DNA from: Paludibacteraceae bacterium
Lineage (GTDB): Bacteria; Bacteroidota; Bacteroidia; Bacteroidales; Paludibacteraceae
Assembly: GCA_024399965.1 (NCBI GenBank)
Contig: JAKSNJ010000011.1
Location: 1-56,380, forward strand
Direction: 5' to 3'
Length of the DNA stretch: 56,380 bases
Below are positions 1-56,380 of this stretch, piece by piece. The position numbers were made by a program, and so were the translations under genes. The stretch's first letter is position 1. The number at the start of each line of letters is the position of its first letter. Under the pieces are notes generated by a model. That model worked only from the letters and a program-made list of their open reading frames with translations. It made no database searches and was not told the origin of the DNA.

Positions 1-100
1 GGTGTGGGAGGTCGGTGAGCGGGGGAGAGAGGGTCGGGGGAGGCGGGGGGGGGGGCGGAGGGGGGGGGGGGGGGTTTGGTGGGGTAGGGGACGTATCACA
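1..100. other. G-rich low-complexity contig end
   Basis: The first ~80 bases are almost pure G with scattered A and T, quite unlike the rest of the window. This is typical of sequencing or assembly noise at a contig end (for example poly-G calls). I see no coding or regulatory content in it. The real sequence probably begins around position 90-100. Confidence 0.7.
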
Positions 101-230
101 AAATAAACAATAATAAGATAAAATCTTATTTTTTGCTCTTAAAATTTGCGTATATCAAATTTTTGTTGTACATTCGGCAAGCTGCCGCCAACTATGTTGG
201 CTCCCCCGAAAATACAGTCGCGTCTTGCTG

Positions 231-377
231 GATATACACAAATAATTTGGGTACAAGGCGTTGCCTTATATATCTGTTTTTTATATTGCCTTTTGTATGC
301 AAACACACCACGGCAATACAAAAAACAGCTATTTTAAATCAAAATCTTTTTTTATACCCAAATTATTTGCGTATATC
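231..377. repeat. 147-bp inverted-repeat element (MITE-like) upstream of first gene
   Basis: Positions 231-253 and 355-377 are reverse complements over 23 bp with one mismatch. Inside lies a second imperfect inverted repeat, about 270-290 against 312-333, so the whole block can fold into a long hairpin. The right arm overlaps the promoter of the gene at 454. It could be a MITE-like element or a large regulatory hairpin. No transposase and no clear target-site duplication are visible. The rest of positions 100-453 holds only AT-rich sequence and the duplicated promoter. Confidence 0.5.
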
Positions 378-397
378 AAATTTTTGTTGTACATTTG
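366..397 (+). promoter_or_regulatory. Bacteroidales-type promoter, duplicated upstream
   Basis: TTTG at 366-369, a 20-bp spacer and TACATTTG at 390-397 match the Bacteroidetes -33/-7 promoter. A 31-bp stretch covering most of it (365-395) occurs again as an exact direct repeat at 144-174. There the -7 element reads TACATTCG, so the upstream copy may be a decayed promoter. Confidence 0.65.
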
Positions 398-453
398 TAC
401 GGATTTTTAGTATGTTAGATAAGAATTATCTATTTTAAAAGAAAGGAGAAGGT

Positions 454-2061
454 ATGAAAAAGATGTACATTTTAGCATTTTTTGCTCTTTTTGTTGTGTC
501 CGCACAAATGACTGTGTGGGCGACCACGTATGAATATAAGTGTGGTCCAACAGCGGTTGCCGTTGAAGAGGCAAAAGTTAATAATAAATACCAGTACACA
601 TTTACCATAACTCAAAATGCTAAAAACACAGCAGAATATACTACCAGACCAACAACAACCTATGCAACTAAGGCTGTAGTCGTTGTACAACGCGATACAA
701 AAGTGCTTGAAGGTACATATAGCACTAACGCAGAAGAGGAGGGCATAGATGGTGTAATTATTGCAAATAGCACATACGTTAAATATGACACATCCACTCG
801 ATATATCAATCCTAATCAAAAATCTACGTTTACGATTAGTAGAAACTCATCCGGAAAGTATTTTATTGGAGAAGGTACTCTCAATGTTAAAAGCACGGAC
901 GGCACGAATTGGTATGCTTATCAGTATTGTTACGAACATGCATACTTAAACACACAAAACAAGCCAATAGTCCCATTTGAATTCAGTAAAAGTCTCGAAT
1001 ATAGTAATGAACCCAGTTCCGTTTCTGGTGGTTTCTATACAATGAAAAGTATATCGAATATGTCAATTACTTCTACGGATGACAATAAATTTGAACTTAA
1101 TTTTGAAGCTATTGGAGGAAGTTCCAATTACGACTATACTTTTAATTTATCATTAGTAAAAACAACCCCAACGATATTGCGTACATTTGAAAAGCATGCT
1201 TCTGAATTTTCCAGCTCCTCCAATGTTGTGCGAAATACTTACACACGTAATATCATTGACGGGTCTCTAATTTCAATTACAAACGCTGGTGATTATACTT
1301 ACAAACTGACAGGTAAGTTGTACTCCGTTCAAGGCACCCAAAATTATTGCAATGATTTTCAAAATGGTGTAACCTTTACTTACTATAATGATTGCTCTTT
1401 TTCTGAAGAAGATAGCGTTTCTGTAATTGCATCTAAAAAAAGATTGGGATTACCGATGAGGACATTGACTCTTAATCGTTCTCTTTCTGCCAGCAACTAC
1501 AACACTTTCTGTTCGCCGGTTACAATTCCGGCAGGAGAGATAGAAACCCTATTGGGGGCTGGTGCTGAAGTGTATGAGTTTGCAGGAACAACGAACGAGG
1601 GGAATAATTACACCTTTACATTCAGTCCGTTAGAGGGCGACATTGTTGCCGGTGTGCCCTATTTGGTGAAACCGAGTAGCGACAACATTGAACAAATAAA
1701 ACTTACTAACGTGCCCACAAGTCAATTAACGACTGACGCTCAAATAGTTACGAAAGACAAAGTGGAGTTACACGGCATATTGGCACCGTACACCATCACC
1801 GAATTAGACCCCACCCTGCTGTTCCTTGCCGACAACAACCAACTCAAATGGGGTGCAGCCGGCACGATGAAAGGTATGCGTGCCTACTTCAGAGTAAACA
1901 GCAACGCTGTCAACATATCTACACGCATACAAATCGAAAAAAGATACCCAACCGACCAGCCACAACAAACGGCTGACCAAACACCATGCACGAATGGCAA
2001 ATACATTCGTGATGGCCGGTTAATCATTATGCACAACGGGAAAAAATACGGTATGTATTAA
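454..2061 (+). CDS. Secreted protein of unknown function, short C-terminal tail
   Basis: 535 residues. An N-terminal signal peptide (about residues 1-23, ending near VWATT) indicates export. The first ~170 residues resemble the protein at 3998-5452: both have a YQYTFTITQ/YKYKLTLEQ-like start, a 'TRPTTTYAT/NKPTTTYAT' segment, an 'LEGTY' turn and an 'IGEGxLNV' segment, so they are paralogues. Residues ~345-500 contain an 'NTFCSP' segment followed by a domain of the kind often placed at the end of Bacteroidales surface proteins. The last ~20 residues (KYIRDGRLIIMHNGKKY) match the tail shared by nine secreted proteins here, though this copy ends early. Transcribed from the promoter at 366-397, it converges on the next gene with a 3-bp gap. 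Function unknown. Confidence 0.85.
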   Translation: MKKMYILAFFALFVVSAQMTVWATTYEYKCGPTAVAVEEAKVNNKYQYTFTITQNAKNTAEYTTRPTTTYATKAVVVVQRDTKVLEGTYSTNAEEEGIDGVIIANSTYVKYDTSTRYINPNQKSTFTISRNSSGKYFIGEGTLNVKSTDGTNWYAYQYCYEHAYLNTQNKPIVPFEFSKSLEYSNEPSSVSGGFYTMKSISNMSITSTDDNKFELNFEAIGGSSNYDYTFNLSLVKTTPTILRTFEKHASEFSSSSNVVRNTYTRNIIDGSLISITNAGDYTYKLTGKLYSVQGTQNYCNDFQNGVTFTYYNDCSFSEEDSVSVIASKKRLGLPMRTLTLNRSLSASNYNTFCSPVTIPAGEIETLLGAGAEVYEFAGTTNEGNNYTFTFSPLEGDIVAGVPYLVKPSSDNIEQIKLTNVPTSQLTTDAQIVTKDKVELHGILAPYTITELDPTLLFLADNNQLKWGAAGTMKGMRAYFRVNSNAVNISTRIQIEKRYPTDQPQQTADQTPCTNGKYIRDGRLIIMHNGKKYGMY

Positions 2062-2064
2062 AAC

Positions 2065-3990
2065 CTACCGTATTTGTCCGAGGACATCGTAAGTACGATG
2101 GCCTTGCTCAATCCACAACTTACCGTTTTTGAGGTACTTGCGTGCCTTGCTCGAAGCAACAGAATGCGGTAACGCCGTATCCTCTTTGTCGGCATGATAA
2201 TAGAAACGTATGGTGGAACCGTAATACGAGGTGCAGACCCCTGAGAAGGTGGGTTGACCGTTCTCATCGTACTGCAACGTGATTTCTCCCTCTGTCAAAT
2301 ACCATATCGCGTGCGCCCAACCATTCATATCCATAATGGCTGCATAGCACGGAATAACGATATTGCCATAACGGCCCAAAGACGAACTGAAGATGTTGTA
2401 TGCTTCCTCGTCCGACGACAACGGATACGTTCCTGCCGGAACAACCTCGTCCTGAGAATAGAAGCCCAATTGGACATAGTAAATCAGTCCATCTATGTCC
2501 GGCGTCTGTTGCAAGAGATACATATCTATAATGGGGTCGTCCGGCGTGCGGTTATCCACCCAAATGAGTGAGTCAAACTCCATCGTAAGGTCATACTGAC
2601 GCTCATGCAACTCATCATAGAAAGGTTGCTCAGCCGGATCGACGTCCTCTTCCTCTTTGGGCAACAAGACATGCGGGTCTTGGTCAAAGGTGAACCAGTA
2701 CTCGCTGCCAATGGTGTCCGTTATAAACATCGAATAGTTCCACTTAGTCCCTGCTGCGGGCGTTAGAGAGAGGTTGGCTGAGGTAAAGATATAGTAATCA
2801 CCCCCAAAGAACCATGTGTTAAAGTCCGCTTGGTTTTGGAACAGAATGAGATTACTCAGCCCGTCCTTTAACGAGTATTCGCCCTCGACCATCTCCATCG
2901 GTTTGGACAAGATAGCATCTACTATCACATTGGGATAACCGTCTGCATCTTGAGAGCCGAAGAAATTGAAGGTATAGTAGAACTCATTTGCCAGCGAGTC
3001 AGATTTATTCGGCACATAGGTTATCATCACCGTATCTATCGCCAGTTCTACATATTCGGGCTCACGCGGCTCCTCCTCTTTTTGGTAGAGCATATTGTAA
3101 CTATTGGCAATAACAGTGAAGACCGAACCGTTTTTCGACGTGGCCTGTCCCTGCACAAAGATAGAGTCGCCCTTCTCGTTATAGGAGACAGACAAAGAGC
3201 CACTTATTAAATAATAAGGTGTATATTGCCCCCACGAATACTCATCGTCGAAGCGAATAGCCACATAGCAGGGGTCATCGTTCTGCGGACCCAAATAGCC
3301 CTGTGAGGCGGTCAACGAGCCCTTTTCGCCGGAGTTATTGATGGCATACGTGCCGGCAGCCCAATCCAAGGTATCGGACAGAAGGCGCAACTCAATCCAG
3401 TGATAGGTCTCGTCTGCCATCTCATTCAAGGTAATCTCCACATAATCAGTCCGCTGACGGAAATTGACCACGTCAGCCACAAAGGTAACAGCAGTATCCT
3501 TGGCGGGCTCAAAACGGTAGGGGTCCTCCGGCGGTGTAGGCGGCACATCTTTCTCGCTATACTCAAAGGAGAAAGCACTCACCTGATAGACGGTAGTGCC
3601 CTCGTCAGGGTAGTTCTCCACCTCCAATTGGCCACTGATGGTGGTGGTGCCATCGCCATTGTAGGCAAGGGTCAGCAGGTTATTATTCGACTCGACACAA
3701 TAGAACTGCTCCTTGTCTGAGGCACGTTCTACAGCACTGTTGAAGTACAGTAAGGACTTATCCGCAGTCGAAAACGTACCAAAAGCCGAAGCCGAAGCCG
3801 GCCATACATCAAAAAGCAGGTTAAACTGTTTGCCGTCAGCCGTGGCTGCAGTAATAGTAATAAAATAATTCGGCTTGTCCACAGAGATGTCTTCAACCAT
3901 AGCAGACGAGCCCGTCAATAGGACAGGTGCAGCCACAACCGAAGTCATGGCAGCACATAAAGCAAGGACTAAAAAATGTTTCTTTATCAT
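2065..3990 (-). CDS. Secreted multi-domain beta-rich protein, short C-terminal tail
   Basis: 641 residues from the ATG at 3990. An upstream in-frame start at 4014 would lie inside the preceding gene and break up the signal peptide, so I reject it. The signal peptide is MIKKHFLVLALCAAMTSVVA. The mature part is acidic and looks like about four repeats of a ~130-residue beta domain, each with a 'GTY/GEY/GTF' turn and an 'LSVSYNEKGD'- or 'LQYDENGQ'-like strand, joined by Pro/Glu-rich linkers. The C-terminus (KYLKNGKLWIEQGHRTYDVL) is the shared short tail. It lies 7 bp downstream of the 3998-5452 gene, so the two probably form an operon. No enzymatic motif seen. Confidence 0.85.
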   Translation of the reverse strand: MIKKHFLVLALCAAMTSVVAAPVLLTGSSAMVEDISVDKPNYFITITAATADGKQFNLLFDVWPASASAFGTFSTADKSLLYFNSAVERASDKEQFYCVESNNNLLTLAYNGDGTTTISGQLEVENYPDEGTTVYQVSAFSFEYSEKDVPPTPPEDPYRFEPAKDTAVTFVADVVNFRQRTDYVEITLNEMADETYHWIELRLLSDTLDWAAGTYAINNSGEKGSLTASQGYLGPQNDDPCYVAIRFDDEYSWGQYTPYYLISGSLSVSYNEKGDSIFVQGQATSKNGSVFTVIANSYNMLYQKEEEPREPEYVELAIDTVMITYVPNKSDSLANEFYYTFNFFGSQDADGYPNVIVDAILSKPMEMVEGEYSLKDGLSNLILFQNQADFNTWFFGGDYYIFTSANLSLTPAAGTKWNYSMFITDTIGSEYWFTFDQDPHVLLPKEEEDVDPAEQPFYDELHERQYDLTMEFDSLIWVDNRTPDDPIIDMYLLQQTPDIDGLIYYVQLGFYSQDEVVPAGTYPLSSDEEAYNIFSSSLGRYGNIVIPCYAAIMDMNGWAHAIWYLTEGEITLQYDENGQPTFSGVCTSYYGSTIRFYYHADKEDTALPHSVASSKARKYLKNGKLWIEQGHRTYDVLGQIR

Positions 3991-3997
3991 CGGTCTA

Positions 3998-5452
3998 TTA
4001 TTTTCCCGCGGCACTATACCACCCGTTTGCTCCGCGGATATAGAGAATGCCCTTCTCTATTTTCTTATTGCAAACGCCATTGCCGGCAGGAACTTGGTTT
4101 ATTTTGGTAATTACATTCAAGTCATCACACGTGAAGGTGTAATTAGATATAACATAGGTGTAGCCATTCTCGCAAATCAAAGTGGCAGAGAGGGAATACG
4201 TGCCATCGGGATTCTGCACAATCATCACCGTTGAGCCATTTTCGATATAACTATCGGTGGAACCGACACTAACTTTAGACCAAATACTCAAATGACCGTT
4301 GAGGTTGGTAGTAAATGTGCCGGCAAGCGTGCTTTGCTCTTCTAAAGAAATAGCTACCGTATATGCTATACCACCTTCTTGGGTATTACCTTTTACGAAC
4401 AGGTTGATACCTTCTGTTCCATCTTCCGTTACATCCACTTGGTTAGGAAGAATCACAATCTGTTTGTTATCGGGGTCAAAGCCAAAAGCGATATTGTCCT
4501 TAAAGTGGTAATACAGGGTTTGGTCAACATGTTTCTCCCCCATGACGCTAAACGAGACATCTTGGCAAATCAGCGTGCCGGCATTGAAATGATACTGCTT
4601 GTCGCCATCCTTGGCAATCGTCAACGTGCTAATAGAGTCATTTGCCAAATAGCGCTGTTTAGAGCTACCATCGGATTTCAGCCAAGTCACATAACTGCTG
4701 GTGGAAATCAACAGGTTACCAGAACCTTTCGTAGCATAACTATTGGCAATCTTACCATCAGTGGGACATACACATAGTTGAACGGCGTAATCGTAGGTAA
4801 CATTGTTGTCCAAGCGTTTGCCCGTGCAGGTGAGATTGAGGAAATAGCGCACGTTGCCATAACCGTCCTCCCCCGTAGTTGCCTGCACACCCGTTACCGT
4901 CATATCATAATCAACAAAGGTCTCCTTGTTCTTGGCATCGGGGTCGTACTCAAACGTGAACGGAGTAACGGATATTCCTTGCGTTTGGATTTCTGATGCA
5001 GCATAGCAGTATTTGTACTGATACTGGTTGCTGCCGGACATATTCTGCACATTGAGCACACCCTCGCCTATCTGATAGTGCGTGTCATCTACCTTGGTGA
5101 TAACAAAGGTATTCTCCTTATCAGGATTCGGACGACGCATATTGCCATTGTATGTAATGTCCGAAAAGTCTTTTTTCAGCGTACCGTCACTCACCTTATA
5201 CGTACCTTCCAACTTATGCTCCGTGGGCGCCAACATCAGCGTTGCCGTAGTTGCATAGGTTGTTGTCGGTTTGTTGGCGTACTCCGACGTATTCTTGCAA
5301 GTTTGCTCCAATGTCAGTTTGTATTTATACGTTGTACCATAACTTTGGTCCTCGACCGTTACTTTAGTAACTGCAGTCAGATAGTAATACTGCGTAGCCA
5401 TAGCGCACATAGCGCATAGCATCAAAACGAATGATAAGTAAATCTTTTTCAT
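3998..5452 (-). CDS. Secreted protein of unknown function, short C-terminal tail
   Basis: 484 residues with signal peptide MKKIYLSFVLMLCAMCAMA. The N-terminal ~170 residues are clearly related to those of the protein at 454-2061 (YKYKLTLEQTCKNTSEY, NKPTTTYAT, IGEGVLNV). Two further domains follow, each holding a 'GTL/GTF' turn and a 'YSLSATLIC' strand. The C-terminus (KKIEKGILYIRGANGWYSA) is a variant of the shared tail. It is the first gene of a two-gene operon with 2065-3990, and its promoter is at 5523-5554. Substrate or partner unknown. Confidence 0.85.
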   Translation of the reverse strand: MKKIYLSFVLMLCAMCAMATQYYYLTAVTKVTVEDQSYGTTYKYKLTLEQTCKNTSEYANKPTTTYATTATLMLAPTEHKLEGTYKVSDGTLKKDFSDITYNGNMRRPNPDKENTFVITKVDDTHYQIGEGVLNVQNMSGSNQYQYKYCYAASEIQTQGISVTPFTFEYDPDAKNKETFVDYDMTVTGVQATTGEDGYGNVRYFLNLTCTGKRLDNNVTYDYAVQLCVCPTDGKIANSYATKGSGNLLISTSSYVTWLKSDGSSKQRYLANDSISTLTIAKDGDKQYHFNAGTLICQDVSFSVMGEKHVDQTLYYHFKDNIAFGFDPDNKQIVILPNQVDVTEDGTEGINLFVKGNTQEGGIAYTVAISLEEQSTLAGTFTTNLNGHLSIWSKVSVGSTDSYIENGSTVMIVQNPDGTYSLSATLICENGYTYVISNYTFTCDDLNVITKINQVPAGNGVCNKKIEKGILYIRGANGWYSAAGK

Positions 5453-5522
5453 ACCTTACAAATTTATCAATTATACATCAAAAAACAGCTCATTTTGATA
5501 GCATTTTTTTCAAATGAGTGTG

Positions 5523-5554
5523 CAAAAGTACAAAAAATAAATGATATACGCAAG
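5523..5554 (-). promoter_or_regulatory. Promoter for the 3998-5452 operon
   Basis: On the minus strand, CTTG (5551-5554), a 20-bp spacer and TACTTTTG (5523-5530) fit the Bacteroidetes promoter. The -33 side reads TTGCGTATATC, the same extension as at 366-380. Confidence 0.6.
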
Positions 5555-5572
5555 TTTTTTACATAGAAAAAC

Positions 5573-5600
5573 AAAAAAAGCGACCCGAAAGCCGCTTTTT
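5573..5600 (-). terminator. Intrinsic terminator downstream of gapA
   Basis: The stem AGCGAC (5579-5584) pairs with GCCGCT (5591-5596), allowing one G-T pair. An A-run precedes it on the plus strand, which is a T-run on the minus strand, and a short T-run follows. It lies 30 bp past the gapA stop and could work in both directions. Confidence 0.7.
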
Positions 5601-5630
5601 ACTCTTTATCGAGTTATCGAAATCTCCCGA

Positions 5631-6659
5631 TTACTTGAGTTCTGCCAAGTATTTGATGGTGCGAACCATTTGGCTGGTGTAACTGTTCTCGTTGTCGTAC
5701 CAAGAAACAACTTGTACTTGATAGGTGTCGTCGTCGATTTTGCTAACCATGGTTTGGGTAGCATCGAAGAGCGAACCGAACTTCATGCCGATAACATCGC
5801 TCGATACGATTTCGTCCTCGTTGTAACCAAAGCTCTCGGTAGCAGCAGCTTTCATAGCAGCGTTGATACCCTCTTTGGTAACGTCTTTACCCTTAACAAC
5901 AGCGATAAGAATGGTGGTAGAACCTGTCATAGTAGGAACGCGTTGTGCGCTACCAATCAGTTTGCCGTTCAGTTCGGGGATAACCAAACCAATAGCCTTG
6001 GCAGCACCGGTGCTGTTAGGAACGATGTTTTGGGCACCTGCACGGCTACGACGAAGATCACCCTTACGTTGAGGACCATCCAAAATCATTTGGTCACCGG
6101 TATAAGCGTGAATAGTGGACATAATACCGCTTTGGATAGCAGCGTAGTTATTCAGAGCAGCAGCCATAGGAGCCAAGCAGTTGGTCGTGCAGCTGGCAGC
6201 AGAGATAACGGTGTCAGCAGGAGTCAGGGTCTTGTGGTTAACGTTATAAACGATAGTGGGCAGGTCGTTTCCTGCAGGAGCGGAAATAACGACTTTCTTT
6301 GCGCCGGCAGCGATGTGAGCACTTGCTTTCTCTTTGCTGGTATAGAAACCGGTGCACTCCAAAACTACGTCCACGCCAAGTTTACCCCAAGGCAGCTCAG
6401 CAGCATTAGCCATAGCATAGATAGTGATTTTCTTACCATCTACTACGATATAGTCCTCACCTGCTTCTACAGTATGTTTACCCTCACCGAATTTACCGGC
6501 GAAACCACCTTGAGCGGTGTCATACTTCAGAAGATGTGCCAACATTTTGGGGCTGGTCAAGTCGTTGATAGCAACTACTTCGTAACCCTCTGCTTCGAAC
6601 ATCTGACGGAAAGCCAGACGACCAATACGGCCAAAGCCGTTAATAGCTACTTTTGTCAT
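5631..6659 (-). CDS. gapA: Glyceraldehyde-3-phosphate dehydrogenase, type I
   Basis: 342 residues, full family length. It catalyses the NAD-dependent phosphorylating oxidation of glyceraldehyde 3-phosphate in cytoplasmic glycolysis. The Rossmann start [17 protein letters not shown], the catalytic motif [12 protein letters not shown] (Cys about residue 156) and the C-terminal SWYDNENSY segment are all intact. The gene is monocistronic: its own promoter is at 6730-6761 and a terminator follows at 5573-5600. The strong codon bias fits high expression. Confidence 0.97.
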
Positions 6660-6729
6660 AATTGTAAATTAATTAGTTGATTGTGTTTATTGTTTTGTTT
6701 GTTCAATACTTTTCTTCAGAAAGCGGTTG

Positions 6730-6761
6730 CAAAGTTACACTTTTTTCTGCATATATGCAAA
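6730..6761 (-). promoter_or_regulatory. gapA promoter
   Basis: On the minus strand: TTTG (6758-6761), 20-bp spacer, TAACTTTG (6730-6737). The -33 box is extended to TTTGCATAT, as at most promoters in this window. Confidence 0.7.
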
Positions 6762-6802
6762 CTTTTCTATATTTTGCAAAGTTGAGTTGACAATTTTTGC
6801 AC
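6756..6802. repeat. 47-bp upstream block shared with 10814-10860
   Basis: An ungapped 47-bp block with about 41 identities to 10814-10860. In both places it lies just upstream of the -33 box of a minus-strand promoter (gapA here, the T9SS cargo gene there). It contains GCAAAGTTGAGTTG, whose reverse complement resembles a second -7 box. Confidence 0.55.
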
Positions 6803-6819
6803 CAATACCGCCCAATGAC

Positions 6820-7695
6820 TTATTGGAAATTGAAGTGGTAGGTCACTTTGACACCGGCATCAAAGAAGCCCATGCCTGTACCATAGACGTCTTGGGCGGC
6901 CTGGTAATTAATCTGAGCCGGTTGCACCTGAGCAGAAGGAGCCGTAATATCAATGATGCTTTGTGCCTCTGAATCATTGCGATACATCGAGTACACACCA
7001 TAATTGGCATACGCACCCAATCCTAACGCATCGTTATTGCGGAGTTGCCACTCATACCCCAATTCCAGACCGAGCAAGAGATTGAATTTAGGTGCATTGA
7101 ACGTTCCTTTGGCATTGTCATGGTTCACATTGCCGGTAATCAATTCATTTTGCACATGAACACGCTCCTTGGTAAAGTAAGCATCTACGTTGGGGTTGTC
7201 AAACCGCAAAGCATAGTGCGAATAAACAGGGAGTTGAAAACGCGGTCCCACATTGAGGAACACACCCTGTTTAGAGACAAACGAGAACATAAGAGGAATC
7301 TCCAATACTACAGCGCCCTGCTTCTCCACAAGATTGTCTGCAGCGATTGTATAGCAAATATCGCCATCGGTAGTTGATGTTGTATATTGGTCCTGAATAG
7401 CGTCCATTTTCAGCCCTGCCCGTGCATAACCGGCACTAACACCTACCAACAGGCCCACTTTATGTTCGCTGGCGAGACAACCATAATACGCATATTGAAA
7501 ATCTAACAAGGCGTCAAATCCCAATTGAGATTGAGCACCCTCGGCCTTCTGCATAAACGATGCCACACCTCCACGAACGCCCAATGAGAAACGCGACATA
7601 GACGTGGACGTTTTCTGCGATGAGGTAAGTTCGGACTGAGCGTATGTAAGCGTTGCTATTGCGAGAATTGTTCCTAAAATCAGTATTCTTTTCAT
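6820..7695 (-). CDS. Outer-membrane beta-barrel protein
   Basis: 291 residues. The signal peptide ends at the TYAQ site. The rest alternates polar and hydrophobic residues as in small Bacteroidetes beta barrels: FSLGVRGGVASF near the start, KVGLLVGVSAGYARAG, a 'NVGPRFQLPVY' strand, and a last strand KVTYHFNFQ ending in an aromatic residue. It lies 19 bp after the 7715-10747 gene on the same strand and is probably co-transcribed with it. It may serve that T9SS cargo, but nothing in the sequence proves this. Exact family not identified. Confidence 0.8.
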   Translation of the reverse strand: MKRILILGTILAIATLTYAQSELTSSQKTSTSMSRFSLGVRGGVASFMQKAEGAQSQLGFDALLDFQYAYYGCLASEHKVGLLVGVSAGYARAGLKMDAIQDQYTTSTTDGDICYTIAADNLVEKQGAVVLEIPLMFSFVSKQGVFLNVGPRFQLPVYSHYALRFDNPNVDAYFTKERVHVQNELITGNVNHDNAKGTFNAPKFNLLLGLELGYEWQLRNNDALGLGAYANYGVYSMYRNDSEAQSIIDITAPSAQVQPAQINYQAAQDVYGTGMGFFDAGVKVTYHFNFQ

Positions 7696-7714
7696 AATCG
7701 TATCCTCCTAATTA

Positions 7715-10700
7715 TTATTCTGCAACCATATATTTCAAGGTTTGTTTCTGTTTGTCATTATGCACCGTAACCATATACACACCGGCAGCATTTGCAGCGT
7801 GCATTGTGAAGACGTTTTCGCCGGCTGTATGGTATTCATTCACCACCTGTCCGGCTGTGTTATAAACACGTATTGTAGAAGGCGAAGCATCTAAATTGAA
7901 CAACTGCATAGGCGCAGAAGGCATGGTTCGCGTGGGTGTCAGCATGAGTTGTGCCGTCCCTTGTACATTGAGCAGGACAGTACGATACGTTGCACCACAT
8001 CTATCTTCAGTAGCTGTTGTGGGGACATTGATAAGGGCGTAGTAAACATCCGTCAGGTGACAATCACCGGTGTAATAATAACCCTGACCTACTTGTTCGT
8101 CATCTTTTACAGCACCATCTTTCTGACTATCTATGTCACCTACGACACGATACCATATTACATCTTGCTCCGACGGGGTCAATTGGTAGGAATCCTCTAT
8201 CGCTGCCATATCTACCATCAGCAACCAAGAATTGTACTTATTGGAAGCGGGTACATTATCCAAAGAAGGATCCATGTCCGGGTTATGCGATGCCACCAAT
8301 AGGTGCAGAGTAACCGTTGAATCACAACCACCAATCGAGATAAAAGTTTTATCATAATCTCCTGTGGCACGATATTCTGTACCGTTCCAAATATACGGCA
8401 AGAGCGCAGGACAAATGGTGTCGTATATTTCCTCGTAGTATTGGTCAGCGAAAGAAAGTGATAACTTATAGATTACACTATCACAATCTAATCCGACAAA
8501 AGGCACGTTGTGGGTGTATGTGCCTGCTGTTGTTAAGTTTTGAAAGTACTTATCACTGTACGTATTTCCTGCACAAACCGTTTTAGAGTAAATACTATCT
8601 ACTGTTTGGGGGCGTACATTCAGATTCAAGACATACGTCACGCTATCACAATCAATTTCGGCATAAGGAACAGATTTGGTATAGATGCCCGATTCGGCCA
8701 AATCGGTAAAGTAAACATCGCTATAGGTAGTGCCGTAGCAAATTGTCCTGTAGTAAGTACTATCTATTGCTTTGGGCAATACGGTTAGATTCAAAGTATA
8801 GACTACGCTATCACAATTAATTGTAGTATAAGGCACAGCTTTGGTGTATATATCTGAGGCCGTCAAATTATTAAAGTAGTTATCTGTATATGTAGCACCA
8901 TAGCAGATTGTCTTGTAGTAAGTACTATCTATTGCAGGAGGCAATACGGTTAGATTGAGTGTGTAGGTAGTATATTCACAATTTCCTTGTTCTGACACGC
9001 TATAAACATCTGTTTCTGTGTAAGTATTTCCTTTCCACGTATATGACTCGCCAAAACATACCGTTTGATAGGCAGTATCCGCGTAGATGGTGTCGTGCGG
9101 AATGACAAACCATGTAACGCTAGAGTCGCTAGCCACGGCAGTAGTATTTTCAAATGTATAAGTGTACTGACCATAGTCGGTGAAAGTATATAATACATCA
9201 TTCCCTTCTTTCCACTCAATGGGGAATTCCGATTTGCAAACCTGCTTGTAAACATGATACGAAGTATCTACCTGCAATGTCATAGTAACTATTGAATCAC
9301 ACCCATTCGCAGTTTGCAAATAAGCCGTTTGAGAACCCTTACCGTAGAAAGTAAGACCTTCCCAACTGAACGGCAAATCATCTTGGTGCACACGTGCAGA
9401 CGTTTGAATGCCCGAATATTTTCTATTCGTATGCACAATAACGAATATGGTAGAGTCGTTTTGTTTATCTTCAGTAGGTAGAGTAATAGTGACTGTTTTG
9501 TCACCGTCAGCCGTAATGGTTTGACCACCCATCTCGATAGTTTCACCCTCGCACAACGAAGTCTCGTATAAGTAACCGTGTTCAGGCATCACAATAAAAG
9601 TACGTTTTACGCTAGCATCAGCATAGTCGCCTGTACCATTGCAATACGCTTCCATATCTACAATACCCATAGTCGGTATATCAGATACTTTTAAGGTAGT
9701 GCCATTGATAGTGGCAGTTCCTTTGTTACCTACAGTCACGGTGCGATAAGTAACTACAGCCCCACCTGTTGTCGGATTGATGGTGGCAGGATCTAATGTA
9801 ACTCCATTTCGTACCTCAACGGTATCTTGTCCTTCATACCATGTGATGGTTCGTCTATTCGCACACAAGATGACAGAAAGAGGAATATTGAAAATACGCT
9901 CATCATTGTCGTATGGTGAATCGGCATGAATACGCACAACTGCCCCATTTTTGGTAGAGGCATTAACCTTATATTCGCCTTTGGGGGCATGAGGATTATT
10001 GGTAACGGCTAACGCGCTGTTTCCATTTGCTATTTCGCTTGTGCCTAAAGTGGTTTTATCCACCGAATACATATTCTGAGCCGTCTCACTATCCAATTTA
10101 TCTACCGTAACGGTTATGTTCTTCAGATTGCGCCAACTGGCATTAATTTTCATTGTCTTATCGTCAGTATGGTCTGTTGTGTTTACTGCCATACGACCGA
10201 AATCCAAAGCACGTGTAGCTATATTCAATTGTAGATCAGCATGTAATGGTTCAACCACGATGTTGCGGTAACGACAAATATGCGTAGCACGAAATCCGAT
10301 ACGGACAAAACGGGTCTCGGGTTTTAGGGTCACATTCTTTGCCTTATACTCCTCATCGCTGACTTGATTTAAACTTTGCCGCCACGTACGGGACAACGTA
10401 TAGTTAACGCCATCACTACTTTCCGAAAGCCAACACATGGGAAGAATTGCATTAGGCAACACCACATTATTGTTAAATAAGCCACCTCCCTTAAGTATCA
10501 TATCAAAAGATATTGACAAAGGAGCACCCTCCAAAGCAACATCTATGTATGCTTCTTTTCCAGTAGTGACATCCCCACCACGATCAAATACCACTTCGCC
10601 ATCCGAAAATGACGGCGAAAAATTTTTATTGACAACTACAGTAGGGTCGTCAAAATCGTTTTGGTTTAGTGTGTGATTAAATTTCAATTGGGCAGAAAGA

Positions 10701-10747
10701 CCTGTGGTCAGCCCTAAAGCAAAACAAAATAAAATAATCTTCTTCAT
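7715..10747 (-). CDS. Large T9SS-secreted repeat protein
   Basis: 1010 residues. Signal peptide MKKIILFCFALGLTTGLSAQ. Residues ~20-180 resemble a carbohydrate-binding or jelly-roll module. Residues ~550-770 carry at least three ~57-residue repeats of the form 'ICYG.TY...YF..L...G.Y....P...CDSV.Y.LNL', which are visible in the DNA as near-identical stretches around 8470-8960. The C-terminus is a canonical type A T9SS sorting domain: IRVYNTAGQVV, then GVYMVTV, then KYMVAE. It is the only canonical T9SS domain in the window. It is the first gene of a pair with the beta-barrel gene, with its promoter at 10788-10819. Probably a cell-surface or secreted adhesin-like protein; no catalytic motif seen. 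Confidence 0.88.
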   Translation of the reverse strand: MKKIILFCFALGLTTGLSAQLKFNHTLNQNDFDDPTVVVNKNFSPSFSDGEVVFDRGGDVTTGKEAYIDVALEGAPLSISFDMILKGGGLFNNNVVLPNAILPMCWLSESSDGVNYTLSRTWRQSLNQVSDEEYKAKNVTLKPETRFVRIGFRATHICRYRNIVVEPLHADLQLNIATRALDFGRMAVNTTDHTDDKTMKINASWRNLKNITVTVDKLDSETAQNMYSVDKTTLGTSEIANGNSALAVTNNPHAPKGEYKVNASTKNGAVVRIHADSPYDNDERIFNIPLSVILCANRRTITWYEGQDTVEVRNGVTLDPATINPTTGGAVVTYRTVTVGNKGTATINGTTLKVSDIPTMGIVDMEAYCNGTGDYADASVKRTFIVMPEHGYLYETSLCEGETIEMGGQTITADGDKTVTITLPTEDKQNDSTIFVIVHTNRKYSGIQTSARVHQDDLPFSWEGLTFYGKGSQTAYLQTANGCDSIVTMTLQVDTSYHVYKQVCKSEFPIEWKEGNDVLYTFTDYGQYTYTFENTTAVASDSSVTWFVIPHDTIYADTAYQTVCFGESYTWKGNTYTETDVYSVSEQGNCEYTTYTLNLTVLPPAIDSTYYKTICYGATYTDNYFNNLTASDIYTKAVPYTTINCDSVVYTLNLTVLPKAIDSTYYRTICYGTTYSDVYFTDLAESGIYTKSVPYAEIDCDSVTYVLNLNVRPQTVDSIYSKTVCAGNTYSDKYFQNLTTAGTYTHNVPFVGLDCDSVIYKLSLSFADQYYEEIYDTICPALLPYIWNGTEYRATGDYDKTFISIGGCDSTVTLHLLVASHNPDMDPSLDNVPASNKYNSWLLMVDMAAIEDSYQLTPSEQDVIWYRVVGDIDSQKDGAVKDDEQVGQGYYYTGDCHLTDVYYALINVPTTATEDRCGATYRTVLLNVQGTAQLMLTPTRTMPSAPMQLFNLDASPSTIRVYNTAGQVVNEYHTAGENVFTMHAANAAGVYMVTVHNDKQKQTLKYMVAE

Positions 10748-10787
10748 ACTTTATAAATTATATTCAATATAAATGCGAAAAATCGTG

Positions 10788-10819
10788 CAAAAGTACAAAA
10801 AAAATATCAACTCTGCAAA
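10788..10819 (-). promoter_or_regulatory. Promoter of the T9SS cargo gene
   Basis: On the minus strand: TTTG (10816-10819), 20-bp spacer, TACTTTTG (10788-10795), 40 bp before the ATG. Confidence 0.65.
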
Positions 10820-10860
10820 CTTTTCTTCTTTTTGCAAAGTTGAGTTGGCAGTTTTTACAC
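10814..10860. repeat. 47-bp upstream block, second copy
   Basis: Partner of 6756-6802 (about 41 of 47 bases identical), in the same position and orientation relative to its promoter. Confidence 0.55.
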
Positions 10861-10869
10861 GACACATTT

Positions 10870-10946
10870 TTCCTATACTCATCCAATACTCATCCTATAC
10901 TCATCGTTCGTCCATCGTTCGTCTATCGTTCGTCTATCGTTCGATA
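10870..10946. repeat. 11-bp tandem repeat, 7 units (family D)
   Basis: Seven consecutive 11-bp units: one TTCCTATACTC, then ATCCAATACTC and ATCCTATACTC, then ATCGTTCGTCC, two ATCGTTCGTCT and a final ATCGTTCGATA. It lies between the RNase H gene and the T9SS cargo gene. Related 11-mers occur at 19317-19360 and 25298-25336. The unit is about one helical turn, so the array presents the same DNA face repeatedly. Confidence 0.8.
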
Positions 10947-10980
10947 CAGGTATGATGCAAACAGGGAAAAAATGGGACAA

Positions 10981-11412
10981 TTATTTGCGTCCAAAATCGG
11001 CAGGGATTTCTCCCCAAAGGGTAGTTTCCCATTTGAGGATAGGTGTAGTCCATGTGTTGTCACGCAACCACTGTTCTGCCTTGCGAATCATAAGGAAAAG
11101 TTCCTGACTCTCCTGCGTGCACGTCAATTTCGTCTTACAATGTTTAGCGCGCACCCAAGCGAGGGCCGTGACCGAATCGGTGTAAAGAGGCCACGGCAAA
11201 TTGTACTTTTTCAAATATGCCAATCCCAACACCAACGCCAAGAACTCGCCGATATTGTTCGTTCCCTGCACAAAAGGTCCCCGGCGGAATACCTCAAGTC
11301 GAGTATCCGCAGTCACGCCTCTGAACTCCAATATGCCGGGGTTGCCACTACAGGCAGCATCTACGGCAAGAGCAGGTAATTTGGGTTGAATGGTAGTTGC
11401 CATAGCACACAT
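10981..11412 (-). CDS. Ribonuclease HI-type protein
   Basis: 143 residues if started at the ATG at 11412; the ATG at 11403 is also possible. The longer open frame up to 11550 would add a non-homologous hydrophobic stretch across the divergent promoter, so I reject it. It cleaves the RNA strand of RNA-DNA hybrids in the cytoplasm. The acidic active-site residues are seen in AVDAACSGNPG (Asp), NNIGEFLALV (Glu), YTDSVTALAW (Asp) and WGEIPADFGRK (Asp). No N-terminal hybrid-binding domain is present. Divergent from the lipoprotein gene at 11596. Confidence 0.85.
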   Translation of the reverse strand: MCAMATTIQPKLPALAVDAACSGNPGILEFRGVTADTRLEVFRRGPFVQGTNNIGEFLALVLGLAYLKKYNLPWPLYTDSVTALAWVRAKHCKTKLTCTQESQELFLMIRKAEQWLRDNTWTTPILKWETTLWGEIPADFGRK

Positions 11413-11490
11413 TTTGCGATACAAAAGTACACAATAAAATTTGACACACCTAAAAAACAACCACAATTTTTCAAAAAAACATGAAAAAAG

Positions 11491-11521
11491 TTGTATATAT
11501 AAAAAAAAAAGTGTAACTTTG
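11491..11521 (+). promoter_or_regulatory. Promoter of the OmpA/TPR lipoprotein gene
   Basis: TTG (11491-11493), 20-bp spacer and TAACTTTG (11514-11521), 74 bp before the ATG. The first T of the -33 box is replaced by G. A strong promoter is expected because the gene has pronounced codon bias. Confidence 0.6.
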
Positions 11522-11595
11522 CGCCGAATTTGCGAATATAGGCAGTTCAAAATAAAACGAACACTATCATTAGTGCAACTAAAATATTAACCAAA

Positions 11596-13272
11596 ATGAA
11601 AAAAAGTATCTTTTTTGTGTCAATCCTCGCTATGGCGCTGTTGACATCGTGCGGCGAACCTATTCAGCCGGACCAAATTACCGTTAATCCTAATCCGTTG
11701 ACCGTAGTTGGCAACAAAGTAAATGCTCAAATCACAGGTACCTTCCCTGCAAAGAAGTTTGTTCGCAAAGGTGTCCTGACCGTTACTCCCGTGCTGAAAT
11801 ACAACGGCAAAGAGTTGCTGGGCGAGCCCGTTACCTACGTTGGTGAGAAAGTAAAAGAGAATGGTAAAACCGTTAGTTATAAGCAAGGTGGTACCTATAG
11901 CCAAAGCATCAGTTTCGACTACGAAGAGGATATGGCTCAGTGCGAGTTGTACTTGCGTTTTGATGCCCGCCAAGGCAATAAAACATACGACGAGCCCGAC
12001 CTGAAGATTGCTGATGGTCTGATTGCTACCGCTAAATTGGCTGAAGCCAATAGTTTGAAAGGTGCAGGTTCTGCAGACAAATTCCAACGCATCATCCAAG
12101 AGATGCAAGAGGCAGACATCCAATTCCTGCTCCAACAAAGCAATGTTCGCAGTTCTGAGACCAACAGCCAAGCCGTTAAGGACTTCAAAGCTGCTATCAA
12201 AGAGGCCAATAACAACGAGAAGAAAGCCATCAATAAGTTAGAGGTTTATGGTTATGCCAGTCCTGAAGGCGGTTTGGACCTGAACACCAAACTGGCTAAT
12301 GACCGTCAAGCCAATGCTCAAAAGTTCTTGGCAAGCGCTATGAAGAAAGACAAAGTAAAAGCTGACATCGCTTCTGACGTAACGGCTGAAGACTGGGAAG
12401 GTTTCCAGAAAGCCATGGAAGAGAGCACCATGCAAGACAAAGACCTTGTTTTGAACGTACTGCGCATGTATAGCGACCCCGAAGAGCGCGAAGCACAAAT
12501 CAAGAATTTGAGCGCCGTTTATAAAAACATCGCTGATGAGATTCTGCCCGCTTTGCGTCGTAGCCGTATGATTTTGACCACCGACCTTATTGGTAAATCC
12601 GACGAGGAAATCGTGGCTTTGTTCACCGCTGATCCTTCTCAACTCAATGTAGAGGAGATGCTGTACTGCGCTACCCTCGTTGAAGACAAGAAAGCCGTTT
12701 ATGCCAAAGCTACCGAACTCTTCCCTGAGGACTATCGTGGCTGGAACAACCTCGGTATGATTTATTTCCAAGAAGGCAATATCGCTGACGCTCGCCGTTG
12801 CTACAACAAGGCATTGCAACTCAACAACGATGACCCCAACGTGAACTACAACGCTGCCCTGGCTGCTATGGCTGACAACGATATGGACAAGGCAGAGGTT
12901 TATCTGGGCAAAGCCGCCGGTACACAAGGTGACATGGCTGCCGCTCAAGGTACTTACTACACGATGAAGGGTGACTACGCCAAAGCTAAAGCTGCTTATG
13001 GCAACAGCGTAAGCAACAACGCTGCCGTTCAACAAATCCTGAACGAGGACTATGCCGGTGCCCGCAAGACTTTGAACGCCATTGAGAACCCCAACGCTAA
13101 GACTGCTTATTTGCTGGCTGTAGTAGGTGCTCGTACCAATGACCGTGAAGCCGTTTACGCTAACATGAAAGTAGCTGTTGAGAAATGCGCTACCATGAAA
13201 GCTAAAGCTCAAAAGGACATCGAATTTGCCAAGTTCGCAGAAGACGCTGTCTTCCAAGCTATCATTAAATAA
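11596..13272 (+). CDS. OmpA-like/TPR outer-membrane lipoprotein
   Basis: 558 residues. The lipoprotein signal has its lipobox at LLTSC (Cys about residue 19). Residues ~20-140 form a beta-rich domain. Residues ~150-300 contain an OmpA-C-like segment (LEVYGYASPEGGLDLNTKLA followed by NDRQANAQ), which in that family binds peptidoglycan. The C-terminal ~200 residues contain TPR helices (DYRGWNNLGMIYFQEGN, ARRCYNKALQLN, DPNVNYNAALAAM). Such lipoproteins are abundant envelope scaffolds in Bacteroidales. The codon use is highly biased, which suggests high expression. Its stop codon overlaps the next start by one base (TAATG), so the small protein downstream is probably translationally coupled. Confidence 0.88.
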   Translation: MKKSIFFVSILAMALLTSCGEPIQPDQITVNPNPLTVVGNKVNAQITGTFPAKKFVRKGVLTVTPVLKYNGKELLGEPVTYVGEKVKENGKTVSYKQGGTYSQSISFDYEEDMAQCELYLRFDARQGNKTYDEPDLKIADGLIATAKLAEANSLKGAGSADKFQRIIQEMQEADIQFLLQQSNVRSSETNSQAVKDFKAAIKEANNNEKKAINKLEVYGYASPEGGLDLNTKLANDRQANAQKFLASAMKKDKVKADIASDVTAEDWEGFQKAMEESTMQDKDLVLNVLRMYSDPEEREAQIKNLSAVYKNIADEILPALRRSRMILTTDLIGKSDEEIVALFTADPSQLNVEEMLYCATLVEDKKAVYAKATELFPEDYRGWNNLGMIYFQEGNIADARRCYNKALQLNNDDPNVNYNAALAAMADNDMDKAEVYLGKAAGTQGDMAAAQGTYYTMKGDYAKAKAAYGNSVSNNAAVQQILNEDYAGARKTLNAIENPNAKTAYLLAVVGARTNDREAVYANMKVAVEKCATMKAKAQKDIEFAKFAEDAVFQAIIK

Positions 13273-13505
13273 TGTCGGTACTTTTCCCTAAAGTTCCGAA
13301 ACCTCGTGAATGGGACTATCGCCCTATTTACTACGATGAGGAGAAAGAGGCGCGCAAGGATAAACTTGCGCGCCTTCATCACGGGTCATTCCGTGAGGAG
13401 CACGAAAAGAACATGTCCACCCAACGTCAACGCAACAAATCCAAGTTGGGTTTCTGGGTGGCCTTGTTGGCTCTGTTATTGCTCTTCTATTTCTTTTTGA
13501 AATAA
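13272..13505 (+). CDS. Small single-pass membrane protein upstream of mutL
   Basis: 77 residues. The N-terminal part is charged and contains KPREWDYRPIYYDEEKEA. One C-terminal membrane span (LGFWVALLALLLLFYFFL) predicts an N-in orientation. A small protein of this shape with a 'P(R)xFxYxPIYYD' motif is, as I recall, a conserved mutL neighbour in Bacteroidales. Function unknown. Coupled upstream by the TAATG overlap, and 9 bp from mutL. Confidence 0.8.
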   Translation: MSVLFPKVPKPREWDYRPIYYDEEKEARKDKLARLHHGSFREEHEKNMSTQRQRNKSKLGFWVALLALLLLFYFFLK

Positions 13506-13514
13506 CAAGTCACA

Positions 13515-15299
13515 ATGGATATCATTCATCTCTTACCGGACAGCGTGGCTAATCAGATAGCCGCCGGCGAGGTTATACAGCGCCCTTCCAGTTGCTTAAA
13601 GGAACTGGTAGAGAACTCCCTTGACGCCGGTGCTACACGCATTGAGGTGCTGGTTCGCGATGCCGGACGCACCTTGCTGCAAGTAATTGATGACGGTAAA
13701 GGTATGAGTGATACGGATCTGCGTATGGCGTTTGAGCGCCACGCTACCAGCAAGATTCAGGAAGCAGCCGACCTGTTCCAACTGACCACAATGGGCTTCC
13801 GTGGAGAAGCATTGGCGAGTATATGTGCCGTAGCACAAGTGGAGGTGCAGTCGCGCCGAGCAGAAGACGAGATGGGTAGCCGATTGGTCATACACGGTTC
13901 ACAAGTCGTGGAACAAGAGCCGTGTATGTGTGCAGTCGGGACGAACTTCAAGGTCAAGAATCTGTTTTTCAACATCCCCGTTCGGCGCAAGTTCCTGAAA
14001 ACCGACCAAACCGAATTGCGCAATTTACTGGCGGAGTTCTACCGCATCGTGCTGGTTTACCCCAAGGTGCAGTTTACCTTCGTGAGCAATGACGAGATAT
14101 TGATGGACCTGCCGGCAGGTACGGAGAAACAACGTATTGAACAAGTGTTCGGCAAGGGGCAGAAACAAACCTTCACCACCCATTTAGTGGACATTGCGTC
14201 AGATACAGAACTGGTGTCCATTCGCGGTTTTGTGGGCAAGCCCGAAGTGGCCGGCAAGAATGCCCAACAGTATTTCTTCGTCAATGGTCGCTATATGCGT
14301 CACCCCTATTTTCACAAGGCAGTAATGACGGCGTATGAGGGTCTGCTGCAAGCCGAAGTCAATCCGTCCTACTTCATCTATCTATCTGTCAATCCGGAGA
14401 CCATTGATGTCAATATCCACCCCACGAAGACGGAGATTAAGTTTCAGGACGAGCAACCTATTTTCCAAATCCTCCTTGCTACCGTTCGGGAGGCATTGGG
14501 CAAGTTCAACGTGAGTCCCTCTTTGGACTTTGACCGTAGTGGATACGTGGAAATGCCTGTCGGCACATCTGCCGCTGTCAGACCGACTGTCCCCACCACT
14601 ATTGATACCTCCTACAATCCCTTCCAACGCACGGTGTCCAAACCATCTGCTCTAAACTGGCAGCACCTCTATACCACCCCGTTGGCGGAGCGCGAGCCCT
14701 TACGCGAAGAGCAACAACCGCTGTTTGAGCAAACGTGGGCAGTGAGTCAGGTATATCAATACAACGGACGATACCTCTTGATGCCTACCGAAGGAGGTCT
14801 AATGATGGTGGACCAACATCGCGCGCATATATGCGTACTATATAATATGTACATACACCAGATGGCAGAGCAGCGGACGGTTTCGCAGCAACTACTTTTC
14901 CCCGAAGTGCTATCAGTCACGCAAGAAGAGGTGCCCTTGGTGGAAAGCATATTGGAGGACCTGCGCTTTGTGGGCTTTGACATTGAGCGCTTAGACCCGC
15001 AGAGTTTCAGCATAGCAGGTGTGCCCTCTATGCTGGTGGACAAGGATGCTATTATCACTCTGCAAAATATTTTGACATCTGTCCGTACTACGGGGCAAGA
15101 TGTGCAACAGCAATGGCGCAAACAAATTGCCTTGTCGCTGGCAAAAGATACTGCCATTCCATACGGCAAAGTGCTGCAAAAAGAGGAAATGGAAGACCTG
15201 ATGAATAAACTGCTGGCACTGAAGAATTATCGTTTTACGGAAGATGGAAAGACAGTTGTTTCCATCTTAAGTGATGACGAATTGGCTAAAAAATTCTAA
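13515..15299 (+). CDS. mutL: DNA mismatch repair protein MutL
   Basis: 594 residues. The N-terminal GHKL ATPase is complete: IAAGEVIQRPSSCLKELVEN, DAGAT, DDGKGM, and GFRGEALASI. The transducer domain has the NxRYM-type segment (FVNGRYMRHPY) and HPTKTEIKF. The C-terminal dimerisation domain starts near residue 410. The endonuclease-type motif position reads DQHRAHICVLY (about residue 430) and lacks the two glutamates of DQHA(X)2E(X)4E, so nicking activity cannot be assumed. MutL couples MutS mismatch recognition to strand incision. Confidence 0.95.
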   Translation: MDIIHLLPDSVANQIAAGEVIQRPSSCLKELVENSLDAGATRIEVLVRDAGRTLLQVIDDGKGMSDTDLRMAFERHATSKIQEAADLFQLTTMGFRGEALASICAVAQVEVQSRRAEDEMGSRLVIHGSQVVEQEPCMCAVGTNFKVKNLFFNIPVRRKFLKTDQTELRNLLAEFYRIVLVYPKVQFTFVSNDEILMDLPAGTEKQRIEQVFGKGQKQTFTTHLVDIASDTELVSIRGFVGKPEVAGKNAQQYFFVNGRYMRHPYFHKAVMTAYEGLLQAEVNPSYFIYLSVNPETIDVNIHPTKTEIKFQDEQPIFQILLATVREALGKFNVSPSLDFDRSGYVEMPVGTSAAVRPTVPTTIDTSYNPFQRTVSKPSALNWQHLYTTPLAEREPLREEQQPLFEQTWAVSQVYQYNGRYLLMPTEGGLMMVDQHRAHICVLYNMYIHQMAEQRTVSQQLLFPEVLSVTQEEVPLVESILEDLRFVGFDIERLDPQSFSIAGVPSMLVDKDAIITLQNILTSVRTTGQDVQQQWRKQIALSLAKDTAIPYGKVLQKEEMEDLMNKLLALKNYRFTEDGKTVVSILSDDELAKKF

Positions 15300-15333
15300 A
15301 ATGTAAGAAAAAAGATACTTTTTTGCACAATAA

Positions 15334-15365
15334 TTTGCATAAGTAAAATTCTTTTTGTAATTTTG
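15334..15365 (+). promoter_or_regulatory. acpP promoter
   Basis: TTTG (15334-15337), 20-bp spacer and TAATTTTG (15358-15365), 48 bp before the acpP ATG. Extended TTTGCATAA -33 box. Confidence 0.7.
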
Positions 15366-15412
15366 CAGCCGTTTTTACCGGAAACTAACATTATTAACTA
15401 AAAATTATTATT

Positions 15413-15649
15413 ATGTCAGAAATTGAATCGAAAGTAAAAGCCATCATTGTGGACAAACTGGGAGTGGATGAGGCGCAAGTTACGATGGAAGCAAGTTTTT
15501 CTGCTGATTTGAATGCAGACTCGTTGGACACTGTAGAGTTGATTATGGAGTTCGAGAAGGAATTTAACATCACCATTCCGGACGAGGATACTCAAAAAAT
15601 TTCGACGGTAGGAGATGCCGTGGCTTATATTGAGAAAGCTATTGCTTAA
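15413..15649 (+). CDS. acpP: Acyl carrier protein
   Basis: 78 residues, the usual length. It carries the growing acyl chain on a 4'-phosphopantetheine arm during fatty acid synthesis. The attachment serine is in [10 protein letters not shown] (Ser about residue 38). The protein is acidic with the four-helix ACP pattern. fabF follows 79 bp downstream behind a hairpin (15671-15709), which probably lets acpP be expressed above fabF. Confidence 0.96.
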
Positions 15650-15670
15650 CATGTAAACAATCATTTAGTT

Positions 15671-15709
15671 ACGAGTCTGCGGCCAATACCTGTGGACTCG
15701 TAGTTTTTA
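15671..15709 (+). terminator. Hairpin terminator/attenuator between acpP and fabF
   Basis: ACGAGTC (15671-15677) pairs perfectly with GACTCGT (15695-15701), followed by AGTTTTT. The T-tract is short, so partial read-through into fabF is likely. Confidence 0.6.
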
Positions 15710-15728
15710 CTATTAAAATACACCAACT

Positions 15729-16982
15729 ATGGAACTCAAACGAGTTGTCGTGACGGGGATGGGGGTACTGACACCCGTGGGGAATGATTTGGCGTCGATG
15801 TGGGACGCCATGAAGGCAGGCAAAAGCGGTGCAACAGACATTACTGCTTTCGATTCTACGTTGTACAAGACGCATTTTGCTTGCGAGGTCAAGGGTTTTG
15901 ACCCTACCCCTCTCTTGGATCGTAAGGAGGCACGTAAATTGGACCGTTTTGCCCAATTTGCAGTGTGGACAGCCAAACAAGCATTGGACGATTCGGGGCT
16001 GAATTTGGAAGAGGAGAATAGAGAACGGATTGGGTCTATTTGGGCAAGCGGTATGGGCGGATTAACCAGTTTGGAAGAGGATTCTATGGCATACGCCAGA
16101 GGGGACGGTACACCACGTTTCAGTCCGTTTTATATTCCTAAGTCCATCATCAATATGGGCGCAGGGCATATCTCACTTATGTTCGGTTTGAAGGGCATTA
16201 ATTATGGTGTGGCTTCCGCTTGTTCGTCATCGGGACACGCCATAGCGTCCGCCTTTGATGCAATCCGCTTGGGGCGTGCCGATGTTATTTTGTCCGGTGG
16301 CAGCGATGCCGACATCACCTATTCAGGTATTGGCGGTTTCAATTCGATGCACGCCTTATCCACCCGCAATGACAGTCCGGCTACGGCTTCTCGCCCGTTC
16401 AGCAAGTCGCGTGACGGCTTTGTTTTGGGCGAAGGTGCAGCATGTCTGATACTGGAAGAACTGGAACATGCCCAACGCCGAGGAGCAAAGATTTATGCCG
16501 AATTAGTCGGAGCAGGAATGAATGCCGATGCCCATCACATGACCGCACCCGACCCCGAGGGCAAAGGAGCAGCACGGGTGATGCAAGAGGCCATGCAAGA
16601 TGCCGGTATCACACCTGACCAAGTGGACTATATCAACGCACACGGCACATCTACTCCTTTAGGAGATATATGCGAACTAAAAGCCATTCAGGCCGTTTGG
16701 GGCGAAGATGCCTATCGCCTGAATATATCGTCCACCAAGTCGATGACAGGACACATGATGGGTGCTACCGGTGCCGTAGAGGCAGCAGCCACCATTATGG
16801 CACTGAAGGAAGGTATTGTACCGCCCACCATCAACCACGAACCGGATGATGAGGACGAGAACATAGATTATCGGCTCAATTTCACTTTTAATACGGCACA
16901 ACAACGAGATTTACGCTATGCGCTGTCCAACACCTTTGGTTTTGGTGGGCAGAACGCATGTTTATTATTTAAGAAATGGTAG
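15729..16982 (+). CDS. fabF: Beta-ketoacyl-ACP synthase II
   Basis: 417 residues. It condenses malonyl-ACP with acyl-ACP in fatty acid elongation. The Cys-His-His triad is intact: [12 protein letters not shown] (Cys about residue 161), [11 protein letters not shown] and [13 protein letters not shown]. The C-terminal [11 protein letters not shown] is typical. In many Bacteroidetes acpP-fabF is followed by rnc. Here asd follows instead and overlaps fabF by 7 bp, which implies translational coupling. Confidence 0.96.
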
Positions 16983-17971
16983 TTGCTATTGTAGGCGCTT
17001 CGGGCGCAGTGGGGCAAGAGTTGCTCAAAGTTTTAGATGAACGGTCGTTTCCCGTTACGGAGTTACGGCTATTTGGTTCGTCACGTAGTGCCGGCACTAT
17101 ATACCCTTTCCGTGGGCAGACCTACACGGTGCAGGAGTTGCGCCATGGTGACCTCTTTCAGGGGATTGATATCGCCTTTGTGAGTGCCGGAGGGTCGGTC
17201 AGCAAGGAATATGCCGAAGACATTACTCGTTATGGCGCTGTTATGATAGATAACTCGTCGGCTTTCCGCATGGACGAAGATGTGCCTTTGGTAGTACCTG
17301 AGGTCAATCCGCAAGATGCTCTCAACCGTCCGCGCGGTATCATTGCCAACCCCAACTGCACAACCATTCAAATGGTAGTGGCGCTGCATGCCATTGACCA
17401 GATAAGTCCTATCCGGCGAGTGCATGTGGCTACCTATCAGGCAGCGTCCGGAGCAGGGGCACAGGCCATGAAAGAACTGGAACAGCAGTACCGCGAAGTG
17501 CTGGACGGCAAACCTGCCACGGTGAATAAATTTGCATATCAGTTGGCGTTCAATCTGATTCCGCATATTGACGTGTTCGCGGATAACGACTACACCAAAG
17601 AGGAACTCAAGATGTATAACGAAACACGCAAAATTATGCACTCGGATATTCAAGTGGCTGCCACTTGCGTGCGTGTTCCCTCCTTGCGTGCGCACAGCGA
17701 GAGTATTTGGGTAGAGACGGCAACTCCCATATCGGTGGAGCAGGCCAAACAGGCCTTTGCACACGGTGCAGGGTGCGTTTTGATGGACGACCCCGCCACC
17801 AAGACCTACCCGATGCCTCTTTTCCTCAGTGGCAAAGACGAAGTCTTTATCGGTCGTGTACGTCCCGACCTGACCAATCCCAACGGTTTGGCTTTCTGGT
17901 GCGTCAGTGACCAAATCCGCAAAGGTGCCGCCCTCAACGCTGTCCAAATAGCCGAATACATCATCAAATAA
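16976..17971 (+). CDS. asd: Aspartate-semialdehyde dehydrogenase
   Basis: 331 residues. It reduces L-aspartyl-4-phosphate to the semialdehyde with NADPH, on the route to lysine/diaminopimelate, threonine and methionine. The NADP-binding start [18 protein letters not shown], the catalytic NPNCTT (Cys about residue 126), and the [11 protein letters not shown] segment are present. The ATG lies within the fabF 3' end (7-bp overlap). Downstream the U32 gene begins inside a short repeat only 9 bp after this stop. Confidence 0.95.
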
Positions 17972-17999
17972 CCGCGCATCGTGCATTGTCAACCGTCCA
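17972..17999 (-). repeat. 7-bp tandem repeat (family A) at the U32 start
   Basis: Four heptads in reverse orientation, related to the units TGCACGA and TTGACAA. It fills the 9-bp gap after asd and contributes the GTG start and first residues (HCQPST) of the U32 protein. Confidence 0.7.
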
Positions 18000-19270
18000 C
18001 CATAGAAATTATGGCCCCTGTGGGGTGCTGGGACTCTTTAGCAGCAGCCATTGAGGCCGGTGCCACTAGTGTCTATTTCGGCATTGAGCACCTGAATATG
18101 CGGGCGCGCTCATCAGCCAATTTCACCACAGACGATTTACGCAAGATTGTGAGCATTTGTCAACAGGCCAATGTGAAGACCTATTTGACCCTCAACACGG
18201 TCATGTACCCCGAAGACTTACCCCTGATGCGTGAGATTGTAGATACCGCCAAGGAGGTAGGACTAAGCGCCATCATTGCCAGCGACATTTCCGTACTGCA
18301 ATATGCTAACAGTCAGGGAGTTGAGGTGCATCTTTCTACCCAACTCAACATCGCCAACACGGAGGCGTTGCGTTTCTATGCGCAGTATGCAGATGTGGTC
18401 GTTTTGGCACGGGAGTTGAACATGACGCAGGTGGCATCTATTTACAAGGACATACAGGAGCAAGACATACGCGGTCCCAAGGGCGAACTCATTCGTATTG
18501 AGATGTTCTGCCATGGTGCCTTATGTATGGCAGTCAGCGGTAAGTGTTACTTGAGTTTGAACAACTTAGGAGCGTCCGCCAACCGCGGTGCGTGTATGCA
18601 GGTGTGCCGACGCGGATACATTGTCAAGGACAAAGAGTCTGACCTCGAATTGGAGGTAGATAATCAATATATTATGTCCCCCAAGGACCTGAAAACCATT
18701 GGTTTCCTCAATAAGATGCTTGATGCCGGAGTTCGCGTACTCAAGATAGAAGGACGTGCTCGCGGACCGGAATATGTCAAGATAGTGGTCGGGTGTTATA
18801 AAGAGGCCGTTGAGGCATGGCAGAACGGCGAATATAATCGGTTGACAATGGACAATGCACAATGCACGATGTCTATTGAAGATAAGATTGCTGATTGGAA
18901 CACACGCCTTGCACGTGTCTTTAATCGCGGTTTTTGGGACGGTTATTACCAAGGTCAGAAATTAGGCGAGTGGACGCACGAATACGGTTCGCAAGCCACA
19001 CGTAAAAAAGTGTATGCCGGCAAGTGTACCAACTTTTTCAGCAAGATAAGTGTGGCGGAGTTTATGTTAGAGGCGATACCGCAGATTACGGAAGGCGATG
19101 AACTGCTGATTACCGGCGAGACCACCGGTGCATACGAGGTGGTGGCACACGACTTGCACGACGAGCCCGGCAATCCCCAAACGACAGTCTATCAGGGACA
19201 CCTTTTTGCACTCAAGACTGACCGCCCCATTCGCCGAGGGGATAAGTTATTCCTCATGAAGTCGGAGTAA
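17981..19270 (+). CDS. U32-family peptidase-like protein (tRNA hydroxylation-type)
   Basis: 429 residues. The U32 signature is intact: EMFCHGALCMAVSGKCYLS, then NRGACMQVCRRGY with the cysteine set expected for an Fe-S-type site. In bacteria, relatives (TrhP/RlhA) take part in RNA 5-hydroxylation rather than proteolysis. Which one this is cannot be told from sequence. The family's N-terminal 'IEIMAPVG' is kept, which requires a start at the GTG at 17981. That GTG lies inside repeat family A; the next ATG (18011) would cut into the motif. A second family A array is in frame at residues ~288-297 (LTMDNAQCT). Confidence 0.88.
   Translation: MHCQPSTIEIMAPVGCWDSLAAAIEAGATSVYFGIEHLNMRARSSANFTTDDLRKIVSICQQANVKTYLTLNTVMYPEDLPLMREIVDTAKEVGLSAIIASDISVLQYANSQGVEVHLSTQLNIANTEALRFYAQYADVVVLARELNMTQVASIYKDIQEQDIRGPKGELIRIEMFCHGALCMAVSGKCYLSLNNLGASANRGACMQVCRRGYIVKDKESDLELEVDNQYIMSPKDLKTIGFLNKMLDAGVRVLKIEGRARGPEYVKIVVGCYKEAVEAWQNGEYNRLTMDNAQCTMSIEDKIADWNTRLARVFNRGFWDGYYQGQKLGEWTHEYGSQATRKKVYAGKCTNFFSKISVAEFMLEAIPQITEGDELLITGETTGAYEVVAHDLHDEPGNPQTTVYQGHLFALKTDRPIRRGDKLFLMKSE
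18842..18869 (+). repeat. 7-bp tandem repeat (family A) inside the U32 gene
   Basis: Four heptads: TTGACAA, TGGACAA, TGCACAA, TGCACGA. Read in frame as LTMDNAQCT without breaking the gene. Confidence 0.85.
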
Positions 19271-19316
19271 TAAAAAGCGTTATAACACCCAACTATCATT
19301 TTGTCACTTTGCGATA

Positions 19317-19360
19317 AACGACCAATAAACGAACGATGAACGAACGATGAACGAACGGTG
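19317..19360. repeat. 11-bp tandem repeat, 4 units (family D)
   Basis: One diverged unit (AACGACCAATA), two exact AACGAACGATG units and one AACGAACGGTG. The unit is the reverse complement type of the 10903-10946 array. It lies between the U32 gene and the ncRNA promoter. Confidence 0.8.
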
Positions 19361-19426
19361 CCACTTGGCATCGTTTTTTACGTTTTGTCCTAAAAAGTAG
19401 CAAATTGATAGCAAATAGTATTTTTA

Positions 19427-19458
19427 TTTGCATATTCCAAAAATTATTTGTAATTTTG
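19427..19458 (+). promoter_or_regulatory. Promoter of the ncRNA candidate
   Basis: TTTG (19427-19430, extended to TTTGCATAT), 20-bp spacer, TAATTTTG (19451-19458). It is one of the best promoter matches in the window, and no protein gene starts nearby. Transcription should begin at about 19465. Confidence 0.75.
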
Positions 19459-19464
19459 CACAAA

Positions 19465-19798
19465 ATTCACGCCGGAAGAGTGATTCCGGCAGCAGGTGGA
19501 AGTCCTGCAAAGACATGTTAATCGCGAGAAGCCGTGAGGTGAAGAACGCGAAAGAAAGCGTTTATTACGCTTCGAATCTTGGCTACTTTGAACTTAGGAA
19601 CTTTAGAGTGCAATCCAAGGCGAAGTAATGATGAATCGCTGTCTGTATGTATCGAATACATACGCAACGCCTTAGTATATCAAGGCGCGTGCGTGTGCAT
19701 ATATACATACTCGCAGGTTCTGAATTGTTCGTTTTGATTGTAAGGGCAATTCCTAAGGCCTAAAGTAGCAGGACGAGAAATTCGGACCTGCTTTTTTT
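19465..19798 (+). ncRNA. Structured non-coding RNA candidate, about 330 nt
   Basis: A strong promoter and an intrinsic terminator bracket ~330 nt with no plausible gene. The region holds several hairpins: GCCGGAA/TTCCGGC at the 5' end, GCAGG/CCTGC next to it, an AAAGCG/CGCTT-type stem near 19550-19580, and an extended imperfect stem around 19650-19720. I looked for RNase P RNA (CR-I GAGGAAAGTCC, CR-V ACAGAA), tmRNA ends, SRP RNA and a cobalamin riboswitch, and none fits. A 6S-like RNA or one of the Bacteroidales-specific RNA families is possible. Alternatively it is a long leader for the secreted-protein gene at 19879, although the terminator argues for a separate transcript. Confidence 0.6.
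19767..19798 (+). terminator. Terminator of the ncRNA candidate
   Basis: AGCAGG (19767-19772) pairs with CCTGCT (19787-19792), with an inner CGA/TCG pairing, followed by seven T residues. Confidence 0.8.
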
Positions 19799-19878
19799 GT
19801 GTCTTTATATAAACTAAAATACAACGGAGTATGCCCAAAATCCTTAACAGAGTAGGCAAAACTAAAATCATTATTTTT

Positions 19879-22083
19879 ATGAGAAAACTATTATTTATTT
19901 TGGCAGCCGTGTACTGCTTAGTCATGAACTCATGGGCAGATTGCCAACTGATTGGCAACGAGATTCCATCCGGTACGGGTGTTAAAGCCCGCTCCATTAT
20001 CAACATTCAGTACAATCAAACGACCCAAATCCTCTCGTTTGAGGACATCTACGAGCCATCCTTTACCGCGTATGAGCGAATGTATCAGGTCTATTTTTAT
20101 AAATACCAATCGGATTATGCTTTTTATAGGAATCCTTCCGGTGGTTATAATTCCGTTTTTTATGGCGCAGGTTGCGATGACGATGCTTTTATTCCCGGAA
20201 ACCCATCCAGCTCTGCTGAACATCCGTCGGCACATCGGTGGACATATCGTACTGTTAATAATAGTGCCGGTGGCACAATCCAGATTGATTTATCAACGGT
20301 TGTCTCGCAATTAGCCGCCTTGGGGTATAACCATGTGATGGTCGGTATATACCCTTCTTGTCGAATTTCTTCTTCTGCAGATTGGGTTTACTATTCCACC
20401 TATGGAGATCGGCACTCGTGGCTGATGAATACGGCACATTTTAAGATTATTCCATTGGTTGACCGCCGTATAGATGGTTTGGTAACCAAAGTGCATACGC
20501 CTACTGGGGTGATTGATAATACGGGTTGGGGGTCGCCTTTCGAGGCAGAGGAACATGTCTATCTTTGTGACGGTCAGGATACCGCCAATGTTCGCGCTAA
20601 CATTTCCCCCATAAGCAATGTAACGGGTCCTGTAACTTATATTTGGCAGAAGCGCACAGACGATGAAACGGCTTGGCACTATCAAAGCCAAGGCTCCTTT
20701 TCCAAAACTCAGTGGAATAATGCCGTCAGTAGCAGTACTGCATTGCAAGTCAACCGCAATTTCCGATGGTCGGCAGGCGATATGGAGCGTGTTACCTATT
20801 TCCGCCTGGCATTGGCGTATGATAACGATACGCTCTATTCCAATGAAATACAGATTGATGCCAAATTCCGCGTTAAAATAACAGGTCCTGTGGCTTGCAA
20901 ATTTGGCGATGAGGCTTGGAAGAATATAAATATAAAGGGTGCTTATCCTATATTTGATACATTGACGTATGAAGTGGACATGAATGATACCATTCGCCTA
21001 AAGCCATACAAAAGCAATTGGTCTTTCGCCGAAATGTATTGCTCTATCCCAGTACGCGGTATCATCACTACAGATTCCGAAGGCAATCCGTGCATTACGG
21101 ATTTTTGGCACAGTTGTTATACCGTTATACGTGGAGAAACACATTCCGTCAAACTGTATGTGGATGGTACGCTCTACCATTCATTTAACGAAGTGCCTTG
21201 CAGTTTTACCATTAAAGAATGTAATTATCCTGCCCCTGCTGACCCAACTAAATCAGGTGTCGATTTCCTGTATTGGCGTCCTCGAGACGGAAGTGGTACT
21301 GCCGGCTTGAGTTACATAACAAATCATATCGTTATTGGCGATGAAGAATGGGATGCTGTATTCAGCGATGAAAAATATGCTCTTTATGTAAAAGGTACAC
21401 AAGTGACCAGTAATAACAAGAACACTATTGCACCGGGAGTTACTTATAACTCGGAAAGAAAAGAACTCACCCTTACCAACGCCAATATCGTCTATGATGG
21501 GACGGAGGTGATAGACATATATCAAGACATTACGATTAACTGCATCGGCGAAAATACGGTGTATTGTACCAGTACCACGAATGGTTCCGCCATCGGGAAT
21601 GGTGTAGGGAAAACCACTATCACCGGCTCCGGAACATTATTGGCCAAGAGTGATGCTATGAGTGCTATTTATGGCGAGTATGATTTAACCATTTCTGACG
21701 GCTGCAAGGTTACGGCACAAAGTGCAAAGGGTTATGCAATTGCGATTGCAGGCGAACCGCTTACCATAGATAATGCCACTTTGATAGCCAAAGGCAACGG
21801 CAAAGAAGCTACGATTAATGGCTGCAGCGAATTGATTATGCTCAATGGGGTGTCTATCCGTTCTGCCCACACCTACGATGCCGCAACGCACAAGTTCCTT
21901 GATGCCGCAGGCAACGAAGCAAAGGACGACATCATTATTGGCGTAGCAGGCACAGGCACCGGCTTGGAGGAGTTGACGGTGGACAATGCACGATGCACGA
22001 TGAGAAAAATGATTATTGATAATCAACTTTATATTCTTCGTAACAATAAACTCTACAACGCCGCAGGCGGAAGAGTGAAATAA
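19879..22083 (+). CDS. Secreted protein with beta-helix-like module and short tail
   Basis: 734 residues from the ATG at 19879, where the signal peptide (MRKLLFILAAVYCLVMNSWA) begins; the open frame starts 48 bp earlier without one. Residues ~500-690 have short repeating strands (ITINCIGENTVYC, TITGSGTLLAKS, LTISDGCKVTA, LTIDNATLIAKG) that resemble calcium- or carbohydrate-binding right-handed beta-helix proteins (Cthe_2159-like). The shared tail (KMIIDNQLYILRNNKLYNAA) follows a GTGTGLEEL linker, and a family A repeat is inserted between linker and tail. It is 21 bp upstream of a paralogue ending in nearly the same tail. Likely a surface or secreted polysaccharide-interacting protein. Confidence 0.83.
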   Translation: MRKLLFILAAVYCLVMNSWADCQLIGNEIPSGTGVKARSIINIQYNQTTQILSFEDIYEPSFTAYERMYQVYFYKYQSDYAFYRNPSGGYNSVFYGAGCDDDAFIPGNPSSSAEHPSAHRWTYRTVNNSAGGTIQIDLSTVVSQLAALGYNHVMVGIYPSCRISSSADWVYYSTYGDRHSWLMNTAHFKIIPLVDRRIDGLVTKVHTPTGVIDNTGWGSPFEAEEHVYLCDGQDTANVRANISPISNVTGPVTYIWQKRTDDETAWHYQSQGSFSKTQWNNAVSSSTALQVNRNFRWSAGDMERVTYFRLALAYDNDTLYSNEIQIDAKFRVKITGPVACKFGDEAWKNINIKGAYPIFDTLTYEVDMNDTIRLKPYKSNWSFAEMYCSIPVRGIITTDSEGNPCITDFWHSCYTVIRGETHSVKLYVDGTLYHSFNEVPCSFTIKECNYPAPADPTKSGVDFLYWRPRDGSGTAGLSYITNHIVIGDEEWDAVFSDEKYALYVKGTQVTSNNKNTIAPGVTYNSERKELTLTNANIVYDGTEVIDIYQDITINCIGENTVYCTSTTNGSAIGNGVGKTTITGSGTLLAKSDAMSAIYGEYDLTISDGCKVTAQSAKGYAIAIAGEPLTIDNATLIAKGNGKEATINGCSELIMLNGVSIRSAHTYDAATHKFLDAAGNEAKDDIIIGVAGTGTGLEELTVDNARCTMRKMIIDNQLYILRNNKLYNAAGGRVK
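21973..22000 (+). repeat. 7-bp tandem repeat (family A) before the C-terminal tail
   Basis: Heptads TTGACGG, TGGACAA and two TGCACGA, translated LTVDNARCT. It lies exactly between the GTGTGLEE linker and the tail motif. Confidence 0.85.
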
Positions 22084-22104
22084 TCCAAATAAAATACAAC
22101 GATT

Positions 22105-25011
22105 ATGAGAAAAGTATTTATTATTCTCGCTTTGGCCCTGACAACGGTGGCCACAAGTTACGCTACAACCTATGGTATTTGGGTTGTCGGCAAGCAAGTA
22201 ACCTCTTACAACCAAAACGACATTTTGGGTGATGGAACCATCAGTTTTGACCCTGCTACCAGCACCATTACGATGCATGGTGGAGAGATTTATGCTACCT
22301 TCCAAAAGAACTCCAAGCATCAGTTCACCTACGATTGCGGTATTTTTATTCCTTACCAAAAGCAATCATCCTTTACGGAAGAAACAAGTGCTGAATATGA
22401 AGCGGATGTTTATTTGAAGAATGTTGTTTTTGACATTCACGGGGATAACTCGTTGATTAACGCTTGGGATGAGTCCAAGTATTCGTATGTACTTCATGAG
22501 GGTATTTTCTCTCGTGTTCCCACCGAGTTCAAGGGCCCCGGTTGTTTGCGTATTTACAATTTTAACAAGGCAGCCGTTCATGTTAAGGACGATGTAACCT
22601 TCACTTCCGGACGCTATTTCTTTGAGAATACTTTGCCGCACGATGTGGAAGAAGACGGTCATCCGTTGATTTATCAAGAGGGCGGAGACTATACGTTGAC
22701 TCTGGGCAATGCTTTCTTCCATTTGCTGCAAGACAATCGTTATACCAGTGCTATTTGGTTTAAGGGAAAAGTAAATAGTGAGAAGATGGCGGCTGTCGTG
22801 GATTTTGAAGGGTTTGAGTACAAGGATGTTACATTTGAGAACAGCCAATTGGTATCGCGCCAATCGGGTTATTTTAAACGACTGCATTCGGTGGATATTT
22901 ATCCCAAAAACTATAATGTAATCTTATTACAAGATGGTGCAACCGAGGCAACCTCGTCTTGGATTACTTATGACAATCACATGGATGTGAACAACGACGG
23001 AGGTAGTGTTAAGTATGACTTTTTGAATAACACTCTCTTCCTTGATCGTGCGGACATTCAATTAGGAAACAATATCCTTCAATCCTATGTGGACGATTTA
23101 ACTATCGCTTGCTACGGAAGAAATACCATTACCGGTAAGAACGAGACCTATTATACTTTGCGTTTCTCCTTCTTCCCCAATGTTAATTTCGTATCGGATG
23201 ATCGACTTTATCATGAGGGTTATATAAAAGGCGAGAAGAAACGGACATATCATCCTACGGGAAGTGATTCCCTCAGCGTTCTGGCTCCCAAAGCTTTGTC
23301 GGTCAATAATATGCATGTTTCTGATATGGTTTTGTTCTGCAAGGGTAATCAGGATGCTTTCTCTGCTGTAGGCACCGTGAGGGCAGATGTGAAGCAAGAT
23401 AATGGTACCAATGCTACTTTTGGTAAAGACATCTATTATCCGGTTAAAATAAACAACGAGCAATTGAGTTTCAACACGATGGCTAAATACACCAAACAAT
23501 ACGGGGACAGTTTCCGATGTGATGGCCACACATTAAACATCCATCATGCCAAGATGTATGGCGCAAGGATTGAATTTTTGAAAAGCAGCACCCCGTTAAA
23601 ATTCTCTTGCGGTGGTGATTGCCAAATCGGTGAATTATATACGGAAACGGATTTAACCATCATAAACAACGGCAATTTAGTGTGCATGGGTGGGCAGGGA
23701 TTTGTTGTGAATAACCATGCTACCTTGACGATTATGGGTACCGGTTCTTACGATATCACCGGTGGACTACGCGCCATAAGCAGTGATACCAAAGATGGCA
23801 ATGTGGTTATTAATCAAACCTCTCTCACCCTCACTAGCGCCCAACAGCTGAAGGGTGTGGGTACTGTGCAGAATATTCAATCCCTGTTGTTGAATAAAGC
23901 CGCTATCACCTCTCCTTCCGGAGCAAGTTTTATTAGCGCCCAACATGCTATTTGCGTAGGTGGTACACCTACGGTGGAGAATGTGGTCATTTCTCCCGTA
24001 GAAGGAAAGAATCCAATATCCTCAGTTATCGTTTCTACCGATAAGAAGGCCGTATGTACAGGAACAGAAAGCGCCACTGTTTCTGCTTTCATTCAGGGAA
24101 GCGGTACGCTCCCATTAAGGGCTCTTTGGCAACGTCAGGACCAAGGTGGGAAATGGCAAGATATAGGTTCCTCTATCAGTATAACGGCTGGAGATGCATT
24201 GAACGGCACCACGATTACCCAAACATACAGTCCTAAATCCGATGCTACCCCCATCCGCAAATATCGTGTGATTGTTCGCTCTTTTGACCCCGGAAAAGTA
24301 TGCGACACGGTTTATTCCAATGAAGTAGAAATTGCTGCCAAGTATAAAGTAGCTCTTTTTGACGGCGGATTCAGTTATTGGAAAGCAGGAGAACAACCTA
24401 CAGAACTGGCGTGGGGACAAGATAGCGAAATCTATGTTGCGACGGATGAGACATATTATTTCGCTCTTGGGGATGAGTGTATGAGTTCTTTGTTAGGAAA
24501 CTCTTTTATCAGTCTTGTTGATTCGGGGAACGGAGTATATCGTTTAACCGGTGTGCAAGACAGTTATGGCTCCATTAGTTCATACCGATTCAAACTTTCC
24601 GTTTACTTCTATTCTTCGTTGGAGAAATCAGCGGCTACCTTATTGGACAGCCACTATGCTGGGGCAATGGATCATCTCGAATGTGGTGAGAGTATCAACG
24701 ATAAAGGTTGGACTATCCCTGTGCCACCCGCTAAAGCAACAGGATGGCTGGGTTGGCTAGAGGAGAAATCCGGTATATTATACACCTCTGAGCAATTGCT
24801 GTCGATGCCTTTGACAGCAATCGAGGATGAGCAGGACATTGTCTTCTGCGCCTTGTATGAAGGGGATATAGTTGAAGACGATCCGACAAGTGATTTATGG
24901 CAAATTGTCAGTCCGGCAGAGTGGATGACAGGCAGAAAGGTACTGCTCAATAATCAACTCTATATTCTTCATGGCAATAAACTCTATAACGCCGCAGGAG
25001 TGGAGTTATAG
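22105..25011 (+). CDS. Large secreted protein with beta-helix-like repeats and short tail
   Basis: 968 residues. Signal peptide MRKVFIILALALTTVATSYA. The first mature segment (YGIWVVGKQVTSYNQNDI) resembles 'YALYVKGTQVTSNNKNTI' in the upstream protein, so the two share a module. The middle region has short beta-strand repeats (LTIACYGRNTITGKN, LTIINNGNLVCMG, LTIMGTGSYDITGG). Residues ~640-740 look like an Ig-like or PKD-like domain. The tail is KVLLNNQLYILHGNKLYNAA. It is the second gene of an operon with 19879-22083, followed by repeats and a hairpin terminator. No catalytic motif identified. Confidence 0.83.
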   Translation: MRKVFIILALALTTVATSYATTYGIWVVGKQVTSYNQNDILGDGTISFDPATSTITMHGGEIYATFQKNSKHQFTYDCGIFIPYQKQSSFTEETSAEYEADVYLKNVVFDIHGDNSLINAWDESKYSYVLHEGIFSRVPTEFKGPGCLRIYNFNKAAVHVKDDVTFTSGRYFFENTLPHDVEEDGHPLIYQEGGDYTLTLGNAFFHLLQDNRYTSAIWFKGKVNSEKMAAVVDFEGFEYKDVTFENSQLVSRQSGYFKRLHSVDIYPKNYNVILLQDGATEATSSWITYDNHMDVNNDGGSVKYDFLNNTLFLDRADIQLGNNILQSYVDDLTIACYGRNTITGKNETYYTLRFSFFPNVNFVSDDRLYHEGYIKGEKKRTYHPTGSDSLSVLAPKALSVNNMHVSDMVLFCKGNQDAFSAVGTVRADVKQDNGTNATFGKDIYYPVKINNEQLSFNTMAKYTKQYGDSFRCDGHTLNIHHAKMYGARIEFLKSSTPLKFSCGGDCQIGELYTETDLTIINNGNLVCMGGQGFVVNNHATLTIMGTGSYDITGGLRAISSDTKDGNVVINQTSLTLTSAQQLKGVGTVQNIQSLLLNKAAITSPSGASFISAQHAICVGGTPTVENVVISPVEGKNPISSVIVSTDKKAVCTGTESATVSAFIQGSGTLPLRALWQRQDQGGKWQDIGSSISITAGDALNGTTITQTYSPKSDATPIRKYRVIVRSFDPGKVCDTVYSNEVEIAAKYKVALFDGGFSYWKAGEQPTELAWGQDSEIYVATDETYYFALGDECMSSLLGNSFISLVDSGNGVYRLTGVQDSYGSISSYRFKLSVYFYSSLEKSAATLLDSHYAGAMDHLECGESINDKGWTIPVPPAKATGWLGWLEEKSGILYTSEQLLSMPLTAIEDEQDIVFCALYEGDIVEDDPTSDLWQIVSPAEWMTGRKVLLNNQLYILHGNKLYNAAGVEL

Positions 25012-25092
25012 AACGCTACGCTAAATGAACGCCGCAAGCGGCTAGTAGAACGCTGACGCTAATAGAACGGCAACAGAGTTGCCTAAATGAAC
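25011..25092 (+). repeat. Cluster of four variable-stem hairpins (family E)
   Basis: Four hairpins in a row start with GAAC and end with TAAATGAAC, TAGTAGAAC or TAATAGAAC. The stems differ: GC/GC (25015, 25020), GCCGC/GCGGC (25031-25042), GC/GC (25052, 25058) and GGCAAC/GTTGCC (25069-25083, loop AGA). The flanks are constant and the stems vary but stay complementary, the same design as family C. Confidence 0.7.
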
Positions 25093-25103
25093 AAATGATG
25101 AAG

Positions 25104-25132
25104 GAGCCGAAGTGCAGAACGCATTTCGGCTC
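25104..25132 (+). terminator. Hairpin downstream of the secreted-protein operon
   Basis: GAGCCGAA (25104-25111) pairs perfectly with TTCGGCTC (25125-25132), followed by an AT-rich stretch lacking a true T-run. It is probably the terminator of the 19879-25011 operon. Confidence 0.55.
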
Positions 25133-25207
25133 TTAATCTTAATAATAGTAAGTTGACTGATGGTCAAAACAATCTGCTGCATCTGCCACTCATTCTCCCT
25201 GTTTGCA

Positions 25208-25238
25208 CCTGTTTGCAACATAACATCAACATAACATA
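25208..25238. repeat. 30-bp dispersed repeat, copy 1 (family F)
   Basis: The reverse complement of this stretch recurs at 38756-38785 with about 30 identical bases. It contains two 11-bp units (AACATAACATC, AACATAACATA) next to CCTGTTTGCA. Both copies are intergenic. Confidence 0.7.
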
Positions 25239-25297
25239 GTCGAGGAATATCAACACCATTAAGGGACCGATTTGCACCCAAAATTCACTCTCCGTTC

Positions 25298-25336
25298 ATC
25301 GTTCGTATATCGTTGGTGTCGAGATAGACGAACGAT
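25298..25336. repeat. 11-bp repeat units in inverted arrangement (family D)
   Basis: ATCGTTCGTAT and ATCGTTGGTGT are followed by the inverted unit AGACGAACGAT (25326-25336), so ATCGTTCG and CGAACGAT can pair. It lies just upstream of the HD gene promoter and could act on it. Confidence 0.65.
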
Positions 25337-25360
25337 AAAAGGGTCTAAACTAAAAAAAAA

Positions 25361-25392
25361 TTTGCAGATGTCATTTTTTTTTTGTACCTTTG
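25361..25392 (+). promoter_or_regulatory. Promoter of the HD-lpxD-lpxC-lpxA-glnS run
   Basis: TTTG (25361-25364), 20-bp spacer, TACCTTTG (25385-25392), 19 bp before the ATG at 25411. No other good promoter is visible until well downstream, so it may drive a long operon. Confidence 0.7.
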
Positions 25393-25410
25393 TACGCTTT
25401 TATCAAGAGT

Positions 25411-26640
25411 ATGACCAATAAGCGCAAAATAATCAACGATCCGGTGTTCGGATTTCTGAATATACCCAATGAATTGGTATATGACGTGTTGCAGCATCCG
25501 TATGTGCAACGGCTCAATCGAATCAAGCAACTCGGGCTGAGTAATGTAGTCTATCCAGGTGCCGTACACACCCGTTTTGCCCACTCGCTCGGTGCTATGC
25601 ACCTGATGCAAGAAGCCATCGCCTCATTGCGCCAAAAAGGCGTTGCCATCACCGATGACGAAGCCACGGCAGCCGAGATAGCCATCTTGCTGCACGACAT
25701 AGGGCACGGTCCTTTCTCCCATGTGCTGGAGCACACCCTCGTAGATGGTATCACCCACGAGGAAATCAGTTTGCTGATGATGGAGCAAATCAATCAGGAC
25801 CTGCACGGGGCGTTGGATTTGGCCATCACCATCTTCAAGGACGAGTACAAGCACCACTTCTTGCACCAATTGATTAGCAGTCAGTTAGACGTGGACCGTA
25901 TGGATTACTTATGCCGTGACTCGTTCTTCACAGGCGTGCAGGAAGGACGCGTAGCCAGCGACCGGCTGCTCAAAATGTTGAACGTGGTGAACGACCGACT
26001 GGTGATAGAGTACAAAGGCATCTACAGTGTGGAGAAGTTCCTTGTGGCACGGCGGTTGATGTATTGGCAAGTCTATCTGCATAAGACCAGCGTGGCTGCC
26101 GAGCAGTTGCTGATAGCCGTATTGAGTCGTGCCAAAGAACTCTGTGCCAAAGGCGTTAATCTCTTTGCCAGCCCTGCTTTGCAGTATTTCCTACACAACC
26201 ACCTGACGGCAGCGAATTTTGCCGTGGGCAGCGAAGCACTGCACCAATATGCACTCTTAGACGACAGCGATGTAATCAGTGCCATTAAGAGTTGGATGTC
26301 GCACGAAGACAAAGTGCTGCGTCTGTTGAGTGAAGCGTTTATCAACCGTCGTTTGTACAAAGGACGGCTGTTGGAGGCACCCCTGACGGAAGAGGAAAAA
26401 GCCGAGCGAGAAACCTATTATGCCAACGTTCTCGGCATCGCCAAGGAAGATGCACATTACTTCTTTGTAGAGCATATCTCCACCAATAGTACCTACTCCG
26501 AGAAAGACGATTCTATTGATATTCTCAACAACGACGGCACCGTCAAAGACATTGCCTTCGCCAGCGAGATACTCAGCATGGAATCACTTACGCGCAAGCC
26601 GATGAAGCGGTATTTGTTTGAATGGAGAATGGAGAATTGA
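25411..26640 (+). CDS. HD-domain phosphohydrolase (dNTPase/SAMHD1-like)
   Basis: 409 residues from the ATG at 25411; the upstream TTG at 25390 overlaps the -7 box. The HD metal site is complete: HTRFAHSLG, LLHDIGHGPFSH, and a downstream LDVDRMDYLCRDS. The length and RIKQLG segment match the HD family with dNTP triphosphohydrolase-like members; the substrate here is not known. The last residues (EWRMEN) and the TGA stop are encoded by the family B heptad array, so the natural C-terminus has been replaced or extended by repeat DNA. Confidence 0.88.
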   Translation: MTNKRKIINDPVFGFLNIPNELVYDVLQHPYVQRLNRIKQLGLSNVVYPGAVHTRFAHSLGAMHLMQEAIASLRQKGVAITDDEATAAEIAILLHDIGHGPFSHVLEHTLVDGITHEEISLLMMEQINQDLHGALDLAITIFKDEYKHHFLHQLISSQLDVDRMDYLCRDSFFTGVQEGRVASDRLLKMLNVVNDRLVIEYKGIYSVEKFLVARRLMYWQVYLHKTSVAAEQLLIAVLSRAKELCAKGVNLFASPALQYFLHNHLTAANFAVGSEALHQYALLDDSDVISAIKSWMSHEDKVLRLLSEAFINRRLYKGRLLEAPLTEEEKAERETYYANVLGIAKEDAHYFFVEHISTNSTYSEKDDSIDILNNDGTVKDIAFASEILSMESLTRKPMKRYLFEWRMEN

Positions 26641-26662
26641 AAATTGAGAATTGAAAATTATA
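26621..26662 (+). repeat. 7-bp tandem repeat (family B) across the HD stop and lpxD leader
   Basis: Six heptads: two AATGGAG, then AATTGAA, AATTGAG, AATTGAA and AATTATA. It codes for the last residues and stop of the HD protein and fills the whole gap to the lpxD ATG. Confidence 0.85.
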
Positions 26663-27669
26663 TGGAATTTAGTGCAGGACAAATAGCTGCCATGTTGGGT
26701 GGCGAGATAGTGGGCGATGCCAATCGCATGGTCAATAATGTAGCCGGATTAGAAACCTCCAAAGAGGGCGATTTATGTTTCTTAGGCGACGAAAAATATC
26801 TGCCCTACTTGGCAACTACCAAAGCATCTGTCGTACTGCTGACCAAGACGCTTTATCAGTTGACGATGGACAATGCACAATGCACGATTATCTTGGTTGA
26901 GAATGCCCGTGGCGCGATGGCACAACTGCTGCAAGCCGTAGCCGAAGTGCTCAACCCCAAGCGTCGTGGCATAGAGCAACCTGCTTTTATCGCCGAGGGT
27001 GTGCAAGTGCCCGAAGATGCGTACGTGGGAGCTATGGCTTACATCGGAAAGAACGTGCGTTTGGGCAAGGGCGTGCAGATATATCCGCAAGTTTATTTGG
27101 GGGACAATGTCGTCATAGGCGACAATACCATTCTTTACCCGGGCGTAAAGGTCTATTACAACTGCCGTGTAGGTGCCAATTGTATCCTGCACGCGGGTGT
27201 AGTCATCGGTGGTGACGGTTTTGGTTTTGAGCCCGATGCACAGGGCGTTTACCATAAAGTGCCACAAATCGGTATTGCCGTCATTGAGGACGATGTAGAG
27301 ATAGGTGCCAACACCACCGTAGATCGCGCTATGATGGGCGAAACACGTGTAAAAAAGAACACCAAAATAGATAACCTCGTGCAAGTAGCACATAACGTGG
27401 TCGTGGGCGAATCCACCGTACTATGCGCCCAAGTGGGCATAGCCGGTTCCACCACCGTCGGCAACCACTGTATGCTGACAGGGCAAGTGGGAGTAGCCGG
27501 ACATATCGAAATAACCGACAACTGCGTCTTTGGTGGACAAACAGGCGTAACGGGCAGCATCAAAAAGCCCGGCATGTACCTCGGCACACCTGCCATGGAC
27601 GCCAACCTCTGCCGCCGCGTCTATGCCGCTATGCGACACCTGCCGGAAATGTATAGGAAGTTAGTTTAG
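26662..27669 (+). CDS. lpxD: UDP-3-O-acylglucosamine N-acyltransferase LpxD
   Basis: 335 residues from the ATG at 26662; the longer frame starting with TTG at 26644 is repeat DNA. It adds the N-linked 3-hydroxyacyl chain in lipid A synthesis. The N-terminal uridine-binding domain (MEFSAGQIAAMLGGEIVGDA) is followed by a left-handed beta-helix of hexapeptide repeats, with the catalytic His region HAGVVIGGDGFGF. A family A repeat is in frame at residues ~67-76 (LTMDNAQCT) in the first domain. The TAG stop falls inside a GTTTAGA unit of family C. Next comes lpxC, 42 bp downstream. Confidence 0.95.
   Translation: MEFSAGQIAAMLGGEIVGDANRMVNNVAGLETSKEGDLCFLGDEKYLPYLATTKASVVLLTKTLYQLTMDNAQCTIILVENARGAMAQLLQAVAEVLNPKRRGIEQPAFIAEGVQVPEDAYVGAMAYIGKNVRLGKGVQIYPQVYLGDNVVIGDNTILYPGVKVYYNCRVGANCILHAGVVIGGDGFGFEPDAQGVYHKVPQIGIAVIEDDVEIGANTTVDRAMMGETRVKKNTKIDNLVQVAHNVVVGESTVLCAQVGIAGSTTVGNHCMLTGQVGVAGHIEITDNCVFGGQTGVTGSIKKPGMYLGTPAMDANLCRRVYAAMRHLPEMYRKLV
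26860..26887 (+). repeat. 7-bp tandem repeat (family A) inside lpxD
   Basis: TTGACGA, TGGACAA, TGCACAA, TGCACGA, in frame as LTMDNAQCT. The frame is the same as in the U32 gene and the 19879 protein. Confidence 0.85.
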
Positions 27670-27706
27670 AGGACGGTGACGGAGTCGCCTACAGTTTAGA
27701 GATTAG
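27664..27706 (+). repeat. Variable-stem hairpin with GTTTAGA flanks (family C)
   Basis: GTTTAGAGGAC, then GGTGAC-GGA-GTCGCC (one G-T pair), then TACAGTTTAGAG and GATTAGA. It provides the lpxD stop codon and sits just before the lpxC start. Confidence 0.75.
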
Positions 27707-27711
27707 AGATA

Positions 27712-28611
27712 GTGAAACAGAAAACCATACATAGTAGCTTTCAGTTGCAGGGGCCGGGCTTACACACCGGTGGACTGATTCACGCAGTTTTTCGACCGGC
27801 GGAGGTCAATACGGGTATTCGTATCTGCCGTGTAGATTTGCCGGAACGCCCCACCTACGAAGCATCGGCTGACTATGTTACCCAAACCACCCGTGGCACA
27901 GTGTTGGAAAACGGGACGTGGCGCGTGAGCACGGTGGAGCACATGATGGCTGCCTTCTATGCGATGGGGATAACCAATGTGTTGGTGGAAGTCGATGCCC
28001 CTGAGATACCTATTCTGGACGGTAGCGCACGGCTGTACGTAGAGCAGATACAGGCAGTCGGCATCGACGAACAGGAAGCCGAAGCCAAAGAGTGGGTCGT
28101 AACGGAGCCCGTTGAATTTGATAACAAAGGAATTAATCACATGCGCATCATACCCGCAGCGAACTATGCGGTAGAGGTGAAGGTAGATTATCCGTCTCCC
28201 GTATTGGGACAACAGACCGCCACCCTGACTGACTTGACCGACTTCGCTGCGGAAATAGCTCCGGCACGGACGTTCTGTTTCCTACGCGAAATAAAGCCAC
28301 TACTGAACATGGGTTTGATAAAAGGGGGTGATATGCAAAATGCCCTTGTCATCTACGATAAGAAACTTTGGCAGTGGCAGATGGACCGTTTGGCACGCAA
28401 ATTGGGGCAACCTACCATAGATGCCTCACAATTAGGTTATCTGACACCACTCAAATATGAGAACGAACCGGCACGGCATAAACTGTTGGACGTGATTGGA
28501 GATATGGCTTTGTTAGGCATGTATATCCGTGGAAAAATCATTGTCACCTGCCCGGGACACGGCTTTAACACGGCGTGTTGTAAAGAATTAAAAACAAAAA
28601 TAAATATATGA
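27712..28611 (+). CDS. lpxC: UDP-3-O-acyl-N-acetylglucosamine deacetylase LpxC
   Basis: 299 residues. It is the zinc-dependent committed step of lipid A synthesis. Zinc and catalytic residues are seen in STVEHMMAAF and ARHKLLDVIGDMALLG, and the late PGHGFNT motif is present. The first codon is GTG at 27712, six bases after the family C repeat; no in-frame ATG precedes the conserved SFQLQGPGLHTG. In Bacteroides and relatives LpxC is usually fused to FabZ (about 460 residues). This protein stops right after the LpxC domain and overlaps lpxA by 4 bp (ATGA), so the dehydratase half is absent at this locus. Confidence 0.94.
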   Translation: MKQKTIHSSFQLQGPGLHTGGLIHAVFRPAEVNTGIRICRVDLPERPTYEASADYVTQTTRGTVLENGTWRVSTVEHMMAAFYAMGITNVLVEVDAPEIPILDGSARLYVEQIQAVGIDEQEAEAKEWVVTEPVEFDNKGINHMRIIPAANYAVEVKVDYPSPVLGQQTATLTDLTDFAAEIAPARTFCFLREIKPLLNMGLIKGGDMQNALVIYDKKLWQWQMDRLARKLGQPTIDASQLGYLTPLKYENEPARHKLLDVIGDMALLGMYIRGKIIVTCPGHGFNTACCKELKTKINI

Positions 28612-29381
28612 TAAGTCCTTTAGCTTACGTCCACCCGGACGCCAAACTGCACGAATCGGTAGAAGTAGGACCGTTCGCGTTTATTGACAAAGATGTTGAA
28701 ATAGGAGAAGGCACCGTCATTGATGCCAATGCCACCGTGTGTGAGCACACCCGCATCGGTAAAAACTGCCACGTCTTCCCTACAGCCGTTGTAGGAGCTA
28801 TTCCACAAGACCTGAAGTTCAAAGGCGAACTGACCTACACCTACATAGGCGACAACACCGTACTGCGCGAGTGCTCTACCGTACACCGCGGTACGGACAG
28901 CAAGGGCAAGACGGTCGTTGGCAACAACTGCCTGATTATGGCATACTGCCACGTGGCACACGATGTAGTGGTCAAAGACCACGTCATTATGTCCAACGCG
29001 ACCCAGTTGGCAGGCGAAGTGGTGGTTGAGGATTATGCCGTCATCGGTGGTGGCACCCTCGTACACCAGTTCTCGCATATCGGTTCACACGTTATGATTC
29101 AGGGAGGCAGTTTGGTTAACAAAGATGTTCCGCCTTTCGTGATGGCTGCTCGCGAACCGATACAGTTCTGCGGTATCAACAGCGTAGGGTTGGGTCGTCG
29201 TGGTTTCACCAAAGAGCAGATAGACACTATCCAAAAGGTTTATCGCCTCGTGTATATGTCCAAACTGAATATGTCACAAGCCGTAGAGAAAGTGCTGGCA
29301 GAAGTGCCACAAAGTGCTGAACGGGACTTGATAGTTAATTTCATTAAAGAGTCACCAAGAGGCGTGATTAAGGGAGTGTAG
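28608..29381 (+). CDS. lpxA: Acyl-ACP--UDP-N-acetylglucosamine O-acyltransferase LpxA
   Basis: 257 residues, the usual length. It performs the first acylation of lipid A synthesis. Hexapeptide left-handed beta-helix throughout (VEVGPFAFIDKDVEIGEGTVID). The catalytic histidine lies in NCLIMAYCHVAHDV, and the helical C-terminal domain begins near residue 190 (GLGRRGFTKEQI). Overlaps lpxC by ATGA and is therefore translationally coupled. Its TAG stop abuts a family B array that leads to glnS. Confidence 0.95.
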   Translation: MISPLAYVHPDAKLHESVEVGPFAFIDKDVEIGEGTVIDANATVCEHTRIGKNCHVFPTAVVGAIPQDLKFKGELTYTYIGDNTVLRECSTVHRGTDSKGKTVVGNNCLIMAYCHVAHDVVVKDHVIMSNATQLAGEVVVEDYAVIGGGTLVHQFSHIGSHVMIQGGSLVNKDVPPFVMAAREPIQFCGINSVGLGRRGFTKEQIDTIQKVYRLVYMSKLNMSQAVEKVLAEVPQSAERDLIVNFIKESPRGVIKGV

Positions 29382-29409
29382 AATTGAGAATTGAAAATTG
29401 AAAATTGAA
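29382..29409 (+). repeat. 7-bp tandem repeat (family B) between lpxA and glnS
   Basis: Four heptads (AATTGAG, then three AATTGAA) begin on the base after the lpxA stop and end 4 bp before the glnS ATG. Confidence 0.85.
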
Positions 29410-29413
29410 AGAT

Positions 29414-31105
29414 ATGGAAACTGAGGAAAAGTCGCTCAACTTCATTGAGCAAATAGTAGAGAAGGACCTGCAAGAAGGCAAGAATGACGGACGTATTCAA
29501 ACACGCTTTCCACCGGAGCCCAACGGTTACCTGCACATCGGGCACGTGAAAGCCATTTGTATGGACTTTGGTATAGCAGACCGCTACAACGGTGTTTGCA
29601 ACCTGCGTTTTGACGACACTAACCCTGCCAAAGAAGACACCGAATACGTGGACTCTATTCAGCAGGATATTCAGTGGTTGGGCTTCCAGTGGGGCAATGT
29701 TTATTACGCCAGTGACTACTTCGAGAAACTCTATGACCTCGCTATCCGTTTTATCAAGGAGGGCAAGGCCTACGTGGACGAGCAGACTGCCGAACAGATA
29801 GCCGAGCAAAAAGGTACGCCTACCGAACCCGGTGTGGCATCGCCTTTCCGTGACCGTCCTGTTGAGGAGAACCTGCGTCTCTTCCAAGCTATGCAAAACG
29901 GCGAGATAGAGGACGGCAAAATGGTGTTACGTGCCAAGATAGATATGGCCAATCCGAATATGCACTTCCGCGACCCAATCATGTACCGTATCATCACTTC
30001 GCATCCTCACCACCGCACAGGACGCCGTTGGAACGTCTATCCCATGTACGACTTTGCACATGGTCAGAGCGACTACTTTGAGGGAGTAACCCACTCTATT
30101 TGCACCCTCGAGTTTGTCGTACACCGTCCCCTGTATGACTACTTCATCGACCAATTTGCCGAAGGCGAGTACCGTCCCCACCAATATGAGTTCAACCGCC
30201 TGAATATCACCTACACCGTGATGTCCAAACGCAAGATGCTCCAACTCGTCAAAGAGGGTTTGGTAGCCGGTTGGGACGACCCCCGTATGCCGACCGTATG
30301 CGGCTTGCGTCGTCGTGGTTATACCCCAGAAGCTATTCGCGCCTTCATTAACACCATCGGTTACACCAAGGTGGAAGGTATGATTGACTATACATGGCTC
30401 GAAAACGCTATTCGTGAGGACCAAAAAGAGAAAGCACCGCGCGTATGTGCTATCTTCGACCCCGTCAAACTCGTACTGACTAACTACGAGGGCGAGGGAG
30501 AGAACTTAGTAGCCGAAAACATAGACGGACATCCTGAATTGGGTACGCGCGATATGCTGTTTGCCAAAGAACTGTATATCGAACGTGGCGATTTCCTCGA
30601 AGAAGCCGACAAGAATTTCTTCCGCCTCAGCCCCGGCGGTCGCGAGGTGCGTCTGAAGAATGCTTATATCATTCAAGCCACCGGTTGCGACAAAGATGCT
30701 GAAGGCAACGTCACCACCGTCTATGCCACCTATGATCCTGATAGCAAGTCCGGCACCGAAGGCGGTAACCGCAAGACCAAAGCTACCATCAACTGGGTAG
30801 AGTGCAATACTTGTATTGACGTAGAGGCACGTCTATATGACCGTCTCTTCGCTTGCGAAAACCCCTCCGCCGAAGAAGGTGACTTCCGCGAACTGCTCAA
30901 TCCCGACAGTTTGAAGGTAGTTACTATCAAGGCCGAAGCAGCTTTGGCAAAAGAGATGCACCGTCCCCAAGTCATCAACGGTATCGCTCAGGTTAACCAC
31001 TACCAGTTTCTCAAGCAGGGCTACTTCGTAGTGGACCCCGACACCACAGATAACAAACTGATAGTCAATCGCACCGCCAGTTTGAAGGATAACTGGCAGA
31101 AATAG
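29414..31105 (+). CDS. glnS: Glutaminyl-tRNA synthetase
   Basis: 563 residues from the ATG at 29414; the ORF start at 29405 is a TTG within repeat DNA. It charges tRNA-Gln with glutamine in the cytoplasm. The class I signatures are PNGYLHIGHVKAI (HIGH) and VMSKRKML (KMSKS-type). The anticodon-binding beta-barrel domains occupy the last ~200 residues. The TAG stop leads directly into family C heptads. Confidence 0.96.
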   Translation: METEEKSLNFIEQIVEKDLQEGKNDGRIQTRFPPEPNGYLHIGHVKAICMDFGIADRYNGVCNLRFDDTNPAKEDTEYVDSIQQDIQWLGFQWGNVYYASDYFEKLYDLAIRFIKEGKAYVDEQTAEQIAEQKGTPTEPGVASPFRDRPVEENLRLFQAMQNGEIEDGKMVLRAKIDMANPNMHFRDPIMYRIITSHPHHRTGRRWNVYPMYDFAHGQSDYFEGVTHSICTLEFVVHRPLYDYFIDQFAEGEYRPHQYEFNRLNITYTVMSKRKMLQLVKEGLVAGWDDPRMPTVCGLRRRGYTPEAIRAFINTIGYTKVEGMIDYTWLENAIREDQKEKAPRVCAIFDPVKLVLTNYEGEGENLVAENIDGHPELGTRDMLFAKELYIERGDFLEEADKNFFRLSPGGREVRLKNAYIIQATGCDKDAEGNVTTVYATYDPDSKSGTEGGNRKTKATINWVECNTCIDVEARLYDRLFACENPSAEEGDFRELLNPDSLKVVTIKAEAALAKEMHRPQVINGIAQVNHYQFLKQGYFVVDPDTTDNKLIVNRTASLKDNWQK

Positions 31106-31140
31106 TTTAGAGTTTAGAGGACGCTTCGCTACAGTTTAGA
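31105..31140 (+). repeat. Variable-stem hairpin with GTTTAGA flanks (family C)
   Basis: Two GTTTAGA heptads, then GGAC, a short GC-TTC-GC stem-loop, TACA and another GTTTAGA. The flanks are the same as at 27664-27706, but the stem is different and much shorter. Confidence 0.75.
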
Positions 31141-31144
31141 GGCG

Positions 31145-31564
31145 ATGAATATAAAAGAGGTTGATAATAAGGAGTATATCTTCTGCCATTGGCGGAGAAA
31201 ATACGTGCGTCTAACACCGGAGGAGTGGGTACGGCAGCAGTTCCTGCACACCTTGGTGGAACAATACGACTACCCACAATCCCTCATTGCCGTCGAGGTA
31301 CAACTGGCCACAAAACGCCGAGCAGATGCCGTGGTTTATACGCCCAATCTGCAACCCTTGGTGCTGATTGAGTTCAAGGCAGAAAGCGTATCCCTGACGC
31401 AAAAAGTGCTGGACCAGATAGCCGTATATAACCGCCAATTCAGCGTACCCTATCTGATAGTCAGCAACGGACCGCAGACAATGGTGGCACAAGTCAATCA
31501 ACAGTCAATTACCTTCTTGCCCTCCGTGCCCACGTGGGAGCAAGTAAGCAACAAAACAAAATAA
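31145..31564 (+). CDS. HSDR_N_2-type nuclease-fold protein
   Basis: 139 residues. The sequence fits the stand-alone type I restriction R-subunit N-terminal domain family (PF13588). PD-(D/E)XK-like residues are visible in RADAVVY and LVLIEFKAE, with an upstream Glu in AVEVQL. No hsdM, hsdS or methylase lies nearby, and the protein has no helicase domain, so a complete restriction system is not indicated. It sits between glnS and rfbC, 3 bp before the latter. Single-domain versions of this kind are common in Bacteroidetes and their role is unknown. Confidence 0.8.
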   Translation: MNIKEVDNKEYIFCHWRRKYVRLTPEEWVRQQFLHTLVEQYDYPQSLIAVEVQLATKRRADAVVYTPNLQPLVLIEFKAESVSLTQKVLDQIAVYNRQFSVPYLIVSNGPQTMVAQVNQQSITFLPSVPTWEQVSNKTK

Positions 31565-31567
31565 CAA

Positions 31568-32116
31568 ATGGAAGTAATCAAAACACCTATCGATGGACTA
31601 CTGGTCATTGAACCCCAAGTGTTTCAAGACGCCCGTGGGTACTTTGTGGAGACCTACAACGAGCAGCGGTATCAAGAAGCCGGCATCTCTGCACGCTTCG
31701 TGCAAGATAACCAGTCCTGCTCATGCTACGGCGTCGTACGCGGACTGCATTTCCAGCGCCCGCCTTATTCCCAAGCCAAACTGGTGTGCTGCACACAAGG
31801 ACGCGTACTGGACGTAGCCGTCGATTTGCGGAAAGACAGCAAGACCTTTGGTCAGTGGTTCGGTGTGGAACTGACAGAGGAGAACCATCGCCAGTTTTAT
31901 ATTCCGAGGGGCTTTGCACACGGATTCAGCGTGCTAAGTGAAAAGGCCGTTTTTACGTATAAATGCGACAACCTCTACCACCCCGAGGCAGATGGTGGTA
32001 TCTTACTGTCTGACCCTACCCTCGCCATTGATTGGCAAGTACCGGCAGAGCAACGTATATTGAGTGACAAAGACACCAAACACCCCCTCTTGAAGGACTT
32101 TGATAACCCGTTTTGA
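31568..32116 (+). CDS. rfbC: dTDP-4-dehydrorhamnose 3,5-epimerase
   Basis: 182 residues, family length. It epimerises dTDP-4-keto-6-deoxyglucose at C3 and C5 for dTDP-L-rhamnose. The cupin fold motifs are FVQDNQSCSCYGVVRGLHFQ (catalytic His in RGLHFQ), and RGFAHGFSVLSE. Followed 5 bp later by rfbD. rfbA and rfbB are not in the window. Confidence 0.95.
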   Translation: MEVIKTPIDGLLVIEPQVFQDARGYFVETYNEQRYQEAGISARFVQDNQSCSCYGVVRGLHFQRPPYSQAKLVCCTQGRVLDVAVDLRKDSKTFGQWFGVELTEENHRQFYIPRGFAHGFSVLSEKAVFTYKCDNLYHPEADGGILLSDPTLAIDWQVPAEQRILSDKDTKHPLLKDFDNPF

Positions 32117-32121
32117 CGATT

Positions 32122-32958
32122 ATGAAGATACTGATTACCGGCTGTAATGGTCAATTAGGCACAGAGATGCGCAACCTCAGCGCACAGCATCCGCAGCACA
32201 CGTATTTCTTTACCGATGTGCAGGAGTTAGATATCACTTGCCGAGAGGCGGTACAGGACTTTGTGCAAGCCAACGGCATCGACCTTATTGTCAACTGCGC
32301 CGCCTATACCAACGTGGACCGTGCCGAAGAGGACGAAACCACCGCACTGCGCATTAACGCTGAGGCCGTTGAGAACTTGGGGGCTGTCGGCTGCAAGGTC
32401 ATTCACGTCTCCACCGATTATGTTTTCTCCGGCGATGAACATGTACCTTGCCGTGAGGATGATCCTGTCGCTCCACGAACGGCCTACGGACGCACTAAGT
32501 ACGAGGGGGAACAGCGTCTGTTGGCGGTCAATCCCACTGCTATCATCTTCCGCACCGCGTGGCTCTATTCGCCTTACAGCAACAACTTCGTTAAGACGAT
32601 GCTCAAGTACGGTAAGGAGAAAGACGAACTGCGTGTAGTGTATGACCAAATAGGTACCCCCACGTACGCCCAAGACCTTGCCACGGCCATTTATGCAGCC
32701 ATTGAGGCACCTGAGTGGCATAGCGGTATCTACCACTTCACTAACGAGGGCGTCTGCTCGTGGTTTGATTTCACCGTCGAGATACTGCGTCAGGCAGGTG
32801 TGACCTGCAAGGTAACGCCTATCCTCTCCTCGGAATATCAGTACAAAACACCGCGCCCTCACTACAGCGTCTTGGACAAAGCTAAGGTGAAAGCCACCTT
32901 TGGCATAAGCATTCCCTACTGGACTGACTCGTTAGCACAATGCCTCAAACAACTATAA
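32122..32958 (+). CDS. rfbD: dTDP-4-dehydrorhamnose reductase
   Basis: 278 residues from the ATG at 32122; the ORF start at 32113 is a TTG overlapping rfbC. It carries out the last step to dTDP-L-rhamnose. Rossmann start MKILITGCNGQLGTEM, then the short-chain reductase STDYVFSG and YGRTKYEGE (Tyr-Lys pair), and FRTAWLYSPYSNNFVKTML. Overlaps the DUF2461 gene by 19 bp. Confidence 0.95.
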   Translation: MKILITGCNGQLGTEMRNLSAQHPQHTYFFTDVQELDITCREAVQDFVQANGIDLIVNCAAYTNVDRAEEDETTALRINAEAVENLGAVGCKVIHVSTDYVFSGDEHVPCREDDPVAPRTAYGRTKYEGEQRLLAVNPTAIIFRTAWLYSPYSNNFVKTMLKYGKEKDELRVVYDQIGTPTYAQDLATAIYAAIEAPEWHSGIYHFTNEGVCSWFDFTVEILRQAGVTCKVTPILSSEYQYKTPRPHYSVLDKAKVKATFGISIPYWTDSLAQCLKQL

Positions 32959-33671
32959 AAGACATATTATCCTTCTTGTCCGACCTCTCCCGTCACAACG
33001 ACCGCGAGTGGTTTCAAGCCAACAAAGCCCGTTATGACGCGTGCCGCAAGCGATTTGAAGCGCTCACACAGGAGTACCTGAACGAACTGCAGGCCATTGA
33101 CCCGACCTTGGCTGACTTGCAACCCAAACAATGTATCTGGCGCATTTACCGCGATGTACGGTTTTCGGCGGACAAACGCCCTTACAAAGAGTGGTTTGGC
33201 ACGTTCCCTGCAGCCGCAGCGCCGGGCAAGCCCAACACCGGTGGCAAGCACTCTATGCGCGGGGGCTATTATCTGCACTTGCAACCCGGGCACTGCATGT
33301 TCGCCGGAGGTATATGGTGCCCCAACCCTGACCTGTTACGGGCATTGCGCAACGAGATAGTGGCTAATTATGACGAAGTAGAACAGATTATGGCACAGCC
33401 CTCCTGGCGCCGTTACTTCGGTGATTTTGACACAGAGTGGATGCTCAAGAAAGTGCCTGCCGGCTTTGATGCGGACTTTATTCATGCCGATTGGCTGAAG
33501 CGCAAGGCCTATACGTTCTCCACCGCCCTCACCGATGAGCAAGTGTGTGCCCCCGACTTCATGAAGCGCCTGATAGATATATGCCGAGCAGCCAAACCGA
33601 TGAATGACTTTCTCAACTATACCTTTGAAGAGTACGGCGAGTTTGAAAGTCATTTCGGCTACGATAAATGA
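32940..33671 (+). CDS. DUF2461 family protein
   Basis: 243 residues matching the DUF2461/TIGR02453 pattern: LSFLSDLSRHNDREWFQANK at the start, CIWRIYRDVRFSADKRPYK in the middle, and GGYYLHLQPG. It is a cytoplasmic protein of unknown function, widespread in Bacteroidetes. It starts 19 bp before the end of rfbD, so it is translationally coupled. The tRNA-Arg gene follows 23 bp downstream. Confidence 0.88.
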   Translation: MPQTTIKDILSFLSDLSRHNDREWFQANKARYDACRKRFEALTQEYLNELQAIDPTLADLQPKQCIWRIYRDVRFSADKRPYKEWFGTFPAAAAPGKPNTGGKHSMRGGYYLHLQPGHCMFAGGIWCPNPDLLRALRNEIVANYDEVEQIMAQPSWRRYFGDFDTEWMLKKVPAGFDADFIHADWLKRKAYTFSTALTDEQVCAPDFMKRLIDICRAAKPMNDFLNYTFEEYGEFESHFGYDK

Positions 33672-33694
33672 TGCTTTTAGCGAAAAGCGCCGAA

Positions 33695-33769
33695 GGTTCC
33701 ATAGTTCAACGGATAGAATACGAGTTTCCTAAACTTTAGATCCGGGTTCGATTCCCGGTGGGACTACCA
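33695..33769 (+). tRNA. tRNA-Arg (anticodon CCU)
   Basis: 75 nt including an encoded CCA. The acceptor stem is GGTTCCA with TGGGACT (two G-T pairs). D-arm GTTC/GAAT. Anticodon loop TTCCTAA gives CCT, reading AGG codons. The T-arm CCGGG-TTCGATT-CCCGG is perfect. The bottom pair of the anticodon stem is mismatched. Only 3 nt separate it from the next ATG, so tRNA maturation must cut very close to that start. Confidence 0.93.
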
Positions 33770-33772
33770 AAC

Positions 33773-34504
33773 ATGACACATCGAATACTCATCGTACTAA
33801 GTGCTACGGGGGTGCTGTGGGGATTGACCCTGCTCAGTGGCTGTACGCCCAAGCCCTCTAAGGTAGAGCAGATGCGTGCCGAAAAGGCGCGTAAGGACAG
33901 CATTACCTATGTTCAGGCGCAGCAGAACCTGCACTACTCCGACTCGCTCCTGCAGGAACTGTTGCCACAGGTGGACCCGCTGCTGCAGTCCTTTGTCTAT
34001 AGCAAGGAAGAGGCCTACGAGGACCACGGACATTATGTACACCGCTTGCTGCAGACGAGCAGCAACACATCGCGCAACTACCTGCAAGCATACGTCACCG
34101 ATGACCGTACCGTCAGCGTACAGAGTTATTACTACGGCGCTGCTGCTCACCAGCAACGTGCCGTGCGTGCCACAGTCGGAGAGGAGTTTGTGGAGTTAGA
34201 GGGCATCAACCACGCCTTTGAGGCAGAGGGGCAGCATGAGATACTCACCATCGAAGACGACGATGCCATGCAACTGCTCTTCTTCCTTACCAACCACGAG
34301 CAGGACCGCATTCGCATCACCTCTATCGGCAAACAAAGTGTGGTATATGTGCTGACCGACAACGAGCGCAAGGCATTAGCCGACACCTACCGTTTAGCCA
34401 TTTTGATGCGCAACATAGATGTACTGGAGCGAGCCATACACGTGGCCAACCTCCAAATCAAGAAATATGAACAACGTAAACAACTAACGAATGAGCAACA
34501 TTGA
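33773..34504 (+). CDS. Lipoprotein of unknown function
   Basis: 243 residues from the ATG at 33773. A longer frame would begin with GTG inside the tRNA T-arm and is rejected. Lipobox LLSGC (Cys about residue 23). The body starts with a charged helical stretch (VEQMRAEKARKDSITYVQAQ), then an alpha/beta domain with no motif I recognise. Bacteroidales genomes often carry such lipoproteins next to pyrE. The 3' end overlaps the pyrE-like gene by 14 bp. Confidence 0.75.
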   Translation: MTHRILIVLSATGVLWGLTLLSGCTPKPSKVEQMRAEKARKDSITYVQAQQNLHYSDSLLQELLPQVDPLLQSFVYSKEEAYEDHGHYVHRLLQTSSNTSRNYLQAYVTDDRTVSVQSYYYGAAAHQQRAVRATVGEEFVELEGINHAFEAEGQHEILTIEDDDAMQLLFFLTNHEQDRIRITSIGKQSVVYVLTDNERKALADTYRLAILMRNIDVLERAIHVANLQIKKYEQRKQLTNEQH

Positions 34505-35120
34505 CCAAACTATCGCCTTGCGGTTGCTGCAACTCAAGGCATTCAGCATACAAACCAAGAACCTCTTTACATGGGGGAACGGTTGGAAAGCGCCCATCTA
34601 TCTCGATGACCGCAAGATACTGAGTTACCCGCCCATCCGCAATTTCTTCCGGTTGGAGTTATCACGCTTGGTGGCTGAATATTTTCCGGACACCGATGTG
34701 ATAGCCGGTATCGCCACCAACGCCATCGCCCACGGCCTACTCGTGGCTGAGCAACTGGCGCTGCCCTTTGTCTCGGTTTATCCTTTCCCCAAAGACCACG
34801 GATTGGAGAACCAAATAGAGGGTGACCTTCGCGTTCGGCAGAGAGTGGTAGTGGTGGAAAATCAGGTTAATGTGGGTGACCACGCCCTGCGCGTCATTGA
34901 GGCATTGCGCAATAACGGTTGCTCCGTTGAGGGTATCGTTACCCTGTTTGATTACCAGTTCCCAGTTGCCAAACGACGTTTAGACGAGGTTGGCGTGCCC
35001 CTGTTGTCCCTAACCAACTTCAACGCTCTGTATCAGCAATTACAATCGCAACAAATCTATTCACCCGAGGTATTGACGCTGCTCCAACAGTGGCACGACA
35101 ATCCTTCTAAATGGAATTAA
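34491..35120 (+). CDS. Orotate phosphoribosyltransferase-like protein, degenerate PRPP loop
   Basis: 209 residues. The overall sequence follows PyrE: FTWGNGWKAPIYLDDRKILSYPPIRNF, then 'AGIATNAIAHG', 'PKDHGLENQIEG', and a C-terminal LTNFNAL. The PRPP-binding loop of the family (VVVEDLISTGGSS-like) reads VVVENQVNVGDHAL here (about residues 120-133). The acidic pair and the TGG turn are lost, and 'VATGAIPQG' has become 'IATNAIAHG'. The synteny with a following SRPBCC gene is as expected for pyrE. It may be an OPRT with altered chemistry or an inactive homologue. Confidence 0.8.
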   Translation: MSNIDQTIALRLLQLKAFSIQTKNLFTWGNGWKAPIYLDDRKILSYPPIRNFFRLELSRLVAEYFPDTDVIAGIATNAIAHGLLVAEQLALPFVSVYPFPKDHGLENQIEGDLRVRQRVVVVENQVNVGDHALRVIEALRNNGCSVEGIVTLFDYQFPVAKRRLDEVGVPLLSLTNFNALYQQLQSQQIYSPEVLTLLQQWHDNPSKWN

Positions 35121-35124
35121 TATT

Positions 35125-35556
35125 ATGTCTGAAGTCAAGTACGAGAGCAAGGTTTGCTCTATTCCCAACAGTGCCGCCAATGTATATAAGGTACTATCGA
35201 ATCTCGACAACCTCAACCGCGTCAAAGACCTTATCCCCAAGGACAAGGTGCAGGAAATGGAGGTAGAACAGGATTGTATCCGCATCAAAGTGGACGGACT
35301 CGGACAAAAGATATCAATCCGCATCGTTGATAAGATACCCAACGACACCATCAAATTCGGATTAGATGACCTGCCTGTACAAGCCAATTTCTGGATTCAA
35401 CTCAAAGAGATTGCACCCCTTGACACACGTGTTCGACTCACGCTGAAGGCAGATATCCCAATGATGTTCAAACTCATGTTGGACAAAAAAATGCAAACCG
35501 GCTTGGACCAAGCTGCAGAAATGTTAACACAATTCCCTTATAATCTATGGCTATAA
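35125..35556 (+). CDS. SRPBCC-family protein
   Basis: 143 residues with the START/polyketide-cyclase-like pattern: N-terminal strand and helix (KVCSIPNSAANVYKVLSNLDN), middle strands, and a long C-terminal helix (KMQTGLDQAAEMLTQFPYN). It is a small cytoplasmic protein probably binding a hydrophobic ligand in its cavity. It lies 4 bp after the pyrE-like gene and overlaps psd by 10 bp, so it belongs to the same operon. Confidence 0.85.
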   Translation: MSEVKYESKVCSIPNSAANVYKVLSNLDNLNRVKDLIPKDKVQEMEVEQDCIRIKVDGLGQKISIRIVDKIPNDTIKFGLDDLPVQANFWIQLKEIAPLDTRVRLTLKADIPMMFKLMLDKKMQTGLDQAAEMLTQFPYNLWL

Positions 35557-36245
35557 AAAACATGAAACACCAAAATCGGCATCATCGTATTCACCAAGAG
35601 GGACGTCACTCCGTGTGGGGTATCGTCGTTTTGATGCTGCTTATCAACATTCCTATGTATTGGTTCGTACAACCGCATTGGATTAGTGCTATTACGCTGA
35701 CCCTCACGGCTTTATTGCTGGCGTTTGTGGCTTATTTCTTCCGCAATCCGGTACGGGTGGTAGAGGTCAATGACCCCAATTTCCTGTTGGCTCCGGCGGA
35801 CGGACATATCGTTGTGGTGGAGCCCACGATGGAGGACGAGATTTTCCACGAACAGCGGCTGCAGGTCAGTATTTTTATGTCACCCTTTAATGTACATGCC
35901 AACTGGTACCCTATCGAGGGACAAATCGTTCGCAGCGAACATCAGAAAGGTCGTCACATGGGCGCGTGGTTGCCCAAGTCGTCCACAGAGAACGAACGTT
36001 CGTTGGTCATCATCGAGACACCCTCTAAACTGCAAGTGGCGGTGCGACAGATTGCCGGAGCTATGGCACGACGTATTGTTACCTACGCTAAAGCAGGACA
36101 TACATGCAGCCGAAACGAGCACATGGGATTCATCAAACTGGGTTCACGGGTAGATATGTACCTGCCTCTGAATACGGAAATCTTTGTGCAGGTAGGCGAA
36201 GCCGTGCGCGGTAACGAAACCATCATCGGCCGCCTCCCCGAATAA
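35547..36245 (+). CDS. psd: Phosphatidylserine decarboxylase proenzyme
   Basis: 232 residues if started at 35547; the ATG at 35562 is an alternative start. It converts phosphatidylserine to phosphatidylethanolamine at the inner membrane. Two N-terminal membrane spans (VVLMLLINIPMYWFV, ITLTLTALLLAFVAYFF). The core has VSIFMSPFNVHANWYP, STENERSLVIIE and RQIAGAMARRIVTYA. The self-cleavage site is in GFIKLGSRVDMYLP; the Gly-Ser is kept, and the GSR form is normal for the short Bacteroidetes type. pssA, a frequent neighbour, is not here. deoC follows after 36 bp. Confidence 0.94.
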   Translation: MAIKNMKHQNRHHRIHQEGRHSVWGIVVLMLLINIPMYWFVQPHWISAITLTLTALLLAFVAYFFRNPVRVVEVNDPNFLLAPADGHIVVVEPTMEDEIFHEQRLQVSIFMSPFNVHANWYPIEGQIVRSEHQKGRHMGAWLPKSSTENERSLVIIETPSKLQVAVRQIAGAMARRIVTYAKAGHTCSRNEHMGFIKLGSRVDMYLPLNTEIFVQVGEAVRGNETIIGRLPE

Positions 36246-36281
36246 AAACCAACAAAAACAACGCAAACAACGCAACGCAAT

Positions 36282-37157
36282 ATGAATTTCAACGAACTCT
36301 TTACGGCTTATCCGTTCACGATGACGGATACCGAAGTGGCACAAGCCACCCAAGCCATCTTGGCACAGCACGCTGCCGAGAATAACAACAGTCAAGTGTG
36401 GGCACAATGTCTCAACCAAATCGACCTCACCACCCTCAATGGCGAAGATACCGTTGCCAAGGTAGAGACAATGGCGAACAAGGTGAGCGACTTTTCTAAG
36501 CACTTCCCTGCGCTCAAGAACGTGGCAGCCATGTGCGTCTATCCTGCTTTGACAGATGTGGTACGCGCCAACCTGCCTAAAGATATCCGCGTGGCATGTG
36601 TCAGTGCCGGATTCCCTGCTTCGCAAACCTTTATCGAGGTCAAGGTGGCAGAAACGGCGCTTGCACTCAAAGCCGGTGCCGATGAGATAGATATCGTCAT
36701 CTCTGTCGGTAAGTTCCTCGAGGGACGTTACCAAGAGGTCTTTGACGAGATTAGCGAACTCAAAGCCGTGTGCGGTGAGCACCACCTCAAGGTCATTCTC
36801 GAAACAGGTGCCTTAATGACGGCTGAAAACATTTGGAAAGCGTCTATCTTAGCAATGGCTGCCGGCGCCGACTTTATCAAGACCTCTACCGGCAAAATCA
36901 AAGTCAATGCCACACCCGAAGCCACTTATATCATGTGTTCTGCCATTAAGGCGTGGAAGGAGCAAACCGGTGCCAAAGTCGGCTATAAACCTGCCGGCGG
37001 CATTTCCACCACCGACGAAGCCGTGCAGCACTATACTTTGGTCAAAGAGATATTAGGCAGCGATTGGCTCAATAACCAATCCTTCCGTTTTGGCGCCAGC
37101 CGGTTAGCCAACAACCTGCTCACGTCCATCGTTGGCTCCGAAACCAAATACTTCTAA
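36282..37157 (+). CDS. deoC: Deoxyribose-phosphate aldolase
   Basis: 291 residues. It splits 2-deoxyribose 5-phosphate into glyceraldehyde 3-phosphate and acetaldehyde in deoxynucleoside breakdown. The Schiff-base lysine lies in ADFIKTSTGKIKV (about residue 198), with the second lysine in GYKPAGGIS. The N-terminal cap is longer than in E. coli, as usual in Bacteroidetes. Its stop overlaps the stop of the convergent transporter gene by 3 bp. Confidence 0.95.
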   Translation: MNFNELFTAYPFTMTDTEVAQATQAILAQHAAENNNSQVWAQCLNQIDLTTLNGEDTVAKVETMANKVSDFSKHFPALKNVAAMCVYPALTDVVRANLPKDIRVACVSAGFPASQTFIEVKVAETALALKAGADEIDIVISVGKFLEGRYQEVFDEISELKAVCGEHHLKVILETGALMTAENIWKASILAMAAGADFIKTSTGKIKVNATPEATYIMCSAIKAWKEQTGAKVGYKPAGGISTTDEAVQHYTLVKEILGSDWLNNQSFRFGASRLANNLLTSIVGSETKYF

Positions 37158-38554
37158 AGGGAGAATAGTCCTATTCCGTTTAGGAAGATTAACACGATTA
37201 TTACGGGTATAAACCACCGTAGCAGAAAGCGGAAAAGCGTTGTAAACCACGGTTTGAGACCATGATAGAGGCGCATTTCCGCTTCTATCGTTTCTTTGCT
37301 AACAAACCAACCGAAGAAAATCACCATAAACAGGGCTATCAGCGGCAGTGTGTAGTTGGACGTAATGCGGTCTGCCCAGTCAAACAGCGTGATACCGCCT
37401 ATGCGCAGCCAATCTATGTTGTCCACCATCGAGCAGGCACAAACCACCGACACCGACAGCGTGGCTAACGATGCCACCACGATAGCGCCTTGACGGGTCA
37501 GCGTGCGGGGAGACGCCTCGCTGTTCCGCTTGGCACGACGGGCACGCCAAGCCACCGAAGCGTCCAGCACAAATGCTGTCTGCATCTCAATCAACGACAC
37601 TGCCGATGTTATCGCTGCTATCGACAGCAAGGCAAAGAATATAATCGCCATCACTTGACCTCCTGCCATCTGACCGAAGACCAACGGCAATACCGAGAAC
37701 ACCAACTTGGGACCTTCAGTAGGACTGAACCCAAACGCAAAAACAGCCGGGAAGATAGCACAACCGGCCAAAAGAGCCACTAATGTATCCAGCACTACGA
37801 TTTGCATCGTTGTGGAAGCCACGTTTTGATTTTTAGGCATATAGGCACCGTAGGTAATCAACGCACCCATGGCTATACTCAGCGAATAGAAACATTGCCC
37901 TAACGCATCCAAAATCGTTTGAGACGTTATCTTGCTCAGGTCCGAGGCAAACAGAAAAGCCACACCGCGGAATGCACCTTCCAGCATCGTCACGCGCACA
38001 ATCAGTATCAGCAGCAGGATCAGTAGCATCGGCATCAGAATCTTGCTCAGCCGTTCTATGCCGGGTCCTACTCCTGCCCACAAGATAGACACGGACAGCA
38101 CAACGGCTATTCCGCTGCACACAAGGGGTTGCCAACCGGTTTGGATAAAACTGCCAAACAGTTGCCCCACCGTCTCTACCGTCAGCCCTTGCAATTCACC
38201 GACCACGGAGAAATACAGGTATTCGAGGCACCAACCCGTTACCACGCAGTAAAAGCCCGTTATAATGACCGTCGAGAGAAACGTTAAACATGGCAACCAA
38301 TCCCAACGATGACTGCCGGACAGGGCGCTAAAGGCACCGAAGACCGACTTACCGCTGCGTTTACCTATCATAAACTCCATCATCATCAATGGCATACCAA
38401 ATAGGACAACGCACAGCACATAGACCAGCAGGAAAGCACCGCCGCCGTTTTGCCCTAACATATAGGGGAATTTCCAAATATTACCCAATCCGACAGCGCC
38501 TCCGGCTGCTGCCAGCACCACGCCTAAGCGTGACGAAAACTGATCGCTCTTCAT
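37154..38554 (-). CDS. Sodium-dependent SNF-family transporter
   Basis: 466 residues from the ATG at 38554. The open frame reaching 38692 crosses the promoter, so I reject it. LeuT-fold transporter of amino acids or related solutes, driven by sodium. TM1 carries the sodium/substrate motif AVGLGNIWKFPYMLGQNGGG. About eleven to twelve membrane spans follow, ending in IPVIIVLIFLNGIGLFSL. Substrate not predictable. Monocistronic with its promoter at 38580-38611, and convergent with deoC. Confidence 0.93.
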   Translation of the reverse strand: MKSDQFSSRLGVVLAAAGGAVGLGNIWKFPYMLGQNGGGAFLLVYVLCVVLFGMPLMMMEFMIGKRSGKSVFGAFSALSGSHRWDWLPCLTFLSTVIITGFYCVVTGWCLEYLYFSVVGELQGLTVETVGQLFGSFIQTGWQPLVCSGIAVVLSVSILWAGVGPGIERLSKILMPMLLILLLILIVRVTMLEGAFRGVAFLFASDLSKITSQTILDALGQCFYSLSIAMGALITYGAYMPKNQNVASTTMQIVVLDTLVALLAGCAIFPAVFAFGFSPTEGPKLVFSVLPLVFGQMAGGQVMAIIFFALLSIAAITSAVSLIEMQTAFVLDASVAWRARRAKRNSEASPRTLTRQGAIVVASLATLSVSVVCACSMVDNIDWLRIGGITLFDWADRITSNYTLPLIALFMVIFFGWFVSKETIEAEMRLYHGLKPWFTTLFRFLLRWFIPVIIVLIFLNGIGLFSL

Positions 38555-38579
38555 AATTGTTCCCTGTTTTTTTCGGTTG

Positions 38580-38611
38580 CAAAGGTACACAAAAAATTTG
38601 GAATATGCAAA
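38580..38611 (-). promoter_or_regulatory. Promoter of the SNF transporter gene
   Basis: Minus strand: TTTG (38608-38611, TTTGCATAT), 20-bp spacer, TACCTTTG (38580-38587). The whole 32-bp box is nearly identical to the promoter at 39319-39350. Confidence 0.72.
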
Positions 38612-38619
38612 TCTTTTTA

Positions 38620-38647
38620 AATGGAAAATTGAAAAATGAGAATTGAC
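38620..38647. repeat. 7-bp tandem repeat (family B), intergenic
   Basis: Heptads AATGGAA, AATTGAA, AAATGAG, AATTGAC, directly upstream of the transporter promoter. A C-rich/G-rich hairpin follows at about 38648-38672 (CCCCCTcagAAAGGGG type). With 38679-38785 this fills the ~300 bp between the two minus-strand genes. Confidence 0.75.
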
Positions 38648-38678
38648 ACCCCCTGCCCCCTCAGAAAGGGGAAGGAAG

Positions 38679-38706
38679 TTAACAGTGGACAATGCACAAT
38701 GCGCGG
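38679..38706. repeat. 7-bp tandem repeat (family A), intergenic
   Basis: TTAACAG, TGGACAA, TGCACAA, TGCGCGG. It is the only family A copy in the window wholly outside coding sequence. Confidence 0.8.
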
Positions 38707-38755
38707 TGTATGGGGGAGTATAAACCGACAGTGACGGTATTGATACCCACCGACC

Positions 38756-38785
38756 ATGTTATGTTGATGTTATGTTGCAAACAGG
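38756..38785. repeat. 30-bp dispersed repeat, copy 2 (family F)
   Basis: About 30 identical bases in inverted orientation to 25208-25238. It ends in TTGCAAACAGG. Confidence 0.7.
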
Positions 38786-38854
38786 GGAAACCTTCTTATT
38801 CTTCAGTGAGTCAAAGAAATCGTTTATTTTTAGTAACATGACATTGAACTCCAT

Positions 38855-39262
38855 TTATTGTGCCTTAACTATATACGTATAAATGGTGTGAAACTTCTTA
38901 TAGTATCTGTCCACTTGCTCCGTAAATTCCCTTAGCGACCAATCAGTATCAATTATTTCTGTTGAACCATACAATAAAGCACCATCGGAAGCAACTATCT
39001 CAAATTTGGAGAAGGTTCCGCTTGGACAACAACAATGATATACATACTCATTGGGAAGATTGAGCGTTATTGTTTTACCTGCCGGAATAGTCACAGTTCT
39101 CGGATAAGCCATTCCATCGTTGGTCTGCTCCATTAGGAGTACAAAGGACACATATACATCTTCTTTCAGTTGATTGTCCACCTCATATTGAAACACGCTG
39201 TCTGTATGCGTACAAGCAGCAAATAAGAACGTCATCCAAAGGACAGGTATTAGTTTTTTCAT
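38855..39262 (-). CDS. Small lipoprotein of unknown function
   Basis: 135 residues. The signal peptide has a lipobox at LFAAC (Cys about residue 17). The mature part is a small beta domain (FQYEVDNQLKEDVYVSF, TVTIPAGKTITLNL, FEIVASDGALLYG) resembling immunoglobulin-like lipoproteins of Bacteroidales. Monocistronic with promoter 39319-39350. No homologue recognised. Confidence 0.75.
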   Translation of the reverse strand: MKKLIPVLWMTFLFAACTHTDSVFQYEVDNQLKEDVYVSFVLLMEQTNDGMAYPRTVTIPAGKTITLNLPNEYVYHCCCPSGTFSKFEIVASDGALLYGSTEIIDTDWSLREFTEQVDRYYKKFHTIYTYIVKAQ

Positions 39263-39318
39263 AATCGTCTTCTGACTTTTTTCGGTTATATTCCCGTTGT
39301 GCTAGTCAAATTCTATTG

Positions 39319-39350
39319 CAAAGGTACACAAAAAATTTGAAATATGCAAA
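39319..39350 (-). promoter_or_regulatory. Promoter of the small lipoprotein gene
   Basis: Minus strand: TTTG (39347-39350), 20-bp spacer, TACCTTTG (39319-39326). Nearly identical in sequence to 38580-38611, including the spacer. Confidence 0.72.
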
Positions 39351-39358
39351 CTTATTGA

Positions 39359-39393
39359 ATGGAAAATTAAGAATGGAGAATGGAGAATGGAGA
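39359..39393. repeat. 7-bp tandem repeat (family B) in a divergent promoter region
   Basis: AATGGAA, AATTAAG and three AATGGAG. It fills the space between the back-to-back promoters 39319-39350 (minus) and 39398-39429 (plus). Confidence 0.85.
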
Positions 39394-39397
39394 TTTA

Positions 39398-39429
39398 TTT
39401 GCATATATCAAAAAAAAAGTGTATTTTTG
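39398..39429 (+). promoter_or_regulatory. Promoter of the reductase/glutamate synthase fusion
   Basis: TTTG (39398-39401, TTTGCATAT), 20-bp spacer, TATTTTTG (39422-39429), 38 bp before the ATG at 39467. Confidence 0.72.
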
Positions 39430-39466
39430 CAATCGCAAAAATGTGCACTATAAAACAATAAGACAA

Positions 39467-41719
39467 ATGAATACCATTGTTTCAAAACGTTTTTTCTCGC
39501 CTAACGTGGCAGAAATAGAGGTGGAGGCACCTTTTATTGCACGTAGTCGAAAAGCCGGACACTTCGTGATAGTACGAGTAGATAAACAGTCCGAACGTAT
39601 GCCCCTGACCATCAGTGCCGCTAATACGGAAAAAGGGACCATCACACTGGTGGTACAACGTATAGGCGTGTCTTCATCTAAACTATGCGCCATGGAGGCA
39701 GGAGACCAATTGCAAGACGTAGTCGGTCCGCTGGGCAAAGCCACACATATTGCACACTTTGGAACAGTCGTTTGCGCCTGTGGCGGCGTAGGTGCTGCAC
39801 CTATGTTGCCCATTGCCGAGGGACTGAAACGCGCCGGCAACCGCGTGATTACCGTACTCGCTGCTCGCAACAAAGACCTCATCATCCTTAAAGACGAATT
39901 GGCACAATGGTCCGACGAAGTTATCGTAATGACCGACGACGGCAGTATGGGTAAGCAGGGGGTAGTGACCGTAGGCGTAGAGGAGGTTATTCAGCGCGAA
40001 CAGGTAGATAAATGTATCACTATCGGTCCTGCCATTATGATGAAATTTGTGGCACTGACCACCGCCAAATACAACATCCCCACCGATGCCTCACTCAACA
40101 CGATTATGGTAGATGGAACAGGTATGTGCGGCGCTTGCCGTGTGAGCGTAGGTGGCGAAACGAAGTTCGTGTGCGTAGATGGTCCTGAATTTGATGCACA
40201 TCAGGTGAATTGGGACGAGATGATGAGCCGTCTGCGCAGTTACAAGCCCGAAGAAGCAGAGGCGATGGAGAGATACGAGGACGGCATTAAACGTGGTGCG
40301 ATGACCGCCAAAGAGCGTGTGGTTATTCCGCGTGTCAAGATGAACGAGTTGGCACCCGAGGTGCGCGTCAAGAGTTTGCGTGCCGAAGTCAATCAAGGAC
40401 TGACTATGGAGCAAGCCATCACCGAGGCCCACCGTTGTCTGAACTGCAAGAACCCCACCTGCGTACAGGGATGCCCCGTCAACATACAGATTCCTGCCTT
40501 CATCAAGCAGGTCGAAAAAGGCAATATCGACGCAGCAGCCGATGTAATCAAACAGAGCAGTACATTGCCCGCCGTATGCGGACGCGTCTGCCCACAGGAG
40601 AAACAGTGCGAAGCACAATGTATTCACCAAAAAATGGGACACGAACCGGTGGCTATCGGCTATTTGGAACGGTTTGTTGCTGACAATAGCGTTGTTAGTT
40701 CAAAGGACGGCAGCAGAGCTGCCTACAGTTTAGAGGACGCGCCAAAGGCGCTACAGAAAATAGCCGTAGTGGGGAGTGGTCCTGCAGGATTGGCCTTTGC
40801 CGGAGATATGGCTAAATACGGCTATGCCGTGACCGTATTCGAGGCCCTGCACGAGATAGGCGGCGTACTCAAATACGGCATACCCGAGTTCCGTCTGCCT
40901 AACCGCATCGTAGATAAAGAGATAGAGGGCTTGCGCCAATTGGGCGTTACCTTCCAAACAGATACCATCATCGGCAAAACGCTCAGCATAGACGACCTGA
41001 AAGAGCAAGGTTTTGCTGCCATCTTCGTAGGTTCGGGCGCGGGTTTGCCACGTTTTATGAACATCCCGGGTGAGAACCTGAACGGCGTGATGAGTTGCAA
41101 CGAGTACCTGACCCGTGTCAACCTAATGGACGCCAGCAACACGATGACAGACACGCCTCTTATGTTAGGCAAGAACGTGGCAGTGGTCGGTGGCGGCAAT
41201 ACAGCCATGGACGCTGTGCGCACCGCTAAACGTCTTGGTGCAGAACGGGCGATGATTATCTATCGCCGCAGCGAAGACGAGATGCCGGCACGTATCGAGG
41301 AAGTGCGTCATGCCAAAGAAGAGGGCATCGAGTTCCTGACCCTACACAACCCCATTGAGTACCACGCAGACGAGAACGGTCGTGTCAAAGAGGCCGTGCT
41401 ACAAGTGATGGCATTAGGCGAGCCCGACGAGTCCGGTCGCCGCAGTCCAGTGGCAGTAGAAGGCAAGACGATTACCCTACCCGTTGATTTAGTGATTGTG
41501 AGTGTAGGCGTATCGCCCAATCCGCTTATTCCGAACAGTGTCAGCGGTTTGGACATCAGTCGCAAAGGCACGATAGTGGTGAACGAGGACACGATGCAAA
41601 GCACGATTCCCACCCTGTTTGCCGGAGGCGACATCGTACGCGGAGGAGCCACCGTCATTCTCGCCATGAGCGACGGACGCAAAGCCGCCAAAGCTATGCA
41701 CGAGTACCTGAGTCACTAA
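39467..41719 (+). CDS. Fused ferredoxin-NADP reductase-type / NADPH glutamate synthase small-chain protein (NfnAB-like)
   Basis: 750 residues from the ATG at 39467; the ORF from 39380 begins inside a repeat and crosses the promoter. Residues 1-~280 are like the DHODH-B/NfnA electron-transfer subunit, with FAD/NAD motifs and a 2Fe-2S set (GTGMCGACRVSVGGETKFVC). Residues ~285-750 are like GltD/NfnB: Fe-S cysteines (CLNCKNPTCVQGCP, CGRVCPQEKQCEAQC), FAD motif (VVGSGPAGLAFAGDM) and NADP motif (VVGGGNTAMDAV). Such fusions are usual in Bacteroidetes; transhydrogenase-type bifurcation or glutamate synthesis are both possible. A family C double hairpin encodes residues ~413-430 in the linker between the Fe-S and FAD parts. 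The 3' end overlaps the convergent exosortase gene by 26 bp. Confidence 0.93.
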   Translation: MNTIVSKRFFSPNVAEIEVEAPFIARSRKAGHFVIVRVDKQSERMPLTISAANTEKGTITLVVQRIGVSSSKLCAMEAGDQLQDVVGPLGKATHIAHFGTVVCACGGVGAAPMLPIAEGLKRAGNRVITVLAARNKDLIILKDELAQWSDEVIVMTDDGSMGKQGVVTVGVEEVIQREQVDKCITIGPAIMMKFVALTTAKYNIPTDASLNTIMVDGTGMCGACRVSVGGETKFVCVDGPEFDAHQVNWDEMMSRLRSYKPEEAEAMERYEDGIKRGAMTAKERVVIPRVKMNELAPEVRVKSLRAEVNQGLTMEQAITEAHRCLNCKNPTCVQGCPVNIQIPAFIKQVEKGNIDAAADVIKQSSTLPAVCGRVCPQEKQCEAQCIHQKMGHEPVAIGYLERFVADNSVVSSKDGSRAAYSLEDAPKALQKIAVVGSGPAGLAFAGDMAKYGYAVTVFEALHEIGGVLKYGIPEFRLPNRIVDKEIEGLRQLGVTFQTDTIIGKTLSIDDLKEQGFAAIFVGSGAGLPRFMNIPGENLNGVMSCNEYLTRVNLMDASNTMTDTPLMLGKNVAVVGGGNTAMDAVRTAKRLGAERAMIIYRRSEDEMPARIEEVRHAKEEGIEFLTLHNPIEYHADENGRVKEAVLQVMALGEPDESGRRSPVAVEGKTITLPVDLVIVSVGVSPNPLIPNSVSGLDISRKGTIVVNEDTMQSTIPTLFAGGDIVRGGATVILAMSDGRKAAKAMHEYLSH
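40705..40756 (+). repeat. Double variable-stem hairpin (family C) inside the fusion gene
   Basis: GGAC, then GGCAGC-AGA-GCTGCC (40709-40723), then TACAGTTTAGAGGAC, then GCGCC-AAA-GGCGC (40739-40751) and TACA. Both stems are perfect and unrelated to each other. Translated in frame as an Ala/Ser/Lys-rich linker. Confidence 0.85.
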
Positions 41720-42305
41720 CGCCACTCAAGTGGTTGACCCACACGAGCCACATCAGGAACATCAAGCCGTAAAAAGCGTATTTGAAAACATAGGTGTGCA
41801 TCACTTCGAATAATTCGGGGTGATGCTCTATTATTAAAGATATAGCCGCAATGCGGACAATGTTAATGCCATAGATCAGCAGCCAGCCCAGCGGTATAAA
41901 CCACAACTTGCGAAGCCATTTGCCACGTGCAGCCGCAATCAGGCACAGCCAAATAAAACTCTGCTTGACAGGCGTACAACTCCACACGATATGCGAGCCG
42001 TTACCCGAATCAAAGTACAGCCGTGTACCGTTTAAATGCACCGTATCGCGCACCAACGCCACCAAACCATAGGCGGCCTGTGCCACCTGCTGCGACATCC
42101 AGTCAAAGAAAGGTGTCAGCACAATGCCCAGCCACGTCACGTCACCACGCCCCAACTCGTCGCCCTGTACGGTCAACTTCCAAAAACCGTTGGCAAGCAA
42201 CAGCGCAACCACAAAAAGGAGAATATCCTTATAAGGGTTAACGATGGACAATGGTGCTTCCGAGCACTCCGATGAAGGCACAATATCAGATGGTCGTTTG
42301 GGCAT
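41694..42305 (-). CDS. Exosortase/archaeosortase-family membrane protein
   Basis: 203 residues from the ATG at 42305, which overlaps the tsaD end by 20 bp; an earlier start at 42368 lies deep inside tsaD. Multi-pass membrane protein. The presumed catalytic residues are in order: Cys in IVWSCTPVKQSFIW, Arg in YGINIVRIAAISLI, His in MHTYVFKYAFYGLMF. The family cleaves C-terminal sorting signals in other bacteria. No protein here has a typical target (motif, membrane span, basic end). Residues near the N-terminus (PLSIVNPY) come from a two-unit family A repeat. Last gene of the long minus-strand run. Confidence 0.8.
   Translation of the reverse strand: MPKRPSDIVPSSECSEAPLSIVNPYKDILLFVVALLLANGFWKLTVQGDELGRGDVTWLGIVLTPFFDWMSQQVAQAAYGLVALVRDTVHLNGTRLYFDSGNGSHIVWSCTPVKQSFIWLCLIAAARGKWLRKLWFIPLGWLLIYGINIVRIAAISLIIEHHPELFEVMHTYVFKYAFYGLMFLMWLVWVNHLSGVSDSGTRA
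42238..42251 (-). repeat. Short 7-bp repeat (family A) in the exosortase gene
   Basis: Two units only (TTAACGA, TGGACAA), encoding LSIVN before the first membrane span. A weak copy that is convincing mainly because of the others. Confidence 0.5.
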
Positions 42306-43389
42306 AAGGAGCGGCGTCAATAGGACAAAAATCGTGGTCCAAGAACTTATAGTATCCGGCTTGCGCAATCATAGCAGCATTGTCGGTAGTGAAACTAAAG
42401 GGCGGTATAAAGACTTCGTAGGTTGACGGCTGACGATGCACAATGCACGATGACGGTTGGGAGAGTTGCATCATGGCGTCACGCAATCCAGAATTGGCAC
42501 TTACACCACCTGCAACGGCAATACGGGTAATACCGAGGTCCTTGGCGGCTTTCTTGACTTTCTTGAGCAGAATATCGATAATGGTCGTTTGCAGGGAGGC
42601 ACACAGGTCTTCACGCAGGTTGGGTATCTGTTCCGCCAGCGCGTCCACCGTGTCCACCTGATGCTCCTTCATCAAGTCACGCAAGGTATAGAGGAAGGAC
42701 GTTTTCAGCCCAGAGAACGAGTAGTCATAGCCCGCTATATTGGGTTTGGCAAAGGGGAAAGCAGTGGGATTGCCCTGTTTGGCGAGTTTATCTATCCACG
42801 GACCGCCCGGGTAGGGCAAGCCCATCACTTTGGCACATTTATCAAAGGCCTCACCGGCGGCATCGTCAATCGTTTGTCCGATGATTTGCATCCGGTTGTA
42901 TGCCTCGACTTTGACTATCTGCGAATTACCACCACTCACCAACAAACAGAGGAACGGCAACTGAGGGTGCTTGATGTCTATGCCTTGCAGTTTGGGATTG
43001 GTGGCAATGTATTCAGGCGACGGTTCCACAAAATGTGCCATGATATGTCCCTGCAGGTGGTTAACCTCCACCAAGGGAATATGCAACGACAAGGCGAGTC
43101 CTTTGGCAAAACTCGTGCCTACCAACAGAGAACCCAACAAACCCGGTCCGCGCGTAAAGGCAATAGCGGACAAGTCCTTCTTGTCCACACCGGCGTGCTT
43201 GAGGGCAGCATCCACCACCGGCATAATATTCTGCTGATGCGCACGCGATGCCAATTCCGGCACCACACCGCCAAACTCCTCGTGTACCTTCTGCGAGGCA
43301 ATGACATTGCTCATGAGCAAGCCATTCTTAATGACCGCAGCCGAGGTGTCATCGCAACTTGATTCGATTGCTAAAATGATTGTATCCAT
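42286..43389 (-). CDS. tsaD: tRNA threonylcarbamoyladenosine transferase TsaD
   Basis: 367 residues, slightly longer than usual. It transfers the threonylcarbamoyl group to A37 of ANN-decoding tRNAs. The iron-binding histidines are in HQQNI (about residue 52) and HLQGH (about 114). SGGNSQIV, the GEAFDKCAKVMGLPYPGGP segment and AVAGGVSANSGLR are present. Between AVAGGVSANSGLR and the conserved FIPPFSFTTDNAAMIA, residues ~311-322 (PSSCIVHRQPST) are family A repeat sequence where other TsaD proteins have only a short loop. The ATG directly follows the uvrA stop with no gap. Confidence 0.95.
   Translation of the reverse strand: MDTIILAIESSCDDTSAAVIKNGLLMSNVIASQKVHEEFGGVVPELASRAHQQNIMPVVDAALKHAGVDKKDLSAIAFTRGPGLLGSLLVGTSFAKGLALSLHIPLVEVNHLQGHIMAHFVEPSPEYIATNPKLQGIDIKHPQLPFLCLLVSGGNSQIVKVEAYNRMQIIGQTIDDAAGEAFDKCAKVMGLPYPGGPWIDKLAKQGNPTAFPFAKPNIAGYDYSFSGLKTSFLYTLRDLMKEHQVDTVDALAEQIPNLREDLCASLQTTIIDILLKKVKKAAKDLGITRIAVAGGVSANSGLRDAMMQLSQPSSCIVHRQPSTYEVFIPPFSFTTDNAAMIAQAGYYKFLDHDFCPIDAAPYAQTTI
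42423..42457 (-). repeat. 7-bp tandem repeat (family A) inside tsaD
   Basis: Five units: TTGACGG, CTGACGA, TGCACAA, TGCACGA, TGACGGT. Read on the minus strand as PSSCIVHRQPST. Confidence 0.85.
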
Positions 43390-46050
43390 TTATATGAATT
43401 GTCCTGTTAGGGAACGTTTATTTTTTCGTATATCATCCAATGTGCCCACGGCTACTACTTCACCGCCGCCCCGTCCACCTTCGGGACCTAAATCAATAAT
43501 CCAATCGGCGGCCTTAATCACGTCGGGGTTGTGCTCAATCACAATGACCGTATTCCCCCTATCCGTGAGGCGACGCAACACGCCCAGCAAGATACGTATG
43601 TCCTCAAAATGCAGTCCTGTGGTGGGTTCGTCTAATATATACACCGTCTTGCCGGTAGAAGGTTTGGACAGTTCGGCAGCCAATTTCATACGTTGGCTCT
43701 CGCCTCCGCTCAAGGTGGTAGAGGGCTGTCCCAGTTTGATATAACCCAAGCCAACGTCCTGAATGGTCTTGATTTTCTTTAAGATAGCAGGTTGGCTCTC
43801 AAAGAACTCGACGGCTTGATTGATGGTCATATCCAGTACATCGGCTATCGTCTTGCCCTTGAAACGCACTTCGAGTGTCTCCTTCTGATAACGCGACCCG
43901 CCACATACCTCGCACGGCACATAGACATCCGGCAGGAAGTGCATTCGAATAGTCTTGTACCCGTTACCTGAACATTCCTCACACCGTCCTCCGGGCGTAT
44001 TAAAGGAGAAACGCCCCGACCGCCACGCACGAATACGCGCCTCCGGCAAGCGGGCAAACAGGTCACGTATGTCCGTGAAGACATTGGTATAAGTGGCAGG
44101 ATTGCTACGAGGCGTGCGCCCAATAGGCGACTGGTCCACAGCGATGACCTTGTCCACATATTCAAGTCCCTCCAAACTATCGTAGGGCAGAGGTGCCTGC
44201 AAACTATGGTGCAACCGCTGCCGCAATAGCGGATAGAGGGTTTGATTGATAAGCGTCGATTTACCACTACCGCTGACACCCGTTACACAAATCATCTTGC
44301 CAAGCGGAAAATCAACGGTGATATTCTTGAGGTTATTGCCTTTACACCCTGTTAGGGTTAATTGAGAATTGAAAGTTGAGAATTGAGAGACACATTCTCC
44401 TTTTTCCATTCTCCTTTCTCCATTCTCCATTCTCCATTCTCCATTTACCAAGTATTGGGCCGTCAGGGTATCGGCTTTGAGCAATTGGGCGGGCGTACCA
44501 GCAAAGACTACCTCACCACCCAAACGACCTGCCTTAGGACCTATGTCCACCACATAATCAGCTTGACGCATCATCTGCTCATCGTGCTCCACTACCAGTA
44601 TCGTATTACCCATATCACGCAGTTCCTTCAAACTATCTATCAGTCGTTGATTATCACGCTGATGCAGTCCGATAGAGGGTTCGTCCAATATATACAGCAC
44701 ATTGACCAAACGCGAACCAATCTGCGTCGCCAAACGAATACGCTGACTCTCACCCCCACTCAAACTATCGGAGGAACGATTAAGATTGAGGTAATCCAAA
44801 CCAACTGCCACCATAAAGCGCAACCGACCGCAAATCTCCTTTATAATGGGTTCGGCGATAGCTTTTTCGGTTGACGATGGACAATGCTCAATGCACGATG
44901 ATTGTAAGAAGTCCAACAGGGCATCAATGTCCATATTCGCCAATTCAGATATATTCTTGTCGGCAATGCGGTAACTCAGTGCCTCGCGATTAAGCCGTTG
45001 CCCACCACACTCGGGGCACACCTGCCACTCCTGTTCCTCGTCCTCGTTGTCGCTATCGCTTGCGTTATCGTTAGCCGCAGCTACCAAGCGCTCAAACCAG
45101 TTATCCTCATCGTGGACAATCTCTTCAATAGAGGAATCGGTGAGTGGGGGAGTTGATGAATTGGTAACCTTTCCCAATCCTTTGCAACAAGGACACCAAC
45201 CACTCGGGCTATTAAACGAGAACGTATGCGGAGCAGCTTTCTGATAACTCAAACCCGTTTCAGCATCCATCAAATTGCGTGAGAAATAACGCGGTGTAAT
45301 CTCGTCATTTGCCAAAATCATCATTAAGCCGTCACCCACGGTCATCGCTTTATTGACGGACTCAAAGAGGCGTTTCTCATCAAGTGTGATTTGGTTGTCG
45401 TCCACCTTTAGACGGTCCACCACCAGTTCGATGAAGTGATTTTGGTAGCGGTCCACTTTCATACCTTGACAGAGTTCTTTCACCTCACCATCTACGCGCA
45501 CATACATGTAGCCCTTTTTGCGGACGGAGTCAAACAGTTCGCGATAGTGTCCCTTACGGCCATGTACGAGCGGCGCCAAGAGAAGAATTTTCTTGCCAAG
45601 ATAGTCCTGCTCAATACGCTGCACTATCTCCTCATCGGTCATCTGCACCATCTCCTTGCCTGTCTTGTAAGAATACACCTTGCCGGCGCGCGCAAAGAGA
45701 AGACGCAGATAATCATATACTTCCGTAATCGTTCCCACCGTGGAACGCGGATTACGATTGGTCGTTTTTTGGTCAATAGAGATAACGGGACTTAAACCGG
45801 AAATCTGATCTACATCGGGGCGCTGCATCGGTCCCAAATAGGCACGTGCATAGCCGGGGAAAGTCTCCATATAACGCCGTTGTCCTTCAGCAAAAATGGT
45901 ATCAAACGCCAACGAACTCTTACCGCTACCACTCAAACCGGTAATAACGGTCAACTTGCCTTGCGGCATACTGACCGATATATTCTTCAGGTTGTGCACA
46001 CGGGCACCTACTACTTCTATGGTTGACGACTGACGAGGCACGATGCACAA
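43390..46050 (-). CDS. uvrA: Excinuclease ABC subunit A
   Basis: 886 residues. Damage-recognition ATPase of nucleotide excision repair. Two ABC modules: GLSGSGKSS (about residue 38) and GVSGSGKST (about 595), signatures LSGGESQRIRLA and LSGGESQRMKLA. The UvrB-binding region is present (VHGRKGHYRELFDSVRKKGY). Zinc pairs CPECGGQR and CEECSGNG/CEVCGGSR are seen, but the first pair before 'FSFNSPSGWCPCC' is missing, as in some second UvrA copies. No ATG precedes IEVVGARVHNL: the start must be TTG 46050 or GTG 46041, both inside a family A array. A second family A array is at residues ~384-393, and inverted family B arrays form residues ~534-563 between the halves. Confidence 0.93.
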   Translation of the reverse strand: MCIVPRQSSTIEVVGARVHNLKNISVSMPQGKLTVITGLSGSGKSSLAFDTIFAEGQRRYMETFPGYARAYLGPMQRPDVDQISGLSPVISIDQKTTNRNPRSTVGTITEVYDYLRLLFARAGKVYSYKTGKEMVQMTDEEIVQRIEQDYLGKKILLLAPLVHGRKGHYRELFDSVRKKGYMYVRVDGEVKELCQGMKVDRYQNHFIELVVDRLKVDDNQITLDEKRLFESVNKAMTVGDGLMMILANDEITPRYFSRNLMDAETGLSYQKAAPHTFSFNSPSGWCPCCKGLGKVTNSSTPPLTDSSIEEIVHDEDNWFERLVAAANDNASDSDNEDEEQEWQVCPECGGQRLNREALSYRIADKNISELANMDIDALLDFLQSSCIEHCPSSTEKAIAEPIIKEICGRLRFMVAVGLDYLNLNRSSDSLSGGESQRIRLATQIGSRLVNVLYILDEPSIGLHQRDNQRLIDSLKELRDMGNTILVVEHDEQMMRQADYVVDIGPKAGRLGGEVVFAGTPAQLLKADTLTAQYLVNGEWRMENGERRMEKGECVSQFSTFNSQLTLTGCKGNNLKNITVDFPLGKMICVTGVSGSGKSTLINQTLYPLLRQRLHHSLQAPLPYDSLEGLEYVDKVIAVDQSPIGRTPRSNPATYTNVFTDIRDLFARLPEARIRAWRSGRFSFNTPGGRCEECSGNGYKTIRMHFLPDVYVPCEVCGGSRYQKETLEVRFKGKTIADVLDMTINQAVEFFESQPAILKKIKTIQDVGLGYIKLGQPSTTLSGGESQRMKLAAELSKPSTGKTVYILDEPTTGLHFEDIRILLGVLRRLTDRGNTVIVIEHNPDVIKAADWIIDLGPEGGRGGGEVVAVGTLDDIRKNKRSLTGQFI
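44360..44449. repeat. Facing 7-bp arrays (family B) in the uvrA linker
   Basis: Four AATTGAR-like units (44360-44387) are followed, after 6 bp, by eight ATTCTCC-like units (44394-44449), which are the same family in opposite orientation. The arrays can pair GAGAAT with ATTCTC. Translated on the minus strand as a ~30-residue charged segment (NGEWRMENGERRMEKGE...). Confidence 0.9.
44871..44898 (-). repeat. 7-bp tandem repeat (family A) inside uvrA
   Basis: TTGACGA, TGGACAA, TGCTCAA, TGCACGA, in frame as SSCIEHCPSST on the minus strand, after the second zinc motif region. Confidence 0.85.
46023..46050 (-). repeat. 7-bp tandem repeat (family A) at the uvrA start
   Basis: TTGACGA, CTGACGA, GGCACGA, TGCACAA. 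It begins 3 bp after the pepO stop and encodes the first residues of UvrA (CIVPRQSST), including every possible start codon. Confidence 0.85.
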
Positions 46051-46053
46051 TGA

Positions 46054-48066
46054 TTACCAAATGTGAACACGTTTTTCCTCAGGAACAAACATCGGCGACG
46101 ACTCATCTACGCCCCACGCTTCGTACCAAGCAGCGATATGCGGAAGGGCACCGTTGACACGCCATTTGCCCAAACTGTGCGGGTCGGACTTGGTACTTTG
46201 CAGCACTTGCTCATCACGGATATTATTAGCCCATAAGTTGGCATAACTGAGGAAGAAACGCTGAGCAGGCGTATAAGCACTCTCGTCTTTACTCAACTGG
46301 GCTTTGCCGCTGGCGAGTAACTGACTGAAGGCCTGATAACTGATTTGCAGACCACCGTGGTCGGCTATGTTCTCACCCAAGGTAAACGCACCGTTAGCAT
46401 GTACACCGGGGGCTACCTCTATGGCATTGAAATACTCCTCCATCACCTTGGTACGAGCATCAAAGGCCGCCTTATCTTCGGCCGTCCACCAATTATTGAG
46501 GTTGCCGTCTTTATCAAACTGACACCCTTGGTCGTCAAAGCCGTGCGTCATCTCGTGACCGATAACCACACCTATGGCACCGTAGTTGAACGCATCGTCG
46601 GCACTCATATCAAAGAAAGGTGATTGCAGAATGCCGGCAGGGAAACAAATCTCATTACTGGACGGGTTGTAGTAAGCATTCACAGTTTGTGGCGTCATGT
46701 ACCACTTAGCTTTATCAACCGGCTTGTCCAAATAACTCAAACTATAGTCTTGCTCAAATTTAGCAGCACGCAGCACGTTCTCATATAAACTGAGAGACGG
46801 GTCAATCTCCAACGCCGTATAGTCACGCCACTTGTCGGGATAACCTATTTTGATGGTGATGGCAGCCAGTTTCTCTTGGGCTTTGGCTTTGGTGACATCG
46901 CTCATCCAGTCGAGGGCTTGAATGCGTTCGCCCAAGGACTTCTGCAAGTTCTTCACCAGCGCCAACATACGTTCCTTGTTCTCCTCGGGGAAATACTGCT
47001 TGACGTACATTTGCCCAACGGCCTCACCCAAAGTGCCATTTACCATTCCGACCGCACGTTTCCACAGGGGAGTTGGTTCCTGACGGCCACTGAGTATTTG
47101 ACCATAGAAGTGAAAGTTCTCTAAAAAGACATCTTGACTCAGATAATTGGCGCTACCGTCTATGATTTGCCAAATAAAGAAGGTTTTAAGGTCCTCCAAA
47201 GACTCCTCTTGCCACATCTTACCGGCCTCCTTGAGGTGTGCCACCTGTCCGACATTGATGCTATCTGTATGCATACCACCGAGGTCGAGGTAGGTGCGCC
47301 AATCTATCTCCGGCACCATCGTTTGCAACTCGGCTATACTCATCTTGTTGTAATTAGCCACAGGGTCACGCAACTCGACGTTATTGAGGGCTGCACCTGC
47401 CAGACGGGTCTCTAAGCGCAGGATAACATCAGCTGCCAAGTCACCGTCCAAATAACCGAACAACTCAAACATCTTGGCGATGTGTTTCTTGTATTCGTTA
47501 CGAATCATAACGGTGTGCTCGTCTTGGTCGAAGTAATACTCTTTCTCACCCAAGGCAAAACCGGCTTGGCACTCGTTGAGGATATTCATATTACTATTCA
47601 TCGCATCTGCCTCAACATACATTGCCCACATACTGCACTCCAAACTGGTGCCCAAATAGCGCAACAGGTCCTCTTTGGAGGTGATTTCCTGCAGGGGCTC
47701 AATGCTCTTGTATGCCGGCATAACGCCCAAACTGTCACGCCGAACCGTATCCATCACCATCTTGTAGAGGTCACCTATTTTCTGCTCAACACTGCCTTGC
47801 GTATGTTCGGTGATACCCAAACCGGTGATTAAGTCATTGACCTGCTTAAGGTTGTTTTGACGCAATTCGTCAAATGTACCAAATCGGCTATACTCTGCTT
47901 CCAAAGGATGATTAGCCATCCAACCACCACAAGCGTACTGATAAAAATCCGCCGTTGGGTTAGCCGTTGTGTCTAAATTGTCGTTTTGAATACCCGTATT
48001 CAATGCGTGTTTGTTACAACTCATTACCATAGTTGCCATTGTTAGAAATAATACAATCTTTTTCAT
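46054..48066 (-). CDS. pepO: M13-family metallopeptidase (neprilysin/PepO type), lipoprotein
   Basis: 670 residues. The lipobox in MATMVMSCNK (Cys about residue 17) places it on the periplasmic or outer face. The zinc site is GHEMTHGFDDQG (about residue 505) with the third ligand in GENIADHGGLQ. It ends in a tryptophan (RVHIW), typical of M13. An oligopeptide-degrading endopeptidase is expected. Gaps of 4 bp upstream and 3 bp downstream put it in one operon with the NlpC/P60 gene and uvrA. Confidence 0.95.
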   Translation of the reverse strand: MKKIVLFLTMATMVMSCNKHALNTGIQNDNLDTTANPTADFYQYACGGWMANHPLEAEYSRFGTFDELRQNNLKQVNDLITGLGITEHTQGSVEQKIGDLYKMVMDTVRRDSLGVMPAYKSIEPLQEITSKEDLLRYLGTSLECSMWAMYVEADAMNSNMNILNECQAGFALGEKEYYFDQDEHTVMIRNEYKKHIAKMFELFGYLDGDLAADVILRLETRLAGAALNNVELRDPVANYNKMSIAELQTMVPEIDWRTYLDLGGMHTDSINVGQVAHLKEAGKMWQEESLEDLKTFFIWQIIDGSANYLSQDVFLENFHFYGQILSGRQEPTPLWKRAVGMVNGTLGEAVGQMYVKQYFPEENKERMLALVKNLQKSLGERIQALDWMSDVTKAKAQEKLAAITIKIGYPDKWRDYTALEIDPSLSLYENVLRAAKFEQDYSLSYLDKPVDKAKWYMTPQTVNAYYNPSSNEICFPAGILQSPFFDMSADDAFNYGAIGVVIGHEMTHGFDDQGCQFDKDGNLNNWWTAEDKAAFDARTKVMEEYFNAIEVAPGVHANGAFTLGENIADHGGLQISYQAFSQLLASGKAQLSKDESAYTPAQRFFLSYANLWANNIRDEQVLQSTKSDPHSLGKWRVNGALPHIAAWYEAWGVDESSPMFVPEEKRVHIW

Positions 48067-48070
48067 TACT

Positions 48071-48541
48071 TTATATTTTTAATATACGTCTTGCTCCTAC
48101 ATAGCGTTTCTTGTAATACGCTTCATCAGAATGACTGATACACACTCCCGCCGAGGTGGAAGCGTGAATAAACGAGAACGCATCTCCTACACTATCCCAC
48201 TCAATAAAGATTCCCACATGCCCGACAGAGCCCGACCATCTGCCCTTGAAGAAGACCAAATCTCCCACCTGCAAACTATCAATGCCCTCTACATGCTCTC
48301 CACAATGATACTGCGCGCCAGAAGAATGAGGCAATTCAACACCGACCAGACGATAGACGTAGCCCACAAAACCTGAGCAGTCAAACAGCCCATTAGAGCC
48401 ATCAGCTCCATAGTGGTATTTAGCCCCTAAATAGTTCTTGGCAAACGTCACCACATCACTGTCCGGCAGCACTTCTTGCCCCCATGACGCTACCGTCATA
48501 GCAGCCAAACATATCACTATCCAGCGCTTCATATACATCAT
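48071..48541 (-). CDS. NlpC/P60-family peptidoglycan hydrolase
   Basis: 156 residues from the ATG at 48541, which overlaps the stop of the pectinesterase gene (ATGA). The signal peptide ends near ASWGQ. C40 catalytic residues: Cys in FDCSGFVGYVYR, His in SVGHVGIFIEW, and a third polar residue in FIHASTSAGV. It probably cleaves stem peptides in the periplasm. Translationally coupled to the gene before it. Confidence 0.92.
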   Translation of the reverse strand: MMYMKRWIVICLAAMTVASWGQEVLPDSDVVTFAKNYLGAKYHYGADGSNGLFDCSGFVGYVYRLVGVELPHSSGAQYHCGEHVEGIDSLQVGDLVFFKGRWSGSVGHVGIFIEWDSVGDAFSFIHASTSAGVCISHSDEAYYKKRYVGARRILKI

Positions 48542-50655
48542 AGGCCCAACACCGAGGTCCAGCGATTGTGCGACCACAGGTACAGATGTCCCTGCTTCAG
48601 CACCTTGCGCGCCGTGGTGCCCTGCATAACACTCTGCAAATCAGTCGGAATAGGAAATGGCTCGTAATTGATAGCCGGATCCCAATTCGTAAAGAAATGC
48701 GGGTAGGTCATGGCTTCCGCCTGCTCATAACCTATAATCGTGTTCAACTCTACCGTTGATTTGTCATACGTGAAGGTAACCTTATTCTCCGCCGGAGAGA
48801 TTACCTCACCTGCGGTATTCATTGTATTGTACTCCCCAAAGAACTCAGGCAGATGATTCATGGCCGCTTTGGTCCAACGCTGGATGCCGTCATCCGTTAC
48901 AGAGAAGTTACCTGCAGAATAATCAAACGTAGTAAGCAAGAAAGCACACTTAGGAGCATTATTCCACGAGCGTCCCAAACTAACTACAGGGCACTCGGAC
49001 TGAACGGTGCAGCGGTCGAAGACATAGCCCTTGTCTTTGGCATCGGCATTGCTGGCTGTCAAGGCATCCGAGCCACCACCGGTAGCTTTACGCGGTTCAC
49101 AATAGAGCAAGCAGTTGTAGAAATACACCGAACCGTCACCACAGATAAAATCGACCGTGCCATGAATCTCACACTCCTCAAAATACTTTTGCGCACCAAT
49201 CTTATTGCTATAATACGTATCCTGATAACTGAGCATACGCACGCGGTAACAAACGGTCTTATCGCCCTTGTCCTGCAAGCAGACCCCACGACCATTGTTG
49301 GCCTTGTAATAATCCAACTCATTCTGCAGGGTCAGGTTCTCAAAGCGGTTACCGATACCGGTGTTGAGAATAGTAGCGGTGGTGCCAATGCCTTCCGACT
49401 CAACAGGAGGAGCATTGCGAATAATCGTCTCGGTCATCGACTCTCCCATGAGCACGATATTACTCTTAGAGATTGTGGTCAGTGCTGCCTCACCTAAGTC
49501 GTACACACCATTAGCCAGATAGATGGTATCACCGTTTTGCAACTGCTTAATCACCATCAAGAACGAAGCCACATCGCCCCCCGTCAGGTTATAACGCTGA
49601 CCTACTTTTTCCACAGGTGCTGCCACATTATATATCTCTATAGTCTTAATAGTCAAGGACTCCTCACAACGCAAGACAACGGTGTCTTGGTCGGCATAAT
49701 AATTCTGATGAATCTCATTGTCGGACGTGGTGTAAGTGATATATGCCTTAGCAGAGACGATAACGCCTATCTCATTGGCACTATGATATACCAACAAATC
49801 GTGGTCTTCCTGATAGAAAGACTTATTCGTAAGGTCATACAGATAGTGGGTACCCGTTAAGGCCTGTTCTTTCGGAGTGGCTAAGGCATAGAGGTTCATA
49901 TCATTGGTGATAACATCGCCTTCACGTACCTTGACACTATTCTCATACCAGCCACGGAAAACCATCCCCTGAGGTACATTCAAATCTTCCGGTTTGTACA
50001 GAGGAGCAAAGCCGGCACCTGAAGTCATTTCCTGTGTACCTAATGCCTGCCCATTTAGGTCATAATACGAGAGTTCTACCTTGCCATCGTCTTCTACCAT
50101 ACCTTTGATAACGAGATTGGTCAAGGCAGCGTAGTTACCAACCGACAAGTTATACCACTGAATTTGCACATTATTGCGGTTGACAGCAACCTCAATGGCT
50201 TTTTCTCCCGAACCAATCGTGCTACTATATACCGTCACCCAATCTTCATCACCATCGCCTTTTACCTTAACACCCCAACCACGATTGCTGCCGGTAACAC
50301 GCTCCAAGAACGAAAGAGACGTAACAGATGCAAAAGCAGATGTAGTGACCGTAGCAGGGTCGCCGGATGTTTTCATAGCACATATATACTTATCAGGAGA
50401 TGCACAGGTAGCGCCCACCTTTCCTTTGCCTCCCTCATATAGGTTCGTTTGGTGGAAAGTAAAGGTAATCGTTTCCTTGCTTTTTTTGGTCACCAACTGA
50501 CGTTCATAATCATTAGCCGACGCATTATCCGATATAGACTCCATAGCAGTCCAATCACGGAACGTGGTATTAACGAGGGATTTCTCTACTAACGTTTGTG
50601 CTGATACCAGACATACCAGTAATGAAGCAACACTGATAAGGATTGTTCTTTTCAT
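48538..50655 (-). CDS. Pectin methylesterase (CE8) with accessory domains, short tail
   Basis: 705 residues from the ATG at 50655, where the signal peptide (MKRTILISVASLLVCLVSAQ) starts. N-terminal ~20-190 carbohydrate-binding-like domain, then a short repeat-like module (~200-260, RGWYENSVKVREGDVITNDM), then the right-handed beta-helix esterase. The CE8 motifs are GVCLQDKGDKTVCYRVRMLS, a 'YQDTYYS' segment, GTVDFICGDG (about residue 498) and LGRSWNN (about 560, GRPW type). The tail is KVLKQGHLYLWSHNRW. It removes methyl groups from extracellular homogalacturonan. 7 bp after the amylase gene. Confidence 0.92.
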   Translation of the reverse strand: MKRTILISVASLLVCLVSAQTLVEKSLVNTTFRDWTAMESISDNASANDYERQLVTKKSKETITFTFHQTNLYEGGKGKVGATCASPDKYICAMKTSGDPATVTTSAFASVTSLSFLERVTGSNRGWGVKVKGDGDEDWVTVYSSTIGSGEKAIEVAVNRNNVQIQWYNLSVGNYAALTNLVIKGMVEDDGKVELSYYDLNGQALGTQEMTSGAGFAPLYKPEDLNVPQGMVFRGWYENSVKVREGDVITNDMNLYALATPKEQALTGTHYLYDLTNKSFYQEDHDLLVYHSANEIGVIVSAKAYITYTTSDNEIHQNYYADQDTVVLRCEESLTIKTIEIYNVAAPVEKVGQRYNLTGGDVASFLMVIKQLQNGDTIYLANGVYDLGEAALTTISKSNIVLMGESMTETIIRNAPPVESEGIGTTATILNTGIGNRFENLTLQNELDYYKANNGRGVCLQDKGDKTVCYRVRMLSYQDTYYSNKIGAQKYFEECEIHGTVDFICGDGSVYFYNCLLYCEPRKATGGGSDALTASNADAKDKGYVFDRCTVQSECPVVSLGRSWNNAPKCAFLLTTFDYSAGNFSVTDDGIQRWTKAAMNHLPEFFGEYNTMNTAGEVISPAENKVTFTYDKSTVELNTIIGYEQAEAMTYPHFFTNWDPAINYEPFPIPTDLQSVMQGTTARKVLKQGHLYLWSHNRWTSVLGL

Positions 50656-50662
50656 AGCAGTA

Positions 50663-53071
50663 TTATTTAATTGTATGACCCAACATATCAAATATACGAC
50701 GGTCGCGCACCACATAGATATGTCCGTTGCGCATGAACTTACGTGGAGCCGTCATGTCCGTGATGGCCTCTACCGGCTCTAAGTCGGTCAGCAAAGGTGT
50801 ACCCGTAAATATCTTCAAATCACCCGGTTGCAAGGTGTAGGTAGTGGTTGCCTGAGCGGCATTGTTCAGATAATCATACCACGTACCCGACGGCAATGTT
50901 ACCGAAACAGATGCCTCGGCAGAGAAATTACCTACTACAAACACATCATTGCCCCATTGAACGGAACGTTTGGCCAATCCGTTAGTCAGTGAAGACGCAG
51001 TAGGATTGCCTGCAAAGACGGTAGGCAGAAGGTGCGTACGAAGATTGATAATCGCAGCCACCTTGTTGTATATATCCATTCTGGGCGAAGTAGGTTTGAG
51101 CCAACCCAATGCCTCAGGTTGCTCTTTGGGATTACAACGGTTAGCATCAGAGATAACCGAGCTACCGGCTTTCGAGTTGATGGAATAGTCATAACCCAAT
51201 TCCTCGTACTGATAGAACATGTGCGAACCGTCAAGCAGCACATTAAATGCCATCACAAGAGGAACACGATGCATACGTGCTTCTTCGTTGGTTTTCAAGC
51301 CACCCGTTCCCCATGTCTTGGCTTTGTAGAAATTACGTTCCTCATCGTGGCTCTCGCTATACGACACCCGACCATCTACATTGGCAGTAGCTATATTGGC
51401 ATCTTGAGCCGTATATCCCATTGCCAATTGGCTGTAAGCATTGCTGGTATTGTTCCAGCAAAGCATACCATAATTAATTAAGTCGGGGTATTCGTTCTTG
51501 TTATTGTGATTCCAGTGCTCCAAAATGAAATACGCATTATGCGGTTTGATGGCATTGTCGTAATAGTATTTCAGATTGGTGGGAGCATCATAAGTGGTGC
51601 GACCACAGAAACCATGACTCAAATCCATGCGGAAGCCATCTACCTTATACTCATCTAACCAATAATTCAGCACGCGTGTGAACATAGAGCGCGTAGGTTG
51701 GAAGTCATGGTCCCACTCGGCACCAAAGTTGGCATCGCCGTGAATTTTATCGGCTACCGTTGCCTCCATCAACCACGGATTATACTGCTGGTCAGTACCA
51801 TAAGGATAAAGTTTTGCCATCGGGTTATAGTCCGTAGCGTGGTTGAATACCATGTCCAAAATGACCGCCATACCACGTTGGTGACATTCATCTACCAATT
51901 GCTTGAACTGGGCAGGCGTACCATAAGATTTCTCCAACGCAAAGTAATGGTTCGGCGAATAGCCCCAGTTGATATTACCGTCTGCCTCCGTAATCGGCAT
52001 CAGTTCAATAGCATTCACTCCTAACTTCTCCAAATAATCCAGTCGCGCACGGAGTCCCTCAAAGGAACGTTTTGAAGAATAGTCATAGGTCCACAACTCA
52101 TAAATGACCAGATTATTCTTGTCCGGCCGTTGGAAATTGAGTGTCGCGTCTGACCACGAATAAGCCGTTTTGCCTGTCTGAAGAACCGACACATATTCAC
52201 CGTCTGCCCCACGTAAAGGATAATCAATTAAGGACGGATTGACCGTTTTAGGTTCGTACTGATCATCCGGGTGCAACACTTTCTCCGAGAAAAGGTCAGA
52301 GATTTGCATCTTCGCTCCGTCAGAACGCACCACTACATACTGATAACGATACTCCTTACCCTTAACCAGATTATTGAGCGTAATCCAAAAATACGGTCCG
52401 TCCTGCTTAAGTTGGTAGTCGTTACTGAGTTTCCAATCGGTCATATCACCTAATAGGAACACATGCTGTGCAGGTACCACCTCCGAGTTATTGCGGGCCA
52501 CCTTATTCGCTGCAGCATACGTACACAGCGTCACACTGGTGCCATCTTCGCCGTAGTAAATACCCATATCTATGCCTTGCGGACGTGATTGTTTAGTAAC
52601 AGCAGCCGGCTCAAAACCACTCCAAATATCATTATCACCCACATAGACCACGATATCTTTATCACCGGCTGCCTTGCCCTGCTTGGAACTATTTCCTTTA
52701 CCGTCATGGAAAACCATCACGATAGCGACAATGGTCTCGGTGGTCGGACAATTAAAGTAGGTGTACATATTGTCAATGGTCAATGTCCACTTATCTCCTT
52801 GTTTGGTCCACTGGGGTTGAGATGTTGTGCCCCAACTGCTATTCTTCAGGTGCTTCCAATCTTTCAAACTGGTGGATTGGGAGGTAATCAAGCCAATATG
52901 CGAATAGCATACCGTGGCACCAACCATGCCCTTGTTTCCCTGCGTGGGATCAAAGGTTAAAACAATTTTTCCCGTGTAATCAACAGGAACAGGAGAAGGA
53001 TTGGAAGTTACTTGCCCAAAGGCAAACGTAGCCATCACGCAACAAAGTACGGCAATAAGGTGTTTTTTCAT
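50663..53071 (-). CDS. Secreted GH13 alpha-amylase-family protein, short tail
   Basis: 802 residues. Signal peptide ends near TFAFGQ. Two N-terminal beta domains (~25-150 and ~170-300) resemble starch-binding and CBM48-like modules. The (beta/alpha)8 barrel starts at YELWTYDYSSKRSFEGL. Catalytic residues: nucleophile Asp in GFRMDLSHGF (about 482), acid Glu in YFILEHWNH (about 518), Asp in YSESHDEERN (about 577). A C-terminal beta domain is followed by the tail KFMRNGHIYVVRDRRIFDML. It hydrolyses starch or related alpha-glucans outside the cell. 4 bp after the C10 peptidase gene. Confidence 0.94.
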   Translation of the reverse strand: MKKHLIAVLCCVMATFAFGQVTSNPSPVPVDYTGKIVLTFDPTQGNKGMVGATVCYSHIGLITSQSTSLKDWKHLKNSSWGTTSQPQWTKQGDKWTLTIDNMYTYFNCPTTETIVAIVMVFHDGKGNSSKQGKAAGDKDIVVYVGDNDIWSGFEPAAVTKQSRPQGIDMGIYYGEDGTSVTLCTYAAANKVARNNSEVVPAQHVFLLGDMTDWKLSNDYQLKQDGPYFWITLNNLVKGKEYRYQYVVVRSDGAKMQISDLFSEKVLHPDDQYEPKTVNPSLIDYPLRGADGEYVSVLQTGKTAYSWSDATLNFQRPDKNNLVIYELWTYDYSSKRSFEGLRARLDYLEKLGVNAIELMPITEADGNINWGYSPNHYFALEKSYGTPAQFKQLVDECHQRGMAVILDMVFNHATDYNPMAKLYPYGTDQQYNPWLMEATVADKIHGDANFGAEWDHDFQPTRSMFTRVLNYWLDEYKVDGFRMDLSHGFCGRTTYDAPTNLKYYYDNAIKPHNAYFILEHWNHNNKNEYPDLINYGMLCWNNTSNAYSQLAMGYTAQDANIATANVDGRVSYSESHDEERNFYKAKTWGTGGLKTNEEARMHRVPLVMAFNVLLDGSHMFYQYEELGYDYSINSKAGSSVISDANRCNPKEQPEALGWLKPTSPRMDIYNKVAAIINLRTHLLPTVFAGNPTASSLTNGLAKRSVQWGNDVFVVGNFSAEASVSVTLPSGTWYDYLNNAAQATTTYTLQPGDLKIFTGTPLLTDLEPVEAITDMTAPRKFMRNGHIYVVRDRRIFDMLGHTIK

Positions 53072-53075
53072 AACG

Positions 53076-54398
53076 CTATCGGATTAGTTGTCCTTGTGCA
53101 TTGAAGCTATGTCCGCCACACCACAAGTACAAAGTATGATTAATGATATATTTACTTTCTTTTTTAGTTGCTCCAACCACTTGATTCGTAGTCGTAACTA
53201 TTTCAGGACGCAAACCAATAATGGCGTCTAAATTTCTATTAAATGAAGTGCGCCACGTTTCCGGACGCAAAGCAGAAATCGCGCAGTAGCAATTATTTAA
53301 ACCGGACCACCCCCAATTGACATGAAAACGTCCCTCTGCATCTCTACCGTCTAACACAAACTCGTGGGCGCCGCTATTGCTATCACCACCCATCATCACA
53401 GGATAACCTGCCTCTAACGACTGGTTGCAATAATCGTTTAAGGTAGCCATCGTCACATTATATTCCATCGGAACGGCAGCCGGTACGCCCTTTGCTTGCT
53501 GATAATCCACCTCACTCATCATCGTAACACACTTGTCATACACGTATCCCAAATGCGTAGATAGGCCGTATGCCATATCGTCACCCCACGCAGCCGAACC
53601 ATTGGCACGCACACCACCGAACTGCATCTTGCACCCTCGGGCACACGCCAACATCAGGTTAGCTACTGCCGATTTAGCTGCCTCGGTAGAGGACTCCGAA
53701 TACGTATCGGCGATATTCGTCCAGTCAAAGAACACTTGTGCATAATTGGTTGTCAGCGTATAGTCCACATAGCCCATCGAACGGAAATTGCGCCAAATGT
53801 ACGAATGAACACCCCTGCCCACATTCGGGTATTTCCAATACCCCATGATTTGTGCAGCAGCCGTAGCCACGCAACCTGTTTTGCATTGTGTCGTATCCAG
53901 CGAATCGATAGGACAATACATATTATACGGTGCCTCTTGTCCCCAAGCTATCTTGCCTAATATCGGTTGGATTGGTTCAGTAGTGACGGTTGTACGGTCG
54001 GAAAAGGAATAGCCATCGGCATTGGATAAGCAACTGATTTCCCGTACATAGCCGTCTAACCACCATTGCATAGTAGGATTAACTTGTGCAGGGTCGAACT
54101 CACCTTCATTGGAATAGCACAAGACCGTTTCTGCTCGGTCATCTGCACTAATGACGATATACCCCCTCTCATCGGTGTAGTTGAATACATACAATGCCGG
54201 TTTCTTCGACTGTTCCGATACACGTTGCTGTACCAAGCGCACCTCAACCGGAGAAACCATCGCACGCGGTTGGGCAGCGTTCTCATCACTATAGGCAAAC
54301 TGTACCGCTATGGCTTCCGCCTCTTGTACGCTACGTTCGTTGGCCCGCATAGGCAACGACAGTAGCACTAAACCAAGCAATAAATACTTTATTTTCAT
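53076..54398 (-). CDS. C10-family cysteine peptidase (streptopain type), short tail
   Basis: 440 residues. Signal peptide MKIKYLLLGLVLLSLPMRA. A Spi-like propeptide with YVFNYTDERGYIVISADDRAE precedes the mature domain. The catalytic Cys is in KTGCVATAAAQIMGYW (about residue 174), His in SGAHEFVLDGRD (about 346) and Trp in HVNWGWSGLNN. The C-terminus is KYIINHTLYLWCGGHSF plus a short end, the shared tail. A secreted protease, activated by propeptide removal. Preceded by the starch-binding-like gene with a 57-bp gap holding a small hairpin. Confidence 0.94.
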   Translation of the reverse strand: MKIKYLLLGLVLLSLPMRANERSVQEAEAIAVQFAYSDENAAQPRAMVSPVEVRLVQQRVSEQSKKPALYVFNYTDERGYIVISADDRAETVLCYSNEGEFDPAQVNPTMQWWLDGYVREISCLSNADGYSFSDRTTVTTEPIQPILGKIAWGQEAPYNMYCPIDSLDTTQCKTGCVATAAAQIMGYWKYPNVGRGVHSYIWRNFRSMGYVDYTLTTNYAQVFFDWTNIADTYSESSTEAAKSAVANLMLACARGCKMQFGGVRANGSAAWGDDMAYGLSTHLGYVYDKCVTMMSEVDYQQAKGVPAAVPMEYNVTMATLNDYCNQSLEAGYPVMMGGDSNSGAHEFVLDGRDAEGRFHVNWGWSGLNNCYCAISALRPETWRTSFNRNLDAIIGLRPEIVTTTNQVVGATKKESKYIINHTLYLWCGGHSFNAQGQLIR

Positions 54399-54419
54399 AT
54401 CATAAATAATAGAGAGTAA

Positions 54420-54438
54420 GGGAGGTAATCACCCTCCC
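54420..54438. other. Small hairpin between two operon genes
   Basis: GGGAGG (54420-54425) pairs with CCTCCC (54433-54438). There is no T-run on the minus strand, so it is more likely an RNA-processing or mRNA-stability stem than a terminator. Confidence 0.35.
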
Positions 54439-54455
54439 CTACCCGATAAGTTTAA

Positions 54456-56380
54456 TTAACGAACGAACAGACCTTGTAGATCGAATATGCGTCCGCCTTT
54501 CTTGATGTACAGGCGATTATTCTTCATAAACTTCTGTACCTCAGCACTATGCTTCAGTTCATACAGACCTGTACCTGTTCCTTGATAGCCCACATACAGA
54601 CCGGAGTTCATACCCTCTTTCGGAATCTTTATGTAGAACTGATACGAACCCGTTTGCTTGATGTAGTAAGCATTATCGTGGATATCGAAGTTGGTAAATC
54701 CTTCACCTTCCGGATTAACCGTCCAACCTGCCTTATTGACATTGTCATATAGTTGAACAAATTCATCTTCAACAAGGTCGATATTTACCGCATACTCCAC
54801 ATAGTCGCCCTTATCCTCCGGCGTACCGGCTTGATAAGTTGTCCCATTAACGAGCAGACCAAAGTCAGGAGTAGCAGGAGTAGGATTAGTAAAGTCACCG
54901 GTCACGACGACATAACCTTGTGCAAAGGTTACGGTAACATCATTAGGCGTATAAACGGTGAAGCAGATATTACCATCTACATCCGTGTATAAGCCCTCTA
55001 TTGCTACGGTCGGGCTGAGGTTGTCATAGCCCCAAGCGTGTTCCCAAGTTCCGTCAGTCACTTTGAGTTGATACTCACCGGCGGCTAACATCGGGAAGGT
55101 ATAAGTATAATCAACCATCTCAATGGCGTCTGCTTGCCAAGCTTTTTCTGCGCCTACCAAAGCATCGTTACCGGTTACATAGAACTTATCTTCTACAGGT
55201 TGCTCACGTTCGCACCATACGCCATTATTCCAATCGGTAATGATAAACAAGTGGCAGTCTGCTATTTCGCTCTTGGCGATTTCATTCCACTGATATTCAG
55301 CAGAGCCCTCCCAATAAGGTACTTCTACCTCAGGAGCAAAACGCTTGAAGATAATACTGTCTGCACGCTCATCTACCTTCAAAGTCAAGGTGTCATTGCT
55401 ATTCGTTGCCCATGCAGTCCATTGACCGGTCAAACCATCCTTACCCCAAATCCAAGCAGCTACCTTACCGCCGTCTTTCGACCAAACACTGTCTTGGACT
55501 ATTGTCAGGTCGAACCTCTTGACAGGTTCCGGTTGGACAGGGCTACTGAGGATAGTGGCAACTAAAGTGCTGTCTGCGGCATTAAAGAACAGCGCAATCG
55601 TATCACCTGCTTGCAGGAACACACTTTCTTTTATTTCTCCATTTGAATCTATAGTTCTCACATCACCCTTCATCCTAACGGTATCCTTATAGTAGACAAC
55701 GGGGTCAATGCCTATTATTGATTTGAATGTTGAAGTCCCATCCGTAGTCAAATCACTAGCCCCATTCATTACAATTAGGTTGCTATCCACCTTATACCAC
55801 AAAGCGTCTTTATCATTGGCGACGGTGTTGATATTGATACCCGTACCACCAAAGACAACGCTATCCAAAATATAAATGTTTTCTTCGAACAGATCCATCT
55901 CTTTCCATGACCATTCACCACCATCCCAGTTGTTCTTGGCATAGTATCTAACCGGCATCTCTGGCCAACCGAGTACAAAATGACCCTGCTCATCTATGCT
56001 GAAAGTATAGGTACCTGCAATGTCCGTCTTGGCTAATACATTCTTATCGCCATCCAACGTCCAGGCACTGCTCTCACGAGTCATATAGGCACCCTCGTTG
56101 GCTTGACCATACCATACTGTATCTTGACGTAAGGAATCGCCATCGGCCAAAACGGTACGGAGCAGCACTTCCTTAAACTCTAAAGCAGAGTCGGCAGGGA
56201 GTTCAACCGAGGCAGGTAAAGCAAGCATACCCTCTGCCCATTTAGTAAAGTTACCGGCTACATAGTATACACTATCAGCATAGGTGATAACAGGCTCTTT
56301 CGGCCAACCAAGGACAAACTCACCCTTCTCGTTCAAACTGAAGGTATAAGTACCGGCGATGTCGGTCGTTGCCAATACAT
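54456..56380 (-). CDS. Secreted starch-binding-like repeat protein, partial, short tail
   Basis: About 640 residues are visible. The gene is cut by the window end: the frame stays open to 56380 and the apparent TTG start at 56375 is inside a repeat. At least two copies of a segment 'LAxTDIAGTYTFSxxExGxFVLGWP' lie ~115 residues apart, followed by modules like those of SusE/SusF and amylase X25 domains (VYYVAGNFTKWAEGM; FYVTGNDALVGAEKAW; TYTFPMLAAGEYQLKVTDGT). The end has a GTGTGLYEL linker and the tail KFMKNNRLYIKKGGRIFDLQ. Most likely binds alpha-glucan at the cell surface and works with the GH13 enzyme downstream. Confidence 0.83.
   Translation of the reverse strand, partial: VLATTDIAGTYTFSLNEKGEFVLGWPKEPVITYADSVYYVAGNFTKWAEGMLALPASVELPADSALEFKEVLLRTVLADGDSLRQDTVWYGQANEGAYMTRESSAWTLDGDKNVLAKTDIAGTYTFSIDEQGHFVLGWPEMPVRYYAKNNWDGGEWSWKEMDLFEENIYILDSVVFGGTGININTVANDKDALWYKVDSNLIVMNGASDLTTDGTSTFKSIIGIDPVVYYKDTVRMKGDVRTIDSNGEIKESVFLQAGDTIALFFNAADSTLVATILSSPVQPEPVKRFDLTIVQDSVWSKDGGKVAAWIWGKDGLTGQWTAWATNSNDTLTLKVDERADSIIFKRFAPEVEVPYWEGSAEYQWNEIAKSEIADCHLFIITDWNNGVWCEREQPVEDKFYVTGNDALVGAEKAWQADAIEMVDYTYTFPMLAAGEYQLKVTDGTWEHAWGYDNLSPTVAIEGLYTDVDGNICFTVYTPNDVTVTFAQGYVVVTGDFTNPTPATPDFGLLVNGTTYQAGTPEDKGDYVEYAVNIDLVEDEFVQLYDNVNKAGWTVNPEGEGFTNFDIHDNAYYIKQTGSYQFYIKIPKEGMNSGLYVGYQGTGTGLYELKHSAEVQKFMKNNRLYIKKGGRIFDLQGLFVR

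Follow-up and report, generated by a model that had tools for sequence, protein, structure and literature searches.

Dispersed cassettes of 7-bp repeats inside conserved genes of Paludibacteraceae, and patch copying of resident arrays as a possible source

The STRR of cyanobacteria are heptameric repeats. Heptameric simple repeats are also described in Xanthomonas (GGGAATC) and Nostoc (GGGGA(C/T)T). According to the accessible portion of that report, the overlap of repeats with ORFs is 7-11% in two xanthomonads, only 68% of the repeats are intergenic in a Nostoc strain, and simple repeats are reportedly suppressed in the central part of coding regions in bacteria (PMC4692102 and work cited therein). 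The TAACTGA direct repeats are found in Beggiatoaceae, cyanobacteria, and five Bacteroidetes. In the excerpted text of that study, some sets lie in ORFs, other heptamer repeats occur nearby in a few Bacteroidetes, and no mobility mechanism is evident (PMC4679880). The ORF-located repeats in these two sources are a precedent for intragenic heptamers; the original prediction for the DNA analyzed here took the cyanobacterial STRR, as far as known, to be intergenic. In Rickettsia, selfish palindromes are found in frame within genes, as set out in the available part of PMC2229807.

The window, a stretch of 56,380 nucleotides, is contig 3 of the source genome (G000; 1.66 Mb in 44 contigs, 83% complete). 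A search with TGNACRATGNACRA allowing at most one mismatch found 20 matches in the window where 1.65 were expected, and none of 100 shuffles reached 20. Once merged, the matches included all nine arrays predicted for the heptamer family, here family A. The remaining matches were 11-bp repeats at 19330 and 10908 and a single isolated match at 7961. Period-7 runs with a score of at least 10 numbered nine in the window, including a G-rich run at 38-74, versus 0.0 in Markov sequence.

Five of the arrays are in the interior of an ORF, all on the plus strand. The array at 18836..18871 (match 18842) is inside the U32 gene and reads RLTMDNAQCTM. It is absent from the related genomes G017 and G144, relative to which U32 is 9 aa longer, and G139 appears to have the same array plus a nested 7-residue insert. 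The array at 21974..22002 (match 21980; LTVDNARCTM) is near the C-terminus of the ORF at 19831, for which no Pfam or NCBIfam family was found. The array at 26857..26887 (match 26860) codes for about residues 67-76 in the N-terminal domain of LpxD. Two arrays are antisense to their hosts. One, 42424..42452 (match 42437; SSCIVHRQPST), is a 9-residue gain in TsaD compared with four of four relatives and with the two best-matching solved TsaD sequences among those listed. The other, 44868..44898 (match 44871; SSCIEHCPSST), adds 3 aa to UvrA relative to G017 and G051. GAATTGA/GAATGGA heptamer arrays (44360..44445, no strand assigned) of a second family, B, are also present in uvrA, in a linker that is variable in the genus.

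Two further arrays straddle gene starts, and at both the true start codon is uncertain. The minus-strand array at 17972..17996 (match 17979), between the stop codon of a Pfam-supported aspartate-semialdehyde dehydrogenase gene and the U32 gene, contains a GTG in the U32 frame, with an in-frame ATG following at 18011. At the uvrA start, the plus-strand array at 46030..46056 (match 46037) directly follows the stop of the upstream gene and contains the only TTG/GTG codons that are in frame ahead of the conserved GARVHN motif. The plus-strand array at 38676..38706 (match 38686) lies in noncoding DNA ahead of a sodium:neurotransmitter symporter gene. A weak plus-strand copy of two units with one mismatch, 42228..42256 (match 42238), falls at about residues 37-47 of an exosortase ORF (NCBIfam TIGR04178, 57.8 bits versus a cut-off of 23) and is joined to a GGTGCTTCCGAGCACTCCGAT hairpin cassette. 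The peptides originally quoted for the arrays are correct.

Genome-wide, 94 exact two-unit family-A matches are present in the source genome against 2 with the reversed pattern. DNA around all 94 was taken and distinct sites with an exact match were kept, giving 67 sites, a few of which may be chance two-unit matches as the reversed pattern gives 2 in this genome. Units most commonly run in the order TTGACGG, TTGACAA or TGGACAA, then at least one TGCACAA, then TGCACGA. Across the 67 sites, 186 of 187 unit pairs have the TTGAC/TGGAC unit 5' of the TGCAC unit (mean 93 and maximum 120 in 1000 unit shuffles). Given this fixed order, the arrays represent a single cassette of about 30 bp copied to scattered places; they are neither plain tandem repeats nor products of local slippage. 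The 7-bp units foreseen in the original prediction are there; a plain repeat is not what they form.

The cassette has no long inverted ends. Three array sequences folded no better than shuffles (z of -0.2, -1.1, and -1.2, none significant; the count omits a fourth reference, L065 on the minus strand, whose array was missed), and a palindrome or hairpin element was rejected. A single scan of viral contigs with one 23-base sequence of the family-A core gave no exact match, and a phage origin was likewise rejected. Among 72 genomes of the same genus, family-A counts range from 0 to 71 (the maximum in G063) with many at 0-3, the family being abundant in some species and near-absent in many others. 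Among the matches listed, the LpxD of the source genome comes closest, as far as named relatives go, to that of Candidatus Colicola and of other Paludibacteraceae metagenome-assembled genomes (MAGs). By their record titles, the closest of these MAGs are from horse faeces and others are from ruminant guts.

The predicted in-frame residence in conserved genes was borne out. At least 20 residues inside Pfam-supported ORFs, we found 41 of the 67 sites, one of which (thyA) was later dropped. Three others are inside long ORFs without a Pfam family, and the remaining 23 fall between genes, in short ORFs or at the margins of ORFs. The thyA site (L096, 2705) was rejected as genic and placed upstream of the gene because relatives have stops there. 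The Pfam-supported hosts include U32, LpxD, TsaD, a MutY-like glycosylase, a RecQ-like helicase, ThrRS, DapB, RuvA, an Asp/Glu racemase, DXS, TatD, a polyprenyl synthetase, PheT, ArgRS, GcvP, FecCD, RibD, DHFR, a Mur ligase, SurE, and AroB. The UvrA site is additional, being a one-mismatch match. Coding copies are sense in 29 cases and antisense in 12 (p 0.012, n = 41, with thyA among the 12). By our own motif labels, 24 of the 29 sense copies read as the VDNAQCT type and five as the other type, the first predominating because TGA triplets close the other frames. The antisense copies are of the CIVH(C/R)Q type in nine of 12.

To compare orthologous sites, relatives G017, G051, G139, and G144 were used. 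They cover 27 family-A sites, 26 of them coding, and array residues are absent from orthologues without the array, as the original prediction required. For 22 coding sites, a plain loop is found in one or more relatives, and one of these was taken as the reference for each site (G017 if it qualified, otherwise G051). The net length change is at most +3 aa at 12 of the 22, about half of the comparable sites, even as the core units at these 12 span 21-28 nt; it is +4 to +7 at five and +9 to +20 at five. Five of the 22 sites resemble near-full insertions. Judging from these alignments, the cassette appears often to replace host loop sequence in addition to inserting. The arrays do sit in frame, as predicted, but often at the expense of host codons. 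The site L079, beside a histidine-kinase-type ATPase domain, is length-neutral relative to both G017 and G144. At L001 (1487) the array-free relative already has the bases GCACGATG, which are found at the cassette end. Since this is the only junction with clear pre-existing homology, microhomology is not established statistically.

By our tally, eight of the 26 coding sites, including LpxD, ThrRS, RuvA, TatD, and DapB, are common to at least one relative, and 18 are not common to any relative compared. As for the four coding sites other than the 22, those in DapB and L076 are common to both relatives compared. The TatD array is common to G139, with a different array in G051 (score 10) and a weaker one in G017 (score 7). 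At the SurE site G017 has a different array.

Family A is one of many heptamer and 8-, 9-, and 11-mer families visiting the same loops. Tandem 7-bp units exceed chance in the window, the genome, and G017. In 660 kb of G017 there are 55 period-7 runs, compared with 10, 13, 8, 1, 15, and 11 at periods 6, 8, 9, 10, 11, and 12; a Markov control for G017 had no runs at periods 6-12. At eight of the 26 coding sites, the position is occupied in some relative by another array of 7- or 8-bp units (score of at least 8, our tally). That score is reached in 20 of 73 loop windows, shared family-A copies included, versus 43 of 1122 windows elsewhere in these genes.

LpxD was surveyed in 110 loci, the best 30 of one search and the best 80 of 185 of another, which overlap and reduce to 87 distinct genes from the genus and its nearest relatives. 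Arrays are present in 23 of the 87, with 15 of period 7, five of period 11, and three of period 9. All are in the residue 60-84 loop; in none of the 87 genes does a window centred outside residues 55-85 have an array. One loop has been occupied repeatedly by different families, with at least 10 different heptamer sequences counted by eye. On a tree built without the loop, array presence needs at least 15 changes, gains and losses pooled; the tree is a quick one with 33 of 84 inner branches weak. An AlphaFold model of LpxD (mean pLDDT 81, pTM 0.55) predicts coil at residues 66-74, between a helix at 62-65 and a strand at 75-79, and the array at 26857..26887 would fall mostly in that coil.

We also asked which genomes are rich in the repeats found in LpxD, counting two-unit matches on both strands in 18 genomes for four LpxD families. 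Two units of TGCACRA occur 72, 49, and 26 times in three carriers versus 0-8 times in the other 15 genomes. ACCAATC is found 57 and 31 times in two carriers and at most 33 times in others, ATTCAGN 13 times in its carrier and at most 32 in others, and GTCGAAA 17 times in its carrier and at most 111 in others. All seven carriers of the four families have at least 13 genomic matches to their own family, and putative donor arrays are resident in the carriers for the four families tested. Richness in a repeat family does not guarantee an LpxD copy, as with GTCGAAA in G135, which has the 111 matches. At the order level, family B is matched at least once in 120 of 198 genomes. Its abundance is patchy, since only four genomes exceed 20 (57 in the source genome, 51 in G260, 26 in G217, and 22 in G202) and the two other genera of the same taxonomic family have none.

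The sister species G017 and G051, whose orthologous loci are mostly about 87-99% identical (typically about 93%), show recent changes. We compared 40 distinct period-7 sites for which both flanks were found in the sister, an ORF of at least 150 aa being taken as coding. Nineteen are unchanged. Of the changed sites, eight of eight coding ones differ by a multiple of 3 compared with one of 13 noncoding (Fisher p 4.4e-5), the single noncoding case having no length change. Frame has therefore been under selection. The coding differences are 48, 30, 0, 45, 21, 21, 27, and 6 nt; two of the eight sites are in one ORF and flank identity is 78 to 98.5%. With all periods, the counts are 20 of 20 coding and one of 17 noncoding, in a set from which duplicates were incompletely removed and which includes true protein repeats. 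It had been argued that gain or loss of one 7-bp unit would frameshift the host. The constraint on frame is indeed seen, though the changes are mostly replacements of a whole patch instead of single-unit gains or losses.

Several of the coding differences between the sisters swap whole families. In surE the loop has a GCTCAAC array in G051, a CACCTGT array in G017, and family A in G000; between G017 and G051 the flanks are 98% identical and the loops 27 nt apart in length. The lpxD genes of this pair differ at the loop and hardly elsewhere. Four noncoding arrays differ between the sisters by 7n (14, 14, 14, and 28 nt), the third also changing family. The period-7 arrays of G017 are coding in 23 of 51 cases versus 447 of 552 random positions, so arrays are depleted in genes, not targeted to them.

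Probably the best explanation of these results is that patches of resident arrays are continually copied without targeting and then sifted by selection. Short patches of about 20-60 nt would be copied from resident tandem-repeat arrays to other places in the genome, often replacing sequence there. Genic copies would survive only with the frame kept, no stop, and a tolerant loop, and because of that filter the same loops would be recolonised by whichever repeat family is resident. The depletion of arrays in coding DNA is as expected from untargeted writing followed by selection. We infer one-step replacement and the copying step itself. The latter would most likely be microhomology-mediated template switching at the replication fork, or short-patch illegitimate recombination in which single-stranded DNA is copied from another array, and no dedicated enzyme would be needed. 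Short-patch double illegitimate recombination or template switching would copy short ectopic segments, replacing a few tens of bases; to our knowledge neither is known to act on one repeat class. No paper describing short-patch double illegitimate recombination was found in the open-access literature.

Some observations weigh against patch copying as described. Replacement could take two steps, insertion then deletion. The lean to the sense strand (29 of 41), seen although sense copies meet more stops, is not predicted by untargeted writing without protein-level selection. Loop alleles may also move by ordinary recombination, as the lpxD genes of G017 and G051 illustrate, which would inflate event counts.

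Local slippage, with each array grown in place from a chance seed like an ordinary microsatellite, would fit the excess of period 7 over the other short periods in G017 (55 runs versus 1-15) and the noncoding arrays that differ by 7n between the sisters. We consider it quite unlikely as the general cause, and random slippage was rejected as the source of dispersal by the fixed unit order, which recurs at unrelated loci (186 of 187). Family A is also plentiful in some species of the genus while many others have almost none, and the coding changes are mostly not multiples of 21 and in several cases swap whole families. For changes in unit number within noncoding arrays, slippage is likely. Dispersal of a cassette of about 30 bp, in frame in genes and with lineage-specific abundance, could instead suggest a dedicated small mobile element moved by an enzyme, like the palindromic elements of Rickettsia, and what look like insertions nested in older arrays in G139 and G000 are consistent with one. 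Such an element is unlikely given the lack of significant folding and of long inverted ends, the many unrelated families with only the period in common, and the 12 of 22 sites at which length hardly changes overall. In addition, visual inspection of the places where LpxD and SurE differ between G017 and G051, a comparison between species, revealed no target duplication.

It is very unlikely that the arrays are mainly functional motifs (in DNA binding, regulation or the protein surface) kept by selection, because the families differ at fixed sites between related species. Eight of the 26 coding sites are common to a relative and arrays are also found at gene starts, as function would predict, but the other 18 are common to none and coding DNA has fewer arrays than random positions would give. 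That the named relatives were assembled from metagenomes raises the question of an assembly or binning artefact. We regard this as barely credible because frame is preserved at eight of eight coding changes and the same LpxD array is found in two separately deposited MAGs (JAKSNH and JAGHTR records, whose reads may not be independent); the UvrA, TsaD, and LpxD ORFs are also intact in the window.

If patch copying of resident arrays is the source, a broader reading can tentatively be proposed. A standing process of loop rewriting may operate in this genus, with arrays as both donors and receiving hot spots of ectopic patch copying, surface loops of essential proteins overwritten, and repeat families swapped about as fast as species diverge. 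Loop rewriting would then be a source of in-frame, multi-residue protein change distinct from point mutation, ordinary indels, and transposition. Many housekeeping proteins of this genus, whose members are uncultured bacteria of animal guts, have received repeats again and again and in parallel. The arrays amount to a natural catalogue of tolerated loop replacements and, on patch copying, a visible record of short-patch events. The old question of how heptamers disperse can now be tested, since the differences between close species are at specific places where the flanking DNA is almost the same. Loops in such MAG proteins may be repeat-derived and could mislead motif and alignment methods.

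In the open-access literature we found no named Bacteroidales element of this kind, in agreement with the original prediction. Nor did we find there an account of housekeeping proteins whose loops are replaced by heptamer cassettes, or of a site that different families occupy. Among described systems, the Rickettsia palindromic elements resemble family A in being dispersed, in frame in conserved protein genes, and apparently tolerated. Those elements are stem-loops of 105-146 bp with terminal inverted repeats, as far as the available part of their description goes, whereas family A is about 30 bp, non-palindromic, and built of 7-bp units; family A also differs in being one of many families and in often replacing host codons. 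STRR and TAACTGA-type heptamers are mainly intergenic, unlike family A with 41 of its 67 sites (the dropped thyA site included) inside Pfam-supported ORFs, and the TAACTGA repeats, in the excerpted text, are often just upstream of start codons. The Xanthomonas and Nostoc heptamers, as characterized in the accessible portion of their report, share with ours the 7-bp unit, genome-wide distribution, variability between close species, and some copies in ORFs. They are mainly intergenic and under-represented in coding DNA, whereas many of ours are inside housekeeping protein domains, family A is a compound cassette of fixed order, and different families are found at one site.

Family-A arrays, the dispersed tracts of 7-bp units, also lie at the starts of genes. 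Those at window positions 17972-18011 and 46030-46056 each lie immediately 3' of the preceding gene's stop codon and may provide U32 and uvrA with their GTG/TTG start codons. The earliest possible ORF start codon is also within the array at three other extracted loci (L065, L074 and L078). Separately, a near-homopolymeric G-rich run lies close to the contig start (36-74), possibly a sequencing artefact.

A further cassette, a GGTGCTTCCGAGCACTCCGAT-type hairpin, in some cases adjoins the 3' end of an array. It is found at 42228-42251 in the window, at loci L006, L024 and L068, and in the orthologues of the family-A locus L076 in both sister species (G017 and G051), and is translatable together with the array, reading GASEHSD. 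Further short segments lie in frame within or next to existing arrays, apparent nested events: PPVPLSKGE at L063 992 (dapB of G000, the genome of the window), LTPRSLT in U32 of the relative G139 (L339), and another in the G139 orthologue of L079 (L349), the locus beside a histidine-kinase-type ATPase domain.

Arrays are not confined to the family-A unit or its length. In uvrA, heptamers of family B (GAATTGA/GAATGGA; 44360-44445) make up the linker, encoding NGEWRMENGERRMEKGECVSQFSTFNSQL, and other species have different repeat-like sequences at the same place. Another family-B array, at 39370, is flanked by a 36-nt imperfect inverted repeat (39315-39433; 75% complementary). Tandem arrays of 11-bp units, CATCGTTCGTC and CGATAAACGAA, occur at 10871-10943 and 19312-19357, and other species also have 11-bp arrays in their LpxD loop. 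In G139, 8-bp arrays, CACCGATT and CACCAACT, occupy loops that hold the 7-bp cassette in G000 (L309-L357). Distant members of the order have heptamer bursts of their own: TGAACAATGGACAA-type repeats in G088 (49 matches), and AGTTAAR-type repeats, picked up via the reversed control pattern, in G241 (252) and G198 (86).
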